NCBI GenBank assembly: GCA_030704425.1
Contig: JAPDHM010000001.1
Span: forward strand, 310,001-374,000
Direction: 5' to 3'
Source of the DNA: Rhodobacteraceae bacterium IMCC1909
Lineage (GTDB): Bacteria > Pseudomonadota > Alphaproteobacteria > Rhodobacterales > Rhodobacteraceae
DNA: 64,000 nucleotides
The translations under genes were made by a program, and so were the position numbers. This document shows, piece by piece, positions 1 through 64,000 of this stretch (position 1 is its first letter; each line of letters starts with the position of its first letter). The notes beneath the pieces are model-generated. The model did not search any database. It was not told the origin of the DNA and saw only the letters and a program-made list of their open reading frames with translations.

Positions 1-1
1 G

Positions 2-1300
2 TTTAAAAACAAAGGTGTTCAGCCCTTGCTGAACGCGGTTGTGGATTACTTGCCGAGCCCTCTCGATGTTGTCGACTATATGGGCTTCAAACCTGGCGAT
101 GAGACAGAAACTCGTGACATCGCCCGCCGTGCGGATGATGACATGCCCTTCTCTGCGCTGGCGTTCAAAATCTGGAATGACCCCTTTGTTGGGTCTTTGA
201 CCTTCACACGGATTTATTCTGGCAAATTGGAAAAAGGCGATTCTTTCTTGAACTCCACCAAGGGTAAGAAGGAGCGCGTGGGTCGTATGATGATCATGCA
301 CTCCAATGACCGTGATGAAATCTCAGAAGCATTTTCTGGCGACATCATCGCTTTGGGTGGCCTGAAGGACACAACAACTGGGGATACACTTTGTGCGGTG
401 AATGCTCCGGTGGTTCTTGAAACAATGACTTTTCCAGAGCCTGTGATCGAAATTGCGGTTGAGCCAAAAACCAAGGGCGACCAAGAGAAAATGGGCCTCG
501 CGCTGCAGCGTCTGTCTGCTGAAGATCCATCCTTCCGTGTGGAAACTGACCTTGAATCAGGTCAGACCATCATGAAAGGCATGGGCGAGCTGCATTTGGA
601 TATCCTTGTGGATCGTATGCGTCGTGAGTTTAAAGTCGAAGCCAATATCGGTGCGCCACAGGTGGCCTATCGTGAGACCATCGGCCATGAAGTCACCCAC
701 ACTTACACCCATAAAAAGCAATCGGGTGGTTCTGGCCAATATGGTGAGGTCAAGCTGACCATCACGCCAACTGAGCCAGGCGAAGGTTATTCTTTCGAAT
801 CTCGCGTCGTTGGCGGCTCGGTTCCAAAGGAATATATCCCAGGTGTTGAAAAGGGTATTCGCTCCGTTATGGACAGCGGTCCTCTGGCTGGCTTCCCTGT
901 GATCGACTTCAAAGTGGCTTTGCTTGAGGGTAAATATCACGACGTTGACTCCTCTGTTCTGGCCTTTGAGATCGCATCACGGATGTGTATGCGCGAAGGC
1001 ATGCGTCTGGCTGGCGCGAAACTGCTTGAGCCTGTGATGAAGGTCGAGGTGATAACACCTGAAGAGTATACCGGTGGCATCATCGGCGATTTGACATCGC
1101 GTCGGGGTCAAGTTCAGGGTCAAGAAAATCGCGGCAACGCGATTGCGATTGATGCCTTTGTGCCTTTGGCGAATATGTTTGGTTACATCAATACTTTGCG
1201 TTCCATGTCTTCGGGCCGCGCCAATTTTACCATGCAGTTCGGTCACTACGAACCTGTTCCGTCGAATATCTCTGAAGAGATCCAAGCGAAATTTGCATAA
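2..1300 (+). CDS. fusA: Elongation factor G, C-terminal part (5' end outside the window)
   Basis: Cytosolic translocase GTPase that moves tRNAs and mRNA through the ribosome and, with RRF, recycles ribosomes. The frame is open from base 2 ([10 protein letters not shown], typical of the end of the G domain), so the start and the GTP-binding motifs lie upstream of the window. What remains is the beta-barrel domain II followed by domains III-V, with the conserved segments [13 protein letters not shown]-like [11 protein letters not shown] and the domain IV stretch around [15 protein letters not shown]. It ends normally in QAKFA, 84 bases before tuf, as in a str operon. I see no damage in the visible part. 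Confidence 0.97.
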
Positions 1301-1304
1301 ACGT

Positions 1305-1358
1305 GGTGGGCCACTGGCCCACCCTACACCAAACCGTAGGGTGGGCATTATGCCCACC
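1305..1358. repeat. Two palindromes with an alternative pairing between fusA and tuf
   Basis: Two perfect 8-bp hairpins, GGTGGGCC-ACT-GGCCCACC (1305-1323) and GGTGGGCA-TTA-TGCCCACC (1340-1358), lie in the 84-base gap. The right arm of the first can instead pair with the left arm of the second through an 11-bp stem (GCCCACCCTAC 1317-1327 with GTAGGGTGGGC 1336-1346), so the structures exclude each other. No T-tract follows. It may be a small dispersed palindromic repeat or a folding switch before tuf; the sequence alone does not decide. Confidence 0.6.
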
Positions 1359-1384
1359 GCCACGAACAACAAGAGGAGCCACCC

Positions 1385-2560
<1,176 letters not shown>

Positions 2561-2571
2561 AACTCACTACC

Positions 2572-2595
2572 GCAGGCCTCATTCGTGAGGCCTGC
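2572..2595 (+). other. Perfect TTCG-loop hairpin after tuf
   Basis: A 10-bp perfect stem GCAGGCCTCA / TGAGGCCTGC closed by a TTCG tetraloop starts 11 bases after the tuf stop. There is no T-run after it, so it is more likely a 3'-end stabiliser or RNA-processing site between tuf and the S10 genes than a complete intrinsic terminator. Confidence 0.6.
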
Positions 2596-2665
2596 ACCGT
2601 TCGACGAGGGCGGGTTCGCCGGTCCTCCTATCAACAGACTTCAAGCCCTGGAAAGGGGTAACGAA

Positions 2666-2974
2666 ATGCAAAGTCAAAATATCCGCATTCGTCTGAAGGC
2701 CTTTGACCACCGTGTGTTGGATGCGTCCACACTCGAGATCGTCAATACAGCCAAACGGACAGGTGCGCAGGTACGGGGCCCAATCCCACTGCCGAACAAA
2801 ATCGAGAAATTTACAGTTCTCCGTGGCCCTCACGTTGACAAAAAATCTCGTGACCAGTTTGAAATCCGCACGCACAAACGCCTGCTGGATATCGTTGATC
2901 CAACACCACAGACCGTGGACGCGCTGATGAAGCTCGACCTGGCTGCCGGTGTTGACGTGCAAATCTCAGTTTAA
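2666..2974 (+). CDS. rpsJ: 30S ribosomal protein S10
   Basis: S10 (NusE) is a 30S head protein and also a transcription antitermination partner of NusB. The start is placed at ATG 2666 ([19 protein letters not shown]), which gives the canonical 102 residues and has GAAAGGGG upstream; a longer in-frame reading from 2585 has no family match. Conserved stretches are [13 protein letters not shown] and [16 protein letters not shown]. First gene of the S10-type run, 14 bases ahead of rplC. Confidence 0.98.
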
Positions 2975-2988
2975 GGGGGGTATTGATT

Positions 2989-3720
2989 ATGCGCTCTGGA
3001 GTTATTGCGAAAAAAATGGGCATGACCCGTTTGTTCATGGAAGACGGTAAGCAAATCCCGGTGACGGTGCTCGCTTTGGATGGTTTGCAAGTTGTTGCAC
3101 AGCGTACTGCCGATTTGGATGGCTACACAGCCGTGCAATTGGGCGCTGGATCGGCAAAAGCTAAACGCACAAGCCAAGCGATGCGCGGTCATTTTGCCAA
3201 GGCAAATGTTGCGCCCAAGCGTAAAGTTGCCGAATTCCGCGTCTCTGCTGAAAACTTGATTGAAGTGGGTTCTGAGATTTCAGCCGAACATTTCCTTGAA
3301 GGTCAAATGGTTGACGTGTCCGGCACATCGATTGGTAAAGGTTTTCAAGGCGCGATGAAGCGCTGGAACTTTAGCGGTTTACGTGCATCACACGGTGTGT
3401 CCATCAGCCACCGATCCCACGGTTCGACAGGTCAATGTCAAGATCCGGGTAAAGTGTTCAAAGGCAAGAAAATGGCCGGTCACATGGGTGCGGCGAAAGT
3501 CACCACCCAGAACTTGGAAGTTGTGCGTACAGACGCTGATCGCGGTTTGATCATGGTCAAAGGCGCGGTTCCAGGCTCCAAGGGTGGCTGGGTCACAATC
3601 AAAGATGCGATGAAAAAGAAATTGCCTGACGGCGTTCCTTTTCCAGCAGCAATCAAATCAGCAGCCGCACCGGCCGAAGCTCCTGTAGCTGACGCTCCTG
3701 CGGAAGGCGGTGAAGCATGA
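2989..3720 (+). CDS. rplC: 50S ribosomal protein L3
   Basis: Early-assembly 23S rRNA-binding protein whose long loop approaches the peptidyl transferase centre. [16 protein letters not shown] marks the N-terminus; ATG 2989 is preferred over TTG 2983 because it gives the usual start and lies 8 bases after the AAGGGGGG ribosome site. The central [13 protein letters not shown] and [17 protein letters not shown] segments are diagnostic. The last 25 residues form an Ala/Pro-rich tail common in alphaproteobacterial L3. The stop overlaps the rplD start (ATGA), implying translational coupling. Confidence 0.98.
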
Positions 3721-4334
3721 AACTAGATGTCATCAAACTCGACGGCGGCAAAGCCGGTTCGATTGATCTGAATGAGGCATTGTTTGGTCTTGAGCCACGT
3801 GTCGACATCCTGCATCGTGTTGTGCGCTGGCAGCGTAACAATGCGCAGGCTGGTACGCATAAGGTGAAAACCCGGTCTGAAGTCAGCTACTCCACCAAGA
3901 AGATCTATCGTCAGAAAGGCACCGGCGGCGCACGTCACGGCGCGCGTTCTGCTCCGATCTTCCGCGGTGGCGGCGTTTATAAAGGTCCAACACCGCGCAG
4001 CCACGGCCATGATTTGCCGAAAAAAGTGCGGGCTCTGGGTTTGAAGCATGCGCTGTCTGCGAAGGCAAAAGCGGGTGAGCTGGTTGTGATTGATGCGGCT
4101 GTTTCTGACGGTAAAACAAGTGCGTTGGCCAAAGCGGTTGCGAACTTGGGTTGGAAACGTGCTTTGATCATCGACGGCGCAGCTGTAAATGAAAACTTTG
4201 CACAGGCAGCGCGGAATATTGAAGGTCTGGATATCCTGCCGACAATGGGTGCGAATGTGTTTGATATCCTGAAGCGTGACACTCTTGTGATCACAAAAGC
4301 AGGGTTGGAAGCTTTGGAGGCCCGTTTGAAATGA
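3717..4334 (+). CDS. rplD: 50S ribosomal protein L4
   Basis: 23S rRNA-binding protein lining the exit tunnel; in enterobacteria it also autoregulates the S10 operon. At 205 residues it has family length, with the tunnel loop signature around [22 protein letters not shown]. It overlaps rplC upstream and rplW downstream by four bases each (ATGA), so the three genes are tightly coupled. No sign of damage. Confidence 0.98.
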
Positions 4335-4627
4335 GCGCGAAACCAGAACATTACGATGTGATCCGCAAGCCGATCATCACTGAGAAAACCACAATGGCAT
4401 CTGAAAATGGCGCGGTTGTGTTTGAAGTGGCTATTGACAGCAATAAGCCCAGCATCAAAGAGGCTGTTGAAAGCCTGTTTGACGTGAAGGTTAAAGCGGT
4501 GAACACAACGATCACCAAAGGGAAATCAAAGCGCTTTCGCGGCATGCTCGGCAAACGCCGTGATGTGAAAAAAGCCTATGTGACCCTTGAAGAAGGCAAC
4601 ACAATCGACGTAACGACTGGGTTGTAA
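4331..4627 (+). CDS. rplW: 50S ribosomal protein L23
   Basis: Exit-tunnel-rim protein that docks trigger factor and SRP. It has 98 residues with the motif [13 protein letters not shown] at the N-terminus and a basic loop around [22 protein letters not shown]. It starts inside the rplD stop. Normally rplB follows directly in an S10 operon; here the run ends with a terminator and a gene on the opposite strand. Confidence 0.98.
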
Positions 4628-4635
4628 GATTTTCA

Positions 4636-4668
4636 ATGCGTCCGCATTTCGGTGCGGGCGCATTTTTT
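4636..4668 (+). terminator. Intrinsic terminator after rplW
   Basis: ATGCGTCCGCA (4636-4646) pairs over 11 bp with TGCGGGCGCAT (4653-4663; one G-T pair) around the loop TTTCGG and runs into six T residues. Directly after it a second perfect palindrome, TGATCGCG-GGCCT-CGCGATCA (4668-4688), lies between rplW and the convergent gene. Together they would end transcription of rpsJ-rplC-rplD-rplW here. Confidence 0.85.
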
Positions 4669-4721
4669 GATCGCGGGCCTCGCGATCATCCAGCACGGTC
4701 TACGGTTTGTTTACGCCCGAA

Positions 4722-5342
4722 CTAGCCCCAGCTGTAGTTGAAACTCACAGAAATTCTGTCGTCTTCTGCCATATTCATTGGCACTTCGTGCCGCAGCCAA
4801 CTTTCCCACAACAACACATCCCCGACCTTTGGTTTGGCATAGAAAAAACTGCGGAGCTCTTCGCGTGCGGTTTTTCGGCGCGTCGGGGCCGCCATCATCA
4901 TGGCCAGGCGCGGGTCTTCGAATTTGATCGCGCTGGTGCCTTCAGGCATCGCCACATAGGTGGTGCCGCTGATAATTGAATGGGGGTGAATATGGGCGGT
5001 ATGAATGCCACCATAGGGCAAAATATTGATCCAAAGGCTGTCGAGCGTGATGGCTTTCTCGCCCAAATCAAAGTTGAGATCTTTAACAAATTGGGCGACA
5101 TGCAAGTCCAACGCGGTCACCACATCTTTGAAGACTGGGAAACGCCAATCTAGATCGGTGAGGGAGGCATAGCTGGTGTAACCAGGAAAGTCATTCTTGT
5201 TACACCAGTCTTGACCAGCCTCGTCGTCTTCTGCGATGGCCAGGCAGGAGGCCGTCAGCTCGTCGGTGTCAACAGAGGGGCCGTGCTCAGAGAGCGCGGC
5301 GTGATACAGGCGGGTTGCGAAAAGGGATTTGATATCGGACAT
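4722..5342 (-). CDS. TIGR02466-type 2OG-Fe(II) oxygenase family protein
   Basis: A 206-residue protein resembling the putative 2-oxoglutarate/Fe(II) oxygenases of the TIGR02466 family (PF13759), whose substrates are unknown to me. The double-stranded-beta-helix core is visible: HIHPHSIISGTTYVA supplies the first metal histidines, and LLWESWLRHEVPMN with DRISVSFNYSW supplies the distal histidine and the 2OG-binding arginine. The start is set at ATG 5342 (MSDIKSLFATRLY), typical for the family; upstream in-frame codons give no recognisable sequence. It is on the minus strand, convergent to rplW, exactly where five ribosomal protein genes would be expected. Confidence 0.8.
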   Translation of the reverse strand: MSDIKSLFATRLYHAALSEHGPSVDTDELTASCLAIAEDDEAGQDWCNKNDFPGYTSYASLTDLDWRFPVFKDVVTALDLHVAQFVKDLNFDLGEKAITLDSLWINILPYGGIHTAHIHPHSIISGTTYVAMPEGTSAIKFEDPRLAMMMAAPTRRKTAREELRSFFYAKPKVGDVLLWESWLRHEVPMNMAEDDRISVSFNYSWG

Positions 5343-5566
5343 AGGGTTTTGTAGCGCAGCACAACGCAGAGGGCGAGTGGGAAAAGCGCAGTCTGGCACG
5401 GGTGTTTGGACGGCAAAATCACGACAATTCAGATTGCCGCAAACAAAGCGTCGCTGCGGGGTTGCTATATGCCTCAATCCCTACTAAAGCAGGGCTTCAC
5501 TATGATCTCCACTGGAATCAGGGTAACCCTTCGTGCGCCCTCCAGTGATGTTGAAAGGAAAAGGCT

Positions 5567-5773
5567 ATGAATGCCAACGAACTTCGGGACAAGACCCCGG
5601 ATCAGCTCCGTGACGAGCTGGTTGCATTGAAAAAAGAAGCTTTTAACCTGCGGTTTCAGCAGGCGACAGGGCAAATGGAAAACACAAGCCGGATGCGTCA
5701 AGTGCGCCGCGGTGTGGCCCGTGTAAATACTATCTTAAATCAAAAAGCGGCCGCCGCCGCAGGCGAGGAGTAA
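5567..5773 (+). CDS. rpmC: 50S ribosomal protein L29
   Basis: Small 50S protein near the tunnel exit. It has 68 residues with the family signature [11 protein letters not shown] at the N-terminus, and [15 protein letters not shown] in the helical hairpin. AAAGGAAAAGG precedes the ATG. It is the first gene of the second ribosomal run and lies 224 bases from the start of the divergent oxygenase gene, so it must have its own promoter or be read from one in that gap; I cannot pick out a convincing -35/-10 pair. Confidence 0.97.
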
Positions 5774-5778
5774 GCCCT

Positions 5779-6009
5779 ATGCCCAAACGTATCCTGTCCG
5801 GCGTCGTTACATCGAACCAGAACGAACAAACTGTGACTGTATCGGTCGAACGCCGCTTCAAGCACGCTTTGCTGCAGAAAACCATCCGTAAGTCCAAAAA
5901 GTACCGGGCGCACGATGAGAAGAATGCTTTCAATGTAGGTGATATCGTTCGAATTCAAGAATGTGCGCCTAAATCGAAAACAAAACGCTGGGAAGTTATT
6001 GCAGAATAA
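5779..6009 (+). CDS. rpsQ: 30S ribosomal protein S17
   Basis: 16S rRNA-binding early assembly protein of the 30S body. It has 76 residues with an OB-fold sequence typical of S17: [19 protein letters not shown], then [20 protein letters not shown] and [19 protein letters not shown]. It lies five bases after rpmC and 67 bases before rplN; that gap shows no clear terminator. Confidence 0.97.
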
Positions 6010-6076
6010 CAACGCAGTTTAATCGAAACCCTGGGGGATATTGCGGCATCGCACCCCATAGGTCGGGAGTAACCAC

Positions 6077-6445
6077 ATGATCCAGATGCAAACAAATCTG
6101 GATGTAGCTGACAACAGCGGCGCACGCCGTGTTCAGTGCATCAAGGTTTTGGGTGGTTCCAAGCGTAAGTACGCATCCGTAGGCGACATAATTGTTGTCT
6201 CGGTTAAGGAAGCCATCCCACGTGGCCGTGTTAAGAAGGGCGACGTCCGTAAGGCTGTTGTTGTTCGCACCGCCAAAGAAGTTCGCCGTGAAGACGGCAC
6301 AGCGATCCGCTTTGATCGCAACGCAGCCGTTATCCTCAACAATACAAATGAGCCCGTGGGAACACGGATCTTTGGCCCTGTTGTGCGTGAGCTGCGTGCC
6401 AAGAACTTCATGAAAATCATTTCACTCGCCCCAGAGGTGCTTTGA
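6077..6445 (+). CDS. rplN: 50S ribosomal protein L14
   Basis: Universal 50S protein forming inter-subunit bridges with 16S rRNA. It has 122 residues, with [18 protein letters not shown] at the start and the conserved [17 protein letters not shown] segment, ending in [12 protein letters not shown] as usual. CGGGAGTAA precedes the ATG. rplX starts two bases after the stop. Confidence 0.98.
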
Positions 6446-6446
6446 T

Positions 6447-6752
6447 ATGGCTGCCAAACTGAAAAAAGGCGACAAGGTCGTCGTTTTGACCGGTAAGGAC
6501 AAAGGCAAGCAGGGCGAAATTTCCTCTGTAAATCCTTCCGCCGGCAAAGCTGTTGTAGATGGCGTGAACATGGCCATCCGTCACACCAAGCAATCCCAGT
6601 CTGACCAAGGCGGTCGCATCCCAGTGGCGATGCCGATCCAATTGTCGAACTTGGCCTTGCTGGACATCAATGGCAAAGCAACCCGCGTTGGCTTCCGTGA
6701 AGAAGACGGTAAGAAAGTGCGTTTCGCAAAAACAACTGGGGAGGTCGTATAA
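6447..6752 (+). CDS. rplX: 50S ribosomal protein L24
   Basis: Assembly initiator of the 50S subunit. It has 101 residues with the KOW motif at the N-terminus ([20 protein letters not shown]) and the usual [10 protein letters not shown] segment. Its stop overlaps the rplE start (TAATG), a translationally coupled junction. Confidence 0.98.
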
Positions 6753-7312
6753 TGTTGGATGCAGCAAACTACACTCCGCGTTTGAAAGCTCTTTATGTCA
6801 GCACGATCAAAGCTGCGATGAAGGAAGAGTTTGGTTATAAAAACGACATGATGATCCCGCGTTTGGAAAAAATCGTTCTGAACATGGGTATAGGCGATGC
6901 CGTTAAAGACACCAAAAAGGTTAAGCACGCGCAAGAAGCCCTGACATTGATTGCAGGTCAAAAAGCCGTAGTGACCAAGGCCAAGAAATCTATTGCGGGT
7001 TTCCGGGTGCGTGAAGAAATGCCTCTTGGCACGAAAGTTACGCTCCGCGGTGATCGCATGTATGAATTCATGGATCGTCTGACCACTATCGCCTTGCCAC
7101 GTGTCCGCGACTTCCGCGGCGTGAAAGGTTCTTCGTTCGATGGTCGTGGCAACTATGCCATGGGCCTGAAAGAGCACATCGTGTTTCCAGAAATCGACTT
7201 CGATTCCGTTGTTGATATGCTGGGCATGGATATCATTATCTGCACTGACGCTAAGACAGATGCAGAAGCCAAAGCGCTGTTGAAGCATTTCAACATGCCC
7301 TTCAACAGTTAA
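6752..7312 (+). CDS. rplE: 50S ribosomal protein L5
   Basis: 5S rRNA-binding protein that contacts P-site tRNA and the 30S head. It has 186 residues with the motifs [14 protein letters not shown] and [15 protein letters not shown] and the C-terminal [17 protein letters not shown]. It shares one base with rplX and is followed 11 bases later by rpsN. Confidence 0.98.
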
Positions 7313-7323
7313 GGATCTGCGAT

Positions 7324-7629
7324 ATGGCTAAAAAATCAATGATCGCCCGCGAAGTTAAGCGTCAGAAATTGGTGGACAAATATGCCGCCAAACGTGCTGA
7401 GCTCAAAGGTGTTGCGCGCGATGAATCCCGCCCCATGGAAGAGCGTTTCAAGGCCCAGCTTAAGCTGGCCAAATTGCCACGCAATTCATCTGCAACACGA
7501 CTTCATAACCGCTGTCAGCTCACCGGACGTCCTCACGCTTACTATCGTAAGTTGAAGGTCAGCCGGATCGCGCTGCGGGAACTTGGTTCGAACGGCCAAA
7601 TCCCCGGTATGGTTAAGTCAAGCTGGTAA
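7324..7629 (+). CDS. rpsN: 30S ribosomal protein S14
   Basis: 30S head protein. It has 101 residues, the long zinc-free form: the C-terminal region [20 protein letters not shown] has no CXXC pairs, which is normal in alphaproteobacteria. Standard position between rplE and rpsH. Confidence 0.98.
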
Positions 7630-7641
7630 GGAGTTTAAAAC

Positions 7642-8034
7642 ATGAACGATCCTATCGGTGATATGCTGACTCGTATTCGCAACGCTTCGTTGCGCGGCAA
7701 ATCCACAGTGGAGACGCCGGCTTCTAAAGGGCGTGCGCGCGTATTGGATGTCCTGGCCGACGAAGGCTACATCCGCGGCTATGAAAATACGACTGGTAAA
7801 GATGGCCACCCGGCGATCGAAATCAGCCTCAAATATTACGACGGCGCGCCCGTGATCCGCGAAGTAAAGCGCGTATCCAAGCCTGGCCGTCGCGTATATT
7901 TGGGTGTGAAAGACATTCCTGTAGTCCGTCAGGGCTTGGGCGTGTCGATTGTCTCCACCTCTCGGGGTGTGATGTCGGATGCCAGTGCACGCGCCAACAA
8001 TGTTGGTGGCGAAGTGCTCTGCACAGTCTTCTAG
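7642..8034 (+). CDS. rpsH: 30S ribosomal protein S8
   Basis: 16S rRNA central-domain binder and, in enterobacteria, translational repressor of the spc operon. It has 130 residues: [15 protein letters not shown] at the N-terminus and the signature [21 protein letters not shown] near the C-terminus. AAGGAG precedes the ATG. Confidence 0.98.
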
Positions 8035-8043
8035 GAGTAAGGT

Positions 8044-8577
8044 ATGTCTCGTATTGGTAAAAAACCGGTCGAGCTGCCCTCAGGTGTTTCGGCATCTGTG
8101 TCCGGCCAGACCATTGAAGTTAAAGGTCCGAAAGCGACCCGCAGCTTCACCGCCACTGATGATGTGACAATCACAGTGCAAGAAAATAACGTATCGGTTG
8201 AGCCTCGCGGAAAATCCAAGCGTGCGCGTCAGCAGTGGGGCATGTCCCGCACAATGATCGCAAATATGGTAACTGGTGTGTCCACCGGTTTCAGAAAAGA
8301 GCTTGAGATTAGCGGTGTGGGTTACCGGGCACAGGTGCAAGGCAATGTCTTGAAACTGTCTCTGGGCTACAGCCACGATGTGAATTTTGAAATCCCTACA
8401 GGTGTAACCGTGACGGCTGCGAAGCCAACCGAGGTTGCAGTTGAAGGTACGGATGAGCAACTCGTAGGCCAAGTCGCGGCGAATATTCGCGAATGGCGGA
8501 AACCAGAGCCCTACAAAGGCAAAGGTATCAAATACAAAGACGAGTATATCTTCCGTAAAGAAGGTAAGAAGAAGTAG
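8044..8577 (+). CDS. rplF: 50S ribosomal protein L6
   Basis: Two-domain 50S protein near the factor-binding site. It has 177 residues with [15 protein letters not shown] at the start and the C-terminal signature [30 protein letters not shown] precedes the ATG; it lies nine bases after rpsH. Confidence 0.98.
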
Positions 8578-8588
8578 GGACCCAGGAA

Positions 8589-8948
8589 ATGGCAAACAGC
8601 AAAAGAACTCTGTTTCTGAAGCGCCGCCTGCGCGTTCGGAACAAACTGCGGAAAATCAACACTGGCAAACCCCGGTTGTCGGTTCACCGCTCTGCGAAAA
8701 ACATCTCGGTTCAGGTGATCGACGATATCCAAGGGATTACCTTGGCTTCGGCTTCCACCTTGGAAAAGGACTTGGGATTTGTAGGCAAAAACAATGTGGA
8801 AGCCTCTGCAAAAGTGGGCTCTGTTATTGCAGAGCGTGCGAAAAAAGCGGGTGTCGGAGAGGTTCTCTTCGACCGTGGCGGCCGTCTCTTTCATGGCAGG
8901 GTAAAGGCTCTGGCCGATGCTGCGCGTGAAGGCGGGTTGAAATTTTAA
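8589..8948 (+). CDS. rplR: 50S ribosomal protein L18
   Basis: 5S rRNA-binding protein. It has 119 residues with [20 protein letters not shown] in the middle and the C-terminal [29 protein letters not shown] precedes the ATG. Confidence 0.98.
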
Positions 8949-8956
8949 ATCAGTGT

Positions 8957-8977
8957 AGGCGGGCGTTCAGCCCGCCT
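8957..8977 (+). other. Perfect hairpin between rplR and rpsE
   Basis: AGGCGGGC-GTTCA-GCCCGCCT, an 8-bp perfect GC stem eight bases after rplR. No T-tract follows, so it may pause or process transcripts rather than end them. Confidence 0.55.
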
Positions 8978-9052
8978 CGATGATGCCGCGTCCTATTGGC
9001 GACGGACATCGCAGTAATAGGGTGCATGGCGCCCATAGTTCAGGAGGCCAAA

Positions 9053-9625
9053 ATGGCTGAAAGAAATAACCAACGGGGCAATCGTCGCGATCGCGAAGAA
9101 AATCCAGAATTTGCAGATCGTTTGGTCGCGATTAACCGCGTATCCAAGACCGTAAAAGGTGGTAAACGCTTCGGCTTCGCAGCCTTGGTTGTGGTTGGCG
9201 ATCAAAAAGGTCGCGTCGGCTTCGGCAAAGGTAAAGCCAAAGAGGTGCCTGAGGCGATCCGCAAAGCGACAGAACAAGCCAAGCGCCAAATGATCCGCGT
9301 GCCACTGCGCGAAGGTCGGACGCTGCACCACGATATGGAAGGACGTCATGGTGCCGGTAAAGTTGTCATGCGCACAGCGCCGCAGGGTACGGGTGTGATC
9401 GCCGGTGGTCCAATGCGTGCGGTGTTCGAAATGCTCGGCCTGCAAGATGTTGTTGCGAAATCTATTGGGTCGCAAAACCCATATAACATGATCCGCGCGA
9501 CAATGAATGGTCTGCAAAAAGAGAGCAGCCCGCGCATGGTCGCACAACGTCGTGGCAAGAAGGTCGCAGACATCCTCAACAAGGGTGATGCGCCGGCTGC
9601 CGCTGCTGAACCTGTAGAAGCTTAA
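9053..9625 (+). CDS. rpsE: 30S ribosomal protein S5
   Basis: 30S protein at the mRNA entry site that affects decoding fidelity. The start is at ATG 9053 ([13 protein letters not shown]), with AGGAGG eight bases ahead; an upstream in-frame codon at 8996 would add unrelated residues. Signatures are [20 protein letters not shown] and the [15 protein letters not shown] helix. The 190-residue length and Ala-rich tail ([10 protein letters not shown]) are usual for this order. Confidence 0.98.
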
Positions 9626-9636
9626 GGAGCGGAGAA

Positions 9637-9825
9637 ATGGCTAAAACCATCGTCGTAAAGCAGATCGGTTCTCCGATCCGCCGTCCCGCCAAACAGCGCC
9701 AAACGCTGATCGGCCTCGGCTTGAACAAAATGCACCGCACACGGGAATTGGAAGATACCCCATCCGTGCGCGGCATGATCAACAAGATCTCGCATATGGT
9801 TCAGATCATCGAAGAAAAAGGCTAA
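9637..9825 (+). CDS. rpmD: 50S ribosomal protein L30
   Basis: Small 50S protein, not essential in all bacteria. It has 62 residues: [19 protein letters not shown], then [20 protein letters not shown]. It is the last gene before a strong terminator. Confidence 0.97.
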
Positions 9826-9860
9826 CGACTGCCGGAATTTTCCGCGCATTCGCCCAATTA

Positions 9861-9892
9861 AAACCCCGCCAGGAGACTGGTGGGGTTTTTTG
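9861..9892 (+). terminator. Intrinsic terminator between rpmD and rplO
   Basis: AACCCCGCCA pairs with TGGTGGGGTT (one G-T pair) across GGAGAC and leads into six T residues. It splits the ribosomal cluster; rplO begins 166 bases later, so rplO-secY-adk need read-through or a separate promoter in that gap. Confidence 0.85.
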
Positions 9893-10058
9893 TTTATGGC
9901 AAGGTAAGAGAAGCCGCCCGGCGCGCAGCTTTGCACTTGATCCTCTACGCTCAGGACACTATACGCACCGAGTGGCCAGAATTCTGTGCCAAGAATCAAT
10001 CAAGCCGTGGTTGGCCCGCTTACGCTTCAGGGGTCACATCCGGCAAAGGAGAAGCGAC

Positions 10059-10526
10059 ATGAGACTTAATGAACTGCATGACAATCCCGGCGCAACCCGA
10101 TCAAAAAAGCGCATCGCGCGTGGTCCCGGCTCTGGCAAAGGTAAAACTGCTGGTCGGGGTATTAAAGGTCAAAAATCCCGTTCAGGCGTGGCGATCAAAG
10201 GTTACGAAGGCGGCCAAATGCCCTTGTACCAACGTTTGCCAAAACGGGGCTTTAACAAGCCGAACCGCAAGGCCTATGCCGTGGTAAACCTTGGCTTGAT
10301 CCAAAAATTCATCGATGCTGGCAAGCTGACCGGTGATGTCACTGAAGACAGCCTGATCGCATCGGGTCTTGTGCGCCGCAAATTGGACGGCGTTCGGGTT
10401 CTGGCCAAGGGTGATTACTCGGCAAAAGTCTCAATCACCGTGACAGGTGCCTCTGCGGCAGCGAAAGCGGCGGTGGAAGCGGCTGGTGGGTCTTTGACCG
10501 TGGCGTCTTCCGCCTCTTCTGAGTAA
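10059..10526 (+). CDS. rplO: 50S ribosomal protein L15
   Basis: Late-assembly 50S protein. The start at ATG 10059 ([18 protein letters not shown]) gives 155 residues and has AAAGGAGAAG upstream; longer in-frame readings are not L15. Signature segments are [33 protein letters not shown] and, near the C-terminus, VRVLAKGDY. It precedes secY as usual. Confidence 0.98.
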
Positions 10527-10538
10527 TCGGCGGTTGCG

Positions 10539-10606
10539 AGCAGCCTCTAAGCTGCTTACATAACTTTTAGTTTCCAAGCGCCGCCATCGGGGACCCCCCG
10601 TGGCGG
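10539..10606 (+). other. Two hairpins between rplO and secY
   Basis: AGCAGC-CTCTAA-GCTGCT (10539-10556) is followed by a longer stem built from CCGCCA, CGGGG, CCCCG and TGGCGG (10581-10606). The second is followed by CTTGTTTTAG, a poor T-tract. This could be a partial terminator that lowers secY relative to the ribosomal genes. Confidence 0.5.
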
Positions 10607-10631
10607 TGATCTTGTTTTAGGGAGTTTTCAA

Positions 10632-11990
10632 ATGGCATCTGCCGCCGAACAAATGGCCGCAAATTTAAGTTGGAGCACATTGGGCAAGGCGACCGAATTG
10701 CGCCAGCGCATATTTTTCACAATCGGTCTGTTGATCGTCTATCGCATCGGGACTTACATTCCAGTTCCAGGGATTGACGCCGTTGCATTGCAACAATTTA
10801 TGGATCAAGCCGCCTCCGGGATTGGCGGGGTCTTGTCGATGTTCACCGGCGGCGCCTTGGCACGCATGGGAATTTTTGCACTTGGCATCATGCCTTATAT
10901 TTCAGCCTCCATCATCGTGCAGCTTTTGGGCGCCATGTGGGAGCCGCTTAAGCAGCTCAAAAAAGAGGGCGAGCAGGGGCGCAAGAAAATCAACCAATAT
11001 ACCCGCTACGGCACTGTTATCCTAGCGACCTTCCAAGCCTATGGCTTGGCCGCCAGCTTGCAAGCTGGTGATCTGGCCTCAGATCCGGGCATGTTCTTTA
11101 TTGCGGCGTGTGTGATCACATTGGTGGGTGGCACGATGTTCTTGATGTGGCTGGGTGAACAAATCACCGCGCGTGGCATTGGTAATGGCATTTCCTTGAT
11201 CATTTTCGTGGGTATCATCGCCGAGCTTCCCGCCGCCTTTGGCCAGTTTTTCACTCAAGGGCGTTCAGGCGCGATTGGGACCGGCACGATGCTGGGCGTG
11301 ATTGCAATGCTGATGATCACACTTGGGTTTGTGGTGTTTATGGAGCGCAGCCTGCGCAAAATCCACATTCAATATCCACGCCGTCAGGTTGGTATGAAAA
11401 CCTATGACGGTGGTTCAAGCCATCTGCCGATCAAGGTCAATCCGGCCGGTGTTATTCCAGCGATTTTCGCGTCGGCCCTATTGTTGCTTCCCACCACGCT
11501 GACGACATTTTCCGGCGGGCAATCTAGTCCGGTGATGTCCACGATATTGGCCTACTTTGGCCCCGGTCAGCCGGCCTATCTTGCGTTCTTTACGGCGATG
11601 ATTGTCTTCTTTACCTATTTTTACACGCGGGAAGTGGCATTCAAAACCGATGAGGTGGCTGATAACTTGAAAAACCAAAATGGGTTCGTGCCGGGTATTC
11701 GCCCTGGTGCGAAAACCGCCGAGTATCTCGACTATGTGGTCACGCGGCTTTTGGTTTTGGGATCTGGCTACCTCGCGCTTGTGTGTTTGGTTCCTGAGAT
11801 TCTGCGCAGCCAATTTGCCATCACGGCATATTTTGGCGGCACCTCAATCTTGATCATCGTATCGGTGGGTATGGACACCATCCAACAGGTTCAATCTCAT
11901 CTATTAGCGCATCAATACGAAGGTCTGCTTGAGAAATCACAGCTCCGTGGCAAACGCCGCGGCAAAAAGGGGGGAGTGACGCGTCGATGA
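10632..11990 (+). CDS. secY: Preprotein translocase subunit SecY
   Basis: Channel subunit of the SecYEG translocon in the inner membrane. It has 452 residues with ten predicted membrane helices, the plug region after the first helix ([17 protein letters not shown]), the [12 protein letters not shown] helix, and cytoplasmic loop [13 protein letters not shown]. The C-terminus ([13 protein letters not shown]) is basic as usual. GGAG precedes the ATG. The stop overlaps adk (ATGA). Confidence 0.97.
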
Positions 11991-12628
11991 ATATTATTTT
12001 AATTGGTCCACCCGGTGCGGGCAAAGGTACGCAAGCCAAGCTTTTGGTTGAAGAGCGTGGCATGGTGCAATTGTCGACGGGTGACATGCTGCGCGCTGCT
12101 AAGACATCTGGTACAGATATGGGCAATAAGGTTGCCGCCGTCATGGATGCCGGCCAATTGGTCACTGACGACATTGTGATCGGCCTGATTGCAGAGCAGC
12201 TAGACAGCGAAGCTGCCGGAGGCTTCATCTTTGACGGCTTCCCGCGCACCTTGGCGCAGGCCGATGCACTGGGTGAGCTGCTGGCGTCCAAAGGCGCAGG
12301 CTTGGATCATGTGGTCGAGATGCAAGTGGATGATGAGGCCTTGGTGAACCGTATCACAGCAAGGTCCACCTGTGGTGGCTGTGGGGAAGGTTATAACGAC
12401 ATCTCCAAACCCATCCCGGCATCGGGCGCCTGCGGCAAATGTGGCAGCAGTGAATTCAAACGCCGGGCGGATGACAATGAAGAGAGTCTGAAGACGCGTT
12501 TGATGGCCTATTATAAGGAGACATCACCTTTGATTGGCTATTACTACGCCAAAGATAAGCTGACATCCGTGGATGGTTTGGCCGATATTGAGGATGTGAC
12601 CGCATCGATTTCTCAAGTCTTGGGTTAA
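11987..12628 (+). CDS. adk: Adenylate kinase
   Basis: Converts ATP plus AMP to two ADP in the cytosol. It has 213 residues with the P-loop [10 protein letters not shown] at residues 7-16 and [10 protein letters not shown] in the CORE domain. The LID is the long type with zinc-type cysteines ([12 protein letters not shown] and [11 protein letters not shown]), so it probably binds a metal. It follows secY with a four-base overlap, a common arrangement. Confidence 0.97.
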
Positions 12629-12764
12629 GGTCTTGACGTTCTGAGCGGATGCTCATAGTTCACACATCTCTGTTAAGAGAATCATAAGGGTCGTGCGCAT
12701 GGCTCTGAGCACCTCAATCGCAGGCTCGATGGCTTTTAGCTACGGGCCTGTATCTGTGAAAAAA

Positions 12765-12784
12765 GGTTCCGGCGTTACGGAACC
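12765..12784 (+). other. Hairpin in the rpsM leader
   Basis: GGTTCCG-GCGTTA-CGGAACC, a perfect 7-bp stem 21 bases before the rpsM start, inside a 177-base leader after adk. It may be a leader element or operator for the alpha-operon genes; no T-run follows. Confidence 0.5.
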
Positions 12785-12805
12785 GCAGTAGAAAAGGAAT
12801 ATGCC

Positions 12806-13174
12806 TTGGCTCGTATTGCCGGCGTAAACATCCCGACCCACAAACGGGTCCCGATTGCCCTAACTTACATTACTGGAATTGGCCTCACATCTGCCAAAGA
12901 AATCTGTGCCAGCACAAATGTTGACGAAACCCGTCGCGTGAATGAGCTGAGCGATGCCGAAGTTCTTGCTATTCGTGAGCACATCGACGCTACATATACC
13001 GTTGAAGGTGACCTGCGTCGTGAAACCCAGATGAACATTAAGCGTTTGATGGACCAAGGCTGCTATCGCGGCCTGCGCCATCGTCGTAATTTGCCTGTGC
13101 GCGGTCAGCGGACACACACCAATGCGCGGACGCGCAAAGGCCCAGCGAAAGCAATCGCTGGCAAGAAGAAGTAA
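12806..13174 (+). CDS. rpsM: 30S ribosomal protein S13
   Basis: 30S head protein contacting tRNA and the 50S subunit. The canonical N-terminus [10 protein letters not shown] is encoded from a TTG at 12806; GAAAAGGAAT lies upstream at good spacing. An ATG five bases upstream is in another frame. The 122 residues include [21 protein letters not shown] and a lysine-rich end (AIAGKKK). Confidence 0.96.
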
Positions 13175-13184
13175 GGGCAGATAA

Positions 13185-13574
13185 ATGGCACGTGATAAAA
13201 GAGCGCCTAAGCGCAAAGAGCGGAAAAACATTGCAGCCGGTGTGGCGCATGTGAACAGCTCGTTCAACAACACAAAGATTTTGATCTCTGACGTACAGGG
13301 CAATGCGATTTCATGGTCGTCTTCGGGCAGCTGTGGCTTCAAAGGCTCGCGGAAATCTACGCCCTATGCTGCTCAAATGGCTGCGGAAGATGCTGGCAAG
13401 AAAGCCCAGGATCACGGTGTGAAAACTCTGGAAGTCGAAGTACAGGGTCCAGGCTCAGGTCGTGAGAGTGCTCTGCGCGCTTTGGCAGCATTGGGTTTGA
13501 ACATCACATCGATCCGTGACGTGACACCTATGGCGCACAACGGCTGCCGCCCACCTAAGCGCCGCCGCGTATAA
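13185..13574 (+). CDS. rpsK: 30S ribosomal protein S11
   Basis: 30S platform protein near the Shine-Dalgarno helix. It has 129 residues with [17 protein letters not shown] and the C-terminal [16 protein letters not shown]. It lies ten bases after rpsM; a strong hairpin-T element follows before rpoA. Confidence 0.98.
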
Positions 13575-13583
13575 ATATTTTGA

Positions 13584-13626
13584 CCAAAGGGCATGCGGAT
13601 GTTCGCGTGCCCTTTGGACGTTTTTT
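13584..13626 (+). terminator. Long-stem intrinsic terminator or attenuator between rpsK and rpoA
   Basis: CCAAAGGGCATGCG (13584-13597) pairs with CGCGTGCCCTTTGG (13604-13617) over 14 bp with one G-T pair, followed after three bases by six T residues. This is a textbook intrinsic terminator inside the alpha operon, 10 bases after rpsK and 56 bases before rpoA. Confidence 0.85.
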
Positions 13627-13681
13627 CCCTCGAGCGTCTTTGGTTTTGGGACATGGAGCAAAGACAAGAATGGAGGACCGC

Positions 13682-14698
13682 ATGATCCACAAGAATTGGG
13701 CCGAATTGATTAAGCCAATGCAGCTTGAAGTGAAGCCAGGCAATGATCCGATCCGTCAAGCAACATTGATCGCCGAACCCCTAGAGCGGGGCTTTGGCCT
13801 GACATTGGGCAACGCCTTGCGCCGCGTTTTGATGTCGTCTTTGCAGGGCGCCGCGATTGTCAGTGTGCAAATTGACAACGTATTGCATGAATTTTCCAGC
13901 GTTGCAGGTGTTCGTGAGGATGTGACAGACATCGTTTTGAACCTCAAAGGCGTTGCAATCCGTATGGAAGTGGAAGGCACCAAGCGTTTGACTGTTCAAG
14001 CCAAAGGCCCGGGTGTCGTGACTGCTGGCAATATCGTTGAATCTTCGGGCATTGAAGTTCTGAACAAAGAGCATGTCTTGTGTCACCTCGATGAAGGTGC
14101 GGATCTGTTCATGGAACTGACCGTGAATACCGGCAAAGGTTATGTGGCTGCGGACAAAAACCGTCCCGAGGACGCACCTATCGGCTTGATTCCAATCGAT
14201 GCAATTTATTCACCCGTGAAAAAAGTAAGCTATGATGTTCAGCCGACTCGTGAGGGTCAGGTATTGGATTATGATAAGCTGACTTTGAAAGTGGAAACTG
14301 ATGGCTCTTTGACGCCAGATGACGCTTTGGCCTATGCCGCGCGGATCTTGCAAGACCAGCTTTCGATCTTTGTGAACTTCGACGAACCCGAAAGCGCCCA
14401 TGCTGCATCGGAAGATGACGGCTTGGAATTCAACCCGCTGCTTTTGAAGAAAGTGGACGAGCTGGAGCTTTCTGTGCGCTCTGCAAACTGTCTGAAAAAC
14501 GACAACATTGTTTATATCGGTGATTTGATCCAAAAAACTGAAGCCGAAATGCTGCGCACGCCAAACTTTGGCCGGAAATCTTTGAACGAGATCAAAGAGG
14601 TTCTGTCCGGCATGGGGCTGCATCTTGGCATGGATGTCGAGGATTGGCCGCCCGATAATATCGAAGATCTGGCTAAGAAGCTCGAAGATAACTTCTAA
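13682..14698 (+). CDS. rpoA: DNA-directed RNA polymerase subunit alpha
   Basis: Scaffold of RNA polymerase; its C-terminal domain binds UP elements and activators. The start is at ATG 13682 ([12 protein letters not shown]), giving 338 residues. The N-terminal dimerisation domain has [19 protein letters not shown]; the C-terminal domain after a short linker has [16 protein letters not shown] and [17 protein letters not shown] longer in-frame reading from 13580 would run through the terminator hairpin. Confidence 0.97.
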
Positions 14699-14704
14699 TT
14701 CGGC

Positions 14705-14724
14705 AGGCGGGGAGATCCCCGCCT
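14705..14724 (+). other. Hairpin between rpoA and rplQ
   Basis: AGGCGGGG-AGAT-CCCCGCCT, an 8-bp perfect GC stem seven bases after rpoA, without a T-run. It resembles the hairpin between rplR and rpsE in shape and sequence (AGGCGGG arm in both). Confidence 0.5.
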
Positions 14725-14812
14725 TCCATTCGACTGGGCAATACCGCCCCAATAGGGAGGGGTTCACTCGCATGAGCCCCCAGACAAAGTAAAATGTAAA
14801 CGGAGAAACAAA

Positions 14813-15223
14813 ATGCGTCACGCCCGTGGTTACCGCCGCCTGAACAGAACTCACGAACACCGCAAAGCGATGTTTGCAAATATGGCCGGGTCTTTGATCG
14901 AACATGAGCAGATCAAAACGACTTTGCCAAAAGCCAAAGAATTGAAATCCATCATCGAGAAGCTTGTCACTTTGGGCAAGCGCGGTGATGAGCATGCGCG
15001 CCGTCAAGCGATGAGCCGCCTGAAACAGCACATGCATGTCACAAAATTATTTGATGTGCTTGGCCCACGCTACTCAGAGCGCCAAGGCGGCTATGTGCGG
15101 GTTTTGAAGGCCGGTTTCCGTTATGGTGACATGGCGCCTATGGCGATTATCGAATTTGTCGATCGCGACGTAGATGCAAAAGGTGCGGCTGATAAAGCCC
15201 GCTTGGAAGCTGCTGACGAATAA
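14813..15223 (+). CDS. rplQ: 50S ribosomal protein L17
   Basis: 50S protein near the tunnel exit. It has 136 residues with [20 protein letters not shown] and a typical C-terminal [20 protein letters not shown]. It is the last gene of the ribosomal cluster, followed by an intrinsic terminator. Confidence 0.98.
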
Positions 15224-15250
15224 GACCGCTTCGCACACGACATTATGTTG

Positions 15251-15277
15251 AGACCTCCGCTCTGCGGGGGTCTTTTT
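15251..15277 (+). terminator. Intrinsic terminator after rplQ
   Basis: AGACCTCCGC pairs with GCGGGGGTCT (one G-T pair) over a TCT loop, followed by five T residues. It closes the ribosomal supercluster. Confidence 0.85.
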
Positions 15278-15447
15278 CGTTTCTCCCTATACTTTTGCTT
15301 GGGCTTGCGGCGGGTGACACTGTCCAGTGCCGGGGTTACTTTGGCCCAAAGTTTACGATTTTTTGAGATATTACAGCGTATTTTGCGTGGCGTTTATTCG
15401 GCAAATGCGGCACGGGGCAGATTGCTGAAGTTAAGGGTTTTGCGCGG

Positions 15448-16059
15448 ATGGTTTGGGATGTTTCTTTTGAGCATGAATGCGCGGACCTGAAGCAATTGGC
15501 GCCGGTTGGCTATGACATCGCCCTGCATATAAAAGACACGACACCGCTGCACCGATTGCGCGACTATCCAGACAGCTGGGTCGCGCATTATAGGGCGCAG
15601 GTCTATGGGTTGCGTGATCCGGTGGTGGCCTGGGCCTTGTCTGAGGTTGGATTTCTGCGCTGGAGCGCGATTACACTGCCGGATCCTTTTGACATTTTGG
15701 TGCAGGCCAGGGCGCATGGTTTGGCCTATGGGGCGACGGTGTCAACCGGCCCGCTTGATGCGCGCACCATTGGCAGCATGGCCAGATCGGACCGCGAATT
15801 CAGTGATGAAGAATTGGTCCGGGTTGAGCTTCTCATTACAGGTTTGCATCGGCGGGTGATGCCGCCTCGGCCTTTGAGCACGGCGCAGGTTGAGGCGCTG
15901 CACTTGATTGCGAAAGGTTATCGATACGCAGACGCCGCGGTTGCATTGCAAATTTCGCAAAGCGCTTTGAAGGCGCGGATCACCGCAGCGCGCCAGCACC
16001 TTCACGCGCGCACCACCGCCGAAGCCATTCAACGTGCGGCTTCGTGCGATCTAATTTAA
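15448..16059 (+). CDS. LuxR-family regulator with autoinducer-binding domain (solo)
   Basis: A 203-residue transcription factor. The N-terminal part matches an acyl-homoserine-lactone-binding domain; residues aligning with the invariant TraR/LuxR positions are present (W44, Y48, D57, P58, W72, G101). A GerE-type helix-turn-helix spans about 142-200 (LSTAQVEALHLIAKGYRYAD, then ISQSALKARITAARQHL). No luxI-type synthase lies nearby, so it may sense signals made elsewhere in the genome or by other cells. The start is uncertain; no strong ribosome site is visible at the ATG used here. Confidence 0.85.
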   Translation: MVWDVSFEHECADLKQLAPVGYDIALHIKDTTPLHRLRDYPDSWVAHYRAQVYGLRDPVVAWALSEVGFLRWSAITLPDPFDILVQARAHGLAYGATVSTGPLDARTIGSMARSDREFSDEELVRVELLITGLHRRVMPPRPLSTAQVEALHLIAKGYRYADAAVALQISQSALKARITAARQHLHARTTAEAIQRAASCDLI

Positions 16060-16125
16060 CCGATGCACCGCGCGATAGGTCGGTTCGATATTTCCCTTTG
16101 GTTGCCCCTCGCTTAGGGTGGTGGG

Positions 16126-17439
16126 ATGATGGATCTTTTCGACACCCCCGGCGCTGCGCCGCCCCTCTCAGATGCGCCGCGCCCGTTGGCAGACCGGTTG
16201 CGCCCACAGTTCTTGGCCGATGTGATTGGTCAAAAACAAATTTTGGGGCCAGAGGCGCCTTTGGCTGTAATGCTCAAGGCCAATGCGCTCGGATCGATAA
16301 TTTTATGGGGCCCATCGGGGGTGGGCAAAACTACCATAGCCCGGCTATTGGCCCAGGAAACAGATCTGAAATTTGAGCAAATCAGCGCAATTTTCAGCGG
16401 CGTTCCGGAGTTGCGCAAGGTCTTCCAAGCGGCGCAAAATCGGCGAGAAAATGGTCAGGGAACCTTGCTCTTTGTTGACGAGATCCATCGTTTCAACAAA
16501 GCGCAACAAGATAGTTTTTTGCCGCTTATGGAGGATGGTACGCTGGTTCTGGTGGGAGCTACCACTGAAAATCCCTCCTTTGAATTGAATGCTGCCGTTT
16601 TGTCGCGGGCGCAAGTTCTGGTGCTAGAGCGCCTCTCGGATGATGAGTTGGAGCTTCTGGCGCAGCGGACCGAGACGGAGGCGGGGAATATCTTGCCGCT
16701 GGACGCTGGTGCGCGCCGTGCGCTTTTGGAAATGGCCGATGGCGATGGGCGCAGCTTACTAAATCTGATTGAACAAATTTTGGCTTGGGGCTTTGAGGTT
16801 TCGATCGACCAGATCACCCTGTCTCAGCGTTTGATGCGCCGCGCTGCCGTGTATGACAAATCAGGTGACAGCCATTACAATTTGATCTCGGCCCTGCACA
16901 AATCTATTCGCGGTTCTGATCCGGATGCGGCGCTCTATTGGTTTGCGCGGATGTTGCAGGGTGGTGAGGACCCGCGGTATTTGGCGCGGCGCCTGACGCG
17001 CATGGCTGTGGAGGACATCGGTTTGGCAGATCCGCAAGCGCAAGACGTCTGTTTGCAGTCTTGGCAAACTTTCGAAAGATTGGGCAGCCCTGACGGTGAG
17101 TTGGCTTTGGCGCAGGCCGTAACCTATCTGGCGCTGGCGCCAAAATCGAATGCAGCCTATGTGGCCTATAAGGCTGCCCTGAGAGCGGCGCAGCAAACCG
17201 GGTCAAAACTGCCTCCCAAACATATTCTCAATGCCGCGACAAGTTTGATGAAGGATCAAGGCTATGGCGCGGGATATGGATATGATCATGATTCACAGGA
17301 CGGGTTTTCCGGACAAAATTATTTTCCGGAGGGTATGGAGCGTCCGCGGTACTACGCGCCGGTGGAGCGGGGATTTGAACGAGAGCTGGGCAAACGCCTT
17401 GCCTATTTTGAAAAATTGCGCAGCCGCCGCAAAGGTTGA
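16126..17439 (+). CDS. rarA: Replication-associated recombination protein A (RarA/MgsA)
   Basis: AAA+ ATPase acting at stalled replication forks. It has 437 residues with Walker A GPSGVGKTT at 62-70, a Walker B FVDEIHRFNKAQQD and sensor ATTENPSFE. The C-terminal tetramerisation part has SALHKSIRGSDPDAALYWFARML. It lies 67 bases after the LuxR gene and just ahead of crcB; this neighbour set is common in Rhodobacterales. Confidence 0.95.
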   Translation: MMDLFDTPGAAPPLSDAPRPLADRLRPQFLADVIGQKQILGPEAPLAVMLKANALGSIILWGPSGVGKTTIARLLAQETDLKFEQISAIFSGVPELRKVFQAAQNRRENGQGTLLFVDEIHRFNKAQQDSFLPLMEDGTLVLVGATTENPSFELNAAVLSRAQVLVLERLSDDELELLAQRTETEAGNILPLDAGARRALLEMADGDGRSLLNLIEQILAWGFEVSIDQITLSQRLMRRAAVYDKSGDSHYNLISALHKSIRGSDPDAALYWFARMLQGGEDPRYLARRLTRMAVEDIGLADPQAQDVCLQSWQTFERLGSPDGELALAQAVTYLALAPKSNAAYVAYKAALRAAQQTGSKLPPKHILNAATSLMKDQGYGAGYGYDHDSQDGFSGQNYFPEGMERPRYYAPVERGFERELGKRLAYFEKLRSRRKG

Positions 17440-17470
17440 CAAACCGTCCACCTCAGCACATTGCACCCAT

Positions 17471-17848
17471 ATGTTTACGACAGTTTTACAAGTGGCTCTT
17501 GGTGGCGCGATTGGCGCGGTGCTTCGGTTTTTGGCCGGGGTGGGCATCTTGCGCCTTGTGGGGCCGGGCTTTCCAATGGCGGTGATGACGGTCAACATCT
17601 TGGGCTCTTTTGCCATGGGTATGTTTGTGGTCTATGCGGCGCAACGCGGTATGGCATATTTGACACCTTTGGTCATGACGGGCCTGCTGGGTGGATTCAC
17701 AACTTTCTCTGCCTTCTCTTTGGAGGCGGTGACTTTGTTTGAACGCGGCAGCATGGGGCAAGCGCTGGGGTATGTCACCCTATCAGTGGTCCTTTCGATA
17801 GGGGGTCTGATATTGGGCCTGATGATTGCACGAGGAATATGGGCATGA
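17471..17848 (+). CDS. crcB: Fluoride channel CrcB/Fluc
   Basis: Four-helix inner-membrane fluoride exporter that works as an antiparallel dimer. ATG 17471 (MFTTVLQVALGGAIGAVLRF) gives 125 residues, the family length; an upstream in-frame extension overlaps rarA. The signatures VNILGSFAMG and GLLGGFTTFSAFSLE (pore TTFS) are present. The stop overlaps the next gene. No fluoride riboswitch is visible because the gap to rarA is only 31 bases. Confidence 0.95.
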   Translation: MFTTVLQVALGGAIGAVLRFLAGVGILRLVGPGFPMAVMTVNILGSFAMGMFVVYAAQRGMAYLTPLVMTGLLGGFTTFSAFSLEAVTLFERGSMGQALGYVTLSVVLSIGGLILGLMIARGIWA

Positions 17849-18885
17849 GCCGAGTACAGCTTTTGGAAGTCAATGAGGGAGATGGCGATCAGCGTTTGGA
17901 TCGTTGGTTTCGCCACCAATTTCCGCAGGTGCAGCAGGGCCAGATTGAAAAAATGTGTCGCAAGGGCGACATCCGCGTTGATGGGGGACGGGTGAAGTCC
18001 AATACCCGTGTCGAAGTGGGGCAGATGGTGCGCATCCCGCCTTTGCCCGATACGCCAGCGCCGGCTATCGTCGACACGAAAATTTCTGACGCTGATGCCA
18101 AAATGATTCAATCCTGTGTTCTGTACCGTGACGAACATATTATTGCCTTGAACAAACCGCCGGGCCTGCCGGTGCAGGGGGGCAGCAAACAATATCGCCA
18201 TGTTGATGGTCTCACCCCTGCGCTGCGCTTTGGCAATGACGAAAACCCGCGGCTTGTGCATCGTTTGGACAAGGATACCTCCGGGGTTTTGATCTTAGGG
18301 CGGAGCCGGCAAATGGCGGCGACTTTGGCTGAGGCCTTTCGGCACCGTGAGACACGAAAGATTTATTGGGCCGTTGTTGCCGGCGTGCCGCATCCGAAAA
18401 TGGGCACCATAAAATATGGGTTGGTCAAAGCCAGTGGCCATGGCAGCTTTGGAGAGGGCGAGAAAATGCATTGCCTGCATCCCAATGAGGTCGCCGCAAC
18501 CCCCGGAGCGAAGCGCGCCACCACGGATTATGCGGTCCTGTCGCCGCTTGGCAGCCGGGCAGCTTGGGTCGCATTGGTTCCGGTAACCGGACGGACGCAT
18601 CAGCTGCGGGCCCATATGGCCGAAATGGGGCATCCGATTGTTGGAGACGGCAAATATGGCGGCTCGAGCCAAGAAAATCTTGGGCATGGCTGGGGCGCGC
18701 AATTGGGCGGCGATATCAGCAAAAAGATGCATCTACATGCCAGGCATTTGCGGCTGGAGCATCCGGTGACCCGTGCGATGCTGTCATTTACCGCACCCTT
18801 GCCAGAGCATATGCAACGCACGTGGGATCAGATGCAATGGGATCCGCGCGATGTGGAACTTGATCCATTCGAGGGCGATGAATGA
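17845..18885 (+). CDS. rluC: RluC-type 23S rRNA pseudouridine synthase
   Basis: Isomerises uridines in 23S rRNA. It has an N-terminal S4 RNA-binding domain (QRLDRWFRHQFPQVQQGQIE) and a RluA/C catalytic domain with the active-site motif HRLDKDTSGVLILGR. The start at ATG 17845 overlaps the crcB stop (ATGA); ATG 17839 is also possible. About 346 residues. Exact target uridines cannot be told from the sequence. Confidence 0.9.
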   Translation: MSRVQLLEVNEGDGDQRLDRWFRHQFPQVQQGQIEKMCRKGDIRVDGGRVKSNTRVEVGQMVRIPPLPDTPAPAIVDTKISDADAKMIQSCVLYRDEHIIALNKPPGLPVQGGSKQYRHVDGLTPALRFGNDENPRLVHRLDKDTSGVLILGRSRQMAATLAEAFRHRETRKIYWAVVAGVPHPKMGTIKYGLVKASGHGSFGEGEKMHCLHPNEVAATPGAKRATTDYAVLSPLGSRAAWVALVPVTGRTHQLRAHMAEMGHPIVGDGKYGGSSQENLGHGWGAQLGGDISKKMHLHARHLRLEHPVTRAMLSFTAPLPEHMQRTWDQMQWDPRDVELDPFEGDE

Positions 18886-19550
18886 GCCGACCCCGGACTC
18901 TGGTTCTATTTGATGTAGATGGTACGCTGATTGACAGCCAATCTCATATTTTGGGAGCCATGGACTTTGCCTTCAAAATACGCGGTCTCGTCTTGCCGCC
19001 CGCCTCTGAGATATTGGCGATTGTGGGTTTGTCGCTGCCGGAAGCCTTTGCGCAACTTTGTCCTGAGGCAGATGCGCAAGAGCGCCTGCTGTTGGTCGAG
19101 GCCTATAAAGACAGTTTCGCAAACCTGCGCGGTTCGGCCTCTGCCTCGGCGCTCTATCCGGGGGCTCTGGCGTGTTTGGACAGGCTGAAACACATGGATG
19201 ATGTTGTCTTAGGCATCGCTACTGGCAAATCGCGCCGTGGATTGCGGCATGTTTTATCGAATCCTGATTTGGCCGGGCGTTTTGCAACAACGCAAGTGGC
19301 AGATGATCACCCATCGAAGCCGCATCCCTCGATGGCTTTGCAAGCTATGACGGAAAGCGGCGCCGTGCGCGGGGTGATGATCGGTGATACGACGTTTGAT
19401 ATGCAAATGGGCCGGGCTGCCGGGTTAAAAACGATTGGGGTCAGTTGGGGCTATCATGCGCAACAAGCTTTGCGCGCGCAGGCGGATCGGATGATCGCCG
19501 ATTATGCGCAACTGGTGCCAGAAGTTCAAAACCTATGGGGTGAGACATGA
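18882..19550 (+). CDS. HAD-superfamily hydrolase (phosphoglycolate phosphatase-like)
   Basis: A 222-residue Mg-dependent phosphatase of HAD subfamily IA. Motif I is FDVDGT with nucleophile D11 and acid/base D13; motif II is GIATGK; motif III/IV are KPHPS and MIGDTTFDMQMG. A helical cap lies between. Substrate unknown. Overlaps the pseudouridine synthase gene upstream and the ATP12 gene downstream by four bases each. Confidence 0.9.
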   Translation: MSRPRTLVLFDVDGTLIDSQSHILGAMDFAFKIRGLVLPPASEILAIVGLSLPEAFAQLCPEADAQERLLLVEAYKDSFANLRGSASASALYPGALACLDRLKHMDDVVLGIATGKSRRGLRHVLSNPDLAGRFATTQVADDHPSKPHPSMALQAMTESGAVRGVMIGDTTFDMQMGRAAGLKTIGVSWGYHAQQALRAQADRMIADYAQLVPEVQNLWGET

Positions 19551-20251
19551 GCGATTGGGCTGCAAAACGATTTTGGAGTGATGTGACAGTTGATCTGCGC
19601 GGCGAAGACTATGTGATCCTTTTGGATAATCGCTTGGTCAAAACACCTGCCAAGGCAACTCTGGCCGTGCCGACTCAAGCCATGGCAGCAGCGATTGCAG
19701 CGGAGTGGGAGGCGCAAAGCGAGAAGATCGACCCGCGGACCATGCCCACCACGCGCTCGGCAAATGCGGCCTTGGACAAGGTGATGCCGCAACGGGATGA
19801 AGTGGCCCAATTGATCGCGGCTTATGGCGAAAATGATTTGCTATGTTACCGTGCCCCCGCGCCTGAAGAATTGATCGCCCGTCAAAAAGAGGCCTGGGAT
19901 CCGCTTTTGGCTTGGGCCGCCGAGGTGCTGGATGCGCCCCTGCGCACCGCTGAAGGGGTGATGCATGTGGCGCAACCTGCGAATGCGGTGGCAAATCTAA
20001 CCGCGCGGGTTGTGGCGCAGTCGCCCTTTCAATTGGCTGCTCTGCATGATCTTGTCAGCATGTCTGGATCACTGGTGATTGGGCTGGCGGCACAGGTAGA
20101 GGCGTTTGCCATTGACGATCTTTGGACATGTTCGCGACTCGACGAACTCTGGCAAATCGAGCAGTGGGGTCAGGATGACGAAGCTGACGCAACGGCAAGT
20201 TTGAAGCATCTGGCATTTTTGCACGCTCACCGATTCCATAAAATGAGCTAA
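19547..20251 (+). CDS. ATP12-family chaperone
   Basis: Homologue of mitochondrial Atp12, which assists assembly of the F1 ATPase alpha subunit; found mainly in alphaproteobacteria. It has 234 residues with RFWSDVTV near the N-terminus, VPTQAMAAAIAAEWEAQ and ENDLLCYRAPAPEEL, and the C-terminal SRLDELWQIEQWGQDDEA. Last gene of the run that starts at crcB, all linked by four-base overlaps. Confidence 0.93.
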   Translation: MSDWAAKRFWSDVTVDLRGEDYVILLDNRLVKTPAKATLAVPTQAMAAAIAAEWEAQSEKIDPRTMPTTRSANAALDKVMPQRDEVAQLIAAYGENDLLCYRAPAPEELIARQKEAWDPLLAWAAEVLDAPLRTAEGVMHVAQPANAVANLTARVVAQSPFQLAALHDLVSMSGSLVIGLAAQVEAFAIDDLWTCSRLDELWQIEQWGQDDEADATASLKHLAFLHAHRFHKMS

Positions 20252-20345
20252 GGCGCGCAGTATACAAATGTACACAGATTTTTCGGCCCTACTTTAACAA
20301 ATATTAACCAAAATGCACCGATTTTTGCGGTGATCTCTTGACCGG

Positions 20346-20364
20346 ATGACATAAAACTTGTCAT
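20346..20364. promoter_or_regulatory. Inverted repeat upstream of bztA
   Basis: ATGACA-N7-TGTCAT lies about 100 bases before the bztA start and directly after TTGACC (20338-20343), a possible -35 box. The dyad is a candidate operator for nutrient-dependent control. The regulator is not identifiable. Confidence 0.4.
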
Positions 20365-20401
20365 GGTCTGTTGCATTGCAGAGGAAACTCTCGCATTCAA
20401 G

Positions 20402-20418
20402 CCAATTAATTTAATTGG
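20402..20418. promoter_or_regulatory. 17-bp palindrome upstream of bztA
   Basis: CCAATTAA-T-TTAATTGG, a perfect dyad 43 bases before the bztA start codon. It could be a protein-binding site or a leader hairpin; AT-rich stems like this are weak as RNA structures, so a binding site is the better guess. Confidence 0.4.
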
Positions 20419-20460
20419 ATTAGACTGCCCCTATGGGGTGGAAAACAGGATGAGGTAAAA

Positions 20461-21477
20461 ATGAAAAAAACCGTATTTCTTGGTGCATTGACTGTAGCTG
20501 GCCTTGCGGCTGGCTTGGTATCTGCTGGCACCCTCGATGATGTTAAAGCACGCGGCAAACTGAACTGTGGTGTGACCACAGGTGTTCCAGGTTTCGCTGA
20601 GCCTGACGCAAATGGCGTTTGGCAGGGTTTTGATGTTGCTGTATGTCGCGCGGTTGCGGCGGCTGTATTGGGCGACAACATGGCTGTTGAATTCGTTCCA
20701 ACAACCGGCAAAACGCGTTTCACCGCTTTGGCATCTGGCGAAATCGATCTGCTGGCCCGTAACACAACTTGGACAATGTCCCGCGACGTTGACCTGAAGT
20801 TCGAATTTGTTGGCGTAAACTACTACGACGGTCAAGGCTTCATGGTTCCGGCTTCTTTGGGCGTGTCTTCAGCCGCTGAGCTGGATGGCGCGACTGTTTG
20901 TATCCAAACCGGTACAACAACAGAGCTGAACTTGGCTGATTTCTTCCGTGCGAATGGCATTTCTTACGAGCCAGTGCCAATCGAAACCGGTTCAGAGGCG
21001 GCTCAATTGTTCCTCGCAGGTTCCTGCGACGTTTACACGACTGACCGTTCCGCTTTGGCCGCTCAACGTGCAAACTTCCCAAATCCAGACGACTATGTTG
21101 TTCTCCCTGACGTCGTTTCCAAAGAGCCACTCGGCCCATTGGTTCGTCACGGTGACAATGACTGGGGCGATATTGCGCGCTGGACTTTGAACGCTTTGAT
21201 CACAGCTGAAGAGCTGGGTGTGACTTCCGACAACATTGCTGAAATGTCTGCGGGCACAAACAACCCAGAAATCAACCGCCTGTTGGGCTCTGAAGGCACT
21301 TTGGGCGAAATGCTCGGTCTGGACGCAGAATGGGCAAAACGCGCCATCATGTCCGGCGGCAACTACGGTGAAGTGTTCGAAAGCAACATCGGTGCTGCAA
21401 CAAACATCGGCTTGTCCCGTGGTTTGAACGCACAGTGGAAAGACGGCGGTCTGATCTATTCACCACCATTCCGCTAA
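20461..21477 (+). CDS. bztA: General L-amino-acid ABC transporter, periplasmic binding protein
   Basis: Solute-binding protein of a polar amino-acid uptake system (Bzt/Aap type; glutamate, glutamine, aspartate and asparagine in Rhodobacter). It has 338 residues with a cleavable signal peptide (MKKTVFLGALTVAGLAAGLVSAG). The family-3 binding-protein signature GFDVAVCRAVAAAVLG is present, and LNCGVTTGVPGF is typical of BztA/AapJ. AGGATGAGGTAAAA precedes the ATG. A hairpin between it and bztB probably favours higher expression of this gene. Confidence 0.95.
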   Translation: MKKTVFLGALTVAGLAAGLVSAGTLDDVKARGKLNCGVTTGVPGFAEPDANGVWQGFDVAVCRAVAAAVLGDNMAVEFVPTTGKTRFTALASGEIDLLARNTTWTMSRDVDLKFEFVGVNYYDGQGFMVPASLGVSSAAELDGATVCIQTGTTTELNLADFFRANGISYEPVPIETGSEAAQLFLAGSCDVYTTDRSALAAQRANFPNPDDYVVLPDVVSKEPLGPLVRHGDNDWGDIARWTLNALITAEELGVTSDNIAEMSAGTNNPEINRLLGSEGTLGEMLGLDAEWAKRAIMSGGNYGEVFESNIGAATNIGLSRGLNAQWKDGGLIYSPPFR

Positions 21478-21491
21478 GAACATATTGGATT

Positions 21492-21518
21492 GGGCACAGA
21501 GAAATCTGCGCCCTTTTC
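21492..21518 (+). terminator. Attenuator-like hairpin between bztA and bztB
   Basis: GGGCACAG pairs with CTGCGCCC (one mismatch) over AGAAAT and is followed by TTTT. Such elements commonly leave the binding protein more abundant than the membrane subunits. Confidence 0.65.
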
Positions 21519-21588
21519 ATATCTAAGCCTAAGACAAATCTGAAAATATAAAATTCAAAATAAATTCAGAAACCTAGGGAAAAACTCC

Positions 21589-22803
21589 ATGTCATCAACG
21601 ACGCAAACCAGGGCAAGCAAGTTCAGCTTGTCAATGTTGATAAATGATACCCGCTACCGATCAACAACATTTCAAGTGATTGCGCTGATCGGCCTTATTT
21701 TTGCGATGGGCTATCTGGTTTCTAATCTTCTGTCGAATCTCGCTGACGCCGGTCTGAACATCAGCTGGAGATTCTTCGGCGAGACAGCCGGCTATGACAT
21801 CAATCAAATGCCTATCGAATATAACAACCAGATGAGCCATGGCCGCGCCTCCCTGGTGGGGGCCGTAAATACGCTGATCGTGGCCTTTTTGGCCTGTGTA
21901 AGCGCCACCATTTTGGGCGTCGTGGCCGGGGTGCTGCGCCTTTCAAATAACTGGGTCGTTTCAAAACTCATGGCCATATATGTGGAAGCGTTCCGCAATG
22001 TGCCCGTTTTGATCTGGATTCTGATCATTTTTCTCGTCATGTCGAATGTCCTGCCGCAGCCCCGTGAATTTCGTGGTGATGCAGCGGCAAGCTCGATGTG
22101 GTTTGATATGGTCGCCTTCACTAACCGCGGGGTTTATATTCCTCGGTTGGTTTTGGATGATCTTGGATGGGTTGTATTCGCCGCTTTTGGTCTCTCGATC
22201 ATCGGTGTTTTCGCCTTCAGGCGCTATGCTAGAAACTTGCTCTTCAACACCGGACGTTTGATCCCAACTTTCTTGCCATCCATTGGTATTTTGATCATCC
22301 CAACTGTGCTGGTCTATTTTGCTTTGGGCAGCCCAATCGGGCTGGAGAACCCTGCACTGAAAGGGTTTAACTTCAAAGGTGGCCTGCATTTGCGCCTGTC
22401 TTTGATTGCACTTTGGTTTGCTTTGGCCATCTATACTGGAGCGTTCATTGCTGAAAATGTTCGTGCAGGGATTCAAGCTATCAGCTATGGCCAAACGGAG
22501 GCTGCTGCTGCCTTGGGCATGCGTCCGGGTCGGATTATGTCACTGATCATTTTGCCGCAAGCGCTGCGTGTCATTGTACCGCCGCTGATCTCCCAATATC
22601 TCAACATCACCAAAAATAGCTCGCTGGCCATTGCCGTCGGCTATATGGATATCACCGGCACGCTGGGCGGTATTACGCTCAATCAAACTGGCCGCGCGAT
22701 TGAATGTATTTTGGTCTTGATGCTCTTCTATTTGGTCATCAGCCTGTCAATTTCGGCCATTATGAACGTCTATAACAATGCTATGAAGTTGAAGGAGCGT
22801 TGA
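21589..22803 (+). CDS. bztB: General L-amino-acid ABC transporter, permease BztB/AapQ
   Basis: Inner-membrane permease of the Bzt/Aap system. It has 404 residues, longer than ordinary HisM-type permeases, as expected for BztB. A first helix is near residues 25-50, and VEAFRNVPVLIWILI is in the permease core. The EAA loop EAAAALGMRPGRIMSLIILP, which contacts the ATPase, is near the C-terminus. It starts one gene after the attenuator and ends one base before bztC. Confidence 0.94.
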   Translation: MSSTTQTRASKFSLSMLINDTRYRSTTFQVIALIGLIFAMGYLVSNLLSNLADAGLNISWRFFGETAGYDINQMPIEYNNQMSHGRASLVGAVNTLIVAFLACVSATILGVVAGVLRLSNNWVVSKLMAIYVEAFRNVPVLIWILIIFLVMSNVLPQPREFRGDAAASSMWFDMVAFTNRGVYIPRLVLDDLGWVVFAAFGLSIIGVFAFRRYARNLLFNTGRLIPTFLPSIGILIIPTVLVYFALGSPIGLENPALKGFNFKGGLHLRLSLIALWFALAIYTGAFIAENVRAGIQAISYGQTEAAAALGMRPGRIMSLIILPQALRVIVPPLISQYLNITKNSSLAIAVGYMDITGTLGGITLNQTGRAIECILVLMLFYLVISLSISAIMNVYNNAMKLKER

Positions 22804-22804
22804 G

Positions 22805-24097
22805 ATGAGCGACACACCGAACATCGGCTTTGTACGTCATGAGCCTATCCCGCCCTCCGCACCGCCCATTCAACAGGCTGGCATGGTCAAATGGATGCGT
22901 GAAAACCTATTCTCGAATTGGATCAATTCGATCCTAACCATTCTGTCCATCTATTTTGTCGCCAAAATCATCCTCGCGTCGACACCCTGGATGTGGAACG
23001 GGGTCTGGACGACCAGTAGCCTGCGGGAGTGCCGGGAAGTCTTGCAAGGCACCAGTGGCGCATGTTGGTCGGTTTTGGCCGAACGCTGGAACCAAATGTT
23101 GTTTGGCTTTAAATATCCGGTTGAAGCCTATTGGCGGCCGACCCTGGCCTTTGTGTTGCTTTTGGTCTGCATCGCTCCGATTTTGTTCCAAAAATTGCCA
23201 CGCAACATGCTGATTTTTTCCGCGATATACCCCTTCCTAGCCTTTTGGTTGATATGGGGCGGAACAGTTTTAACCCCTGTTGTGGTCGCCGTTTCACTCA
23301 TCGCGGGTTATCTTGCCTTCGTGAAGATTGAGCGCCTGACGGGCTTTGCGACAGGGCTGTTGTCCGGCGTTGTCGCCGTGGCGTTGGTGCTTTACTTGGG
23401 CAGCTTTGTGACCGCAGCTCTGCCTGAGTTTATCGCGCTTGAGCCCGTGGCGTCGCGGGATATGGGGGGCTTTATGCTCAACCTTATTCTGGGAACCGTC
23501 TGCGTGTCTTTGTCCATTCCGCTAGGGATCATCCTAGCCTTGGGCAGACAGTCGAATATGCCCATCATCAAGGGCATTTGTGTCGTGTTTATCGAGTTTA
23601 TTCGCGGTGTGCCGCTGATCACGCTGCTGTTTGTGGCCAATGTCGTGCTGTCTTATTTCTTCCCACCCGGCACCAATCTGGATTTGATCCTAAGGGTGAT
23701 TATTATGATCACACTTTTCTCTGCGGCCTATATTGCAGAGGTGATCCGGGGAGGCCTCGCGGCCCTGCCACGCGGGCAATATGAGGCGGCTGACAGTCTG
23801 GGCTTAGATTACCCGCAGGCGATGCGGTTAATCATCCTGCCGCAGGCGCTCAAGATCTCTATTCCGGGCATCGTGAACGTGGCGGTTGGTTTGTTCAAAG
23901 ACACCACATTGGTCTCGGTTATCTCCATGTTTGATCTCGTCGGTATGATCCGGGGTCCGATTTCTTCCTCCACAGCTTGGACGGGGATCTATTGGGAGCT
24001 GTATCTCTTCGCGATCTTGCTTTTCTTCGTCGTCTGCTACGGCATTTCACAATATTCACAATGGTTGGAGCGGCAGCTTCGAACCGATCATCACTAA
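22805..24097 (+). CDS. bztC: General L-amino-acid ABC transporter, permease BztC/AapM
   Basis: Second permease subunit, 430 residues, pairing with BztB. The N-terminal half has several extra membrane helices; the permease core carries [19 protein letters not shown] and the EAA motif [20 protein letters not shown]. It starts one base after bztB. 13 bases separate its stop from bztD. Confidence 0.94.
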
Positions 24098-24110
24098 GGG
24101 AGCTTTGAGA

Positions 24111-24875
24111 ATGTCTGAAGCCCACATGAAAGTTTCTGATGAGATAGCAATCTCAATCGAGAATATGAATAAATGGTATGGCACATTCCATGTGCTGCGC
24201 GACATCAACCTTGATGTGCAGCGTGGTGAACGGATTGTGATTTGCGGGCCGTCTGGCTCTGGAAAATCCACCCTCATTCGGTGTATTAATGCTCTGGAAG
24301 AGCATCAACAGGGATCCATCACGGTTGATGGGACGTTGTTGTCCTCGGATGTGAAAAACATCGATAAGGTGCGCTCTGAGGTTGGCATGTGCTTTCAACA
24401 TTTCAACCTGTTCCCACATCTGACAATCTTGGAAAATTGCACCTTGGCACCTATTTGGGTGCGGAAAATACCCAAGAAAGAAGCCGAAGAAACGGCGATG
24501 CACTTTCTTGAGAAGGTTAAAATTCCGGAGCAGGCCGACAAATACCCCGGACAGCTTTCTGGCGGTCAGCAACAACGGGTGGCGATTGCGCGCTCCTTGT
24601 GCATGAAGCCTCGAATTATGCTCTTTGATGAACCCACCTCGGCGCTTGATCCTGAAATGATCAAAGAGGTGCTGGACACGATGATCGAACTGGCCGAAGA
24701 CGGTATGACCATGCTCTGCGTGACCCATGAAATGGGGTTTGCACGCCAGGTTGCCAATCGGGTCATATTTATGGATGCAGGACAAATTGTCGAACAAAAT
24801 GAGCCTGAAGAGTTCTTTAACAATCCACAATCAGATCGCACAAAATTGTTCTTGAGCCAAATTTTGGGCCACTAG
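24111..24875 (+). CDS. bztD: General L-amino-acid ABC transporter, ATPase BztD/AapP
   Basis: ATP-hydrolysing subunit. ATG 24111 ([15 protein letters not shown]) gives 254 residues, with AAGGGAG upstream; TTG 24105 would add two residues. Walker [10 protein letters not shown] is at 46-54, the ABC signature [15 protein letters not shown] and Walker [16 protein letters not shown] follow, and the switch histidine is in CVTHEMGFA. Closes the operon before a terminator. Confidence 0.96.
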
Positions 24876-24905
24876 GAGAGGGTGCACTCTATGAGATTTT
24901 GAATT

Positions 24906-24927
24906 GGGCCCTTTGGGGCCCTTTTTT
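24906..24927 (+). terminator. Intrinsic terminator after bztD
   Basis: GGGCCC-TTTG-GGGCCC followed by six T residues, 31 bases after the bztD stop. Its T-tract touches the end of the convergent phosphatase gene. Confidence 0.85.
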
Positions 24928-25396
24928 ATGGCCCAAGATCTGCTGGCGTGATGAAATTAATGAGCTGCGCTGATCCGTCTTCGGGCTTCCAGTTTAGCAC
25001 AAGCGTTGCGCCGGGCGGATATTTGTAGAAGGCCGCATGGGCTGGCGGTGTCTGGATCAGGGTGCTGGCCAGCTCGGCAATGCCGGGATTATGCGCCAGC
25101 AGCAATAGGCACGCGTGGTGGCACTGGGCATTGATGGCCGCGCGCAAAGAGGCGGGCTCCGCCAAATAGAGTTGGGCCATTAAGTCGACCGCGCATGTCA
25201 GCTCGAGCGCTGCAAAGCTTTGGTATGTGCGTTTGGCATCCGACACCAATGCATGATCTGGCATATGTCCTGATGTTTTGAGCCAAGAGCCCAGTCGGCG
25301 CGCTTGATCTTGTCCCTGTGTGCTGAGATTGCGGGCGTAATCGTCCTGCTCGGGGGACCAGTCGGCAAGGGCGTGGCGCATTAATATGAGCTTCAA
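24926..25396 (-). CDS. SixA-like histidine phosphatase
   Basis: Small (156 residues) member of the histidine phosphatase superfamily. The catalytic RH is at residues 7-8 (LMRHALADW) and the second histidine is in LLLAHNPGI. SixA proteins dephosphorylate phosphohistidine domains; the partner here is unknown. Its start overlaps the stop of the upstream iron-sulfur protein gene (ATGA), so the two are coupled. Confidence 0.88.
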   Translation of the reverse strand: MKLILMRHALADWSPEQDDYARNLSTQGQDQARRLGSWLKTSGHMPDHALVSDAKRTYQSFAALELTCAVDLMAQLYLAEPASLRAAINAQCHHACLLLLAHNPGIAELASTLIQTPPAHAAFYKYPPGATLVLNWKPEDGSAQLINFITPADLGP

Positions 25397-26013
25397 TTTA
25401 AAAATTCTCGCATGTGATAGGCCGACTGCGCCGCGGCACGCTCATAGGTTTGGCCAATCGGACAGGCCCGTCGAGCCAGACAACCTTCCGAGAGGCAGCG
25501 TTGTTCAGGATCTGACCTTACATAGGATCTGCACGCCTCAACATCATATTGGGCGCCTTGCAGCGCGCCAACTGGGCAGGCGGTAATGCAAGGCTCGGCG
25601 CATTGGGTGCAAGGTTTTGTTGGCGCTTCGGGTGCTTGGATGTTCCAATCAAATTCCAAAGCGCCGCGATAGGAGACCATAAGCCCCGCTTCGGCTTGTA
25701 CCAGAATGCCGACGGGGCTTGTCCAGGCGCGATTACTGGCCAGGGCCCAAGTGAGAAACGGAGCCGGATGGGTGCCAAAAGGAAAATGCGTCTGCGCGCC
25801 AAGTCGATCAGCCAACCCTGTGATCACGCGTCGTGACCAGCGGTCTATGGGATCCGCCGCGCCATCTTGCCATTCGAGACTGTCACAGACCGCAGGCCAA
25901 AACCCCGGCTCATGTGGCCCGAGCAATACGATCGTGCCGCGTGCGCCGAGCAGAGTTCCAAAGATGGTCAGATGTTCCACCTGAACCCTGTAAAGAAGGT
26001 CGCCATATGTCAT
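25393..26013 (-). CDS. 4Fe-4S ferredoxin-type protein related to QueG
   Basis: A 206-residue protein with a C-terminal two-cluster ferredoxin-like region: CTQCAEPCITACPVGAL and, further on, CRSYVRSDPEQRCLSEGCLARRAC. Spacing resembles the C-terminal part of epoxyqueuosine reductase, but the N-terminal cobalamin domain of QueG is not obvious and the protein is shorter. The start at ATG 26013 (MTYGDLLYRVQ) overlaps the upstream desaturase stop by four bases; an earlier codon at 26073 would overlap it by 64. Function uncertain. Confidence 0.75.
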   Translation of the reverse strand: MTYGDLLYRVQVEHLTIFGTLLGARGTIVLLGPHEPGFWPAVCDSLEWQDGAADPIDRWSRRVITGLADRLGAQTHFPFGTHPAPFLTWALASNRAWTSPVGILVQAEAGLMVSYRGALEFDWNIQAPEAPTKPCTQCAEPCITACPVGALQGAQYDVEACRSYVRSDPEQRCLSEGCLARRACPIGQTYERAAAQSAYHMREFLN

Positions 26014-26801
26014 TTGCGCAAGAATGGCAGAGCCAGAGACCAGATCAGGCGCGTGGGGCGTAGATCTTGCCATTGCAGGCCAATTTTCATCTGTCGATGC
26101 CCGTCTTGTGGGCTATGGGTATAGGTCCCAAACAAGCGATCCCACCACGATAGGGCAAATCCGTAGTTGCTATCGTGTTCAAAGCGATGCACCGAATGAT
26201 GAATGCGGTGCATGTCAGGGGTGACCAAAACGCTGCGTATGACCCGATCGAGTTTCTGCGGCAATGCGATATTGGCATGATTAAACATGGCCGATCCATT
26301 GAGCAAAACTTCAAACACCACCACGGTCCAAGCCGCGGGGCCAAGCAGATATACCAAGCCAATCTTAAATCCCATGGACAAGGCAATTTCTACCGGATGA
26401 AAGCGGATCGCTGTGGTGACATCAAATTCAATATCAGAGTGATGCACGCGGTGGATGCGCCAGAGCAACGGGATTTTATGGCTCAGCAAATGTTGCACCC
26501 ATATTGCAAAATCCATCATCAGGATGACCACAATCAACTCGATCCAACTGGGCAGGCCGATAAGGTTGAGGAGGCCCCAGCCGCGGGCGCTGGCATCCGC
26601 GGCGGCCAAAACTGCGGCGAATGGGAGAAATATCGCCAAAGCCCGCAGGGTGAGCGTATCGACCACGACAAAGACCCAATTTGTGATCCAGCGCCGCGTT
26701 TTTTGCGGTCTAGGCCGGCGCGGGGCCAAATGCTCGATGCCTGCTAAAATGGCGAAGAGGCCTAGAAATATGGCGAGGCGCAATAGGGCGTCTTGTGACA
26801 T
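26010..26801 (-). CDS. Sterol desaturase / fatty-acid hydroxylase family protein
   Basis: Integral membrane di-iron enzyme of the fatty-acid hydroxylase superfamily, 263 residues. The histidine clusters are visible: HLLSHKIPLLWRIHRVHHSD, then HANIALP and HRIHHSVHRFEHDSNYG. Four hydrophobic segments surround them. Substrate (lipid, ornithine lipid or carotenoid) cannot be told. Between argB and the iron-sulfur gene on the minus strand. Confidence 0.88.
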   Translation of the reverse strand: MSQDALLRLAIFLGLFAILAGIEHLAPRRPRPQKTRRWITNWVFVVVDTLTLRALAIFLPFAAVLAAADASARGWGLLNLIGLPSWIELIVVILMMDFAIWVQHLLSHKIPLLWRIHRVHHSDIEFDVTTAIRFHPVEIALSMGFKIGLVYLLGPAAWTVVVFEVLLNGSAMFNHANIALPQKLDRVIRSVLVTPDMHRIHHSVHRFEHDSNYGFALSWWDRLFGTYTHSPQDGHRQMKIGLQWQDLRPTRLIWSLALPFLRK

Positions 26802-26815
26802 CTGTGCGCGCTTCC

Positions 26816-27682
26816 CTATGATCTTTTGGGGGCGTTGGAAGATCGGATCAACGATCCTGCCCCGTGATCCGTGAACAATTCTAAAAGACAGGCATTTGGC
26901 GCGCGCCCGTCGATAATCACCACCGCCTGCACACCGCCAGCGATCGCTTCCAGCGCGGTTTCGGTTTTGGGGATCATGCCTCCTGCAATCACACCATTTG
27001 CGGTCAAGTCTTTGATATTGTCTGGCGACAATTCTGTCAGCACGTCTCCATCGGCATTTTTCACACCTGACACATCGGTCAAAAGCAAAAGCCTGTCTGC
27101 TTTGAGTGCTGCGGCAATGGCGCCGGCAACTGTGTCGCCATTTATGTTGAAGGTCTCTCCGGCATCGCCTGCGCCCAGCGGGGCAACGACCGGAATCATA
27201 TCCGCGTCAAAAAATGTTTTTAGAACAGTTGGATCAATATCGCGTGGTTTGCCGACCAGACCCAACTTCGGATCCGCAACATCGCAGGTCATCAAGCTGG
27301 CGTCCTTGCCCGACAGGCCAACGGCGCGTCCGCCCTGCGCGTTAATAGCCTGCACGATCCGTTTGTTAACGCGACCTGAAAGGACCATTTCAACAACTTC
27401 CATCGTTGCCGCATCCGTGACACGTTTGCCGTCGACGAAGTGGGATTGTATATCCAGGCGCTTGAGCATCTCGTTTATCATCGGCCCGCCGCCGTGCACG
27501 ATCACCGGGTTCACCCCCACCTGCTGCATCAACACAACATCACGCGCAAAGGACTCCATGGCCGCATCACTGCCCATGGCATGACCGCCAAATTTTATCA
27601 CCACTGTTGCGCCGTCATAGCGCTGCAGATACGGCAAGGCTTTTGACAAAGTGCTGGCGGTGGTTAACCATTCGCTTTTCAT
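26816..27682 (-). CDS. argB: Acetylglutamate kinase
   Basis: Phosphorylates N-acetylglutamate, the second step of arginine biosynthesis. It has 288 residues with the phosphate-binding [12 protein letters not shown], the substrate loop [14 protein letters not shown], and [20 protein letters not shown]. The N-terminal helix suits the arginine-sensitive hexameric form, though this is not proof. It is 79 bases downstream of engB. Confidence 0.96.
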
Positions 27683-27761
27683 GGGGTGATCTTTCTGAAC
27701 CGGCTAATGTAAGCGTAGTGAATTCAAGCAGTGCTGCCAAGAGTGTTTTATATAGGTGCAG

Positions 27762-28412
27762 CTACTCTAAGCTGGAGATCACGGCGCGCAATATGGCGAT
27801 GCCATCGCCTTTTTCTGAACTCGTCATAATCAGTTCTGGGAAGGCAGCAGGGTGTTTGGCCAATTTCCCGCGCACTTGCTCCAGTACCCGATCTCGTTCG
27901 TGGTCTTTGATCTTATCGGCTTTGGTCATGACCACCTGAAAGGTCAGGGCGGATCTGTTCATCAGCTGCATGATCTCTTCATCCACCGGTTTGATGCCGT
28001 GCCGGCTGTCGATCAATACAAAGGCTCGGCGCAGGTTGGGGCGGCCAGAGAGGTAGTTCTTTAAAAGGCGTTGCCATTTTTCTACCACTGCGAGCGGCGC
28101 ATTGGCGTAGCCATACCCGGGCAGATCGACCAAATAGCGGGCCTCGCCAAGTTCGAAGAAATTAATCTCCTGGGTGCGCCCGGGGGTATTGGAGGCGCGG
28201 GCCAGACCTTTGCGATTAGTCAGCGCATTGATTAAGCTGGATTTACCCACATTTGAACGCCCGGCAAAGCAGACCTCGACTCGGTCGGCATCGGGCAGGC
28301 CATCCATGGCAACCACACCCTTGAGAAAGTCGACTGGACCGGCAAACAGTTTGCGCCCCAATTCGGCGGCAGCGTCGCTTTCAGGTTCCGCGATCGGGAA
28401 AGGTAGGATCAT
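27762..28412 (-). CDS. engB: Ribosome biogenesis GTP-binding protein EngB/YihA
   Basis: TRAFAC-class GTPase needed for 50S assembly. It has 216 residues with P-loop GRSNVGKSS at 51-59, G3 DLPGYGYA and G4 TKADKIK. The start overlaps the MOSC gene stop (ATGA). Confidence 0.95.
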   Translation of the reverse strand: MILPFPIAEPESDAAAELGRKLFAGPVDFLKGVVAMDGLPDADRVEVCFAGRSNVGKSSLINALTNRKGLARASNTPGRTQEINFFELGEARYLVDLPGYGYANAPLAVVEKWQRLLKNYLSGRPNLRRAFVLIDSRHGIKPVDEEIMQLMNRSALTFQVVMTKADKIKDHERDRVLEQVRGKLAKHPAAFPELIMTSSEKGDGIAILRAVISSLE

Positions 28413-29158
28413 AACAGCTCCAACGTGTCATCGAGTGAGAGTGTGCCTGGTTCAATCACGCGGGCATAGAGGCCGAAGTCCTGATGACCGCTCAGCGCAC
28501 TCAGAGCGCCGAGCGTATTGGCGTCGCGCAGGCCTGTGTCTGGATTGGCGGTCGTGGCTAGGCAGCGCACAATTGGCTCCACGCCTTCAAATACCACGCT
28601 GCCAATGCGAAACTTTTGTCCAAGCCAGCTATGTTCTACCCATGGATCCAGCCCGTCAATCCAGAGGTTGCCGCGCCATCTATGCTGTGACAGCGGCTGC
28701 CCTATATGCTCAGATAAAGCGCGTAAGGAGGCGTGGCTGTTGATGCTGATGGATGGAAAGTCGCAATCTGTAAAGCCCCGCTCGGGGAGGCGCAAAATGC
28801 GCGCTGATTGCGCGCGATCCGCAGGCATCAGAGGTTTGACCCAAGCCAGAAACCCTGACAGTTGCCGTTCATCATCGGGTTGAAAGGTGAAGTCTTTGCG
28901 ATTGGGGTGCGATAGTGTGAGGCTTTCATCTGCCTCATTGAGCCGCGCGGTGATGGCCATGAGGAGAGGCGCTTTTGAGACGCGAGAAAAATTGGCGCAG
29001 GCGGCCCATTCGCTGCCATCGGCTTTGGAAGCCTCATGGGCGACTGCCCAATGGCGATCCCAGGGCATGGCCCCGCCCTGAGACAATTTCACCCGTTGCA
29101 AGGCCTCACGCCCATGAGATTTCAGCGGGTGGCGGAATATATCCGTAACGCGCGGCAT
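28409..29158 (-). CDS. MOSC-domain protein
   Basis: A 249-residue cytosolic protein with an MOSC N-terminal beta barrel (MPRVTDIFRHPLKSHGREAL) and the MOSC domain region RWRGNLWIDGLDPWVEHSWL. MOSC proteins handle molybdenum cofactor sulfur transfer or reduce N-hydroxylated bases (YcbX/YiiM). The usual ligating cysteine position is not clear: VRCLATTANPDTG contains the most likely one. It starts one base after the yidC stop. Confidence 0.88.
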   Translation of the reverse strand: MPRVTDIFRHPLKSHGREALQRVKLSQGGAMPWDRHWAVAHEASKADGSEWAACANFSRVSKAPLLMAITARLNEADESLTLSHPNRKDFTFQPDDERQLSGFLAWVKPLMPADRAQSARILRLPERGFTDCDFPSISINSHASLRALSEHIGQPLSQHRWRGNLWIDGLDPWVEHSWLGQKFRIGSVVFEGVEPIVRCLATTANPDTGLRDANTLGALSALSGHQDFGLYARVIEPGTLSLDDTLELL

Positions 29159-29159
29159 A

Positions 29160-30944
29160 TCAGCTCTTCTTTTTCGATCGCTTTAAGGTACTGGTAATAT
29201 TTCCAAAGACGTCTGGTTTGACCCCTTGGCTCCGCATGATTAAATATTGCTGAATGAAGGTGATCGTGTTGTTGGCAATCCAGTAGACCACGAGACCCGA
29301 GGCGAAGCCGCCAAGCATGAACATAAACACCCAAGGCATCCAAGCGAAGATCATCGCCTGTGTTGGATCTGTTGGCGCGGGATTGAGTTTCTGCTGCATC
29401 CACATGGAAATGCCCAAAAGAAGCGGCAAGATACCAATCAAGATCAAGGCCACGATGGATCCAGGCTCTGGCGCGCCCCAAGGCAGGAGGCCAAACAGAT
29501 TCATGATCGAGGTTGGATCTGGTGCCGAGAGATCCTGAAATGGGCCGAACCAGCTGGCGTGCCGCAGCTCCAGCGTCACGAAGATCACTTTATACAGCGA
29601 AAAGAAAATTGGGATCTGCGGCAGGATGGGCAGGCAGCCGGCGGCGGGGTTGACCTTATTCTTCTTATAAAGCTCCATCATGCCTTGCTGCATTTTTTGC
29701 CGGTCATCACCAGCGCGTTCTTTCAGCTTTTCCATCTCTGGCTGCAGCTCTTTCATACGCGCCATAGAGACATAGGATTTATAAGCCAGGGGCAAAAGCA
29801 AAGCTTTGATCACCAGGGTCAAGCAGATGATTGACCAGCCCATATTTCCGATGAAACCGTTCATCGTATGCAGCAGCCAGAATATGGGTTTGGTCAAGAA
29901 GTAGAACCAACCCCAGTCGATACTATCGACGAAGCGATCCACGCCCTTGTCTTTTTGGTAGCTGCGGATCACTTCCCATTCTTTCGCACCCGCGAAAAAC
30001 TGCGATGTGACGGTGGTTGAGGCGCCCGCTTCGATGGACAGTGTTGGCTGTACCGCTTCGGTCAAATAGACGTCGTTATTGATGTCATATTTGGCCACGG
30101 ATTTGAACGCGCCCTGGGGCACGATTGTGGTCATCCAATAGTGATCTGTGAAGCCGATCCATCCGCCTTCGGCCACTTGCACGACATCTGCCGGCGCGCG
30201 TTCTTTGGGGTTGATATCGAATTCGGGCATATTGTCATATTTGGTTTCGTTCAATTCGCCGTCGGACATGCGCACCATGCCCTCGTGCAGAATAAAAAAG
30301 CCTTTAAGGTTGCGCGGTTCGCCGTGGCGGGCAATTTGACCGTAGGGAGCCAGCGCTACGGCCGCCGAGCCGTTGTTTTGCACGGTTTGCTCGACAGAGA
30401 ACATGAAATTCTCATCGACCGATATCACGCGCTGAAAGGCCAAGCCTTTGCCATTGTCCCAGGTCAGGGTCACGGGCGATGTGGGGGTCAGTTGGGTGGA
30501 TTTGGTGGACCAAAGCGTGGTGGGGCCCGGTACGTCGGCAGGATCAACGCCAGAGGCGGCGGCCCAACCGTTAATGCCGTAATAGGCGTTGTCGGAGCCT
30601 TCCGGTGACAGAAGCGTCACAATTTCGGACCCTTCTTTTATGGTTTCGGTGTAGTCTTTGAGGCGTAAATCATCAATCCGGCCTGCGAGAAGCGATAGAG
30701 AGCCTTCGAGGCGCGGCGTGCTGATCGTGATGCGGCTGGCGTCTGCAACGGCCTGCGCGTTGCCGGAGGCGATATTTGTATTGACATCGGCTGTGCCGGG
30801 GGCTGTCGCGGCAACGGGCGCGGTTTCAGTCTGGGCCTGCTCTGGCGGCGGCGCAGTTTGCGGCGGCGCAATTGCGAACCAGGCCAGCATCACTGCAAAG
30901 CTGAGGCCTGTGGCCAAGAGAAGGTTTTTATTTTGATCGTCCAT
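29160..30944 (-). CDS. yidC: Membrane protein insertase YidC
   Basis: Inserts and folds inner-membrane proteins with or without SecYEG. It has 594 residues: an N-terminal helix (LLLATGLSFAVMLAWFAI), a large periplasmic beta domain, and the five-helix conserved core from about residue 355 (FLTKPIFWLLHTMNGFIGNMG), with the cytoplasmic loop QPEMEKLKERAGDDRQKMQQ. The end is basic (LKRSKKKS). Between ttcA/yidD/rnpA/rpmH and the MOSC-engB-argB genes, as in relatives. Confidence 0.96.
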   Translation of the reverse strand: MDDQNKNLLLATGLSFAVMLAWFAIAPPQTAPPPEQAQTETAPVAATAPGTADVNTNIASGNAQAVADASRITISTPRLEGSLSLLAGRIDDLRLKDYTETIKEGSEIVTLLSPEGSDNAYYGINGWAAASGVDPADVPGPTTLWSTKSTQLTPTSPVTLTWDNGKGLAFQRVISVDENFMFSVEQTVQNNGSAAVALAPYGQIARHGEPRNLKGFFILHEGMVRMSDGELNETKYDNMPEFDINPKERAPADVVQVAEGGWIGFTDHYWMTTIVPQGAFKSVAKYDINNDVYLTEAVQPTLSIEAGASTTVTSQFFAGAKEWEVIRSYQKDKGVDRFVDSIDWGWFYFLTKPIFWLLHTMNGFIGNMGWSIICLTLVIKALLLPLAYKSYVSMARMKELQPEMEKLKERAGDDRQKMQQGMMELYKKNKVNPAAGCLPILPQIPIFFSLYKVIFVTLELRHASWFGPFQDLSAPDPTSIMNLFGLLPWGAPEPGSIVALILIGILPLLLGISMWMQQKLNPAPTDPTQAMIFAWMPWVFMFMLGGFASGLVVYWIANNTITFIQQYLIMRSQGVKPDVFGNITSTLKRSKKKS

Positions 30945-31059
30945 TTGAGCCCACCATGCGTCATTTGCCCGATATCGGGTTACATGCGGTTCAACCGCCG
31001 GCAGGGCAAAAGGTCAAGTAGATTCGGGGATTTCTGGGCTTTTCGCGCCCTTTATGCCA

Positions 31060-32090
31060 ATTTTGCGGGTGATGTGTGCGGGTGGGGCGCTTGTTGTTTT
31101 GCAAAGCCCAATTTTGCAATTGATCAAGGGGCATCGGCCTGCCGATTCCGTAACCCTGCGTATGGCCGCAGCCAATTTTTTACACTACGCGCAGCTCCGC
31201 ACCGGTTTCAATGCCCTCGGCTATGGTGTCAAGATTTAGGCGTTGGGCCAATAGAACGACAGCTGCGAGCATATCTTGCTTTTTGGATCCCTATCGATGT
31301 TGAAAACAAAGGAACGATCAATTTTCATTTGGTCAATGTTCAATTGGCGTAGGGAGTCGATTGGATTTTGCGCGGTGCCCAAATCATCAAGATCAATGTG
31401 ACATCCAAGCTTGGCCAGAGAATTGACCGTGTGGCGCACGGGCGATTGCGCGTCCTGCACCACGACATTTTCAAGCACCCCTACCTAGAGCCTGTTTGGC
31501 TGCAGATCGAATTGGTCCAGCGCCCATAGGATTCGGGTGACCAGCTGCGGATGCTCTAGATCCGATTGTGCGAAATTGACGCTGACTTGTGGGACGAAAA
31601 TTCCAGCGTCTTCCAAATCGCGCATGGTGCCTAGGGAGCCGTGTAGTATCGTGTCGGTCAATTTATGCCAAAGTTGAGCCTGAGCGACGGAGGATAAAAA
31701 TGCCAGCGGTGGAACCATGCCCTGGCTTGGATGGTGCCAGCGTGCCAAAGCCTCCATGCCGGTGATCCGCCCATCGCTGAGACTGACCTGTGGTTGAAAA
31801 TGCGGTCTAATCTCCCGATTATCGAAGGCGGAATTGAGGTCCTGCGTGGTGGCGAGATGGCTCTTGCTTGTGGCGGGCGCGCTGGGCGGGGTGATGGTCG
31901 ATGTTTTGGCGGCTGCACCCCGAACGAGGCGCGCAGCCATCGCAGCACATAGAATCGCGTCTCATAGCCAAGCCTCCGGCGCGAAGACGCGTGCCAAGGT
32001 GGCTGTTAAAGCGATGCCACAGAGTGCACCAAGGGCCCATAATAGGCCATTGTGCAATCTGCCTGCGCTTTGATTTTGCCAAGCGATCAC
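31060..32090 (-). pseudogene. Decayed EAL-domain (c-di-GMP phosphodiesterase) gene
   Basis: One minus-strand frame from GTG 32090 (AGGA upstream) reads through a short membrane-like N-terminus and into an EAL domain with EALARWHHP, SVNFAQSDLEHP and LDDLGTA. It is broken by an in-frame TGA at 31962-31964, a TAG at 31485-31487, a frameshift near 31270 (after NIDRDPK) and a TAA at 31180-31182. After the shift the frame recovers LNLDTIAEGIETGAELR and GYGIGRPM, conserved EAL C-terminal blocks. The motif residues that bind c-di-GMP are partly present but the product cannot be made as one chain. Confidence 0.85.
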
Positions 32091-32161
32091 GGGTCGTCCT
32101 CATTGTAGTCAGGACAGTTAGCGGAGAAATGGTAACGATTGGCTTAATCAGCAGGCGGATT

Positions 32162-32998
32162 TCACTCGCACTGCGGATCGAGAGCCAGGCCAAGGAAATC
32201 AAACAACTTGCTGTCAAGAAGATGAGAGGGTCTGGCATTGGTCAATGCACGAAACAGCACATTGCGCCGCCCGGGATGATTGGCCTCCCAGCCATCCAAA
32301 ATTGCCTTGACCTGTTGACGTTGCAACCCATCTTGGCTGCCGCAGAGATCGCAGGGAATGATCGGGTAATTCATCGCTTTGGCAAAAGCCTGGCAATCTT
32401 GTTCAGCGACATGCACAAGGGGGCGATACAAAAACAGATCTTTATCTTCATTGACCAGCTTGGGCGGCATTGTTGCCAAACGGCCGCCGTGAAACAGGTT
32501 CATGAAAAATGTCTCTAAAACATCATCGCGGTGGTGACCCAAGACCACGGCGGAGCAGCCTTCCTCGCGGGCGATCCGATACAGATTGGCGCGCCGCAAC
32601 CGTGAGCATAGCGCGCAAAAGGTGCGCCCGGCCGGTGTTTTGTCCATCACAACCGAATAGGTGTCGCGGTATTCAATGCGATGTGGCACCTGCATGCGCT
32701 CAAGGAACTCAGGCAAAACGGTTGCTGGAAAGCCCGGCTGACCTTGGTCGAGATTGCAGGCAATCAAGTCAACGGGCAGCAAGCCGCGCCATTTCAACTC
32801 ATAGAGCACCGCCAGGAGCGTATAGCTGTCTTTACCGCCCGACAGGCAGACCAGCCAGCGCGCGCCTGGCTCAATCATCCCATAGTGTTCGATGGCTTCG
32901 CGGGTTTTGCGCAACAGGCGCTTGCGGAGCTTTTTGAACTCAGTGGTTTTTGGCGCCCCTTCAAAGAGGGGATGAATTTCTGTGTCGTCATCTAACAT
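32162..32998 (-). CDS. ttcA: tRNA 2-thiocytidine biosynthesis protein TtcA
   Basis: Thiolates C32 of certain tRNAs using ATP and an iron-sulfur cluster. ATG 32998 ([16 protein letters not shown]) gives 278 residues. The PP-loop SGGKDS is at 53-58; cluster cysteines are in [11 protein letters not shown] and IPCDLCGSQ. The same frame stays open another 90 codons upstream to 33268 (see findings), but the family start fits 32998. Confidence 0.93.
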
Positions 32999-33268
32999 GC
33001 GCTCCTTATGCCCAAGCTGTTGACAGGTTGCAATTGCTCTTGGATGCGCCAGACCCTTAAAGAAATTTGAGCGGATCAGGCGGTATATGCGCAGGGGGCA
33101 CCCAATGTCGCGGCGTATATGTGGGTTCAGGGGCAAATGCATGACCCGCTTGGTTCTGCGCCGCATTAATTTGAGTTTGAGGATTTGGCCCAAGACCCGA
33201 AGAGTTCCGTGGTCTCTGATCAAGTCTTGAATATGGGCCAAGAGGTGGTCGCGTTCAATAAGTGTCAT

Positions 33269-33591
33269 GATATGTCTCCTGAACGGGCAGAAGCCACGCT
33301 CAATGTTGTAAAATGGACAGCCGCGGCCGAGGGCTGGTGGCTTAATAAATGGGATGGAATTATGAGGGTTGGGCCCTAAAGTTTGGGTGGGGCAGAGGGC
33401 AAAAGAAGCCCGGTGACAGATGCGTTAGGACGCAGCGCCTCGATTGCCACAATACGCACACTGAGAGATATAATTCAAAATTGTCATTATTTTAATTTCC
33501 CTTTCAAAGAATTGCGTGGTGCCTTCGTCGCACGGCACTCATCCTCAGGTAAGAGGTTTGGGCCAAACATCCCGCTCGTGTGGATTTTTGG
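33269..33591. other. Intergenic stretch without a recognised gene
   Basis: Between the open upstream frame of ttcA and yidD. A plus-strand reading of 64 codons (33185-33379) overlaps it but has no ribosome site or family resemblance. I see no clear hairpin or promoter. Confidence 0.5.
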
Positions 33592-33831
33592 TCACGATTT
33601 AGGGGGGTGTTTTCCGGGCACCGGGTCGTAGCCATCGCCGCCAAAAGGGTGACATCGACCCAAGCGCCGCAGGATCAACGTGGAGCCTTTGAAGGCGCCG
33701 TGCTTTTCCAGGGCCTCAAGCGCATAGGCCGAGCAGGTCGGTTGATACCGGCAATTAAATCCCACCCAGGGGCTAAAAAACAGCCGGTAAAACCGCACGG
33801 GGAGGGCGAGGATATGGGCAAAGATCGTCAT
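33592..33831 (-). CDS. yidD: Membrane protein insertion efficiency factor YidD
   Basis: Small (79 residues) amphipathic, membrane-associated protein that aids YidC. Signature YRLFFSPWVGFNCRYQPTCS with the conserved cysteines, then FGGDGYDPVPGKH. It starts within the rnpA stop (ATGA). yidC itself lies further along on the same strand. Confidence 0.95.
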   Translation of the reverse strand: MTIFAHILALPVRFYRLFFSPWVGFNCRYQPTCSAYALEALEKHGAFKGSTLILRRLGRCHPFGGDGYDPVPGKHPPKS

Positions 33832-34220
33832 CGCTTGCCTTGCAACTTTCGCAAGGCAGCTAAGAGCTCCTCTTGCAGCGCGGTGAACTTGGTGGTGGCG
33901 GTGACATTGGCCCGGCCAATGAGCACATAATCATGGCCGGCCTGACCAAACCGTGGCAAAATCAGACGGGCGATTTCGCGCAGCCGGCGTTTTGCACGGT
34001 TGCGCGCCACCGCATTGCCGACTTTTTTGGAGCAGGTGAAGCCTACACGCAGCACCTGCGCATCGCCTCGATCACGGGCCTGAAGTACGAAGCTTGTGGA
34101 ATGGACCCGTTTCGCATGGGCCAGCCGCAAAAAGTCTTTGCGTTGTTTCAAACGCTCCAACACCAATAAGTCCGACGACCCATGATCGCCGGACTTTCTG
34201 TTGTTAAACTCAGACATCAC
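33828..34220 (-). CDS. rnpA: Ribonuclease P protein component
   Basis: Protein cofactor of RNase P, which matures tRNA 5' ends. It has 130 residues; LKQRKDFLRLAHAKRVHS begins the conserved part and the RNR motif is in GNAVARNRAKRRLRE. The first 20 residues are extra compared with the shortest family members, so the start may be slightly further in. It lies 11 bases after rpmH. Confidence 0.93.
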   Translation of the reverse strand: MMSEFNNRKSGDHGSSDLLVLERLKQRKDFLRLAHAKRVHSTSFVLQARDRGDAQVLRVGFTCSKKVGNAVARNRAKRRLREIARLILPRFGQAGHDYVLIGRANVTATTKFTALQEELLAALRKLQGKR

Positions 34221-34231
34221 TGGAAGTGCGC

Positions 34232-34366
34232 TTATGCGCTCAATGATTTCCGGCCACGGGCGCGGCGTGTATTCAAAATTTTGCGACCAGCTTTTGTGGC
34301 CATGCGTGCACGGAAACCGTGGCGGCGTTTGCGAACAAGGTTCGATGGTTGGAATGTGCGTTTCAT
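34232..34366 (-). CDS. rpmH: 50S ribosomal protein L34
   Basis: A 44-residue, strongly basic 50S protein, found by reading the minus strand between rnpA and 34.4 kb: [20 protein letters not shown], then [21 protein letters not shown]. The length and sequence are canonical. First gene of the rpmH-rnpA-yidD run; the promoter must lie in 34367-34600. Confidence 0.97.
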
Positions 34367-34496
34367 CGCGAAGTCTCCGGTTGGATCAGCTCAACTGCTA
34401 AGCCATTTATTTCAGGACCCAGCCTTTAGGGCCTGATCGTCGGCGAGTCAAACAGACAATGCGTTATTTTCGGCAAAATTCTTTTAGAAAGTTTAT

Positions 34497-34520
34497 AATC
34501 ACTGAAACAATTTAGTGATT
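34497..34520. promoter_or_regulatory. Inverted repeat between rpmH and the TVP38 gene
   Basis: AATCACT-N10-AGTGATT, a perfect 7-bp dyad in the divergent gap between rpmH and the TVP38-family gene. One helical turn separates the half-sites, which would suit a dimeric regulator, or DnaA-like binding, but neither half-site matches a known box I can name with confidence. Confidence 0.35.
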
Positions 34521-34600
34521 CTGATCAATGAAGCGTGAGGTGGGGTAGGAAAACTCTCTTTAGGCAGGCATGTGTAGGGGAATCTATAAGGAATTTGATA

Positions 34601-35332
34601 ATGCAGGCATTCTTCACATCCGTTTTTCGTGTGTTGGTGCAATATCGCGCCGCGATCTTGTTGCTGGCGTTTGTGGCATCTGGCGCCTATTTTTTGCAAG
34701 GGTATTTGAGCTTTGACAGCCTGCGGGAGCATCGGGCTGTTTTGATTGAATTTCGGGATGCCAATTACCTAGCGGCGGTTCTGGTCTTCATTCTGGTCTA
34801 TACGTTGTTTGTGGCGTTTTCCGTGCCAGGAGGCTTGATTCTGTCCCTGACTGGTGGATTTTTATTCGCGACCTTCCCAGGAGTTTTGTACAATATGTTA
34901 GGGGCAACATTGGGAGCCAGTGCGATTTTCTTGGCGGCGCGCTGGGGGTTTGGCGCAAAGCTTGCTGCCACTTTGGAAAACTCTGAAGGTTTGGTTAAAA
35001 AGATCAAAGATGGTGTGGATGAAAACCAATGGTCCATGTTATTTATCATCCGTTTGATTCCGGGGGTGCCATTCTTTCTGGCCAATTTGGTACCAAGTTT
35101 TCTCGATGTGCCGCTGCGACGCTTTGTTATTTCAACTTTTTTGGGAATTTTTCCTGGGGCTTTGGTGTTCACCTCTATTGGCGCGGGGTTGGGCGATATT
35201 TTTGAGCGCGGGCAGACACCGGATCTCGCCATCGTGTGGAAGCCGCAAATTATTTTGCCAATTTTGGGCCTTTGCCTGCTCTCGGCCTTGCCGATCGTGC
35301 TTAAGGTCTTGCGCGGCAAGAAAGGGATTTGA
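34601..35332 (+). CDS. TVP38/TMEM64 (VTT-domain) family membrane protein
   Basis: Integral membrane protein of the DedA/VTT group, 243 residues from ATG 34601 (MQAFFTSVFRVLVQY); an upstream in-frame codon at 34535 lacks support. Signature elements: FSVPGGLILSLTGGFLF, GATLGASAIFLAARWGFG and RLIPGVPFFLANLVPS. About five to six membrane helices. Paired with a flavin disulfide reductase, a pairing also seen in other bacteria; role unknown, possibly lipid or redox related. Confidence 0.9.
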   Translation: MQAFFTSVFRVLVQYRAAILLLAFVASGAYFLQGYLSFDSLREHRAVLIEFRDANYLAAVLVFILVYTLFVAFSVPGGLILSLTGGFLFATFPGVLYNMLGATLGASAIFLAARWGFGAKLAATLENSEGLVKKIKDGVDENQWSMLFIIRLIPGVPFFLANLVPSFLDVPLRRFVISTFLGIFPGALVFTSIGAGLGDIFERGQTPDLAIVWKPQIILPILGLCLLSALPIVLKVLRGKKGI

Positions 35333-35362
35333 GCATGGATAAGAAAGGGATTTGAGCATGGA
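35318..35362 (+). repeat. Tandem 23-bp duplication at a gene junction
   Basis: AAGAAAGGGATTTGAGCATG plus GAT (35318-35340) is repeated immediately at 35341-35362 except for the last base. The first copy holds the end of the TVP38 gene and its TGAGCATG junction; the second recreates it ahead of the reductase start. A six-codon reading frame (MDKKGI) starts in the first copy at 35336. Confidence 0.9.
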
Positions 35363-36773
35363 GCGGATACAGACAGATGTTTTGGTGATTGGCGGCGGAT
35401 CGGGTGGCCTCTCTGTTGCGGCGGGTGCGGTGCAGATGGGCGCGCGCGTTGTGTTGCTGGAGGGCAATAAAATGGGCGGTGATTGCCTCAATTATGGCTG
35501 CGTGCCGTCAAAAGCCCTTTTGGCCGCTGCCGCTGTGGCGCATGGGCAGGGAGGCAATGCCGCCATGGGGGTTGGGCCGGGCAAGAATACGGTCAGCTAT
35601 GGGAAGGCCAAAGATTTTGTGGCCTCGGTCATTGGCCAGATCGCGCCGCATGACAGCGTGGCGCGGTTTGAGGGCCTGGGCGTGACAGTGATTGAGGCTT
35701 TTGGCCGCTTTATTTCTCCCACGGAGGTTCAAGCAGGAGACCGGGTGATCACCGCGCGCCGAATGGTCATCGCCACCGGCTCCAGCCCCTTGGTCCCGCC
35801 GATCCCGGGTTTGAGCGATGTGCCCTATTATACAAACGAAACAATATTCGATTTGCGCGAGCGACCTGATCATCTCTTGATTATAGGCGGCGGTCCCATT
35901 GGCATGGAGATGGCGCAGGCGCACCGTCGACTTGGATCAAAGGTGACGGTGATAGAAGGGCAACAGGTCTTTGCTAAGGATGATCCCGAATTGGCGGCGA
36001 TCCTCGTGCAGAAGCTGCGCGATGAAGGCATTGAGATTGTCGAGGGGGCCTTAGCGCAAAGCGTGTCAGGCACGGGCGGTGATGTCACCGTGTCCACATC
36101 ACGCGGTGAGCTTCATGGGACCCATCTTTTGATTGCCGTGGGCCGTAAGGTCAATATAGAGCGGCTCAATCTGGAAGCCGCTGGAGTAGCCTTTGATCGA
36201 AGTGGGATAAAGGTGGACGCGGGGCTACGCAGCAGCAACCGGCGGATCTATGCGATTGGCGATGTGGCCGGTGGTCTGCAATTCACCCATGTGGCGGGGT
36301 ATCATGCCGGGGTTGTGATCCGCTCCATGCTCTTTGGTCTGCCGGCCAAGGCGAAGAGCGATCACATTCCTTGGGTGACCTACACTGATCCCGAGCTGGC
36401 GCAAGTGGGGCTGACCGAAGTGCAGGCGCGTGAAAAATATGGCGCGCGTTTGGAGGTTGCCCGATTTGATTTTGGCGGCAGCGACCGGGCAATTGCCACC
36501 GGCAAGATCACGGGATTGATCAAAGTCATGGTGGTCAAAGGAAGGCCCGTTGGTGCCTCTATCGTCGGCGCTGGAGCCGGAGAGCTGATTGGGATCTGGG
36601 CTATGGCTGTGGTCAACAATCTAAAAATGTCTGCCATTGCCGCTATGGTCCTGCCCTATCCCACCATGGGCGAGATCAACAAAAGGGTCGCCGGAGCCTA
36701 TTTTTCTCCGAAGCTGTTTGAAAGCCCGTTCATTCGGCGCTTGGTCGGCCTGGTGCAGCGATTTATTCCTTAA
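35358..36773 (+). CDS. FAD-dependent pyridine nucleotide-disulfide oxidoreductase (MerA-like)
   Basis: A 471-residue flavoprotein of the dihydrolipoamide dehydrogenase/mercuric reductase family. FAD-binding GGGSGG is at 12-17, and the redox pair C43 and C48 is in GGDCLNYGCVPSKALL. The NAD(P) motif is GGGPIGMEMA. GDVAGGLQFTHVAGYHAG carries the second FAD contact. The C-terminal interface has YPTMGEINKRVAGAYFSPKL rather than the usual HAHPT of lipoamide dehydrogenase, so it is unlikely to be that enzyme. No MerA cysteine tail is present. Substrate unknown. Confidence 0.88.
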   Translation: MERIQTDVLVIGGGSGGLSVAAGAVQMGARVVLLEGNKMGGDCLNYGCVPSKALLAAAAVAHGQGGNAAMGVGPGKNTVSYGKAKDFVASVIGQIAPHDSVARFEGLGVTVIEAFGRFISPTEVQAGDRVITARRMVIATGSSPLVPPIPGLSDVPYYTNETIFDLRERPDHLLIIGGGPIGMEMAQAHRRLGSKVTVIEGQQVFAKDDPELAAILVQKLRDEGIEIVEGALAQSVSGTGGDVTVSTSRGELHGTHLLIAVGRKVNIERLNLEAAGVAFDRSGIKVDAGLRSSNRRIYAIGDVAGGLQFTHVAGYHAGVVIRSMLFGLPAKAKSDHIPWVTYTDPELAQVGLTEVQAREKYGARLEVARFDFGGSDRAIATGKITGLIKVMVVKGRPVGASIVGAGAGELIGIWAMAVVNNLKMSAIAAMVLPYPTMGEINKRVAGAYFSPKLFESPFIRRLVGLVQRFIP

Positions 36774-36793
36774 AGTCTCAGGTCACAATAGAA

Positions 36794-37596
36794 GGTGTTA
36801 TCAGACAAACTTGACGGTTTCGCGGTTGATCCCTATTTTTGGTAAATGACAACATGTTCTCCCTTCAAATACTTCAAGATTTCACCTGACATCATCCGAT
36901 TGGCGGTGATGTATTACATATGTTATCCATTGAGTTTTCGTCAGGTGGAAGGAATCTTGCATGAACGCGGCGTCGATATCTGTCACGAAACAGTTCGGGC
37001 TTGGGTTGAACGTTTTGGGTCAAAGTTTGCGGGATAAATCCGTAAGAATAGGGCAGGGCACCACTCGAACTGGCAATGGCACCTGGATGAAGTCTTTGTG
37101 AAAATAAACGGTGAGAGATTTTATCTTTGGCGCGCCGTTGATCATGAAGGCGAAGTTCTTGAATGCTTTGTTACAAAGCGACGCAACAAGGCTGAAGCGA
37201 AGAATTTCATCATAAAAACAATGCGAAAATACGGATCACCCAAGATTATCACGACAGACAAGCTGGCGTCCTATGGCGTGGCTTTTCGTGAGATTGGAGT
37301 TGTAGATCGTCAATTATGTGGTGGCCGGGCAAACAATAGGTGTGAAAATTCGCACCTGCCATTTCGACGACGAGAACGAGCGATGCAGAAGTTTAAAAGT
37401 TGTGCAATGCCCCAGAAATTTACCAGTTATCACGCCCAGATATACAACCACTTCAATCATGAAAGACATTTAGAAAGCAGACAATCCTTCAAGCAAAAAC
37501 GCAGTGCCGCTCTCACGGAGTGGTTTGAAATCTGCGCTTCATAGATTTGTGCGATCTTGGTGCTCTGAGACCTGTTAGACATTGTCTGACAACACC
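36794..37596 (+). mobile_element. IS6-family insertion sequence, 803 bp, probably inactive
   Basis: Bounded by 15-bp terminal inverted repeats with one mismatch: GGTGTTATCAGACAA (36794-36808) and, on the opposite strand, GGTGTTGTCAGACAA (37582-37596). It contains one transposase frame with a premature stop. The 8 bases on either side (CAATAGAA and GCGACGAC) are not a target duplication, so either the flanks have been rearranged or recombination between copies occurred. Confidence 0.85.
36846..37544 (+). pseudogene. IS6-family DDE transposase with in-frame stop
   Basis: The N-terminal helix-turn-helix (YPLSFRQVEGILHERGVDIC) and the catalytic core are in the same frame but split by TAA 37035-37037 after GSKFAG. 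Downstream the DDE residues are intact: D in HLDEVFVKINGE, D in ITTDKLASYG and E in NRCENSHLPFRRRERAM. Without read-through the two parts would be separate fragments of 63 and at most about 168 residues. Confidence 0.88.
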
Positions 37597-37698
37597 GCGA
37601 CGACGCATATGCGCAAAATCGAACACCCCTTTAAATTTTTCGCCTCACCGCTAGTTTAGTGAATAAGATTCCAACAACCGAAGGATCAACCGAAGCCC

Positions 37699-38367
37699 AT
37701 GCTTCTATCCGTAAGCGATCTGCACAAGTCTTACGCCGGACCTGATGGCCATTTGCCTGTTCTGCGGGGTATCAAAATGCTTCTGGCGCGGGGCGAAACA
37801 CTTGCTCTCACAGGCGAATCGGGCAGTGGTAAAAGTACATTGCTCCACATTATTGGAGGCCTCGATCAACCTGACAGCGGTATTGTGGCAGTTGATGGTG
37901 TGGATATCGGGGCGATGGATGATGCTGGGCGCGCAGGCATGCGCCGTGACAAGGTTGGCGTAGTGTTTCAACAGTTCAACCTGATTCCATCCCTGACCGT
38001 GGAGTCCAATATTGGGTTTCAGGCCCGCCTTTCAGGCCGTTTGGACCAGAACTGGATCAAGGAATTGGCAGACCGGCTGGGCTTGTCTGCACAGTTGGGG
38101 AAACATCCTGAACAACTTTCAGGAGGTCAGCAACAGCGTGTCGCGATTGCGCGCACCTTGGCGGCAAAACCCGCACTCATTCTTGCCGATGAACCTACTG
38201 GCAATCTGGATGAAGAAACAGCCGACAAGGTGATGGAGCTTATGATGACCCTTGCGATAGAAACTGATTCTGCCCTGTTGTTGGTCACCCATTCACATCG
38301 GTTGGCGGGTCGTATGGGCCGCCGCTTACACTTGCGCGCAGGCCAAATCGAACGTGCTGAGGAATGA
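37699..38367 (+). CDS. ABC transporter ATPase (LolD/MacB class, AttE-like)
   Basis: A 222-residue ATPase partnering FtsX-type permeases. Walker [10 protein letters not shown] is at 39-47; [19 protein letters not shown] and [16 protein letters not shown] follow. It overlaps the permease gene by four bases and heads a three-gene operon with an AttH-like secreted protein, as in the Agrobacterium attEFGH arrangement. About 100 bases downstream of the IS6 end. Confidence 0.88.
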
Positions 38368-40748
38368 CAAATGCGGGTCTTTTAGCGTTGCTGTCCCATT
38401 GGCGTCACAATCCGATGCAGTTATTCACGTTGGTGGTGGCGCTGTCTTTGGCTACGGCGCTTTGGTCGGGAGTTCAGGCGGTCAACACCGAAGCGCGCGC
38501 CTCATATGATGCCGCTGCTGAAACTTTGGGTGAGGGGATGTTCGCCCAGATTATTGCTAGCACAGGCACAATACCGCAGGAAGATTTCATTGCCTTGCGA
38601 CGTGCGGGCTGGCTTGTCAGCCCTGTTGTTGAAGGGCGATTGGACGGCATCCGTTTGATTGGCATCGATGCCCTGACATCGCCGGGTGGCCTGGCGCCTG
38701 TTGGTCTGAGTGACGGTAAGTTGACGATCGAAATGATCACACGCGGTATCTTGTTTGCAACCCAAGAAACCCTTGAGCGGTTGGGTGAGGTAGATGTACG
38801 CAAATTCCCGTCATCCGATGTGGCCCCTGCTGTTATTCTAACAGATGTTGGCACTGCACAAATACTGTTGGGATTAGATGGGCAGATTTCGCGCCTAATC
38901 GTTGCGCCACAACAACCGATCATACAGCCCCCACTTGAGGTGATCGCCCCAAATTTCGAATTGATCCCGCCGCAAAGTGGATCGGACATGGGGCGTTTGA
39001 CAGACAGTTTCCATTTAAATCTCACGGCCTTTGGTCTCCTCTCGTTTATAGTGGGTATTTTCATCGTGCATGGCGCCATCGGCCTCGCATTTGAACAGCG
39101 CCGACCGGCCATTCGCACTTTGCGCGCGCTGGGCTTTCCCCTAGTACACCTGATCGCCCTTATCGTATTTGAACTGGTCGGCATCTCAGTCTTGGCTGGC
39201 ATGATCGGCGTTGGGCTTGGCTATTTCATGGCTGCCGCGCTGTTGCCTGACGTTGCTGCCACTATATCGGGTCTTTATGGGCAATCTATTTCAGGCACCT
39301 TGCATTTTCGGCCGGAATGGTGGGTCTCTGGTCTGCTTATTGCTGTGGGTGGTACGGCTTTGGCGGCAGCCGCGTCGCTTTGGCGCTTGGCATGTATGCC
39401 CCTGCTTGCGTCGGCGCGGCCACATGCTTGGGCGATGCAGGCCAGGCGTAGTCGCCTGATACAAACTGTGTTCGCTATGTTTCTTCTTGTTGCAGCCAGT
39501 CTGCTAGGATGGTTGGGCAGTGGGCTGGTGGCCGGTTTTGCCATGCTTGCCGCTCTTCTGATTGGGGCGGCCCTTGCCCTACCCGTTATATTGGACGGTC
39601 TACTTGCCGCTGGCGAGCGGCATGCCAAATCGATCATGGAGGAATGGTTCTGGGCGGATACGCGCCAACAACTTCCGGGCCTGTCGCTGGCGTTGATGGC
39701 GCTTTTGATCGCGATGGCTACCAACGTTGGTGTCTCTACGATGGTGAGTAGTTTCCGTTTGACCTTTACAGGGTTCCTTGACCAACGGCTTGCTTCGGAA
39801 TTTTACGTCTATGCGGATGACGCGCAACAGGCCGCCAGCCTGCGCGCCTATCTTGAACTCCGTGTTGACAAGGTTCTACCAATTCAGTCCGCTAATCAAG
39901 ACATCCGCGGCCTTCCATCTGATATCTACGGTCCTGTCGCCCATGCAACATACCGCGATAACTGGTTGTTTTTGGATGCTGTACCCGACGCTTGGGCGCT
40001 AATTGAAGCAGGACAGGCGGCCGCGATTAACGAACAACTCGCCCGTCGCGCGGGCATCGTGATTGGTGATGAAATTACGATTGCAGGGCAACCCTTTAAA
40101 GTTGTGGGTATTTATGGCGATTACGGCAATCCAATCGGACAGGTTATCATTACTGAAGCCAAGTTCGCAGCCCTATTTCCCGATATCTCCCCCCTTCGGT
40201 TCGGCGTGCGCATAGATCCGTCGCGTGTGACGGCCCTATCCCTCGATCTTGGCGCAGACTTCGGCTTAACTGAGGTAAACATGATCAATCAAGCAGGTAT
40301 TAAGGCGTTTTCATTGGCGGTGTTTGATAGGACCTTCACGGTGACAGGTGCGCTCAATATACTGACACTCGCCGTGGCAGGCTTTGCCATTTTGATGAGT
40401 TTGTTGACCCTCGCTAACATGCGCATCCCACAACTTGCCCCTGTCTGGGCGCAGGGCATTACTCGTGCGCGGCTGGGCCGTTTGGAAATCGTCCGTGCCG
40501 TCCTTTTGGCGCTACTCACCACGGCTCTCGCATTGCCGCTAGGGCTCTCGCTGGCATGGACGTTGTTGGCAGTTGTCAATGTTGAGGCCTTTGGATGGCG
40601 TTTGCCGATGTTTTTATTCCCACTGGACTACGCGCGCCTCGCTGCTTTTGCGGTGGCTGCTGCTGCTATCGCCGCGCTCTGGCCTGCAACAAAGCTTGCT
40701 CGGACGCGGCCGGTGGATTTGCTGAAAGTGTTTGCAAATGAACGCTAG
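38364..40748 (+). CDS. FtsX-domain ABC transporter permease (AttF/G-like)
   Basis: A 794-residue inner-membrane protein with two FtsX-like units: an N-terminal helix and periplasmic domain, three helices at about residues 210-330, more helices at 370-420, a second periplasmic region, and three final helices ending at [13 protein letters not shown]. Such permeases act as mechanotransmitters or lipoprotein extruders rather than classic importers. In attEFGH two separate permeases are present; here one protein carries both units. The start overlaps the ATPase stop. Confidence 0.85.
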
Positions 40749-41772
40749 GGTCTTTCTCCTTTTGCTTTGGCCAATCACCGCAAGTGCACAGGGCTTCGCG
40801 GGCCTCGGCACTGATGTTGACGGTTTTTCGTCTCCGCAGCGCCCAGCACAATTTGATTTTCCGATCGATCATGGTCCCCACTATGATTATCGGATTGAAT
40901 GGTGGTATCTGACCGCTAATCTTGAAGGTCTCGATGGGACGCCGTACGGTCTTCAATGGACGCTGTTTCGCTCTGCGCTTACGTCGAATGTTGGCAAAGG
41001 GTGGTCCTCGCCCCAGCTGTGGATGGGTCACGCGGCGGTAACTACTCCTGACGCGCATTTCGTGACCGAGCGTCTTGCCCGTGGTGGTATTGGACAGGCA
41101 GGGGTACAGGCCGACCCGTTTGAGGCCTGGATTGACGATTGGCAGCTAGTAGGCCCTGATTTTGCAACGCTGACCATGACGGCGAGTGGGCCTGACTTTG
41201 CTTATGATATGGTCTTGAATTCAGATGGCCCTTTGGTATTTCACGGCGATGAGGGATACTCGGTAAAATCTGCAGAGGGACAAGCTTCTTATTACTACTC
41301 TCAACCGTTCTACGCAATTGAAGGAACCTTGATTCTTCCGATGGGTAGTATAGACGTCGCTGGTGATGCTTGGCTAGATCGCGAATGGTCTTCTCAGCCG
41401 CTCTCTGACAATCAAACGGGATGGGACTGGTTCTCGTTGTCGTTGGAGGATGGCAAATTAATGGGATTTCGCCTGCGCCAAACCGATGGTAGCTACTATA
41501 CCTCTGCGACGTGGATTGACCCTAACGGTACCACAACTTCCTATTCTAACAGCGCGTTTGAAGCTGACCCGGTTGCGGTCTCTGATGTTGGGGGACGCGA
41601 TGTGCCGACCACATGGAATGTGCGGTTGCCTGATCGTGGGGTGGATGTCGAAGTCACTGCGATAAACCCACAGGCATGGATGGATACTTCAGTCCCCTAC
41701 TGGGAGGGTCCGATTATCGTTCAAGGCAGCCACACAGGGCGCGGCTATCTAGAAATGACGGGTTACGACTAG
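40738..41772 (+). CDS. AttH/CrtC-like lipocalin-fold secreted protein
   Basis: 344 residues from ATG 40738, overlapping the permease stop by 11 bases. A short signal peptide ([19 protein letters not shown]) precedes an AttH/carotenoid 1,2-hydratase-like double lipocalin: FPIDHGPHYDYRIEWWYLTA is the diagnostic N-terminal motif and DAWLDREWSSQPL the second. CrtC-type proteins hydrate carotenoids, while AttH-type proteins are tied to ABC exporters; linkage with the ATPase and permease favours the latter. Confidence 0.87.
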   Translation: MNARVFLLLLWPITASAQGFAGLGTDVDGFSSPQRPAQFDFPIDHGPHYDYRIEWWYLTANLEGLDGTPYGLQWTLFRSALTSNVGKGWSSPQLWMGHAAVTTPDAHFVTERLARGGIGQAGVQADPFEAWIDDWQLVGPDFATLTMTASGPDFAYDMVLNSDGPLVFHGDEGYSVKSAEGQASYYYSQPFYAIEGTLILPMGSIDVAGDAWLDREWSSQPLSDNQTGWDWFSLSLEDGKLMGFRLRQTDGSYYTSATWIDPNGTTTSYSNSAFEADPVAVSDVGGRDVPTTWNVRLPDRGVDVEVTAINPQAWMDTSVPYWEGPIIVQGSHTGRGYLEMTGYD

Positions 41773-42182
41773 CCTACAAAAAAATGAGGCAATGTAAGAT
41801 CAAACTCGGTTCAAGTGGGCAGGGCGGCTTTATAGGTACTTATCGCAATATGATGTGCTAGACGCCATACAGATTTTGAGGCAGATTGTGCGTGTTCAAC
41901 AGGGAGATTCTGCACTCTGTGTGTTAGTGCTTAGCGCATTTATTAGCGCATCATAATAATACCATTATAACAATTTGTTTTCATGTGTTTAAATTATTAT
42001 GTATTCCATAATAATCCGCGTATCTGGGGTCTAAGTCCCTGTGCCGCCATCAAACTTCCAATATAATCAGTGACTTAAATTTTCGATTGACGCATATTGC
42101 GCGAAGCACACCTATAGCACAGTTTTTCTAGCTTTCTAACTTTTTCTTGTGCAAAATCTGAGTGTTAAACACGGTGTTGATA
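41773..42182. other. Gene-free stretch at the composition boundary
   Basis: No supported gene. It contains a 9-bp direct repeat TTAGCGCAT (41931 and 41943) and, at about 42028-42053, a short sequence resembling a tRNA T-arm and acceptor end (GGGGTCTAAGTCCCTGTGCC). Base composition shifts to AT-rich within this interval. Possibly the scar of an integration event. Confidence 0.45.
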
Positions 42183-42293
42183 GTGCCTAAATTGAACCCA
42201 AATACACCCACGTTGATGGATGGTGAGGTTCGTCTTTTTAAACGCAAGCACAGCAAAGTCTGGCAAATTGCATTCATGATATTGTTGTTATAA
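42183..42293 (+). pseudogene. Truncated tyrosine-recombinase (integrase) N-terminus
   Basis: GTG 42183 opens 36 codons reading VPKLNPNTPTLMDGEVRLFK, then RKHSKVWQIAFM, before the frame stops at TAA 42291. The start resembles the first residues of phage/island integrases of this bacterial order, where an N-terminal strand reads an R-L-x-K-R-x-S-x-V-W-Q pattern. Nothing of the core-binding or catalytic domain follows, so it is a remnant at best. Confidence 0.5.
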
Positions 42294-42345
42294 AAATTTG
42301 TATTTAAGTATGCGAATTATAAAGCATTTCATCCGCAAAATCTTA

Positions 42346-42987
42346 TTATTCCCTCTTGATAATAAAAGTCGTGTCATGAGGTAGTTGGCTAATGTGCAGG
42401 TGACTAGTATTGCCAAACAAAGAGTTACATCGGTTTGCAATAACTTTCTTATCTCCATAAAAAATTGATCCTTTTGAAATGTGAGGTGTGTCGCTTGTTT
42501 GCAAATTAAACACAAGCGCTATGTTTGTTTTTTGCCAACAATCAGAAAGTGTTCGAAAAATATGGTCCTCCCATTCAGAATATATTTTTGTAGCGCTAAG
42601 GTTAAACGCCCCGGAAATAACACAAAAATCTAGGTCTTCGATCGGTCTTGATCCTCTAAAAAATTTTACCCAATTTTGGCGATAATTTCTCCTACAGTAG
42701 TCAATCAGTTCTTTTGAAATATCGTATCCCGAGTAGTTTATTTTTTCGTCACAATAGTTATTTTCAATATATGGCAGTAATGCGCCGTAGCCACAGCCGA
42801 TATCGCCAACAGTAAAGCCGTCCTTATTTCTGTATTTTATCACTTGTTCGACGATAATGTCGAAGCGTAGGTTCTGCCGTTGAGCGCTAAGCCAATAACT
42901 ACCCTTGGGGTTAGCGCCATATTTTTTGAAGCGTTTATTGTATTTAACTTGTAGGTTAGCGTTAAATATTTGTTGAGTATTTAACAA
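42346..42987 (-). CDS. Class I SAM-dependent methyltransferase
   Basis: A 213-residue protein with the SAM-binding motif I VGDIGCGYGALLPYI and following acidic strand SGYDISKELIDYC; motif IV-like region is DFCVISGAFNLS. The N-terminal NKRFKKYGANPKGSYWLSAQ is typical of small-molecule or sugar methyltransferases. AT-rich. Substrate unknown. No operon partner; first intact gene of the AT-rich region. Confidence 0.8.
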   Translation of the reverse strand: MLNTQQIFNANLQVKYNKRFKKYGANPKGSYWLSAQRQNLRFDIIVEQVIKYRNKDGFTVGDIGCGYGALLPYIENNYCDEKINYSGYDISKELIDYCRRNYRQNWVKFFRGSRPIEDLDFCVISGAFNLSATKIYSEWEDHIFRTLSDCWQKTNIALVFNLQTSDTPHISKGSIFYGDKKVIANRCNSLFGNTSHLHISQLPHDTTFIIKRE

Positions 42988-43143
42988 ACTTTTCTCCTGC
43001 TAAATTCTAATGGATAGTCTAGAACTATTTTAATGATATTTGATAGGAATTAAATAAATGTACAATATAGTGACTTCGATAGGGATAACCAAATGCATCA
43101 TCAGCTAGGTTCCACTAAACGACACATAGGAATTTGATTACGA

Positions 43144-43536
43144 ATGAAAAATATGTTTTTGATTGCCCTTTTGATTTTGCTAACCAATTTTGTGACCTTT
43201 CGAGTTACTGTAGAAAAAAATCTACACTTAAACAGACCATACGATGAAATAATTGCCGAAATACAACTTGTAACTAATTGCGAATTATCTCACGAGTCAT
43301 TTGTAGTAGTCGATTTAGAGACAAAAAAAAATGTGAGTTTTAATTTTAGCAAAGCTTACCTTCGAACAGTTGAAGGTAACCGATTGCAAATCCAGTTGGA
43401 TCCAAAATTCAGGGATGTAACCTCGGATTTCGAGACGCATCCGGCCCAGAAACAAATGATAATTGAAGTAGACTGCAATATTTCCGATCGATTGAAAAAC
43501 ACATTCGACTCATTAAGAAATACATTCAAAAATTAA
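43144..43536 (+). CDS. Unknown protein with N-terminal membrane anchor
   Basis: 130 residues; not recognised. MKNMFLIALLILLTNFVTF is a signal anchor or uncleaved signal peptide; the rest is hydrophilic and likely periplasmic, with two cysteines (NCELSHE and VDCNISD) that could form a disulfide. A weak ribosome site (AGGA, 13 bases upstream). AT-rich, isolated from neighbours. Confidence 0.6.
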   Translation: MKNMFLIALLILLTNFVTFRVTVEKNLHLNRPYDEIIAEIQLVTNCELSHESFVVVDLETKKNVSFNFSKAYLRTVEGNRLQIQLDPKFRDVTSDFETHPAQKQMIIEVDCNISDRLKNTFDSLRNTFKN

Positions 43537-43657
43537 GTTTGATAAAGTTTACTTATTGTGTGTGACCATTAAACTTCTGAACTAATTGGCATGATGCTAG
43601 TGTTCCAAACACGTATTGATGTGGTGCTGCAAAACGAAAAGATTGCAAGACAGTTCC

Positions 43658-44095
43658 TTAGTAAGAAAAGCCAAGGATCTTACATTTTTTTACAGCGTTC
43701 AACTTCTCTAATTGTGTGTTAACTATTTCAGTCCACTTTTCACTTCCAAAAGCGTTCATAAATGCACCGTCCACCTTTTGTAGCACGCCTGTACAGCTTC
43801 CATAACTTCCTGGACTAACCTCGTTTTTCAGTCCATTTGAACAAATGAGCATGGCATTACCGAGCTGGTGATTATTCGCATCACCATACAATACCGACGC
43901 ACCAATCACTTGCCGGCCAGTAGTATTTTTCAATTGTAATGAGAGTACGTAGTTGGCGACTGAACCCGTTGAGTTGCTGTCGAACTCTAACTGCACATTG
44001 CACGGAACGTTGGCGCTCAGCGCTGATGTCGACATAATAGCTAAGTTGAATGCAATTATAGTTAAAGAGATTATTTTATGTTTAAATTTTCGCAT
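43658..44095 (-). CDS. Unknown secreted protein
   Basis: 145 residues; not recognised. A signal peptide with likely cleavage after SALSA is followed by a beta-rich sequence with four cysteines (VPCNVQLEF, LICSNGL, GSCTGVL and KKCKILG), so probably two disulfides in the periplasm or outside. AT-rich, single gene; no sigma-54 site found upstream. Confidence 0.65.
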   Translation of the reverse strand: MRKFKHKIISLTIIAFNLAIMSTSALSANVPCNVQLEFDSNSTGSVANYVLSLQLKNTTGRQVIGASVLYGDANNHQLGNAMLICSNGLKNEVSPGSYGSCTGVLQKVDGAFMNAFGSEKWTEIVNTQLEKLNAVKKCKILGFSY

Positions 44096-44508
44096 AATTT
44101 CACTTCTTGGCTTGTTAACTCTTTCGCAAGATCAATGGATTATTGAAAATACCTTTCTGCACTTCAGATGATCCATTTATTTTATTAATACATTTTGACC
44201 GATAAAACTCAATTGATTTTAAGATTAAAAAGCAGTCAGATTTTATTGCTTATTCTTTTGAATGCTATCAACGGTTGGCCATTTTTTCAAAATAACCGGT
44301 TGTGTCGTCGATATTTCTTAATTTAGAGGCTTTGGTTAGGCCCATTATGTTGCTTATTTGCAACTTACTTTGCCACATATGGTATGTCTTTTCTACAATT
44401 GTGCAATTTGTTGTTTGCTCACATAAGTTGGTTTTTGAGTGAAATTTTACAGTAGATTTATTGAATTATTTTCGTAAGTTCAGGACTATAAAAAAAGAGG
44501 GCAGTAAA
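44096..44508. other. AT-rich intergenic stretch without a recognised gene
   Basis: No supported gene. A near sigma-54 match on the minus strand (TGGCAAA, then TTGCA near 44360) has one base too many between its boxes and no gene downstream at a sensible distance. Confidence 0.5.
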
Positions 44509-44631
44509 ATGAGCGACAATTCACACACAAATAGTTACTTTTTGTGGCACGCGGCACGTATCTTATTATCTGTGGTAATAATAGGTCTACCGATACTTGG
44601 TGCCGTTTATGCAGCATTTGCTTTAACGTGA
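44509..44631 (+). CDS. Small membrane protein, 40 residues
   Basis: Too short for routine calling. ATG 44509 is preceded by AGAGGGCAG at good spacing. The product is MSDNSHTNSYFLWHAARI followed by one hydrophobic helix (LLSVVIIGLPILGAVYAAFA). Not recognised. The clear ribosome site plus a clean membrane helix support expression; no homologue is known to me. Confidence 0.5.
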   Translation: MSDNSHTNSYFLWHAARILLSVVIIGLPILGAVYAAFALT

Positions 44632-44942
44632 AATTAGCTGAAGAAAAGTAAAGTGAGTTGGCAAATAGATCGGTCAAAGAACGAAATTTTACTTATGACT
44701 TTGGTAAGTTAGTTTCGTAGGCGTTTTGTGACTGTTAGCGCGATATCGTAGCAAGTTATGATTGTCTCTAGACAATGTAATTGAACTGAAGGGACAGATT
44801 TACGCAGAAATATGGAGCATTCGTAGTATTCTAACTAGAAACTTGATCCACTATTGCATAATGACACAGTCTTTGATCCTAAGGGAACAATTAGTGTTCG
44901 CAATTTGATTTTCGTAAGTTAATGTTTATGGGAGCTTCGCTA
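44632..44942. other. AT-rich intergenic stretch without a recognised gene
   Basis: No supported gene. The string TTTTCGTAAGTT occurs near both 44469 and 44908, ahead of the small membrane protein and the Sel1 protein respectively, and could be a shared upstream element. Confidence 0.4.
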
Positions 44943-45317
44943 ATGAAATTTTTTGTTATCGCAGCGCATATCTTTTTTTTGACTGCCCAAAATGCGTTTT
45001 CACAAAGTTTTGACAAAGGTTTTACAGCGTATATGTTGGGTAATTATTTCCAGGCTATAATTGAGTGGCGCCATAAAGCCAGTTTAGGAAGTGCGACTGC
45101 AATGGCTAACTTAGGCAATATGTATGAGGTCGGAGCCGGTGTTGAACAAGATAAAGTTTTAGCGCATCAGTGGTACAATTTGGCAGCATCAAATGGGGAT
45201 GTAGTCGCCAGAAAGAATAAACAAAATTTAGAAAAAAATATGACAGAGTTACAAATTTCCAATGCGCGTATTCTGGCAAAAAAATGTATGGTCAGTGGAT
45301 ACTTAGATTGTGACTAA
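44943..45317 (+). CDS. Secreted Sel1-repeat protein
   Basis: 124 residues from ATG 44943 (MKFFVIAAHIFFLTAQNAFS), with a signal peptide. The body holds about two Sel1-like repeats (SATAMANLGNMYEVGAGVEQ and KVLAHQWYNLAASNGD), which mediate protein contacts. A related motif organisation is known in motility- and envelope-associated proteins (inference only). GGGAG lies 10 bases upstream. Confidence 0.75.
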   Translation: MKFFVIAAHIFFLTAQNAFSQSFDKGFTAYMLGNYFQAIIEWRHKASLGSATAMANLGNMYEVGAGVEQDKVLAHQWYNLAASNGDVVARKNKQNLEKNMTELQISNARILAKKCMVSGYLDCD

Positions 45318-45464
45318 TCTACGATGTTTAGCTTGTCTGCGATTTGAGTTTTGACCGACGCACAGCAATTAATTCGCGGTGTAAATGTTTTGAGCTTTGA
45401 TCTATTCGCGCGTTTTTTCGTATTGTTAAACCGGTCGAATTTAATTGTCATCAATATACACTAA

Positions 45465-46151
45465 TTATGACCATGACCGCTGGGGTCCACTGTCTAAGTG
45501 GACAAAAGTTGGGTAGCTTCCGACACCGCCTTTAGTGTTGGCTTTAACTATTTTCGTTAGTTGCTGAGCGCTCATACCCGGAACAGAGAAATCTATTGCT
45601 TTTCCCAAAATATGCATTGAATTTCGAGCGACCTTATGACTATTTCGTCGCAAGTATTCATTAGTTTCTTTAGATCGGAACCCAGAATGTACGCTTACCT
45701 TTAAGGCATTGCTTTTTCCAGAACACAAAGAGCAAATGTTTAAAAAATCATTTAATACTATTGCGTCAAATTCCTTAATTTCATTCGTTCGCCAATCTTT
45801 TAGAAAATGATTTAACTTAGAAATTTCCTGGCTACGAAGATGATGGTTTTTGCGAAACTGAAAGGAGACCTCTTCTTTTGTGTTACCGCTTATGAGTTTC
45901 AAATTAAGTTTTTTCTCTACTACGATACGCGAAAAATTGTTTGATTTAAGTTTATTAAAATCGTCCAGTTCTGGTTCTGGATCATTGTGTAACGCTAGGC
46001 CATTGAAATTATTTCTGCTGATAGGATTTTCTTGATTTGAAAATAAGCCAAGACCTTGCCCAAAATCTACCAGTGGCTTAGCCTCCGATAACGCTGGTAA
46101 GAGAGCTACTGCAAAGAACGTACGCCGCGATATTTTTTTCTGGACAGTCAT
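45465..46151 (-). CDS. M15/DUF882-type peptidase with twin-arginine-like signal
   Basis: 228 residues from ATG 46151. The N-terminus MTVQKKISRRTFFAVALLPA is a Tat-like signal (SRRTFF). The C-terminal 110 residues match the DUF882/M15A (YcbK) group of putative peptidoglycan peptidases: HSGFRSKETNEYLRR, then the metal motif HILGKAIDF and FVHLDSGPQRSW. Metal ligands H, D and H are all present. A sigma-54 promoter lies directly upstream. Probably a periplasmic murein-cutting enzyme connected with the flagellum (inference). Confidence 0.8.
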   Translation of the reverse strand: MTVQKKISRRTFFAVALLPALSEAKPLVDFGQGLGLFSNQENPISRNNFNGLALHNDPEPELDDFNKLKSNNFSRIVVEKKLNLKLISGNTKEEVSFQFRKNHHLRSQEISKLNHFLKDWRTNEIKEFDAIVLNDFLNICSLCSGKSNALKVSVHSGFRSKETNEYLRRNSHKVARNSMHILGKAIDFSVPGMSAQQLTKIVKANTKGGVGSYPTFVHLDSGPQRSWS

Positions 46152-46161
46152 CTTGGAAGTC

Positions 46162-46177
46162 AGCAAAAATCGTACCA
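46162..46177 (-). promoter_or_regulatory. Sigma-54 promoter upstream of the M15 peptidase gene
   Basis: Minus strand TGGTACG-ATTT-TTGCT, with GG and GC at the exact -24/-12 spacing. The predicted start site falls at or within a base or two of ATG 46151, implying a nearly leaderless transcript. Confidence 0.7.
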
Positions 46178-46216
46178 ATTTTAAATAGACGAATTTACGT
46201 TGAGTGGAGCTTTTGA

Positions 46217-47908
46217 TTATCGTTTTTCTAAATCGATGGTCTGCCCCTGAAGGTCGAGGTACATTTTAAGTAAATCACCTTCGTTAATTGTACCTATTAA
46301 TGTTCCAGTGCTTCTATCAACTATTGGTATTGTTTCACCTATAAAGTTTGCAGCAGTCTCAATCGCTTGTTGTAACGAGGCATCTGATTTTATATTTAAT
46401 GCCTCTGTATCAGTATATTTTATGATGGCATCACTTGGCTTTACAAATATCAATGCCTTCAGGTGAAGTTTTCCAATATATTTTCCTTCATGCGTGTTAA
46501 CATAAGCTTCGTTTACTTGCATTTTTACCATTTCGGCTTTTGCTACGTCTACAGTTACTTCAGGCTTGAATTTTAAAACATTCGACGATGTGATCTTTGT
46601 AATATTTTCTTCCATTAGTCTTATACCCATACGGCCCTGTGAAAGATCAATACCACGACTTAAAAGTTGCTTGTCGAAAATGGAATGTTCAAATAATTGA
46701 CCGCTGATCATAGTTGCTGTAACGATCCCAATTGTTGATGCTAATGCCAGACTATACGAGCCTGTGAGCTCTAGTACGATCATGATCATGGATATCGGAG
46801 CGCCAATAACGGATCCAGCAACAGCTGCCATCCCGCATATTATAAGTTCGGGTCCCTGAAATGATTGTATACCCATCCAACTTAAGACTGATGTCGCAAT
46901 GGACCCTGCTGCGGCGCCTACCAATAAAGCGGGCGAAAAAACACCGCCAAAAAAGCCAAATCCCAAGGATAGTGCCGTAGCAATAATTTTTCCGAATAGG
47001 ATTGCGACTGCCATTATTAATAAAGTACTTCCGGCAGTAAGGTTTATTATTGCAGTAGTACCTAGTCCCATAACCTCAGGATAAAACGTTCCAATTATGC
47101 TTAACCCTGTAATGGCTATTAAAAATGATTGGAATTGATTCAAGCCCATTTGCGTTGGAAGTTTTGCAAATGTTAAAATTGTGAACATGAAAAGTATTGC
47201 AACAAAGCCAAAGAATGGACCGGCTGCAATTGAAATTAATATCATTGGGCCAACGTCTGTCGCTGAATAAGGTCCCATTATGAATGTTGATGAATTCCAT
47301 AAATAATTGTGAATCACAATTGCGGTACCGGATGCTAATGCGATCGGCGCCAATGCCTTGAACGAAAAATGGCGTAATATAGCTTCATGAGCAAAAATTA
47401 TGCCGGTTAAGGGAGCACTGAAACCAGCGGATATTGCGGCAGCAACGCCTCCTCCGAGGACAATATCTGTATTAATACGTAATTTTAGGATTGCTTTAAG
47501 CCATGAGCCTAGTGTTGCCCCAAAATGTACCAAAGGCCCATATTGACCAACTGAAGCTCCACCTGCAGCTGAGAAAAATGCCGCTAAAGTGCTGGCAACA
47601 CCAGATTTTATATCAAGTTCATTGTCTACCCTGTGTGCAGCAAAGATAGTATCTGATGGCCCATGCCATCTGATTACACTGAATTTTGCCTTGATTAAGC
47701 TTATTATAAATGCAGCAATACTGAGACTACAGAATAATAAAATAAAACGATTTGCATTATCAAAACGAGTGTTAACAAATTGCTCAATGAAATGAATTCC
47801 GGCCCTGAAATAGTGAGCTGCAGTCGCTCCAAAAACACCTAAAAGGATTCCAATTAAAATCGAAATAAGCACGAGTTTCAAGGTATTCTGCCACATACGA
47901 TATTCCAA
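46217..47908 (-). CDS. ClC-family chloride channel/transporter with CBS domains
   Basis: 563 residues: about ten to twelve membrane helices in the ClC fold, then two CBS domains (from about residue 440; IPIVDRSTGTLIGTINEGDL in the second). The filter segment GREGP, whose glutamate gates and couples protons in ClC antiporters, reads GQYGPLVHFGA at 121-131, with tyrosine in place of glutamate. GFFGGVFSPALLVG matches the second filter loop. The start is TTG 47908 with AGAAGAG ahead; ATG 47896 is the alternative. It lies 40 bases after an unknown secreted protein gene in a three-gene minus-strand operon. Confidence 0.88.
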   Translation of the reverse strand: MEYRMWQNTLKLVLISILIGILLGVFGATAAHYFRAGIHFIEQFVNTRFDNANRFILLFCSLSIAAFIISLIKAKFSVIRWHGPSDTIFAAHRVDNELDIKSGVASTLAAFFSAAGGASVGQYGPLVHFGATLGSWLKAILKLRINTDIVLGGGVAAAISAGFSAPLTGIIFAHEAILRHFSFKALAPIALASGTAIVIHNYLWNSSTFIMGPYSATDVGPMILISIAAGPFFGFVAILFMFTILTFAKLPTQMGLNQFQSFLIAITGLSIIGTFYPEVMGLGTTAIINLTAGSTLLIMAVAILFGKIIATALSLGFGFFGGVFSPALLVGAAAGSIATSVLSWMGIQSFQGPELIICGMAAVAGSVIGAPISMIMIVLELTGSYSLALASTIGIVTATMISGQLFEHSIFDKQLLSRGIDLSQGRMGIRLMEENITKITSSNVLKFKPEVTVDVAKAEMVKMQVNEAYVNTHEGKYIGKLHLKALIFVKPSDAIIKYTDTEALNIKSDASLQQAIETAANFIGETIPIVDRSTGTLIGTINEGDLLKMYLDLQGQTIDLEKR

Positions 47909-47948
47909 CTAATCTCTTCTGAGTTGCGGATTGTATTAAATACTTGAT

Positions 47949-48461
47949 TTAATCTACATACTTCACTTCTAACAGTTCCAGAATTAACTGACCGTATGAC
48001 TCGTTTTGTACAGTAGACAGTAGCTCATCATACAGGGCAGTTTGTACTGGGACATCACTTCTAATCAAGTATGAAAGCTTTGTGTGAGATTCGCCGTTTG
48101 GTATTATTTTTTGTTGGATTATGAAGTCATGGTTCAAATCTGACGTTCTTAAAAATTTTAAACGTATTTTGGCAAAGATGATAGTTTTGCCTGTAAGATT
48201 AATTATTGATGGCATGATCCGAAAAGCATTTACGGACCTTGAGATTTTTCTTCTTTCAAGTCTTGGGAGTGCTAAAATTATGTCTGGATTAGGTTCTGAT
48301 ATGTTGGTGCATAAATAAGTTTTTAGCTCGCCTTGTGTACAATTAAATGAAATTTGTTCGTGATTTTGTAGGGTAGAGCTAGCGTCGGCGGGAACAGTAA
48401 AAAAACAAAGAAAAATTGTGGTTAAAATACTTGAATATCGTATATTTCTGAAAAAAATCAT
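47949..48461 (-). CDS. Unknown secreted protein in the ClC operon
   Basis: 170 residues; not recognised. Signal peptide (SSILTTIFLCFFTVPADAS), then two cysteines (ISFNCTQGE and TYLCTNIS) and a beta-rich sequence with basic patches. It begins three bases after the preceding gene and ends 40 bases before the ClC gene, so the three are likely co-transcribed. Confidence 0.65.
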   Translation of the reverse strand: MIFFRNIRYSSILTTIFLCFFTVPADASSTLQNHEQISFNCTQGELKTYLCTNISEPNPDIILALPRLERRKISRSVNAFRIMPSIINLTGKTIIFAKIRLKFLRTSDLNHDFIIQQKIIPNGESHTKLSYLIRSDVPVQTALYDELLSTVQNESYGQLILELLEVKYVD

Positions 48462-48464
48462 ATC

Positions 48465-49172
48465 CTATACTTCAATACTACCATTCTTCTTTATTTTTTT
48501 ATTGACTGTTGACCAAATATCCTTGGTTTCAACACTGTCAAATTCAAATTTTCGGCCGCTGAGTTTCTTTTCATTCTCTAGCCTAAAGTAAGTCAGCATT
48601 GCAGCCATTTGTTGTTCGACTTTTTCTATGTTGGTGATTGCAAACTTGACATCTTTTGCCTCTAAATATTCGTTTTTTAGAGCAGCTTGTAACCTTTGAA
48701 TTGTATCGGCTTTCACCTGGGAGAGTGACGATCTTGCCGTGTTAGCGAGCACCTTGACTTTTTGCACTGCTATTTCGATGTCCTGATCGCTGGGCTTGGG
48801 CGTGTGACATTCTATGACGTTATTAGCAATCGACTTAACTCGAATTTTATGATCTCTCAGCACCTCTTTAACGTGCGGAATATATTCATCTGCGCTGTAA
48901 CGGACGCTTATTGTGGTATCGGTAGTACGCTCCTTCATGACCTCAACGTAAGTACCTAGTTTGCGAGGTCTGAATTTAATCCAGACAGTAACAGTTTTAA
49001 AGATTTGAGAGAAATCATTTAACGAAATGGAGTTTTCTGCATTGTTAACGAATAAGCTCACCACATCGTACATACGCTCTTTTGAACTGTTGATATAGGT
49101 GTTTTCGTCTTCTTTGACCCTCAAGACATCGATACTTACCTTGGCTTCTTCATTTTGATTTGTTTCAGACAT
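48465..49172 (-). CDS. Unknown cytoplasmic protein, possible ribosome-recycling-factor-like fold
   Basis: 235 residues, no signal or membrane segment. Residues about 80-200 have the order of features seen in ribosome recycling factor: DTTISVRYSADEYIPHVKEV as a strand-helix, VIECHTPKPSDQDIEIAVQK as strand then helix, and a long helix with ANTARSSLSQVKADTIQRLQ. In true RRF the corresponding helix reads arginine-rich (VRNIRRDA); only some of this remains. Weak resemblance by eye only. First gene of the operon leading to the ClC protein. Confidence 0.45.
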   Translation of the reverse strand: MSETNQNEEAKVSIDVLRVKEDENTYINSSKERMYDVVSLFVNNAENSISLNDFSQIFKTVTVWIKFRPRKLGTYVEVMKERTTDTTISVRYSADEYIPHVKEVLRDHKIRVKSIANNVIECHTPKPSDQDIEIAVQKVKVLANTARSSLSQVKADTIQRLQAALKNEYLEAKDVKFAITNIEKVEQQMAAMLTYFRLENEKKLSGRKFEFDSVETKDIWSTVNKKIKKNGSIEV

Positions 49173-49258
49173 TTTGAACTCCTGGTATCGCTTAAACGTC
49201 GTAATCAGTAACTACTCTAAAAGAGTATATTTTTGACTAATCATTTGGAAGTGAAAAA

Positions 49259-49858
49259 TTATGTTTTGAAATTTTTACTAACGAGTGCATAACACGATTT
49301 TTTTAGAGAAAAGATATTCTTAATTTTAGCGAATATGCTAGCCTCTCCGTTTTCATTGGCGCTATCATTGTTTGAATTCATTCGAAAGTTCTTGATCGCC
49401 TGGAATGTTTGATTTCCCCAGAGTCCGTCGATTTTTCCTGTATAGGAGCCGTAACGTAAGCATTTTTGGACGTTTTTTCTTTCAATGTTGGATAAAGTCG
49501 CAAATTTATTCTTAATTTGATCATAAACGGAGCCTAGGTCTTCTGTAGTATCAGATTGAACTGGATAATCTAAATCTTTATTATTTTTTTGATTTAAATT
49601 ATTTTTTTTATAATTAAGCGTGTTAACTTCGTTTTGATTTGGTCCATTCTGTAAAATGCCTCCAGAATAGTAGAGTAGCATTGCATCCACATTGGTGTCG
49701 TTATTTTGGTAGACTATTTTTTGGTCTATTCCGTTGTTTTTGCATAGGTTGAAACTTTTTGCGGCTTTCGTGCAGGAAGAATTAGCTTCTGACAACGCTG
49801 GAACGAGTGCAAAGAATATTGCGGCGCAAAAACGGGTATAACTGTCAAAGAACATCAC
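49259..49858 (-). CDS. Secreted peptidoglycan-binding-domain protein
   Basis: 199 residues. Signal peptide (FCAAIFFALVPALSEANS), a low-complexity Asn/Lys middle, and a PG_binding_1-like domain: LRYGSYTGKIDGLWGNQTFQ followed by IKNF, the usual G-x-x-x-G-x-x-D-G-x-x-G-x-x-T pattern. Its signal ends in PALSEA like that of the M15 peptidase. A sigma-54 promoter lies 36 bases upstream. Likely binds murein at the flagellum or cell pole (inference). Confidence 0.78.
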   Translation of the reverse strand: MMFFDSYTRFCAAIFFALVPALSEANSSCTKAAKSFNLCKNNGIDQKIVYQNNDTNVDAMLLYYSGGILQNGPNQNEVNTLNYKKNNLNQKNNKDLDYPVQSDTTEDLGSVYDQIKNKFATLSNIERKNVQKCLRYGSYTGKIDGLWGNQTFQAIKNFRMNSNNDSANENGEASIFAKIKNIFSLKKSCYALVSKNFKT

Positions 49859-49893
49859 AATAGCTTCCTCAAAACGACCTTCTAACTAATGAC

Positions 49894-49909
49894 CGCAAAT
49901 TACGTGCCA
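49894..49909 (-). promoter_or_regulatory. Sigma-54 promoter upstream of the peptidoglycan-binding gene
   Basis: Minus strand TGGCACG-TAAT-TTGCG; every conserved base of both boxes matches. Predicted transcript start about 49883, 25 bases before the gene. Confidence 0.85.
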
Positions 49910-49982
49910 AATTTATTTAATTTTCTACATAAATGTTTTGAAAAATTGCTATTGTGTCGTAGAATGAAGCTGGCATTAGTTG

Positions 49983-50270
49983 ATGTCCAGAATATCGCGT
50001 GGGATGACTTACACAATGGATGTGATTGCAACAATAAAAATTTTAAATGGTGATTTTGACGATTGGCTAGAATTTTTCAGAAGTTATGAATTATTGCGTC
50101 ATGAATTTGTCGAAAACGAAATTATAACTCAAATATCGTCATCAATGGCTGAAGTGTCTTTCACGATAATTGATATTGATGGTTTGACCGAACTATCCGG
50201 CTCTCAACTACTGCGGGATGGTGAAGAGCGTTTAGGTATCAGCGTCGAAATTAAAGAAAAAACTGAATGA
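49983..50270 (+). CDS. Unknown small protein, possible ABM/DUF3764-like
   Basis: 95 residues from ATG 49983; ATG at codon 8 is equally possible as neither has a strong ribosome site. The sequence has a ferredoxin-like beta-alpha-beta pattern (DVIATIKILNGDFDDWLEFF, VSFTIIDIDGLTEL), vaguely like small DUF3764/ABM proteins. No known function. It precedes the FliL-like gene on the same strand. Confidence 0.5.
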   Translation: MSRISRGMTYTMDVIATIKILNGDFDDWLEFFRSYELLRHEFVENEIITQISSSMAEVSFTIIDIDGLTELSGSQLLRDGEERLGISVEIKEKTE

Positions 50271-50296
50271 AGAACTAATATAACTAAAAAACAATG

Positions 50297-50312
50297 TGGC
50301 ATGTTTTTTGCT
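50297..50312 (+). promoter_or_regulatory. Sigma-54 promoter upstream of the FliL-like gene
   Basis: TGGCATG-TTTT-TTGCT, perfect GG/GC spacing, ends 23 bases before the start codon; GGAGGGG lies between. Confidence 0.85.
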
Positions 50313-50334
50313 CGATTAGGGTTGGAGGGGTGCT

Positions 50335-50868
50335 ATGTTCTATTTACAAATATTTTTACCGGCTGGACTGGTCGTATTTTTGTTTAGTTTTGGTCATATT
50401 TTAGTTGAGAATGATTACTCTGGGGTTTATTTTATAGAGCAGTCCGAAGAGCTCATAGAAGAAGAGAATAGTGAAGCACCAAACACTACAGAAGTGAACT
50501 CTGAAAATGCGCCGGGTGATGGTAATCCGGTATTAGCCGATAAATATAATTACTTAAAAATAGAAAACGTCTTTACGGGGCGTTTATTAGATACCAAAGA
50601 ACTGTTTAGTTTTGAATTGGCAATTGCTACATATCAGACCAATGTGACCGCTGATTTTTTTATAAAAGCAATTTATGAGATAGAATCTAAATTAGTTTCT
50701 GAAGTTTCCACTATTGCCGTAGATGTTAATCACAATGATTTGGCGACGACTGAGGGGCGGAAGGTACTGACCGACAAAATACTGAAGGAGTTGAATGAAT
50801 TTTTAGTTGAAGAGGGTTTTAATCCAGATATCCACTACGCTTACATAATAAATTATAATATAATTTAA
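50335..50868 (+). CDS. FliL-like membrane protein
   Basis: 177 residues: an N-terminal membrane helix (FLPAGLVVFLFSFGHILV), an acidic linker (SEELIEEENSEAP) and a C-terminal domain. It ends like FliL: DLATTEGRKVLTDKILKELN followed by EFLVEEG and a final hydrophobic strand, matching the D-L-x-T-x-E-G-K-x-x-L pattern. FliL surrounds the flagellar stator and modulates torque. This protein lies apart from fliM/fliN-type genes, so it may be a paralogue with its own role. Driven by a sigma-54 promoter. Confidence 0.6.
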   Translation: MFYLQIFLPAGLVVFLFSFGHILVENDYSGVYFIEQSEELIEEENSEAPNTTEVNSENAPGDGNPVLADKYNYLKIENVFTGRLLDTKELFSFELAIATYQTNVTADFFIKAIYEIESKLVSEVSTIAVDVNHNDLATTEGRKVLTDKILKELNEFLVEEGFNPDIHYAYIINYNII

Positions 50869-50872
50869 TTTG

Positions 50873-50888
50873 TGGCACGGAATATGCT
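50873..50888 (+). promoter_or_regulatory. Sigma-54 promoter upstream of a 55-residue gene
   Basis: TGGCACG-GAAT-ATGCT: full -24 box and GC of the -12 box, one T changed to A. Predicted start site about 50899, at the ribosome-binding site, so the leader would be very short. Confidence 0.7.
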
Positions 50889-50909
50889 CGTATTTGTAAG
50901 GGAGGAATT

Positions 50910-51077
50910 ATGATGCAGTTTAACGAAAAAAACACCGCTACACCTATGGAGATGAAATTTGTTATTTCGTGCAGCTATTTTAATAGCTCAGACGAGTTTA
51001 CGCACAAGTCTGATTTAGTAATTAAATTAGATGAGGCAAGACCTGTAAAACAGGCTTTAGTTACTACTGCGGCGTAG
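50910..51077 (+). CDS. Small cytoplasmic protein, 55 residues
   Basis: Too short for routine calling. ATG 50910 follows AAGGGAGGAATT, a very strong ribosome site, and a sigma-54 promoter. The product begins MMQFNEKNTATPMEMKFV and ends ARPVKQALVTTAA. Not recognised. Promoter plus ribosome site make this a credible gene, perhaps a small flagellar regulator or chaperone (inference). Confidence 0.6.
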   Translation: MMQFNEKNTATPMEMKFVISCSYFNSSDEFTHKSDLVIKLDEARPVKQALVTTAA

Positions 51078-51091
51078 GTTTAATCGTGGTG

Positions 51092-51286
51092 TTATTTGTT
51101 TTTTTTCAGAAATTTGACGAAAAATGCAAGTAAAAAAAACCCGAGGGGTAGTTTCAGTATTTCGAACACAGTTAGCGTATCACGGTAGTATATTAAATTT
51201 ATAATAGCATTAATTAAAATCGCGAATGCAAGAAGCCAAACAAAAGTTAGCCGGGATCTCTCGCAAAAAGCACATTTTCGCCTCAT
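51092..51286 (-). CDS. Small membrane protein, 64 residues
   Basis: Not recognised. MRRKCAFCERSR is a basic N-terminus with a CXXC, followed by two hydrophobic helices (LTFVWLLAFAILINAIINLI and LPLGFFLLAFFVKFL) and a lysine-rich end. GGTTAGAG lies upstream at fair spacing. Convergent with the 55-residue gene. Confidence 0.5.
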   Translation of the reverse strand: MRRKCAFCERSRLTFVWLLAFAILINAIINLIYYRDTLTVFEILKLPLGFFLLAFFVKFLKKNK

Positions 51287-51346
51287 AACTCTAACCTTTT
51301 TCGTAAAAACTTGAAGTACCGAATTAAAAGTGTCTATAATTCAGCC

Positions 51347-51682
51347 ATGCTGAATTTAGATTTATACTTGCCAAATACCTCTGCCACTAAGTTGTTGGAC
51401 AAACCAACCGTCTCGGGGATTTTGAATACAAACTCATTCGGCTCGGCAGGGCAGACTATAACACCTGTGCATCGCACAGATAAATCTAAAAGTAATACCG
51501 ATTATACTTCTAGAATATTCAGTCCTTACCTTACTCCTTCTGCTATTATTGCCGAAAACAGGCAGTTAGCCCAGGGTAGTGTTTCGCCTTTCTACCAACA
51601 AAACATAGCAGCAACGAAATATTTTAACATATCCACAACGCCCAAACTGAGACCCCATCTACATACCAGTTTGATTGCCTAA
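51347..51682 (+). CDS. Unknown Ser/Thr/Asn-rich protein
   Basis: 111 residues from ATG 51347 (MLNLDLYLPNTSATKLLDKP); a TTG at 51311 would add 12. Not recognised. Low hydrophobicity and many S, T, N and Q residues, resembling exported or disordered flagellar-type proteins, but no family assigned. No clear ribosome site. Its end overlaps the convergent gene by 24 bases. May be spurious. Confidence 0.4.
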   Translation: MLNLDLYLPNTSATKLLDKPTVSGILNTNSFGSAGQTITPVHRTDKSKSNTDYTSRIFSPYLTPSAIIAENRQLAQGSVSPFYQQNIAATKYFNISTTPKLRPHLHTSLIA

Positions 51683-52165
51683 TGCTAAAATGTCAAACGC
51701 AGTTACTTCTAAATTTCCCATATCTTTGAGGATACTGCATGAGACTTGGTTGCTTAGTGACCAGCCATCTGGGCAATTATAAGCCCCACTTTGTTTTGTT
51801 CTATAAACAAAAGCTTTGAAATCCCGGTTTATTGATTTTGGTGTATAAAGCCTCTTTTTAATGCTTTGCAAAGGATCTCCCAATAGTGGTGACCAATTCC
51901 TAAGCTTTCCATTACCTTTATACACAAATTTTTCGTACTGGTAATTAAGCAGAATTACATCGGCGTTATCAATACCCGCCTCCAACATACTATGCATGAA
52001 CTCTTCTGCTGTGGTTCTAATACTTTGTGCGTTCTCATCGCTGTAATTGAGTTGTAGGAAAATAGAAACTTTGTGTGCTATTGTCTCAATTTCTAAATTT
52101 GAACTTAAATAGCGGTCGGCAACCATTGCGGAAGCTATTGAGAATACAAATTCTGGGGCGAACAT
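51659..52165 (-). CDS. Unknown protein downstream of the FliS-like gene
   Basis: 168 residues; not recognised. No signal peptide; mixed alpha/beta composition, two cysteines (YNCPDGW and VSCSILK). TAGGAAA precedes the ATG. It lies 16 bases after the FliS-like gene on the same strand, so a shared operon and flagellar role are likely (inference). Confidence 0.55.
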   Translation of the reverse strand: MFAPEFVFSIASAMVADRYLSSNLEIETIAHKVSIFLQLNYSDENAQSIRTTAEEFMHSMLEAGIDNADVILLNYQYEKFVYKGNGKLRNWSPLLGDPLQSIKKRLYTPKSINRDFKAFVYRTKQSGAYNCPDGWSLSNQVSCSILKDMGNLEVTAFDILALGNQTGM

Positions 52166-52181
52166 TAAATTTCCTACTAAG

Positions 52182-52562
52182 CTATTTGTCTCTCGAGAGT
52201 TCCCACGCTAGCAAGATTTCTTTTATAAAGAAATGGCATTTTTTTATTTCATGATTATCATTGCTTCCATTTATGCCATTTTCAATAACCTTAATCCGGC
52301 AAAATTCGTATAAGCGAAATAAACTAATTGCCAAATCGCCCTGTGATTTAAAATCTAAGCTTTTTTGTAGAAAGTATAAAGTAAGTAACGACGCCTGGAA
52401 TGCTTTTTCACGTTCCAGTGAATTCGTCGATGTTTGCAATAAGTCCAAACTTTTCTCAAGTTTATTTAAAGCGGTACTTACAACGTTGAATCCAGTATCT
52501 TCATCTGACCGTGTTTGGTTTTGTATTTCGGTGTAACTGCTAATAGCTGCGTTTGCGTTCAT
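52182..52562 (-). CDS. FliS-like flagellar export chaperone
   Basis: 126 residues from ATG 52562 (MNANAAISSYTEIQNQT) with GGAG nine bases ahead. An all-helical protein whose helix 3 and end resemble FliS, the flagellin chaperone: YFLQKSLDFKSQGDLAISLF, then RLYEFCR, and a final EILLAWELS. FliS binds the C-terminus of flagellin to prevent early polymerisation. Similarity is by pattern only. A weak GG-N10-GA site lies upstream but lacks the GC of a sigma-54 -12 box. Confidence 0.55.
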   Translation of the reverse strand: MNANAAISSYTEIQNQTRSDEDTGFNVVSTALNKLEKSLDLLQTSTNSLEREKAFQASLLTLYFLQKSLDFKSQGDLAISLFRLYEFCRIKVIENGINGSNDNHEIKKCHFFIKEILLAWELSRDK

Positions 52563-52705
52563 TATTATCTCCATCTTGGTCTACTTAACGTCGAATTTTT
52601 GGAATATGTTAGCTGGTTGTCAAAAATATGACCACCAATCAATTTTAGTGACATACAAGGATTGGTGTGTTTGTAAATTATTGTTTTTTATATATTTAAT
52701 TTCTT

Positions 52706-52721
52706 TGGCACGAGACGTGCA
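52706..52721 (+). promoter_or_regulatory. Sigma-54 promoter upstream of the gene cut by the IS3 element
   Basis: TGGCACG-AGAC-GTGCA: full -24 box and GC at -12, one T changed to G. 18 bases ahead of ATG 52740 with GGAGG between. Confidence 0.75.
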
Positions 52722-52739
52722 ATAGTGTGGCGGAGGTTG

Positions 52740-53024
52740 ATGATGACTAATTATTTAATAGATGCTGGGGATGATGACTTTAGTCAAATCATCTGTTGTG
52801 CTCTAAATAAAAGAGGCGTGGAGTGGTCTAGTTTGGGTGACGAGGTCTGTACCCAGACGCTCTCCAAAGAGAGGCATTTAATTATTTCAGATACATCCAA
52901 AGACTGCGATGTAAATTCTGATAAATTTGAGACATTTCTTCGGTTACATAAAATCACAAAAGTGGTTGTGCTTGTGGCGAATTCTGAAACTTTTGATATC
53001 AAAGTTAAGCGTAATGGTGTCTAG
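52740..53024 (+). CDS. Unknown protein, 3' end replaced by the IS3 element
   Basis: 94 codons from ATG 52740 (MMTNYLIDAGDDDFSQIICC). The stop TAG 53022-53024 is the first three bases of the IS3 terminal repeat, so the original protein may have been longer. The visible part alternates strands and helices (KVVVLVANSETFD near the end) in a way that could be a receiver-like N-terminal domain, as in FleQ-type activators, but the phosphoacceptor pattern is not convincing. Sigma-54 promoter and GGAGG upstream. Confidence 0.5.
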   Translation: MMTNYLIDAGDDDFSQIICCALNKRGVEWSSLGDEVCTQTLSKERHLIISDTSKDCDVNSDKFETFLRLHKITKVVVLVANSETFDIKVKRNGV

Positions 53025-53028
53025 CCCC

Positions 53029-53882
53029 CTAAATTCGTCCATTGATTTTTGGTTTCTCTAATAAGGTTTCTGGTACGGGTGGGCGCATGTTCAATGCATG
53101 ATGAGGTCTGATCTGGTTGTATTGCCTGAGCCAAACATTGATAGCGACCTGGGCTTGCCGTGTGGTGTGAAACCATTCGGCGTTGAGCACTTCTTTTCGC
53201 AAGGTGCCGTTAAAGCGTTCGTTGTATCCATTTTCCCAAGGGCTGCCCGGATAGATTTGCATTGGTTTGATCCCAACCTTCTTCAGCCAGTCCTGCAGAT
53301 GCGTGGCAATGAACTCGGGTCCGTTGTCAGAGCGAATAAACTCTGGCTTACCATGTTTGATCAGCAGCGGGTGCAGTGTCTCCAAAAACGTCGTTCGCAT
53401 TCATTTTGGGTCTCACTGCCACGCAGAGCGCTTCACGGGTATATTCATCTAGAACCGTGAGCATTTTATAGCTGCGCCCATTGCTAAGCTTATCGTGCAC
53501 AAAGTCGATCGCCCAAATATGGTTGGGGTGTGTGGGCCGCAGCCTGATGATGGAGCTGTCTTTATGATAAAGCCGTTTGCGCTTGTTGTGCCGGCGCGGC
53601 AGCTGCAAACCTTCTTCGTTCCATAAGCGCTCGATCCTCTTGTGGTTAACACGCCAGCCTTCCATGCGCAGCAGAGCTGTGACTTTCCTATAGCCATACC
53701 ACCCATATTGCTTGGCCAGCCGGATCATCGCCAAGCGAAGTTCGTTGTCATCTGTGGGTTGGGCTTGATAGCGCAGAGTTGAGCGGGCTACATCCAGAAC
53801 AGCGCAAGCACGCCGCTCAGAAATATCCAGCTTTTGACGCGTATGAATAACAGCCTGACGAAGCTGAGCCCGCGTCAGGCCC
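53029..53882 (-). pseudogene. IS3-family OrfB (DDE transposase) with a frameshift
   Basis: The integrase-type catalytic core is read in two frames. Upstream part: GWYGYRKVTALLRMEGWRVN, THPNHIWAIDFVHDKLSNG and LDEYTREALCV. Downstream part: SDNGPEFIATHLQDWLKKVG, SPWENGYNERFNGTLRKEVL. The break is a run of five T residues (minus strand GACGTTTTTGGAG, near 53392); four T residues would restore DVLETLHPLL. D, D and E of the active site survive in separate pieces, so the enzyme is probably dead unless the run slips. Confidence 0.85.
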
Positions 53883-54162
53883 GCGGCTTTAGATGATCAA
53901 GGCTCTCCTTCAGGATCACCTTGTCTAACTGCAAGTCAGCGACGATCTTCTTCAAGCGCTCGTTTTCTTTCTTGAGCGATTTCATCTCAGAAACCTGCGA
54001 ACGAGAAAGGCCTCCAAACTTCTTACGCCAGTAATAATAACTCTTATCTGAAATCCCAGCTTTGCGACACGAACTCACAACGTCCAAACCATCGTGCAAA
54101 TGAACATCAATCTCGCGCAATAACTTCAACACATCTTCATCAGAATAACGCTTTCGAGCCAT
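53875..54162 (-). CDS. IS3-family OrfA (helix-turn-helix)
   Basis: 95 residues: MARKRYSDEDVLKLLREIDV then GISDKSYYYWRKKFGG (HTH) and a leucine-zipper-like coil (MKSLKKENERLKKIVADLQL). It overlaps the start of orfB, where a programmed -1 shift normally makes the full transposase. Confidence 0.9.
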   Translation of the reverse strand: MARKRYSDEDVLKLLREIDVHLHDGLDVVSSCRKAGISDKSYYYWRKKFGGLSRSQVSEMKSLKKENERLKKIVADLQLDKVILKESLDHLKPRA

Positions 54163-54213
54163 GTTTCCTTACTCCCTTTGCCAAAATATACTGGCACAGT
54201 TCTAGGGGGCTAA

Positions 54214-56115
54214 GACAATTTCTCTTCTTTTCCAAATTTATTACTATTAGCAACAGTCTTGAGGCTAGGTTTAAACGTAGCCTCAACAAGGATAGTTTTG
54301 TCAGAGGGTCATAATGGGGCTGATGCGGCCGGTAAAGTTATCCAGGCTTTTGGAGAGTTCATTGTGGCGGGCAATTATGCTGTTGGCCTGTTTGTATTTG
54401 CTATTCTGGTTATCATTAACCTAGTGGTGATCACAAAAGGTGCTGGGAGGGTGTCCGAAGTTTCAGCAAGGTTCACGCTTGATGCAATGCCAGGAAAACA
54501 AATGGCGATTGATGCTGATCTAAATGCTGGAGTCCTGACTCCAGAAGAAGCGACAGATCGTAGGGCTGATGTATCGAAAGAGGCAGATTTTTACGGCTCA
54601 ATGGACGGCGCCTCAAAGTTTGTAAAAGGCGATGCAATTGCCGGTATACTGATCTTAGCAATTAATGTGATTGGTGGCCTGATAATTGGAATTGCTCAAC
54701 ACGACTTGAACGTTACCCAAGCAGCGGAATTTTATGTTCTGCTTTCAATAGGAGACGGACTGGTAGCACAAATCCCGTCATTGTTACTTTCGATAGCGAC
54801 AGCCATTATAGTCACGCGTGTGTCTTCGTCAGAAAACATGTCGGAACACATAAAACGTCAGGTGAACCTTTCGGCGGCTTGGCTACCGACTTCTTTGGTA
54901 ATGCTTGCATTAGGTTTGGTACCAGGTATGCCTAATATCCTTTTTATTGGCTTCGCTGCAATCACTGGAATTCTTGCGTGGAATTCTCGAAGAAATGAAG
55001 TTTCTGCATTATCCGGTGAAGTGATTGCCGAAGGCGGCGAGGATTTAACGGAAGAGGTCGAATTTGGATTAGTAGATGTAAAAGATGCATCAAAGATTTC
55101 TGTCAACATTGGTTATGGGCTGGTACCGCTAGTGGATGAAGGAAAAGCAGATAATTTGGTCCCTAAAGTTACTCGCTTGAGGAAGGAAATTTCTAAGGCA
55201 CTGGGGTTCATCGTTCCGGGGGTGCGAATTCGTGATGATCTAAATTTAGAGGCGTCTCAGTATCAGATAAAGATTGGCCAAAAAATTGTGGCGGATGACC
55301 TTATTTATGCGGATAAAAAATTAGCAATAGCCAGCGACAGTACTAACCTCGAGTTATCTGGTTTAAAAGTTAAGGAGCCAGCTTTTGGTGTTGATGCTTA
55401 TTGGATTGATAAAGAACTTCAGGCCGATGCCGAAGCCAAAGGCTATGTGATTGTTGAGCCTGATGATGTTTTAACAACGCACCTGAGCCAGATTGTTAAT
55501 AGTTATGCATCAGATTTGTTGGGCCAAGAAGAAGTCCAAGAATTATTGGATAATCTGAAGGTATCATATCCTAATTTAGTGGATACAGTAGTTCCAAAAG
55601 TGATGCCCCTTAATCAGGTAACTTCAGTCATGAAGTGCATACTTGAGGAAGGCGTACCAATATCTGATCTGAGATTAATTCTTGAAAGCTTAAGCTCAAT
55701 GAATATCCAGAAGATGGATAGTGATGACATAGCTGAGCGCATCCGCCCTAAGTTGGTGCCGCTGCTAATTCAAAAACTTTTGAAATTCAAGGATACTATT
55801 CCGTTAATCACGTTTTCTCCTGAACTTGAACAAATGATTTTGACCACTGTACGGCAAAATCCTGACGAAAAAATGCTTCTTATCGAGGGAACACTTGCTA
55901 AAAAAATACTTTCGAACCTTAATGAGGCATCGGAACAGTTCAATAGCGAAGGCAAGCCTGTATTTCTTATTGTTGCGCCGCAAATTCGTAAGCATGTGGC
56001 GAGGTTTGTGAGATCCCAGTTGCCGTCAATAAATGTTTTGAGCTTCCTAGAATTGCCTGAGGACCGGAGTGTAGAAATAGCGTTCACAGTTGGAGGTTTA
56101 GATGCAATTGAGTAA
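54214..56115 (+). pseudogene. flhA: FlhA, flagellar export gate protein, 5' end removed by the IS3 element
   Basis: FlhA forms the nonameric ring of the flagellar type III export apparatus. The frame is in phase from the IS border: DNFSSFP, LLLLATVLRLGLNVASTR and SEGHNGADAAGKVI match FlhA from about residue 60 on; the first one or two membrane helices are missing. The FHIPEP-type loop is present (VSEVSARFTLDAMPGKQMAI), as are later helices and the cytoplasmic domain to the end (EIAFTVGGLDAIE). The first plausible start codon in frame is TTG 54259, which would give a 618-residue protein lacking the N-terminal helix. Probably non-functional. Confidence 0.88.
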
Positions 56116-56145
56116 AGGAAATGTTATTATGTTGGAGTGTTTCTT

Positions 56146-57414
56146 ATGCCAGAACTGAAAATTACTGCTGTTGATACGTCGCTAGCAATGGACGAAGTGG
56201 AAAAGAAGCTTGGGCCTGATGCACTTATTTTGTCCACTACACGTCGCGATGGGATGATAGAGATATTGGCTACAAATGAGCCAGAGCAAATAGACGCTGC
56301 GAACTTAAAAGCAAAAGAAAAGGCGATGGCGCGTCGGGAAAGTACGTTATTGTCTAAAGAGCAAATAGATGCTGCGAAATTAAAAGCAAAAGAAAAGGCG
56401 ACGGCGCGTCGGGAAAGTCCGTTATTATCTGAACTGCCTGCGAGTAACACTGCTGAAAAATTCTCTGAACTCGTTGATGCCGAAGTATCTAAATATGAGA
56501 ATAAATCAGATAACCAACAGCCAATTGTTTCTATTGATCCAAACCGGTCTGCACTAAGTGATAACAGGTCTGAAAAATCAGATCTTGCTATTGCGTTCGA
56601 ACAAAAGCTTAGTGAACTACAGTTTTTGGTGGATGGAACGATCGCTCTTGATCAGCAAAGCGGCACATCATTATCAATTAATGCAAGAATGAAAATGCTT
56701 GGCTTCAGTAATAGAACTACAACTAACCTGATAGACAAAAACGAGCCAAATCTTGAATTACATGACTTGATGCGTCAATTCACCAGGCAAATTGTCCAAG
56801 GGAAAAGTAAAGATTTTGATGCAAGCCAAATTATTTTGGTTTGTGGTTCTGAGCGATCTGGAAAAACTTTATTATCTAAAAAACTCTCTAAATTTCTGCC
56901 AACGCATACAGCTGCACAGAATAGTACGCTTATTTTACAAAATAATAGGGTCATTTCCGACCCTCTTTCAGGTGACTTGAATTCTTTGTTTAAATCTAAT
57001 TCCGATGCAAACGTAACTTCACTGTTTAGGAAAAGGCAAGATATTGTCTTAGACGGTAGTAGGTTAATAGTGGATTATGAGGGTCCGATGGATGTTTTGA
57101 ATTCAGTTATAATGAGGTTAGAATCTCTGGAACATAAGCCTAAGGTGAGCGTGATATATGCACTTGAAGTAGGAAAAAGTTATAATGCAGTACGACAAGC
57201 TTTAGAAATTCCGCAAATACCTAACCTGAGTGTAGCGCTCACAAAAATGGATTTGCTTGAAGTTTCAATTTCTGAACTGTCGGCGCTCTATGATTTAGGA
57301 AGAAAAATTCAATTTTTCTCTGGTTTGAAGATTTTGGAGGATGGCCTTGATTTTGCGAAAATTTCTGTTGTCGAGGATTTTTTGCTGAACATTGTCGAAC
57401 AGGAAGGTTTATAA
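56146..57414 (+). CDS. flhF: FlhF-like SRP-type GTPase with degenerate motifs
   Basis: 422 residues from ATG 56146 (GGAG eight bases ahead). FlhF places polar flagella. The N-terminal B-domain signature is ELKITAVDTSLAMDEVEKKL then GPDALILSTTRRDGMIEILA. Residues 47-96 are a tandem duplication. In the G domain, the P-loop GSERSGKT (234-241) and TKMD (366-369) remain, but the DTAG-type motif reads VDYEG, and the usual GPTGVGKTTT is altered. Position between flhA and flhG confirms identity. It may have lost or changed GTP hydrolysis. Confidence 0.82.
   Translation: MPELKITAVDTSLAMDEVEKKLGPDALILSTTRRDGMIEILATNEPEQIDAANLKAKEKAMARRESTLLSKEQIDAAKLKAKEKATARRESPLLSELPASNTAEKFSELVDAEVSKYENKSDNQQPIVSIDPNRSALSDNRSEKSDLAIAFEQKLSELQFLVDGTIALDQQSGTSLSINARMKMLGFSNRTTTNLIDKNEPNLELHDLMRQFTRQIVQGKSKDFDASQIILVCGSERSGKTLLSKKLSKFLPTHTAAQNSTLILQNNRVISDPLSGDLNSLFKSNSDANVTSLFRKRQDIVLDGSRLIVDYEGPMDVLNSVIMRLESLEHKPKVSVIYALEVGKSYNAVRQALEIPQIPNLSVALTKMDLLEVSISELSALYDLGRKIQFFSGLKILEDGLDFAKISVVEDFLLNIVEQEGL
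56284..56433 (+). repeat. 75-bp tandem duplication inside flhF
   Basis: Two adjacent 75-base copies (56284-56358 and 56359-56433) encode EQIDAANLKAKEKAMARRES and EQIDAAKLKAKEKATARRES plus five residues each. About nine in ten bases match, several differences being silent, so the duplication is not brand new. It keeps the frame and extends a basic helical linker. Confidence 0.9.
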
Positions 57415-57418
57415 CCCA

Positions 57419-58210
57419 ATGGTGAAGTCATTAGCCTTTGTCAGTGGTAAAGGAGGGGTGGGTAAGACCTGTCTTGCCGTAAATTCTGCTATAAATTTGG
57501 CTCTCATGGGATTGAAGGTGGCGGTTTTGGATACCGACTTTGGATTATCGAATGCCAATATTTTGATGGGTGTGAAGGCGGATAATACTATTTCTGACTT
57601 TTTATCGGGCAGTCACTCATTGGATGACATCATTTGTAATTCCCATAGTGGCGTGAAACTTATTCCAGGCGGTTCTGGTACACTTGAGACATTAAACCTT
57701 GATACAGAGCAGCGTTGGAAAATTATTAAATCTCTTGACACGCTGGAGAATGATCTTGATTTCTTGATTGTGGATACGCCTGCTGGCGCTTCAAATTCTA
57801 GTATTGAATTTGCTGCAGCTGTAGATCAGGTCGTGCTAACCGTGGTTGGTGAGCCCACGAGTTTTATGGATGCATATGCCTTTTTGAAAGCGTTACACAT
57901 AGAGAAAGGTGTGAGCCGTTTTTCAATAATTATTAATATGGCAAAAAATGAAACATCTGCATTCAGAGATTTTAAAAGTTTTGAGAAAATAGTACTAAAG
58001 TTTTTTCCGGTGCAATTAGCATTCGCAGGTTGGATGCCTGGATCAAACGACGTTGTGCAGTCGATTATTGCGCGCAAACCTTTCATACTTGATAAGAAGA
58101 CCAAAAAACAAGTTGGAACATGCTTAGATGTAATTACAAATAATCTTCATAAAATCCCAAAGCAAAAGAAGTCCGGCATTCACTTTTTCAGCTCAGAAAC
58201 TGGATATTAA
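57419..58210 (+). CDS. flhG: FlhG/FleN-type MinD-like ATPase
   Basis: Regulates flagellar number together with FlhF, and in several bacteria restrains the FleQ activator. 263 residues from ATG 57419. Deviant Walker A KGGVGKT is at 11-17, followed by DTDFGLSNANILMG and switch II-like VDTPAGASNSS. It is shorter than MinD and ends KSGIHFFSSETGY; no clear membrane-targeting helix. Five bases after flhF and two bases before fliA. Confidence 0.93.
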   Translation: MVKSLAFVSGKGGVGKTCLAVNSAINLALMGLKVAVLDTDFGLSNANILMGVKADNTISDFLSGSHSLDDIICNSHSGVKLIPGGSGTLETLNLDTEQRWKIIKSLDTLENDLDFLIVDTPAGASNSSIEFAAAVDQVVLTVVGEPTSFMDAYAFLKALHIEKGVSRFSIIINMAKNETSAFRDFKSFEKIVLKFFPVQLAFAGWMPGSNDVVQSIIARKPFILDKKTKKQVGTCLDVITNNLHKIPKQKKSGIHFFSSETGY

Positions 58211-58212
58211 AA

Positions 58213-58917
58213 ATGTTGAACCCGTATAATACTAAAGTGCCTGCCGACCGTCTGATTGAGAAAAATACAGGGTTAGTTAAAAAGTATGCGTATTTTTACG
58301 CTGGTCGGGTTCAAAGGGCCGCTGAAGTTGAGGACCTTTTGCAGGTGGGAATGATGGGTCTAATTGAGGCTGCCCACAATTATGAGAATAGAGAAGGCGT
58401 TGCTTTTGAAAGCTATGCTAGAATGCGTATTAAAGGCTCAATCGTGGATTATCTTCGTAAGATATCCAACCTTTGCCGGACGACGGTTAAGCAAAAGCAA
58501 AATACTGATAAGGCAAAACGAGTACTGGAACTAAAACTTGGCCGACTTCCTAATGCAGACGAAGTTGCTAAAGAATTAAAAATTACATCAGCAGAGTTGT
58601 CACGTTGGGAGCAAAATTTTGCGGCAAACCAGAACCAGAGTATTGATGAGGTTACAGAGGTATACGGTGACTTTATTCTTTCTGTGGAGCCAAATGTTGA
58701 AGATAAAATATTCAATGGCGAGCTTAAGAAATATTTACGACAAGCCATTGGCCAATTAAACAAACAACAAATTTTAGTTATCGAGCTTTACTACGTCAAA
58801 GAATTGAATGTTTATGAAATTGCAGAAATTCTTTCTGTCAGTACTGGTCGAGTGTCTCAGATTAAATCTGCAGCGATAGCTGCACTGCGTAAAAAAATCG
58901 AATTGGAACTAGTTTGA
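58213..58917 (+). CDS. fliA: Flagellar sigma factor FliA (sigma-28)
   Basis: Directs RNA polymerase to late flagellar genes. 234 residues. Region 2 is AEVEDLLQVGMMGLIEAAHN and AFESYARMRIKGSIVDYLRK; region 3 RLPNADEVAKELKITSAELS; region 4 VIELYYVKELNVYEIAEILS with SVSTGRVSQIKS. TTG is the start used here (an ATG lies 3 residues in). Its anti-sigma FlgM is not visible in the window. The stop overlaps the next gene. Confidence 0.92.
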   Translation: MLNPYNTKVPADRLIEKNTGLVKKYAYFYAGRVQRAAEVEDLLQVGMMGLIEAAHNYENREGVAFESYARMRIKGSIVDYLRKISNLCRTTVKQKQNTDKAKRVLELKLGRLPNADEVAKELKITSAELSRWEQNFAANQNQSIDEVTEVYGDFILSVEPNVEDKIFNGELKKYLRQAIGQLNKQQILVIELYYVKELNVYEIAEILSVSTGRVSQIKSAAIAALRKKIELELV

Positions 58918-59333
58918 TGGCGGTTCTTCCCCTGAGCGCAATTTTTGAAGAATTGCAATTAACTGTCACAAGCGCAGAGGTTGTTTTACCGAGTCTGAAA
59001 AATGATTCAGAAATAATGCTTTCATGTGAAATATCGTCATTACCGACACATAACTGTAGTATGGTTTTTAGGAAGTCAGATTTAAATGTGGCTGTGATTG
59101 GACAAATGAGTTTCCGCTCTATCCGACCTTTAGTTACGGCAGAAATGGTTTTGAATTTTACAAATTTTGAAAAATTAGAAAAATTATGCAGCGGCGGAGA
59201 ACCCATTCGGCCAATAACTTTATACTTAAAAGTTAAAAAAAGTAGACAAATCAAACATGGAGAAGTAGTAATTAAAAACGACGACTTTGACTTAGATATT
59301 GTTGATATGTCTTGGCGGCGTCCGTTATTTTAG
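58917..59333 (+). CDS. Unknown protein coupled to fliA
   Basis: 138 residues from ATG 58917, whose first base is the last base of the fliA stop (TGATG). Not recognised. Beta-rich soluble protein (VLPSLKNDSEIMLSCEIS, then SDLNVAVIGQMSFRSIRPLV). The coupling to fliA argues for a flagellar role. Its stop lies directly against the stop of the convergent gene at 59334. Confidence 0.6.
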   Translation: MAVLPLSAIFEELQLTVTSAEVVLPSLKNDSEIMLSCEISSLPTHNCSMVFRKSDLNVAVIGQMSFRSIRPLVTAEMVLNFTNFEKLEKLCSGGEPIRPITLYLKVKKSRQIKHGEVVIKNDDFDLDIVDMSWRRPLF

Positions 59334-59684
59334 TTACATTTTGAAGCTTTTTAACGAACATTTATAGATTGTTTTCTCTCCACTGCGCGTTTCGATCGCA
59401 ATTTTTTTATCCAAGTTTATTTTATATTTTGATACCTGGTTCTCAAAATGTAAGTTTTCTCCATCCAGGGTTTTTATTTTAAATGTTGTGACTTTTTCAT
59501 TGGATTTTTCAAAACTGACCAACATATCTAGCTTCAATTTTTTATAAGTAATTTGGAAACTACCCTCATCGTTCATGCAGCTTATCAAATTACTTTCGAA
59601 ACGCGTATTTTGCATCATAAAAAAAAATACACTCGCGAGCCCAGCTAGGGTCAGTAATATAAATGTTACGTCTTTGCGTATCAT
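59334..59684 (-). CDS. Unknown membrane-anchored protein
   Basis: 116 residues; not recognised. One N-terminal helix (VTFILLTLAGLASVFFFMM) and a periplasmic part with two cysteines (LISCMNDE and IYKCSLKS). The start overlaps the stop of the acidic-protein gene (ATGA), so the two form a sigma-54-driven operon. Confidence 0.6.
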   Translation of the reverse strand: MIRKDVTFILLTLAGLASVFFFMMQNTRFESNLISCMNDEGSFQITYKKLKLDMLVSFEKSNEKVTTFKIKTLDGENLHFENQVSKYKINLDKKIAIETRSGEKTIYKCSLKSFKM

Positions 59685-60154
59685 TCAATATACTCTGCTT
59701 TTTTATCTGATACTAATTTTGCGGCATCATCCTTGCTAACCGCAACGACCATGTCTTTTATCAACTTTACACCATTATGGGTCGTTGTTTTACTTACTTT
59801 TATTTGGACATCGCCATTGTCGTCTTCGTCTTCGTCTTCGTCTTCGTCGTCGTCAAACAGACCACTAAGTTGAGTTGAATCGTCGTCTTCGATGCCGGAA
59901 AAAATATTTGTATTTTCCAATTCATTCAGTGAATACACGAATGGTTCGTGCATCATGGCATAAACCTTGTTTCGGATAATCCAACTTTTAGCAGATAGTA
60001 AAGCCAGCCGCTTGGCCCGATCTTTTTCCGTTGCCAAAGAGCTCTTTATTTCATCGAGAGCTTGATCAAAGGAGTGGTCTCCAAATTCAATTAAGATTGC
60101 GTTCCGTGCCTTTAGCATTTCCGATGAGAGTGATTTATCGTTTTCTGCGGTCAT
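59681..60154 (-). CDS. Unknown acidic protein under a sigma-54 promoter
   Basis: 157 residues from ATG 60154 (GAGGAG ahead). Cytoplasmic, helical N-terminal half (MLKARNAILIEFGDHSFDQA), an acidic run of Asp/Glu (DDDEDEDEDEDD) at about 110-122, and a C-terminal VKLIKDMVVAVSKDDAAKLV. Not recognised. Divergent from flgB, with which it shares a bidirectional promoter region. Confidence 0.65.
   Translation of the reverse strand: MTAENDKSLSSEMLKARNAILIEFGDHSFDQALDEIKSSLATEKDRAKRLALLSAKSWIIRNKVYAMMHEPFVYSLNELENTNIFSGIEDDDSTQLSGLFDDDEDEDEDEDDNGDVQIKVSKTTTHNGVKLIKDMVVAVSKDDAAKLVSDKKAEYIE
59821..59854 (-). repeat. Hexanucleotide repeat encoding an Asp/Glu run
   Basis: Four CGTCTT units followed by CGTCGTCGTC on the plus strand; on the coding strand GAAGAC repeats give alternating Glu-Asp. 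Length changes would be in frame, altering the acidic stretch without killing the gene. Confidence 0.8.
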
Positions 60155-60175
60155 CCTAGATCTCCTCTGATTAGT

Positions 60176-60191
60176 TGGCACACTCCTTGCA
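60176..60191 (+). promoter_or_regulatory. Sigma-54 promoter for flgBCD
   Basis: TGGCACA-CTCC-TTGCA, both boxes nearly perfect; 41 bases ahead of the flgB start. The -12 box shares the TTGCAA sequence with the minus-strand promoter described next. Confidence 0.88.
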
Positions 60192-60203
60192 ACATTCACA
60201 CCA
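60188..60203 (-). promoter_or_regulatory. Sigma-54 promoter for the acidic protein gene, overlapping the flgB promoter
   Basis: Minus strand TGGTGTG-AATG-TTGCA. Its -12 box occupies 60188-60192, overlapping the plus-strand -12 box at 60187-60191, so polymerase can occupy only one at a time. Confidence 0.8.
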
Positions 60204-60232
60204 AACGTAACATTGCAAGTGATCATCGTAAA

Positions 60233-60619
60233 ATGAAGTCGATAGCAAATCATATACAGACCCATGCCGACGCTCTAAATCTGCGCGCTAAGAGAAATGA
60301 AATTTTGGCATCCAACATTGTCAACGCTGCGACACCCAATTTCAAGGCGAGAGATATTGACTTCAATAAGGCTCTGCAGGCGCGTATGGATATCGGCCCT
60401 GTGAATGTTTCAAATGAGCGTCATTTTAAATTTTTTACTGGAACTGGAGATGAGGCGGCCCAATTTCGACAATCAATAAACCCGTCTCTTGATGGTAATA
60501 CTGTAGAGCTCCATGTCGAACAGATGCAATTTTCCGAAAATGTAATGCGATACCAAACCTCTTTGGAATTTTTAAATAGAAAATTCAGTGGCTTAGTTTC
60601 GGCCATTAAAGGAGAATAG
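60233..60619 (+). CDS. flgB: Flagellar basal-body rod protein FlgB
   Basis: Proximal rod protein exported through the flagellar gate. 128 residues with the rod/hook N-terminal motif NEILASNIVNAATPNFKARD and a C-terminal helix (MQFSENVMRYQTSLEFLNRK). ATG 60233 is preceded by a poor ribosome site. One base before flgC. Confidence 0.93.
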   Translation: MKSIANHIQTHADALNLRAKRNEILASNIVNAATPNFKARDIDFNKALQARMDIGPVNVSNERHFKFFTGTGDEAAQFRQSINPSLDGNTVELHVEQMQFSENVMRYQTSLEFLNRKFSGLVSAIKGE

Positions 60620-60620
60620 C

Positions 60621-61037
60621 TTGTCGGATATTAAAAACATTTTCGATATCGCCGGTAGGGGTATGTCTGCACAGATGGTGCGTCTTAACACAGTCGCGAG
60701 TAATTTAGCTAACGCAAGAACTGTCGCGTCCTCTGATGCCGAAGCCTACAAAGCCATAAAGGCAGTGTTTAAATCAGTCTACGCAGATGATGTTCAAAAG
60801 ACTGGTGTGTCTTCAGTTGACGTTGATGAAATTATCACAGTCGATCTGCCCGCTGAACAGTCATATCAGCCTGGGCATCCTAAGGCCGATAAAGATGGGT
60901 TCATATATACTGCAGCAGTGAATGTAGATGAAGAATTAGTAGAGATGCTAGAGGCGTCTCGGCAATATGAAAACAACGTAGAAATGGTCACAACTTTACG
61001 TGGCTTGATGATGCGAACTATTAGCATGGGTAAGTGA
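60621..61037 (+). CDS. flgC: Flagellar basal-body rod protein FlgC
   Basis: Proximal rod protein, 138 residues from TTG 60621 with GGAGA ahead. FDIAGRGMSAQMVRLNTVAS with NLANA at the N-terminus; VNVDEELVEMLEASRQYENN and a final helix at the C-terminus, both typical. Confidence 0.93.
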   Translation: MSDIKNIFDIAGRGMSAQMVRLNTVASNLANARTVASSDAEAYKAIKAVFKSVYADDVQKTGVSSVDVDEIITVDLPAEQSYQPGHPKADKDGFIYTAAVNVDEELVEMLEASRQYENNVEMVTTLRGLMMRTISMGK

Positions 61038-61050
61038 GGTAAGAAACATT

Positions 61051-61743
61051 ATGTCGTCAATTGATCCGTCTGCAGCGCAGACTGCACTCTTCGAAAAATT
61101 AGGAATATCAAAAAACACTGACGTTAAACAAGGCAGCTCTGATTCATTAGGGCAGTCAGATTTTTTAAAGCTGATGACCACTCAGTTGCAAAATCAGGAC
61201 CCGTTTGCTCCAATGGATAACGGCGATTTTATTGCCCAAATGGCGCAATTTTCTACAGTGACAGGCATTGAAGAAGTTAATTCGTCATTGCAAAAAATTG
61301 TGGATAAGTTTGATCAGGGCCGTATTGCAACTGCTACAAACCTGTTAGGCCACTCAGTTTTGGTTCCAGGGAATGTATCCAGGCCCGACGAGAATGGTGA
61401 AGTGCATGGTGTATTAGATTTACCTCAGGCTACAAGCATGGCCAGGGTTGTGATAAGCGACGCTGATAGTGGTGAAGAACTCAATGTCATGGATTTAGGG
61501 CCACAGGCCGCTGGTTTAGTTGGTTTTTCGTGGAAAAATATTCCTGAAGAAATCCAAAATTCTGATCGCCGCATTCAAATTAACGCCACCGTAAACTTCG
61601 GTGAGGGTCCGCAGGAATTGAACCCATCTGTTTATGCACGAGTGTTGTCTGCTTCGATAGGGTCTGGGAATTCCGAAAGTGTTCTTATTGATGTTGAAGA
61701 CTTCGGTGAAATGGACGTCAGTAACGCCGTCAACTTTAGATAA
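61051..61743 (+). CDS. flgD: Flagellar hook assembly scaffold FlgD
   Basis: Hook cap that is lost when the hook is complete. 230 residues. The conserved N-terminal block is SDFLKLMTTQLQNQDPFAPM with DFIAQMAQFSTVTGIEEVN; a Tudor/FnIII-like region follows (GLVGFSWKNIPEE). It lies 13 bases after flgC and has a hairpin downstream. Confidence 0.93.
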   Translation: MSSIDPSAAQTALFEKLGISKNTDVKQGSSDSLGQSDFLKLMTTQLQNQDPFAPMDNGDFIAQMAQFSTVTGIEEVNSSLQKIVDKFDQGRIATATNLLGHSVLVPGNVSRPDENGEVHGVLDLPQATSMARVVISDADSGEELNVMDLGPQAAGLVGFSWKNIPEEIQNSDRRIQINATVNFGEGPQELNPSVYARVLSASIGSGNSESVLIDVEDFGEMDVSNAVNFR

Positions 61744-61755
61744 GCGAACAACCAC

Positions 61756-61770
61756 GGAGCAGCTTGCTCC
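61756..61770 (+). terminator. Weak hairpin after flgD
   Basis: GGAGCA-GCT-TGCTCC followed by AAAAATAAAA rather than T residues. It would be a poor intrinsic terminator; it separates flgBCD from the flgE promoter. Confidence 0.35.
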
Positions 61771-61793
61771 AAAAATAAAAAGTTGGTTAATTT

Positions 61794-61809
61794 TGGCATG
61801 TATCTTGCA
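61794..61809 (+). promoter_or_regulatory. Sigma-54 promoter for flgE
   Basis: TGGCATG-TATC-TTGCA, both boxes conserved, 47 bases ahead of the flgE start. Confidence 0.88.
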
Positions 61810-61856
61810 TGATCTACCAACAATAATTGAACTAAGTTTCTGCAAGGAGTGACTTG

Positions 61857-64000
61857 ATGTCGTTTTATACCGCACTTACCGGCCTCAAAGGCGCACAGAC
61901 CGATATATCCACAACCTCAAACAATATCGCTAACGTTGGCTCAAATGGCTTTAAAAAAAGCCGGGCAGAATTTGGTGATATTTATGGGTCTACTCCCCTG
62001 CAGGCTAAGTCAGTTGGTGTGGGTACGCTAACAAAGTCTATTACCCAACAATTTTCGCAAGGTAATATAGCTACGTCTTCCAATTCACTGGACATGGCAA
62101 TTTCGGGGCAAGGATTTTTTGCGTTGCAAGCTGGTGGTAACGCGCAGCAAACTGTCTACACAAGAAATGGTGCATTTAACGTCGATGATACCGGTTTTAT
62201 TGTTGATAGTAATGGTCAGTTCTTGTTGGGTTATCCAGTTGACGATGACGGTGCGGTTTCAGATAAGACACTTGCCGGGGCGAACAAACTGCAACTTAAG
62301 TCTGAATATGGTGCTCCAAAGCAGACTGGTAATATTATGATGGGTGTTAATCTGGCCTCAGATACGCCCGCGCTACCAGCTGACAATATTTTTGATGCAA
62401 ATGATCCAGATACTTACACTTCTAATTCGTCAGTCACCATCTTTGATAGTGCTGGCAACCCGCAGTCTGCAACTGTCTTTTATCTAAAAACACAAAATTC
62501 AACAGATGCAGATCCAACATTTAAATATGATACAAAGCTAATAGTAGATGGTTTGGAGATTACTCCGCAGCTTACGCGCGCGGTTGATCCTCAAGAAGCC
62601 CCTTTGTACATAGATAAGTTCGGTCAGCAGACAACCGTTCCTCAAGATCCAGCCTACATACTTGAAGGTAAGGGGTTTCCCCTCTACAAAGCTGATGACC
62701 TTGGGGCCGCTGTGGAGTCTACACCTGCGAAGCTTGTTTCAAGGGGGATCGAAACTATTTTGGGAGAAGGTCGATCTGTTACAATTGTAACCGATCCACT
62801 ATTGTTTAAATCGACCAATGAGTATGCTGCGTTAACTGGAGCTGACCAAACAGGGACAACGTTTTGGGGGAAAGACTTCCTGTTAATTGATATCGATGCG
62901 AGTGGCCCGGTATCAATCGACATTCCTCCTGGCACTTACAATGGCACACAATTGGCTGCCGCTGTGGAAATTGCCACTAAAAATGCGTTTGGTGATGACA
63001 AAAGAATCCTACTTACAGACAATGTCGATAATAAATTCAGCATTGATTTGAAGATTACTTCTGGTGACGGTTTGTCTACCGGTCTACCCACTGCAATTGA
63101 AGTGGATCTGCATGCAGACTCTATGGTAAGCACAGCCGCCGATGCGAGACTTGGCATGACAAGGGACACGTTCTTAAGTCATGCGCAAGTGCGGACGAAC
63201 GACGCAATGAATGGATATATTCAAGCGGCTGGTACAGCCACGACCGGTGCTACTGGCGCTGGTGCGGGTGTGAATGCTACTAGGGTGGCTGATTTAAACG
63301 CTGATGGGAAACTTTTTAAGAAATTAGCTGGTAGCGAAATTTCTAAAACAGACATTCCTAAATTAGGTATTCCCACTGCCGCTGCCGGCGCTCCTGGCAC
63401 TTTGCGAATGACGGGTAATGATATTTTTACCGTCACTCAAAAAATAGGTGCTGGAACTGGAGGCGCTGGCGTCGAATCTTTCACTAGATACGTAGCATAT
63501 TCTAATGATACGACCGGTGCTTTAGCTGATACGCCTCAAGTAAAAGCATATGACATCAACGTAGCCGCCAACATAACTGCTGGCACGGGCGTCCATCCAG
63601 CGGGCCATGCTCTGGCAGGGAAGCCATATTTCAATGTGCCAATAACTGGGTTCTCTACTACAACACCAGAGACAGTACGATTTATGCAATTCCCAACAAC
63701 AGCGGAGGTTAACGCTGGGGCTGTAAATGGTACTAGTAAGAATGATTGGACGACTGCGTTTGGCGATAAAGATATCGCGGTTGCGAGTGTGAGTACGAGC
63801 GGACAAGTTGATGCTAACCATTACGTCGTAACGCTTGATCTTGACTATACTGGTCAAACATTTCCAACCATAACAGGCGATGAACGTGCCGTACAAGTAT
63901 TGGCTAAACCATCGGATCATATTGTCGCCTATTTCGAAAATACTGAAGGTCTAGTGGAAGGTGTTAACGAAGCTTTCTACTCCAATAAGATTGTCGTACA
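61857..64000 (+). CDS. flgE: Flagellar hook protein FlgE (C-terminus outside the window)
   Basis: Open from ATG 61857 (CAAGGAG ahead) to the last base, at least 714 codons. The N-terminus is classic: MSFYTALTGLKGAQTDISTT then NNIANVGSNGFKKSRAEF, and D-M-A-I-S-G-Q-G-F-F and TRNGAFNVDDTGFIVDSNG of the hook core follow. The middle is an unusually long variable region rich in Thr, Ala and Gly with no stop. Typical FlgE has about 400-450 residues, so this hook protein is oversized. Own sigma-54 promoter. Confidence 0.9.
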   Translation, partial: MSFYTALTGLKGAQTDISTTSNNIANVGSNGFKKSRAEFGDIYGSTPLQAKSVGVGTLTKSITQQFSQGNIATSSNSLDMAISGQGFFALQAGGNAQQTVYTRNGAFNVDDTGFIVDSNGQFLLGYPVDDDGAVSDKTLAGANKLQLKSEYGAPKQTGNIMMGVNLASDTPALPADNIFDANDPDTYTSNSSVTIFDSAGNPQSATVFYLKTQNSTDADPTFKYDTKLIVDGLEITPQLTRAVDPQEAPLYIDKFGQQTTVPQDPAYILEGKGFPLYKADDLGAAVESTPAKLVSRGIETILGEGRSVTIVTDPLLFKSTNEYAALTGADQTGTTFWGKDFLLIDIDASGPVSIDIPPGTYNGTQLAAAVEIATKNAFGDDKRILLTDNVDNKFSIDLKITSGDGLSTGLPTAIEVDLHADSMVSTAADARLGMTRDTFLSHAQVRTNDAMNGYIQAAGTATTGATGAGAGVNATRVADLNADGKLFKKLAGSEISKTDIPKLGIPTAAAGAPGTLRMTGNDIFTVTQKIGAGTGGAGVESFTRYVAYSNDTTGALADTPQVKAYDINVAANITAGTGVHPAGHALAGKPYFNVPITGFSTTTPETVRFMQFPTTAEVNAGAVNGTSKNDWTTAFGDKDIAVASVSTSGQVDANHYVVTLDLDYTGQTFPTITGDERAVQVLAKPSDHIVAYFENTEGLVEGVNEAFYSNKIVV

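Follow-up and report, generated by a model that had tools for sequence, protein, structure and literature searches.

Probable insertion sequence-associated deletion orphaning a Fla1-like, sigma-54-dependent flagellar regulon in Rhodobacteraceae bacterium IMCC1909

Comparison of a 64,000-nucleotide stretch of the IMCC1909 genome (hereinafter the window, that is, the whole stretch of DNA that was analyzed) with related genomes suggests that, very probably, this bacterium carries the remains of a Fla1-like, RpoN-dependent flagellar regulon that was orphaned by a deletion associated with an insertion sequence (IS). Judging from the single junction, about 30 kb would have been lost via recombination between IS copies or via an IS-adjacent deletion; the event would have taken rpoN, the second sigma-54 activator, and the stator, flagellin, C-ring and export genes, leaving a stump of the other activator gene and a truncated flhA (Table 1). 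Transcription from the orphaned sigma-54 promoters would then have ceased, and the cell is predicted to be devoid of a flagellum. Among the best-ranked matches of a search of literature titles and abstracts, none describes this deletion, and the stems "flagell" and "motil" are absent from the main texts of PMC10675870 and PMC12661815.

Table 1. Features of the flagellar region, in window coordinates
Feature	Coordinates	Strand	Basis
Peptidase_M15_2 / MepK-like endopeptidase gene	45465..46151	-	Pfam PF05951 E 2.4e-34; NCBIfam MepK 132 bits, cut-off 185 not reached
Sigma-54 site of MepK-like gene	46163..46177	-	one mismatch; ATG exactly 11 nt past GC
ClC-type chloride channel/exchanger gene	46217..47908	-	Pfam Voltage_CLC E 5.5e-57
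u48465, uncharacterized protein, 235 aa	48465..49172	-	no Pfam/NCBIfam family above cut-off
Weak peptidoglycan-binding-like gene	49259..49855	-	Pfam PG_binding_1 E 0.0018, below cut-off
Sigma-54 site of peptidoglycan-binding-like gene	49895..49909	-	exact match
Sigma-54 site of FliL-like gene	50297..50311	+	one mismatch
FliL-like protein gene, 177 aa	50335..50868	+	PF03748 E 0.0017, below cut-off
Sigma-54 site of small gene (50910-51077)	50873..50887	+	one mismatch
FliS-family chaperone gene	52182..52562	-	Pfam E 5.7e-9, above cut-off; NCBIfam fliS below cut-off
Sigma-54 site of truncated activator gene	52706..52720	+	one mismatch
5' stump of sigma-54 activator gene, about 93 codons	52740..53017	+	99.7% DNA identity over 318 nt to full gene start, G014 contig C10
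Insertion sequence, 1,200 bp, at deletion junction	53018..54217	transposase ORFs on -	multicopy in genome
flhA without first 76 codons	54218..56115	+	FHIPEP match from profile position 54; comparison with G001 FlhA
FliA-type sigma factor gene (the name FliA is an interpretation)	58213..58917	+	Pfam sigma-70 regions 2, 3, 4
Sigma-54 site of flgB	60176..60190	+	one mismatch
Sigma-54-like site overlapping flgB site, divergent, upstream of gene 59681-60154	60189..60203	-	three mismatches
Sigma-54 site of flgE	61794..61808	+	one mismatch

Sigma-54 promoters of the flagellar cluster

Promoters were recognized by a GG and a GC dinucleotide, located at -24 and -12 and a constant distance apart, in a sequence near TGGCAYR-N4-TTGC, and eight sites have these properties. 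The sequence-only reading had all eight matching TGGCACG-N4-TTGC in both boxes; all were found again, to within about one base, but the match is strict for a single site, given that six others deviate at one position and the last at three. The latter site (TGGTGTGAATGTTGC), which is divergent from flgB, keeps the GG and GC and is identical in four of four genomes, and the seven stronger sites are located 11-48 nt upstream of the assigned start codons. In an alignment of eight promoters (seven of the window's sites and the flgG promoter) from up to four genomes, 78 of the 88 core columns are invariant, compared with 254 of the 644 other upstream columns, and the GG/GC columns are invariant throughout (32/32). 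An exact site is also found upstream of flgB in AH-326-L19, and the site of the MepK-like gene recurs in the related genomes G001, G002, G014, G017 and G018.

That these sites are denser here than in the background is borne out: positions 46,001-61,900 contain seven matches with at most one mismatch, against a mean of 0.28 and a maximum of 2 in 200 shuffles, and the genome-wide rate (160 such matches; 45 for the reversed-pattern control) predicts 0.77 sites per 15,648 bp (Poisson P 1.6e-5). Positions 1-46,000 hold one match, with a shuffle mean of 1.48 (60 shuffles). The genome-wide list has four exact matches, of which two fall within the flagellar cluster (359895 and 376499). When two mismatches are allowed, the signal over the whole window is weak (40 matches versus 27.4 +/- 4.9, equalled in 1 of 100 shuffles). 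As judged from their sequences, the eight sites are genuine sigma-54 promoters of the -24/-12 type, belonging to a flagellar regulon that resembles Fla1 and depends on RpoN.

The namesake of this layout is the Fla1 system of Rhodobacter (Cereibacter) sphaeroides, in which, according to the relevant parts of PMC7277832, the FleT gene belongs to the fliEFGHIJ operon. Features in common with Fla1, as presented in those parts of PMC7277832, are a single large cluster containing rpoN and two sigma-54 activators (in G001 and G011, the gene order places all three inside the flagellar cluster), an activator gene adjoining fliE, a FliA-type sigma factor, and sigma-54 sites in front of the genes for the rod and the hook. 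Within the features compared, IMCC1909 differs from Fla1 in that about 30 kb is missing, together with rpoN, the whole of one activator and the greater part of the second, and the clusters analyzed here add the ClC, MepK-like and u48465 genes.

The insertion sequence and the missing block

In G001, the activator gene and flhA are about 30 kb apart and enclose rpoN, the second activator, motAB, fliC and most of the fli genes. In IMCC1909, both genes are truncated at the ends of a multicopy IS and the intervening block is absent: when the DNA of the G001 block was compared with all IMCC1909 contigs, the two stumps were the only matches. This search relied on DNA similarity to G001, with protein-level searches confined to rpoN, the activators and flhA; it revealed no complete export gate, C-ring, stator or flagellin, flhA being truncated and the rest having no DNA match to the G001 block. 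The IS is represented in the genome by six full-length copies (100% identical as printed), in addition to pieces at contig ends. None of the six is bounded by target-site repeats of at least 3 bp at the boundary used (for copy L130, a 4-bp repeat is possible if the boundary shifts by two bases), so that target-site duplications are uninformative as proof of deletion. When another copy (L132) was compared with the relatives as a collinearity control, one flank matched dispersed repeats only.

The assembly consists of nine contigs, and C1 (at both ends) and C2 (at its start) terminate within copies of the junction IS, which makes a mis-join or a lost contig possible. The 30-kb block might thus have lain between two identical IS copies and been lost as a contig of its own during assembly or binning, the strain being a normal flagellate with a working regulon; the intact state of the remaining flagellar genes, under purifying selection, fits this scenario as well. 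We nevertheless consider such an artefact unlikely, because the junction sits within a 1.77-Mb contig in which the IS is spanned, the assembly is 99.97% complete and the searches found no trace of the block on any contig.

The preferred explanation, an IS-associated deletion, has a parallel in rhizobial symbiosis islands, for which the relevant parts of PMC8692435 describe IS-mediated deletion of gene islands. There, as here, a large deletion is tied to insertion sequences, but what is affected in IMCC1909 is a cluster of flagellar genes within a genome of the Roseobacter type, and the mechanism is inferred from one junction.

Missing rpoN and activators

Searches of the 99.97% complete IMCC1909 assembly with the PF04552 and TIGR02395 models detected no rpoN, while TIGR02395 matches are present in G001, G002 and G011. 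Among the 20 genomes of the genus that were examined, seven encode both rpoN and flhA, and 12, several of which are incomplete, encode neither; IMCC1909 is the only one with flhA (a single match in the whole genome) and without rpoN. Two sigma-54 activators are encoded in G001, G011 and G018, and those in the flagellar clusters of the relatives score about 1e-66 to 1e-68; no equal was found in IMCC1909, where the best of eight matches, on another contig, reaches 2.3e-54. The activator that is truncated in IMCC1909 adjoins fliE in the relatives, and in the full protein, encoded on contig C10 of G014, the AAA+ domain occupies residues 132-294, beyond the IMCC1909 stump. As for naming this protein FleQ or FleT, its best NCBIfam match is FlbD, far below the cut-off.

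With rpoN absent, one activator reduced to a stump, the second not found and about 30 kb of core genes missing, the regulon cannot work in IMCC1909 in the way described. The proposal of a sigma-54 flagellar regulon thus holds for the promoters and for the Fla1-like layout in the relatives, but not for a functioning system in IMCC1909. That a working sigma-54 regulon still drives a flagellum and new accessory parts in this strain, as the conserved, well-formed sites upstream of flagellar and neighboring genes might indicate, is scarcely credible when two models find no rpoN, one activator and flhA are truncated and the other activator is missing.

Under the deletion scenario, a single event apparently deprives the regulatory network of its reader: the genes for the sigma factor, for the activators and for a large share of the machine under their control lie side by side and go together, which also offers a possible reason for the co-occurrence of rpoN and the flagellum in the genus. 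Well-formed sigma-54 sites or a near-full flg set are no proof that a bacterium swims. In laboratory-evolved populations of Campylobacter jejuni, deletion of rpoN is reported to accompany loss of motility (PMC7677240); rpoN and, as predicted, flagellar function are similarly lost together here, but, in contrast to that account, a single IS-associated gap takes the adjacent rpoN, activators and structural genes.

State of the surviving genes

All 29 G018 reference ORFs that match the remaining IMCC1909 cluster are free of internal stops and frame changes (truncation was not scored), and the pooled dN/dS is 0.125 and 0.133 in pairs with IMCC1909 and 0.108 for G001-G002. The values are slightly raised in the pairs with IMCC1909, an observation that counts against the main explanation.

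Because the surviving genes and promoters are undecayed, the flagellar loss looks recent, and the promoters and remaining genes appear to have been caught ahead of decay. Alternatively, the surviving genes might be kept for a use other than swimming and be transcribed from other promoters, in agreement with the unbroken ORFs, the low pooled dN/dS and the retention of the FliA-type sigma factor gene. However, the same picture is expected from recent loss and the export gate is truncated, so that we regard retention for such a use as very unlikely.

The relatives differ in their value as references for the deletion. In G001, 7 of 61 cluster ORFs and 3 of 37 housekeeping ORFs were flagged as broken; this reference itself may be decaying or contain errors. 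For G017 and G018, broken genes were rejected as proof of decay because 8 of 33 housekeeping ORFs were flagged in each as well, some of these flags being antisense or over-extended ORFs. In G002, by comparison, the flags fell on 11 of 61 ORFs in the cluster but on only 2 of 28 housekeeping ORFs; fliD contains 10 stops and an activator gene 6, flhA is spread across three frames and rpoN is in two pieces, which suggests that its flagellar cluster probably decays independently. Contig C10 of G014 shows 97% DNA identity to IMCC1909, but the only flhA and rpoN matches of G014 are diverged (54% to IMCC1909 and 37% to G001) and a second u48465 copy is present at 70%; C10 may accordingly be mis-binned, recent transfer between the two genomes was not concluded, and the contig was used only as an unbroken comparison sequence.

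Candidate accessory flagellar genes

The gene following the 52706 site, previously read as a possible new flagellar part, proved to be the truncated activator gene when the stump was aligned to the full gene. Several uncharacterized genes possess these promoters and their synteny in related genomes as well, which yields a short list of conserved uncharacterized genes. We hypothesize that the FliL paralogue, the MepK-like endopeptidase and u48465 are candidate flagellar parts. The first two each have a sigma-54 site of their own, and u48465 and the ClC exchanger, which are downstream of the 49895 site on the same strand, would belong to an operon transcribed from it.

It is possible, although we put it somewhat short of probable, that the FliL paralogue, the MepK-like protein, u48465 and the ClC exchanger form an undescribed flagellar set in the rpoN-bearing relatives, with the MepK-like protein replacing SltF as the enzyme that opens the wall to let the rod through, and with swimming dependent on one or more of the four. 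If so, the orphaned cluster of IMCC1909 would represent a natural knock-out background. All four FliL-like orthologues match PF03748 (best 1.7e-6), and u48465 is present in 6 of the 20 genus genomes examined, and each of these six has flhA.

Sigma-54 promoters of the flagellar cluster

The eight sigma-54 (-24/-12) promoters that the sequence-only reading placed in the window are present, to within about 1 base of the positions given. The further claim that all of them match TGGCACG-N4-TTGC in both boxes holds strictly for one site only: one site is exact and six carry one mismatch, but the divergent site has three mismatches, with the GG and GC core dinucleotides retained. With a tolerance of one mismatch, positions 46,001-61,900 contain 7 sites, compared with 0.28 on average and never more than 2 in 200 dinucleotide shuffles, and positions 1-46,000 contain 1, compared with 1.48 in shuffles. 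The whole genome yields 160 such matches (45 for the reversed-pattern control), and single sites of this quality are not rare in it. The proposed comparison with the genomic background nevertheless bears out the clustering, as the genome-wide rate predicts 0.77 sites in the site-bearing stretch, where 7 were seen (P 1.6e-5). With two mismatches allowed, the window in its entirety shows a weak excess (40 sites vs 27.4 +/- 4.9).

For eight sets of orthologous genes, of which seven have sites in the window and the eighth is flgG just beyond it, the ~110 upstream bases were aligned between IMCC1909 (G000) and its congeners G001, G017 and G018 (three genomes only for the small gene). Of the 88 core columns, 78 are invariant, among them all 32 GG/GC columns, compared with 254 of the 644 remaining upstream columns; the genes were picked for having sites and kinship inflates both counts, but within one and the same promoter set core and flank differ strongly. 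All four genomes have an identical divergent site, and AH-326-L19, a contig at greater distance, has an exact sigma-54 site upstream of flgB.

In the window, G001, G002, G014, G017 and G018, the GC box of the MepK-like gene is followed, at a distance of exactly 11 nt, by an ATG (in G018, it is the second of two ATGs), so that a sigma-54 transcript would start on the A of the ATG; possibly, this is a conserved leaderless sigma-54 message.

Probable deletion of rpoN, the activators and most of the flagellar block

The gene at 52725, previously regarded as unknown, turned out to be a truncated sigma-54 activator gene. Its protein shares 78% identity with the initial portion of a 415-aa G001 ORF. 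At the DNA level, 318 nt align at 99.7% identity with the beginning of a full-length gene on contig C10 of G014; this gene encodes a sigma-54 activator with the AAA+ domain at residues 132-294. Only about 93 codons are kept in the window, and hence the catalytic domain is absent. Contig C10 (L042) is 97% identical to the window flagellar block, whereas G014 housekeeping DNA is only 74% identical, a likeness that could reflect either mis-binning or recent transfer.

The stump is followed by a 1,200-bp insertion sequence (IS), and beyond this the flhA reading frame picks up at the counterpart of codon 77 in the G001 ORF. In G001, the same two points are ~30.07 kb apart and enclose a set of genes that, judged from sequence and order, includes a second activator, fliD, motB, motA, fliC, rpoN, flhB, fliR, fliQ, fliP, fliN, fliM, fliL, fliK, fliJ, fliI, fliH, fliG, fliF and fliE; Pfam confirms rpoN and the second activator. 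The G001 fliD, fliC and fliR are each a split ORF, and accordingly G001 is not a pristine reference. In a DNA similarity search of the IMCC1909 genome, the G001 DNA spanning this stretch matched the two stumps only; the protein-level search covered rpoN, activators and flhA. The genome contains six full-length IS copies, scored as 100% identical, and pieces at contig ends; because contigs end inside copies of the junction IS, assembly is the main uncertainty. Lengths differ among the six copies (the junction copy and L129-L133), the shortest having 1,199 bp and the longest 1,202 bp; in the window copy, the transposase reading frame falls into three ORFs.

Coordinates of the features discussed
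Feature	Location	Coordinates	Strand
MepK-like endopeptidase gene	window	45465	
MepK-like gene, ATG and GC box	window	46151-46177	-
ClC-type channel gene	window	46217-47908	
u48465, uncharacterized gene	window	48465-49172	-
Block of the five genes with divergent dS	window	49259-52574	
Activator stump	window	52725, ending at 53017	
Junction IS	window	53018-54217	
Divergent sigma-54 site	window	60189-60203	
Points matching the junction	G001	245,822 to about 275,887	
Decaying flagellar cluster	G002 (L037-L040)	C4 130001-210000	
ClC-type channel gene	L022	7620-9437	

The IMCC1909 genome has no match to PF04552 and none to the full-length RpoN model TIGR02395, which matches G001, G002 and G011. In the flagellar clusters of relatives, activator matches reach about 1e-66 to 1e-68; the best of 8 activator matches in IMCC1909, on contig C2, scores 2.3e-54. 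Both rpoN and flhA are present in 7 of the 20 examined genomes of the genus and neither in 12, flhA without rpoN being found only in IMCC1909; the other 19 genomes are 67 to 100% complete, so some absences may be gaps. In the Fla1 system of Rhodobacter sphaeroides, sigma-54-2 with FleQ, and later with FleQ and FleT jointly, drives the flagellar gene classes (PMC7277832). With RpoN and the activators missing, the promoters could be neither bound nor opened, and from established sigma-54 biology we infer silent genes and a cell without a flagellum.

Age of the probable loss and history of the cluster

In the remaining cluster, none of the 29 ORFs matching G018 reference ORFs has an internal stop or frame change, a check that ignores truncation and thus does not catch flhA and the stump. 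The pairs with IMCC1909 give pooled dN/dS values of 0.125 and 0.133, and G001-G002 gives 0.108 (four ORFs were left out for length mismatch, and one has saturated dS in the IMCC1909 pairs). Purifying selection dominates, and relaxation is slight at most; it is possible that the loss arose in culture.

In G002, stops interrupt fliD and one activator gene, and flhA and rpoN are each broken into several frames. Few such flags occur in its housekeeping stretch, which suggests an independent flagellar loss. G011 and IMCC1909 are 93.5% identical over the housekeeping stretch; their flagellar clusters (L020-L024 vs window 44000-64000 plus L017) align over only 3.8 kb, at 66%. Exchange or replacement of flagellar clusters among members of the genus may explain this difference. 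The G+C content is 40.6% at 44-76 kb in window coordinates vs 53.4% at 1-41 kb. Five genes of the block at 49259-52574 show dS of 0.44-1.62 between IMCC1909 and G001 or G002 and 0.18-0.46 between G001 and G002, and for several flg genes the closest pair is IMCC1909 and G002, a mosaic that probably stems from recombination.

Candidate accessory genes

A flagellar role is proven for none of the FliL-like, MepK-like, u48465, u51659 and flgB-divergent genes, which remain candidates. PF03748 is matched in all four FliL-like orthologs scanned (best 1.7e-6); the window's own member scores 0.0017, under the cut-off. The MepK-like protein is a Peptidase_M15_2 endopeptidase, and FlgJ shows the rod-binding domain only. 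In Fla1, the wall is opened by SltF, a separate enzyme (PMC7277832); the MepK-like enzyme may take this part here. The u48465 gene is present in 6 of the 20 genomes, each an flhA carrier, and was not found in the flhA carriers G011 and G015. The order fliS-u51659 recurs in the window, G011 and stretch L049, and the gene divergent from flgB is also present in L048 (from AH-326-L19) and L052. A ClC-type channel gene lies in or beside both divergent cluster types, with 43% identity.
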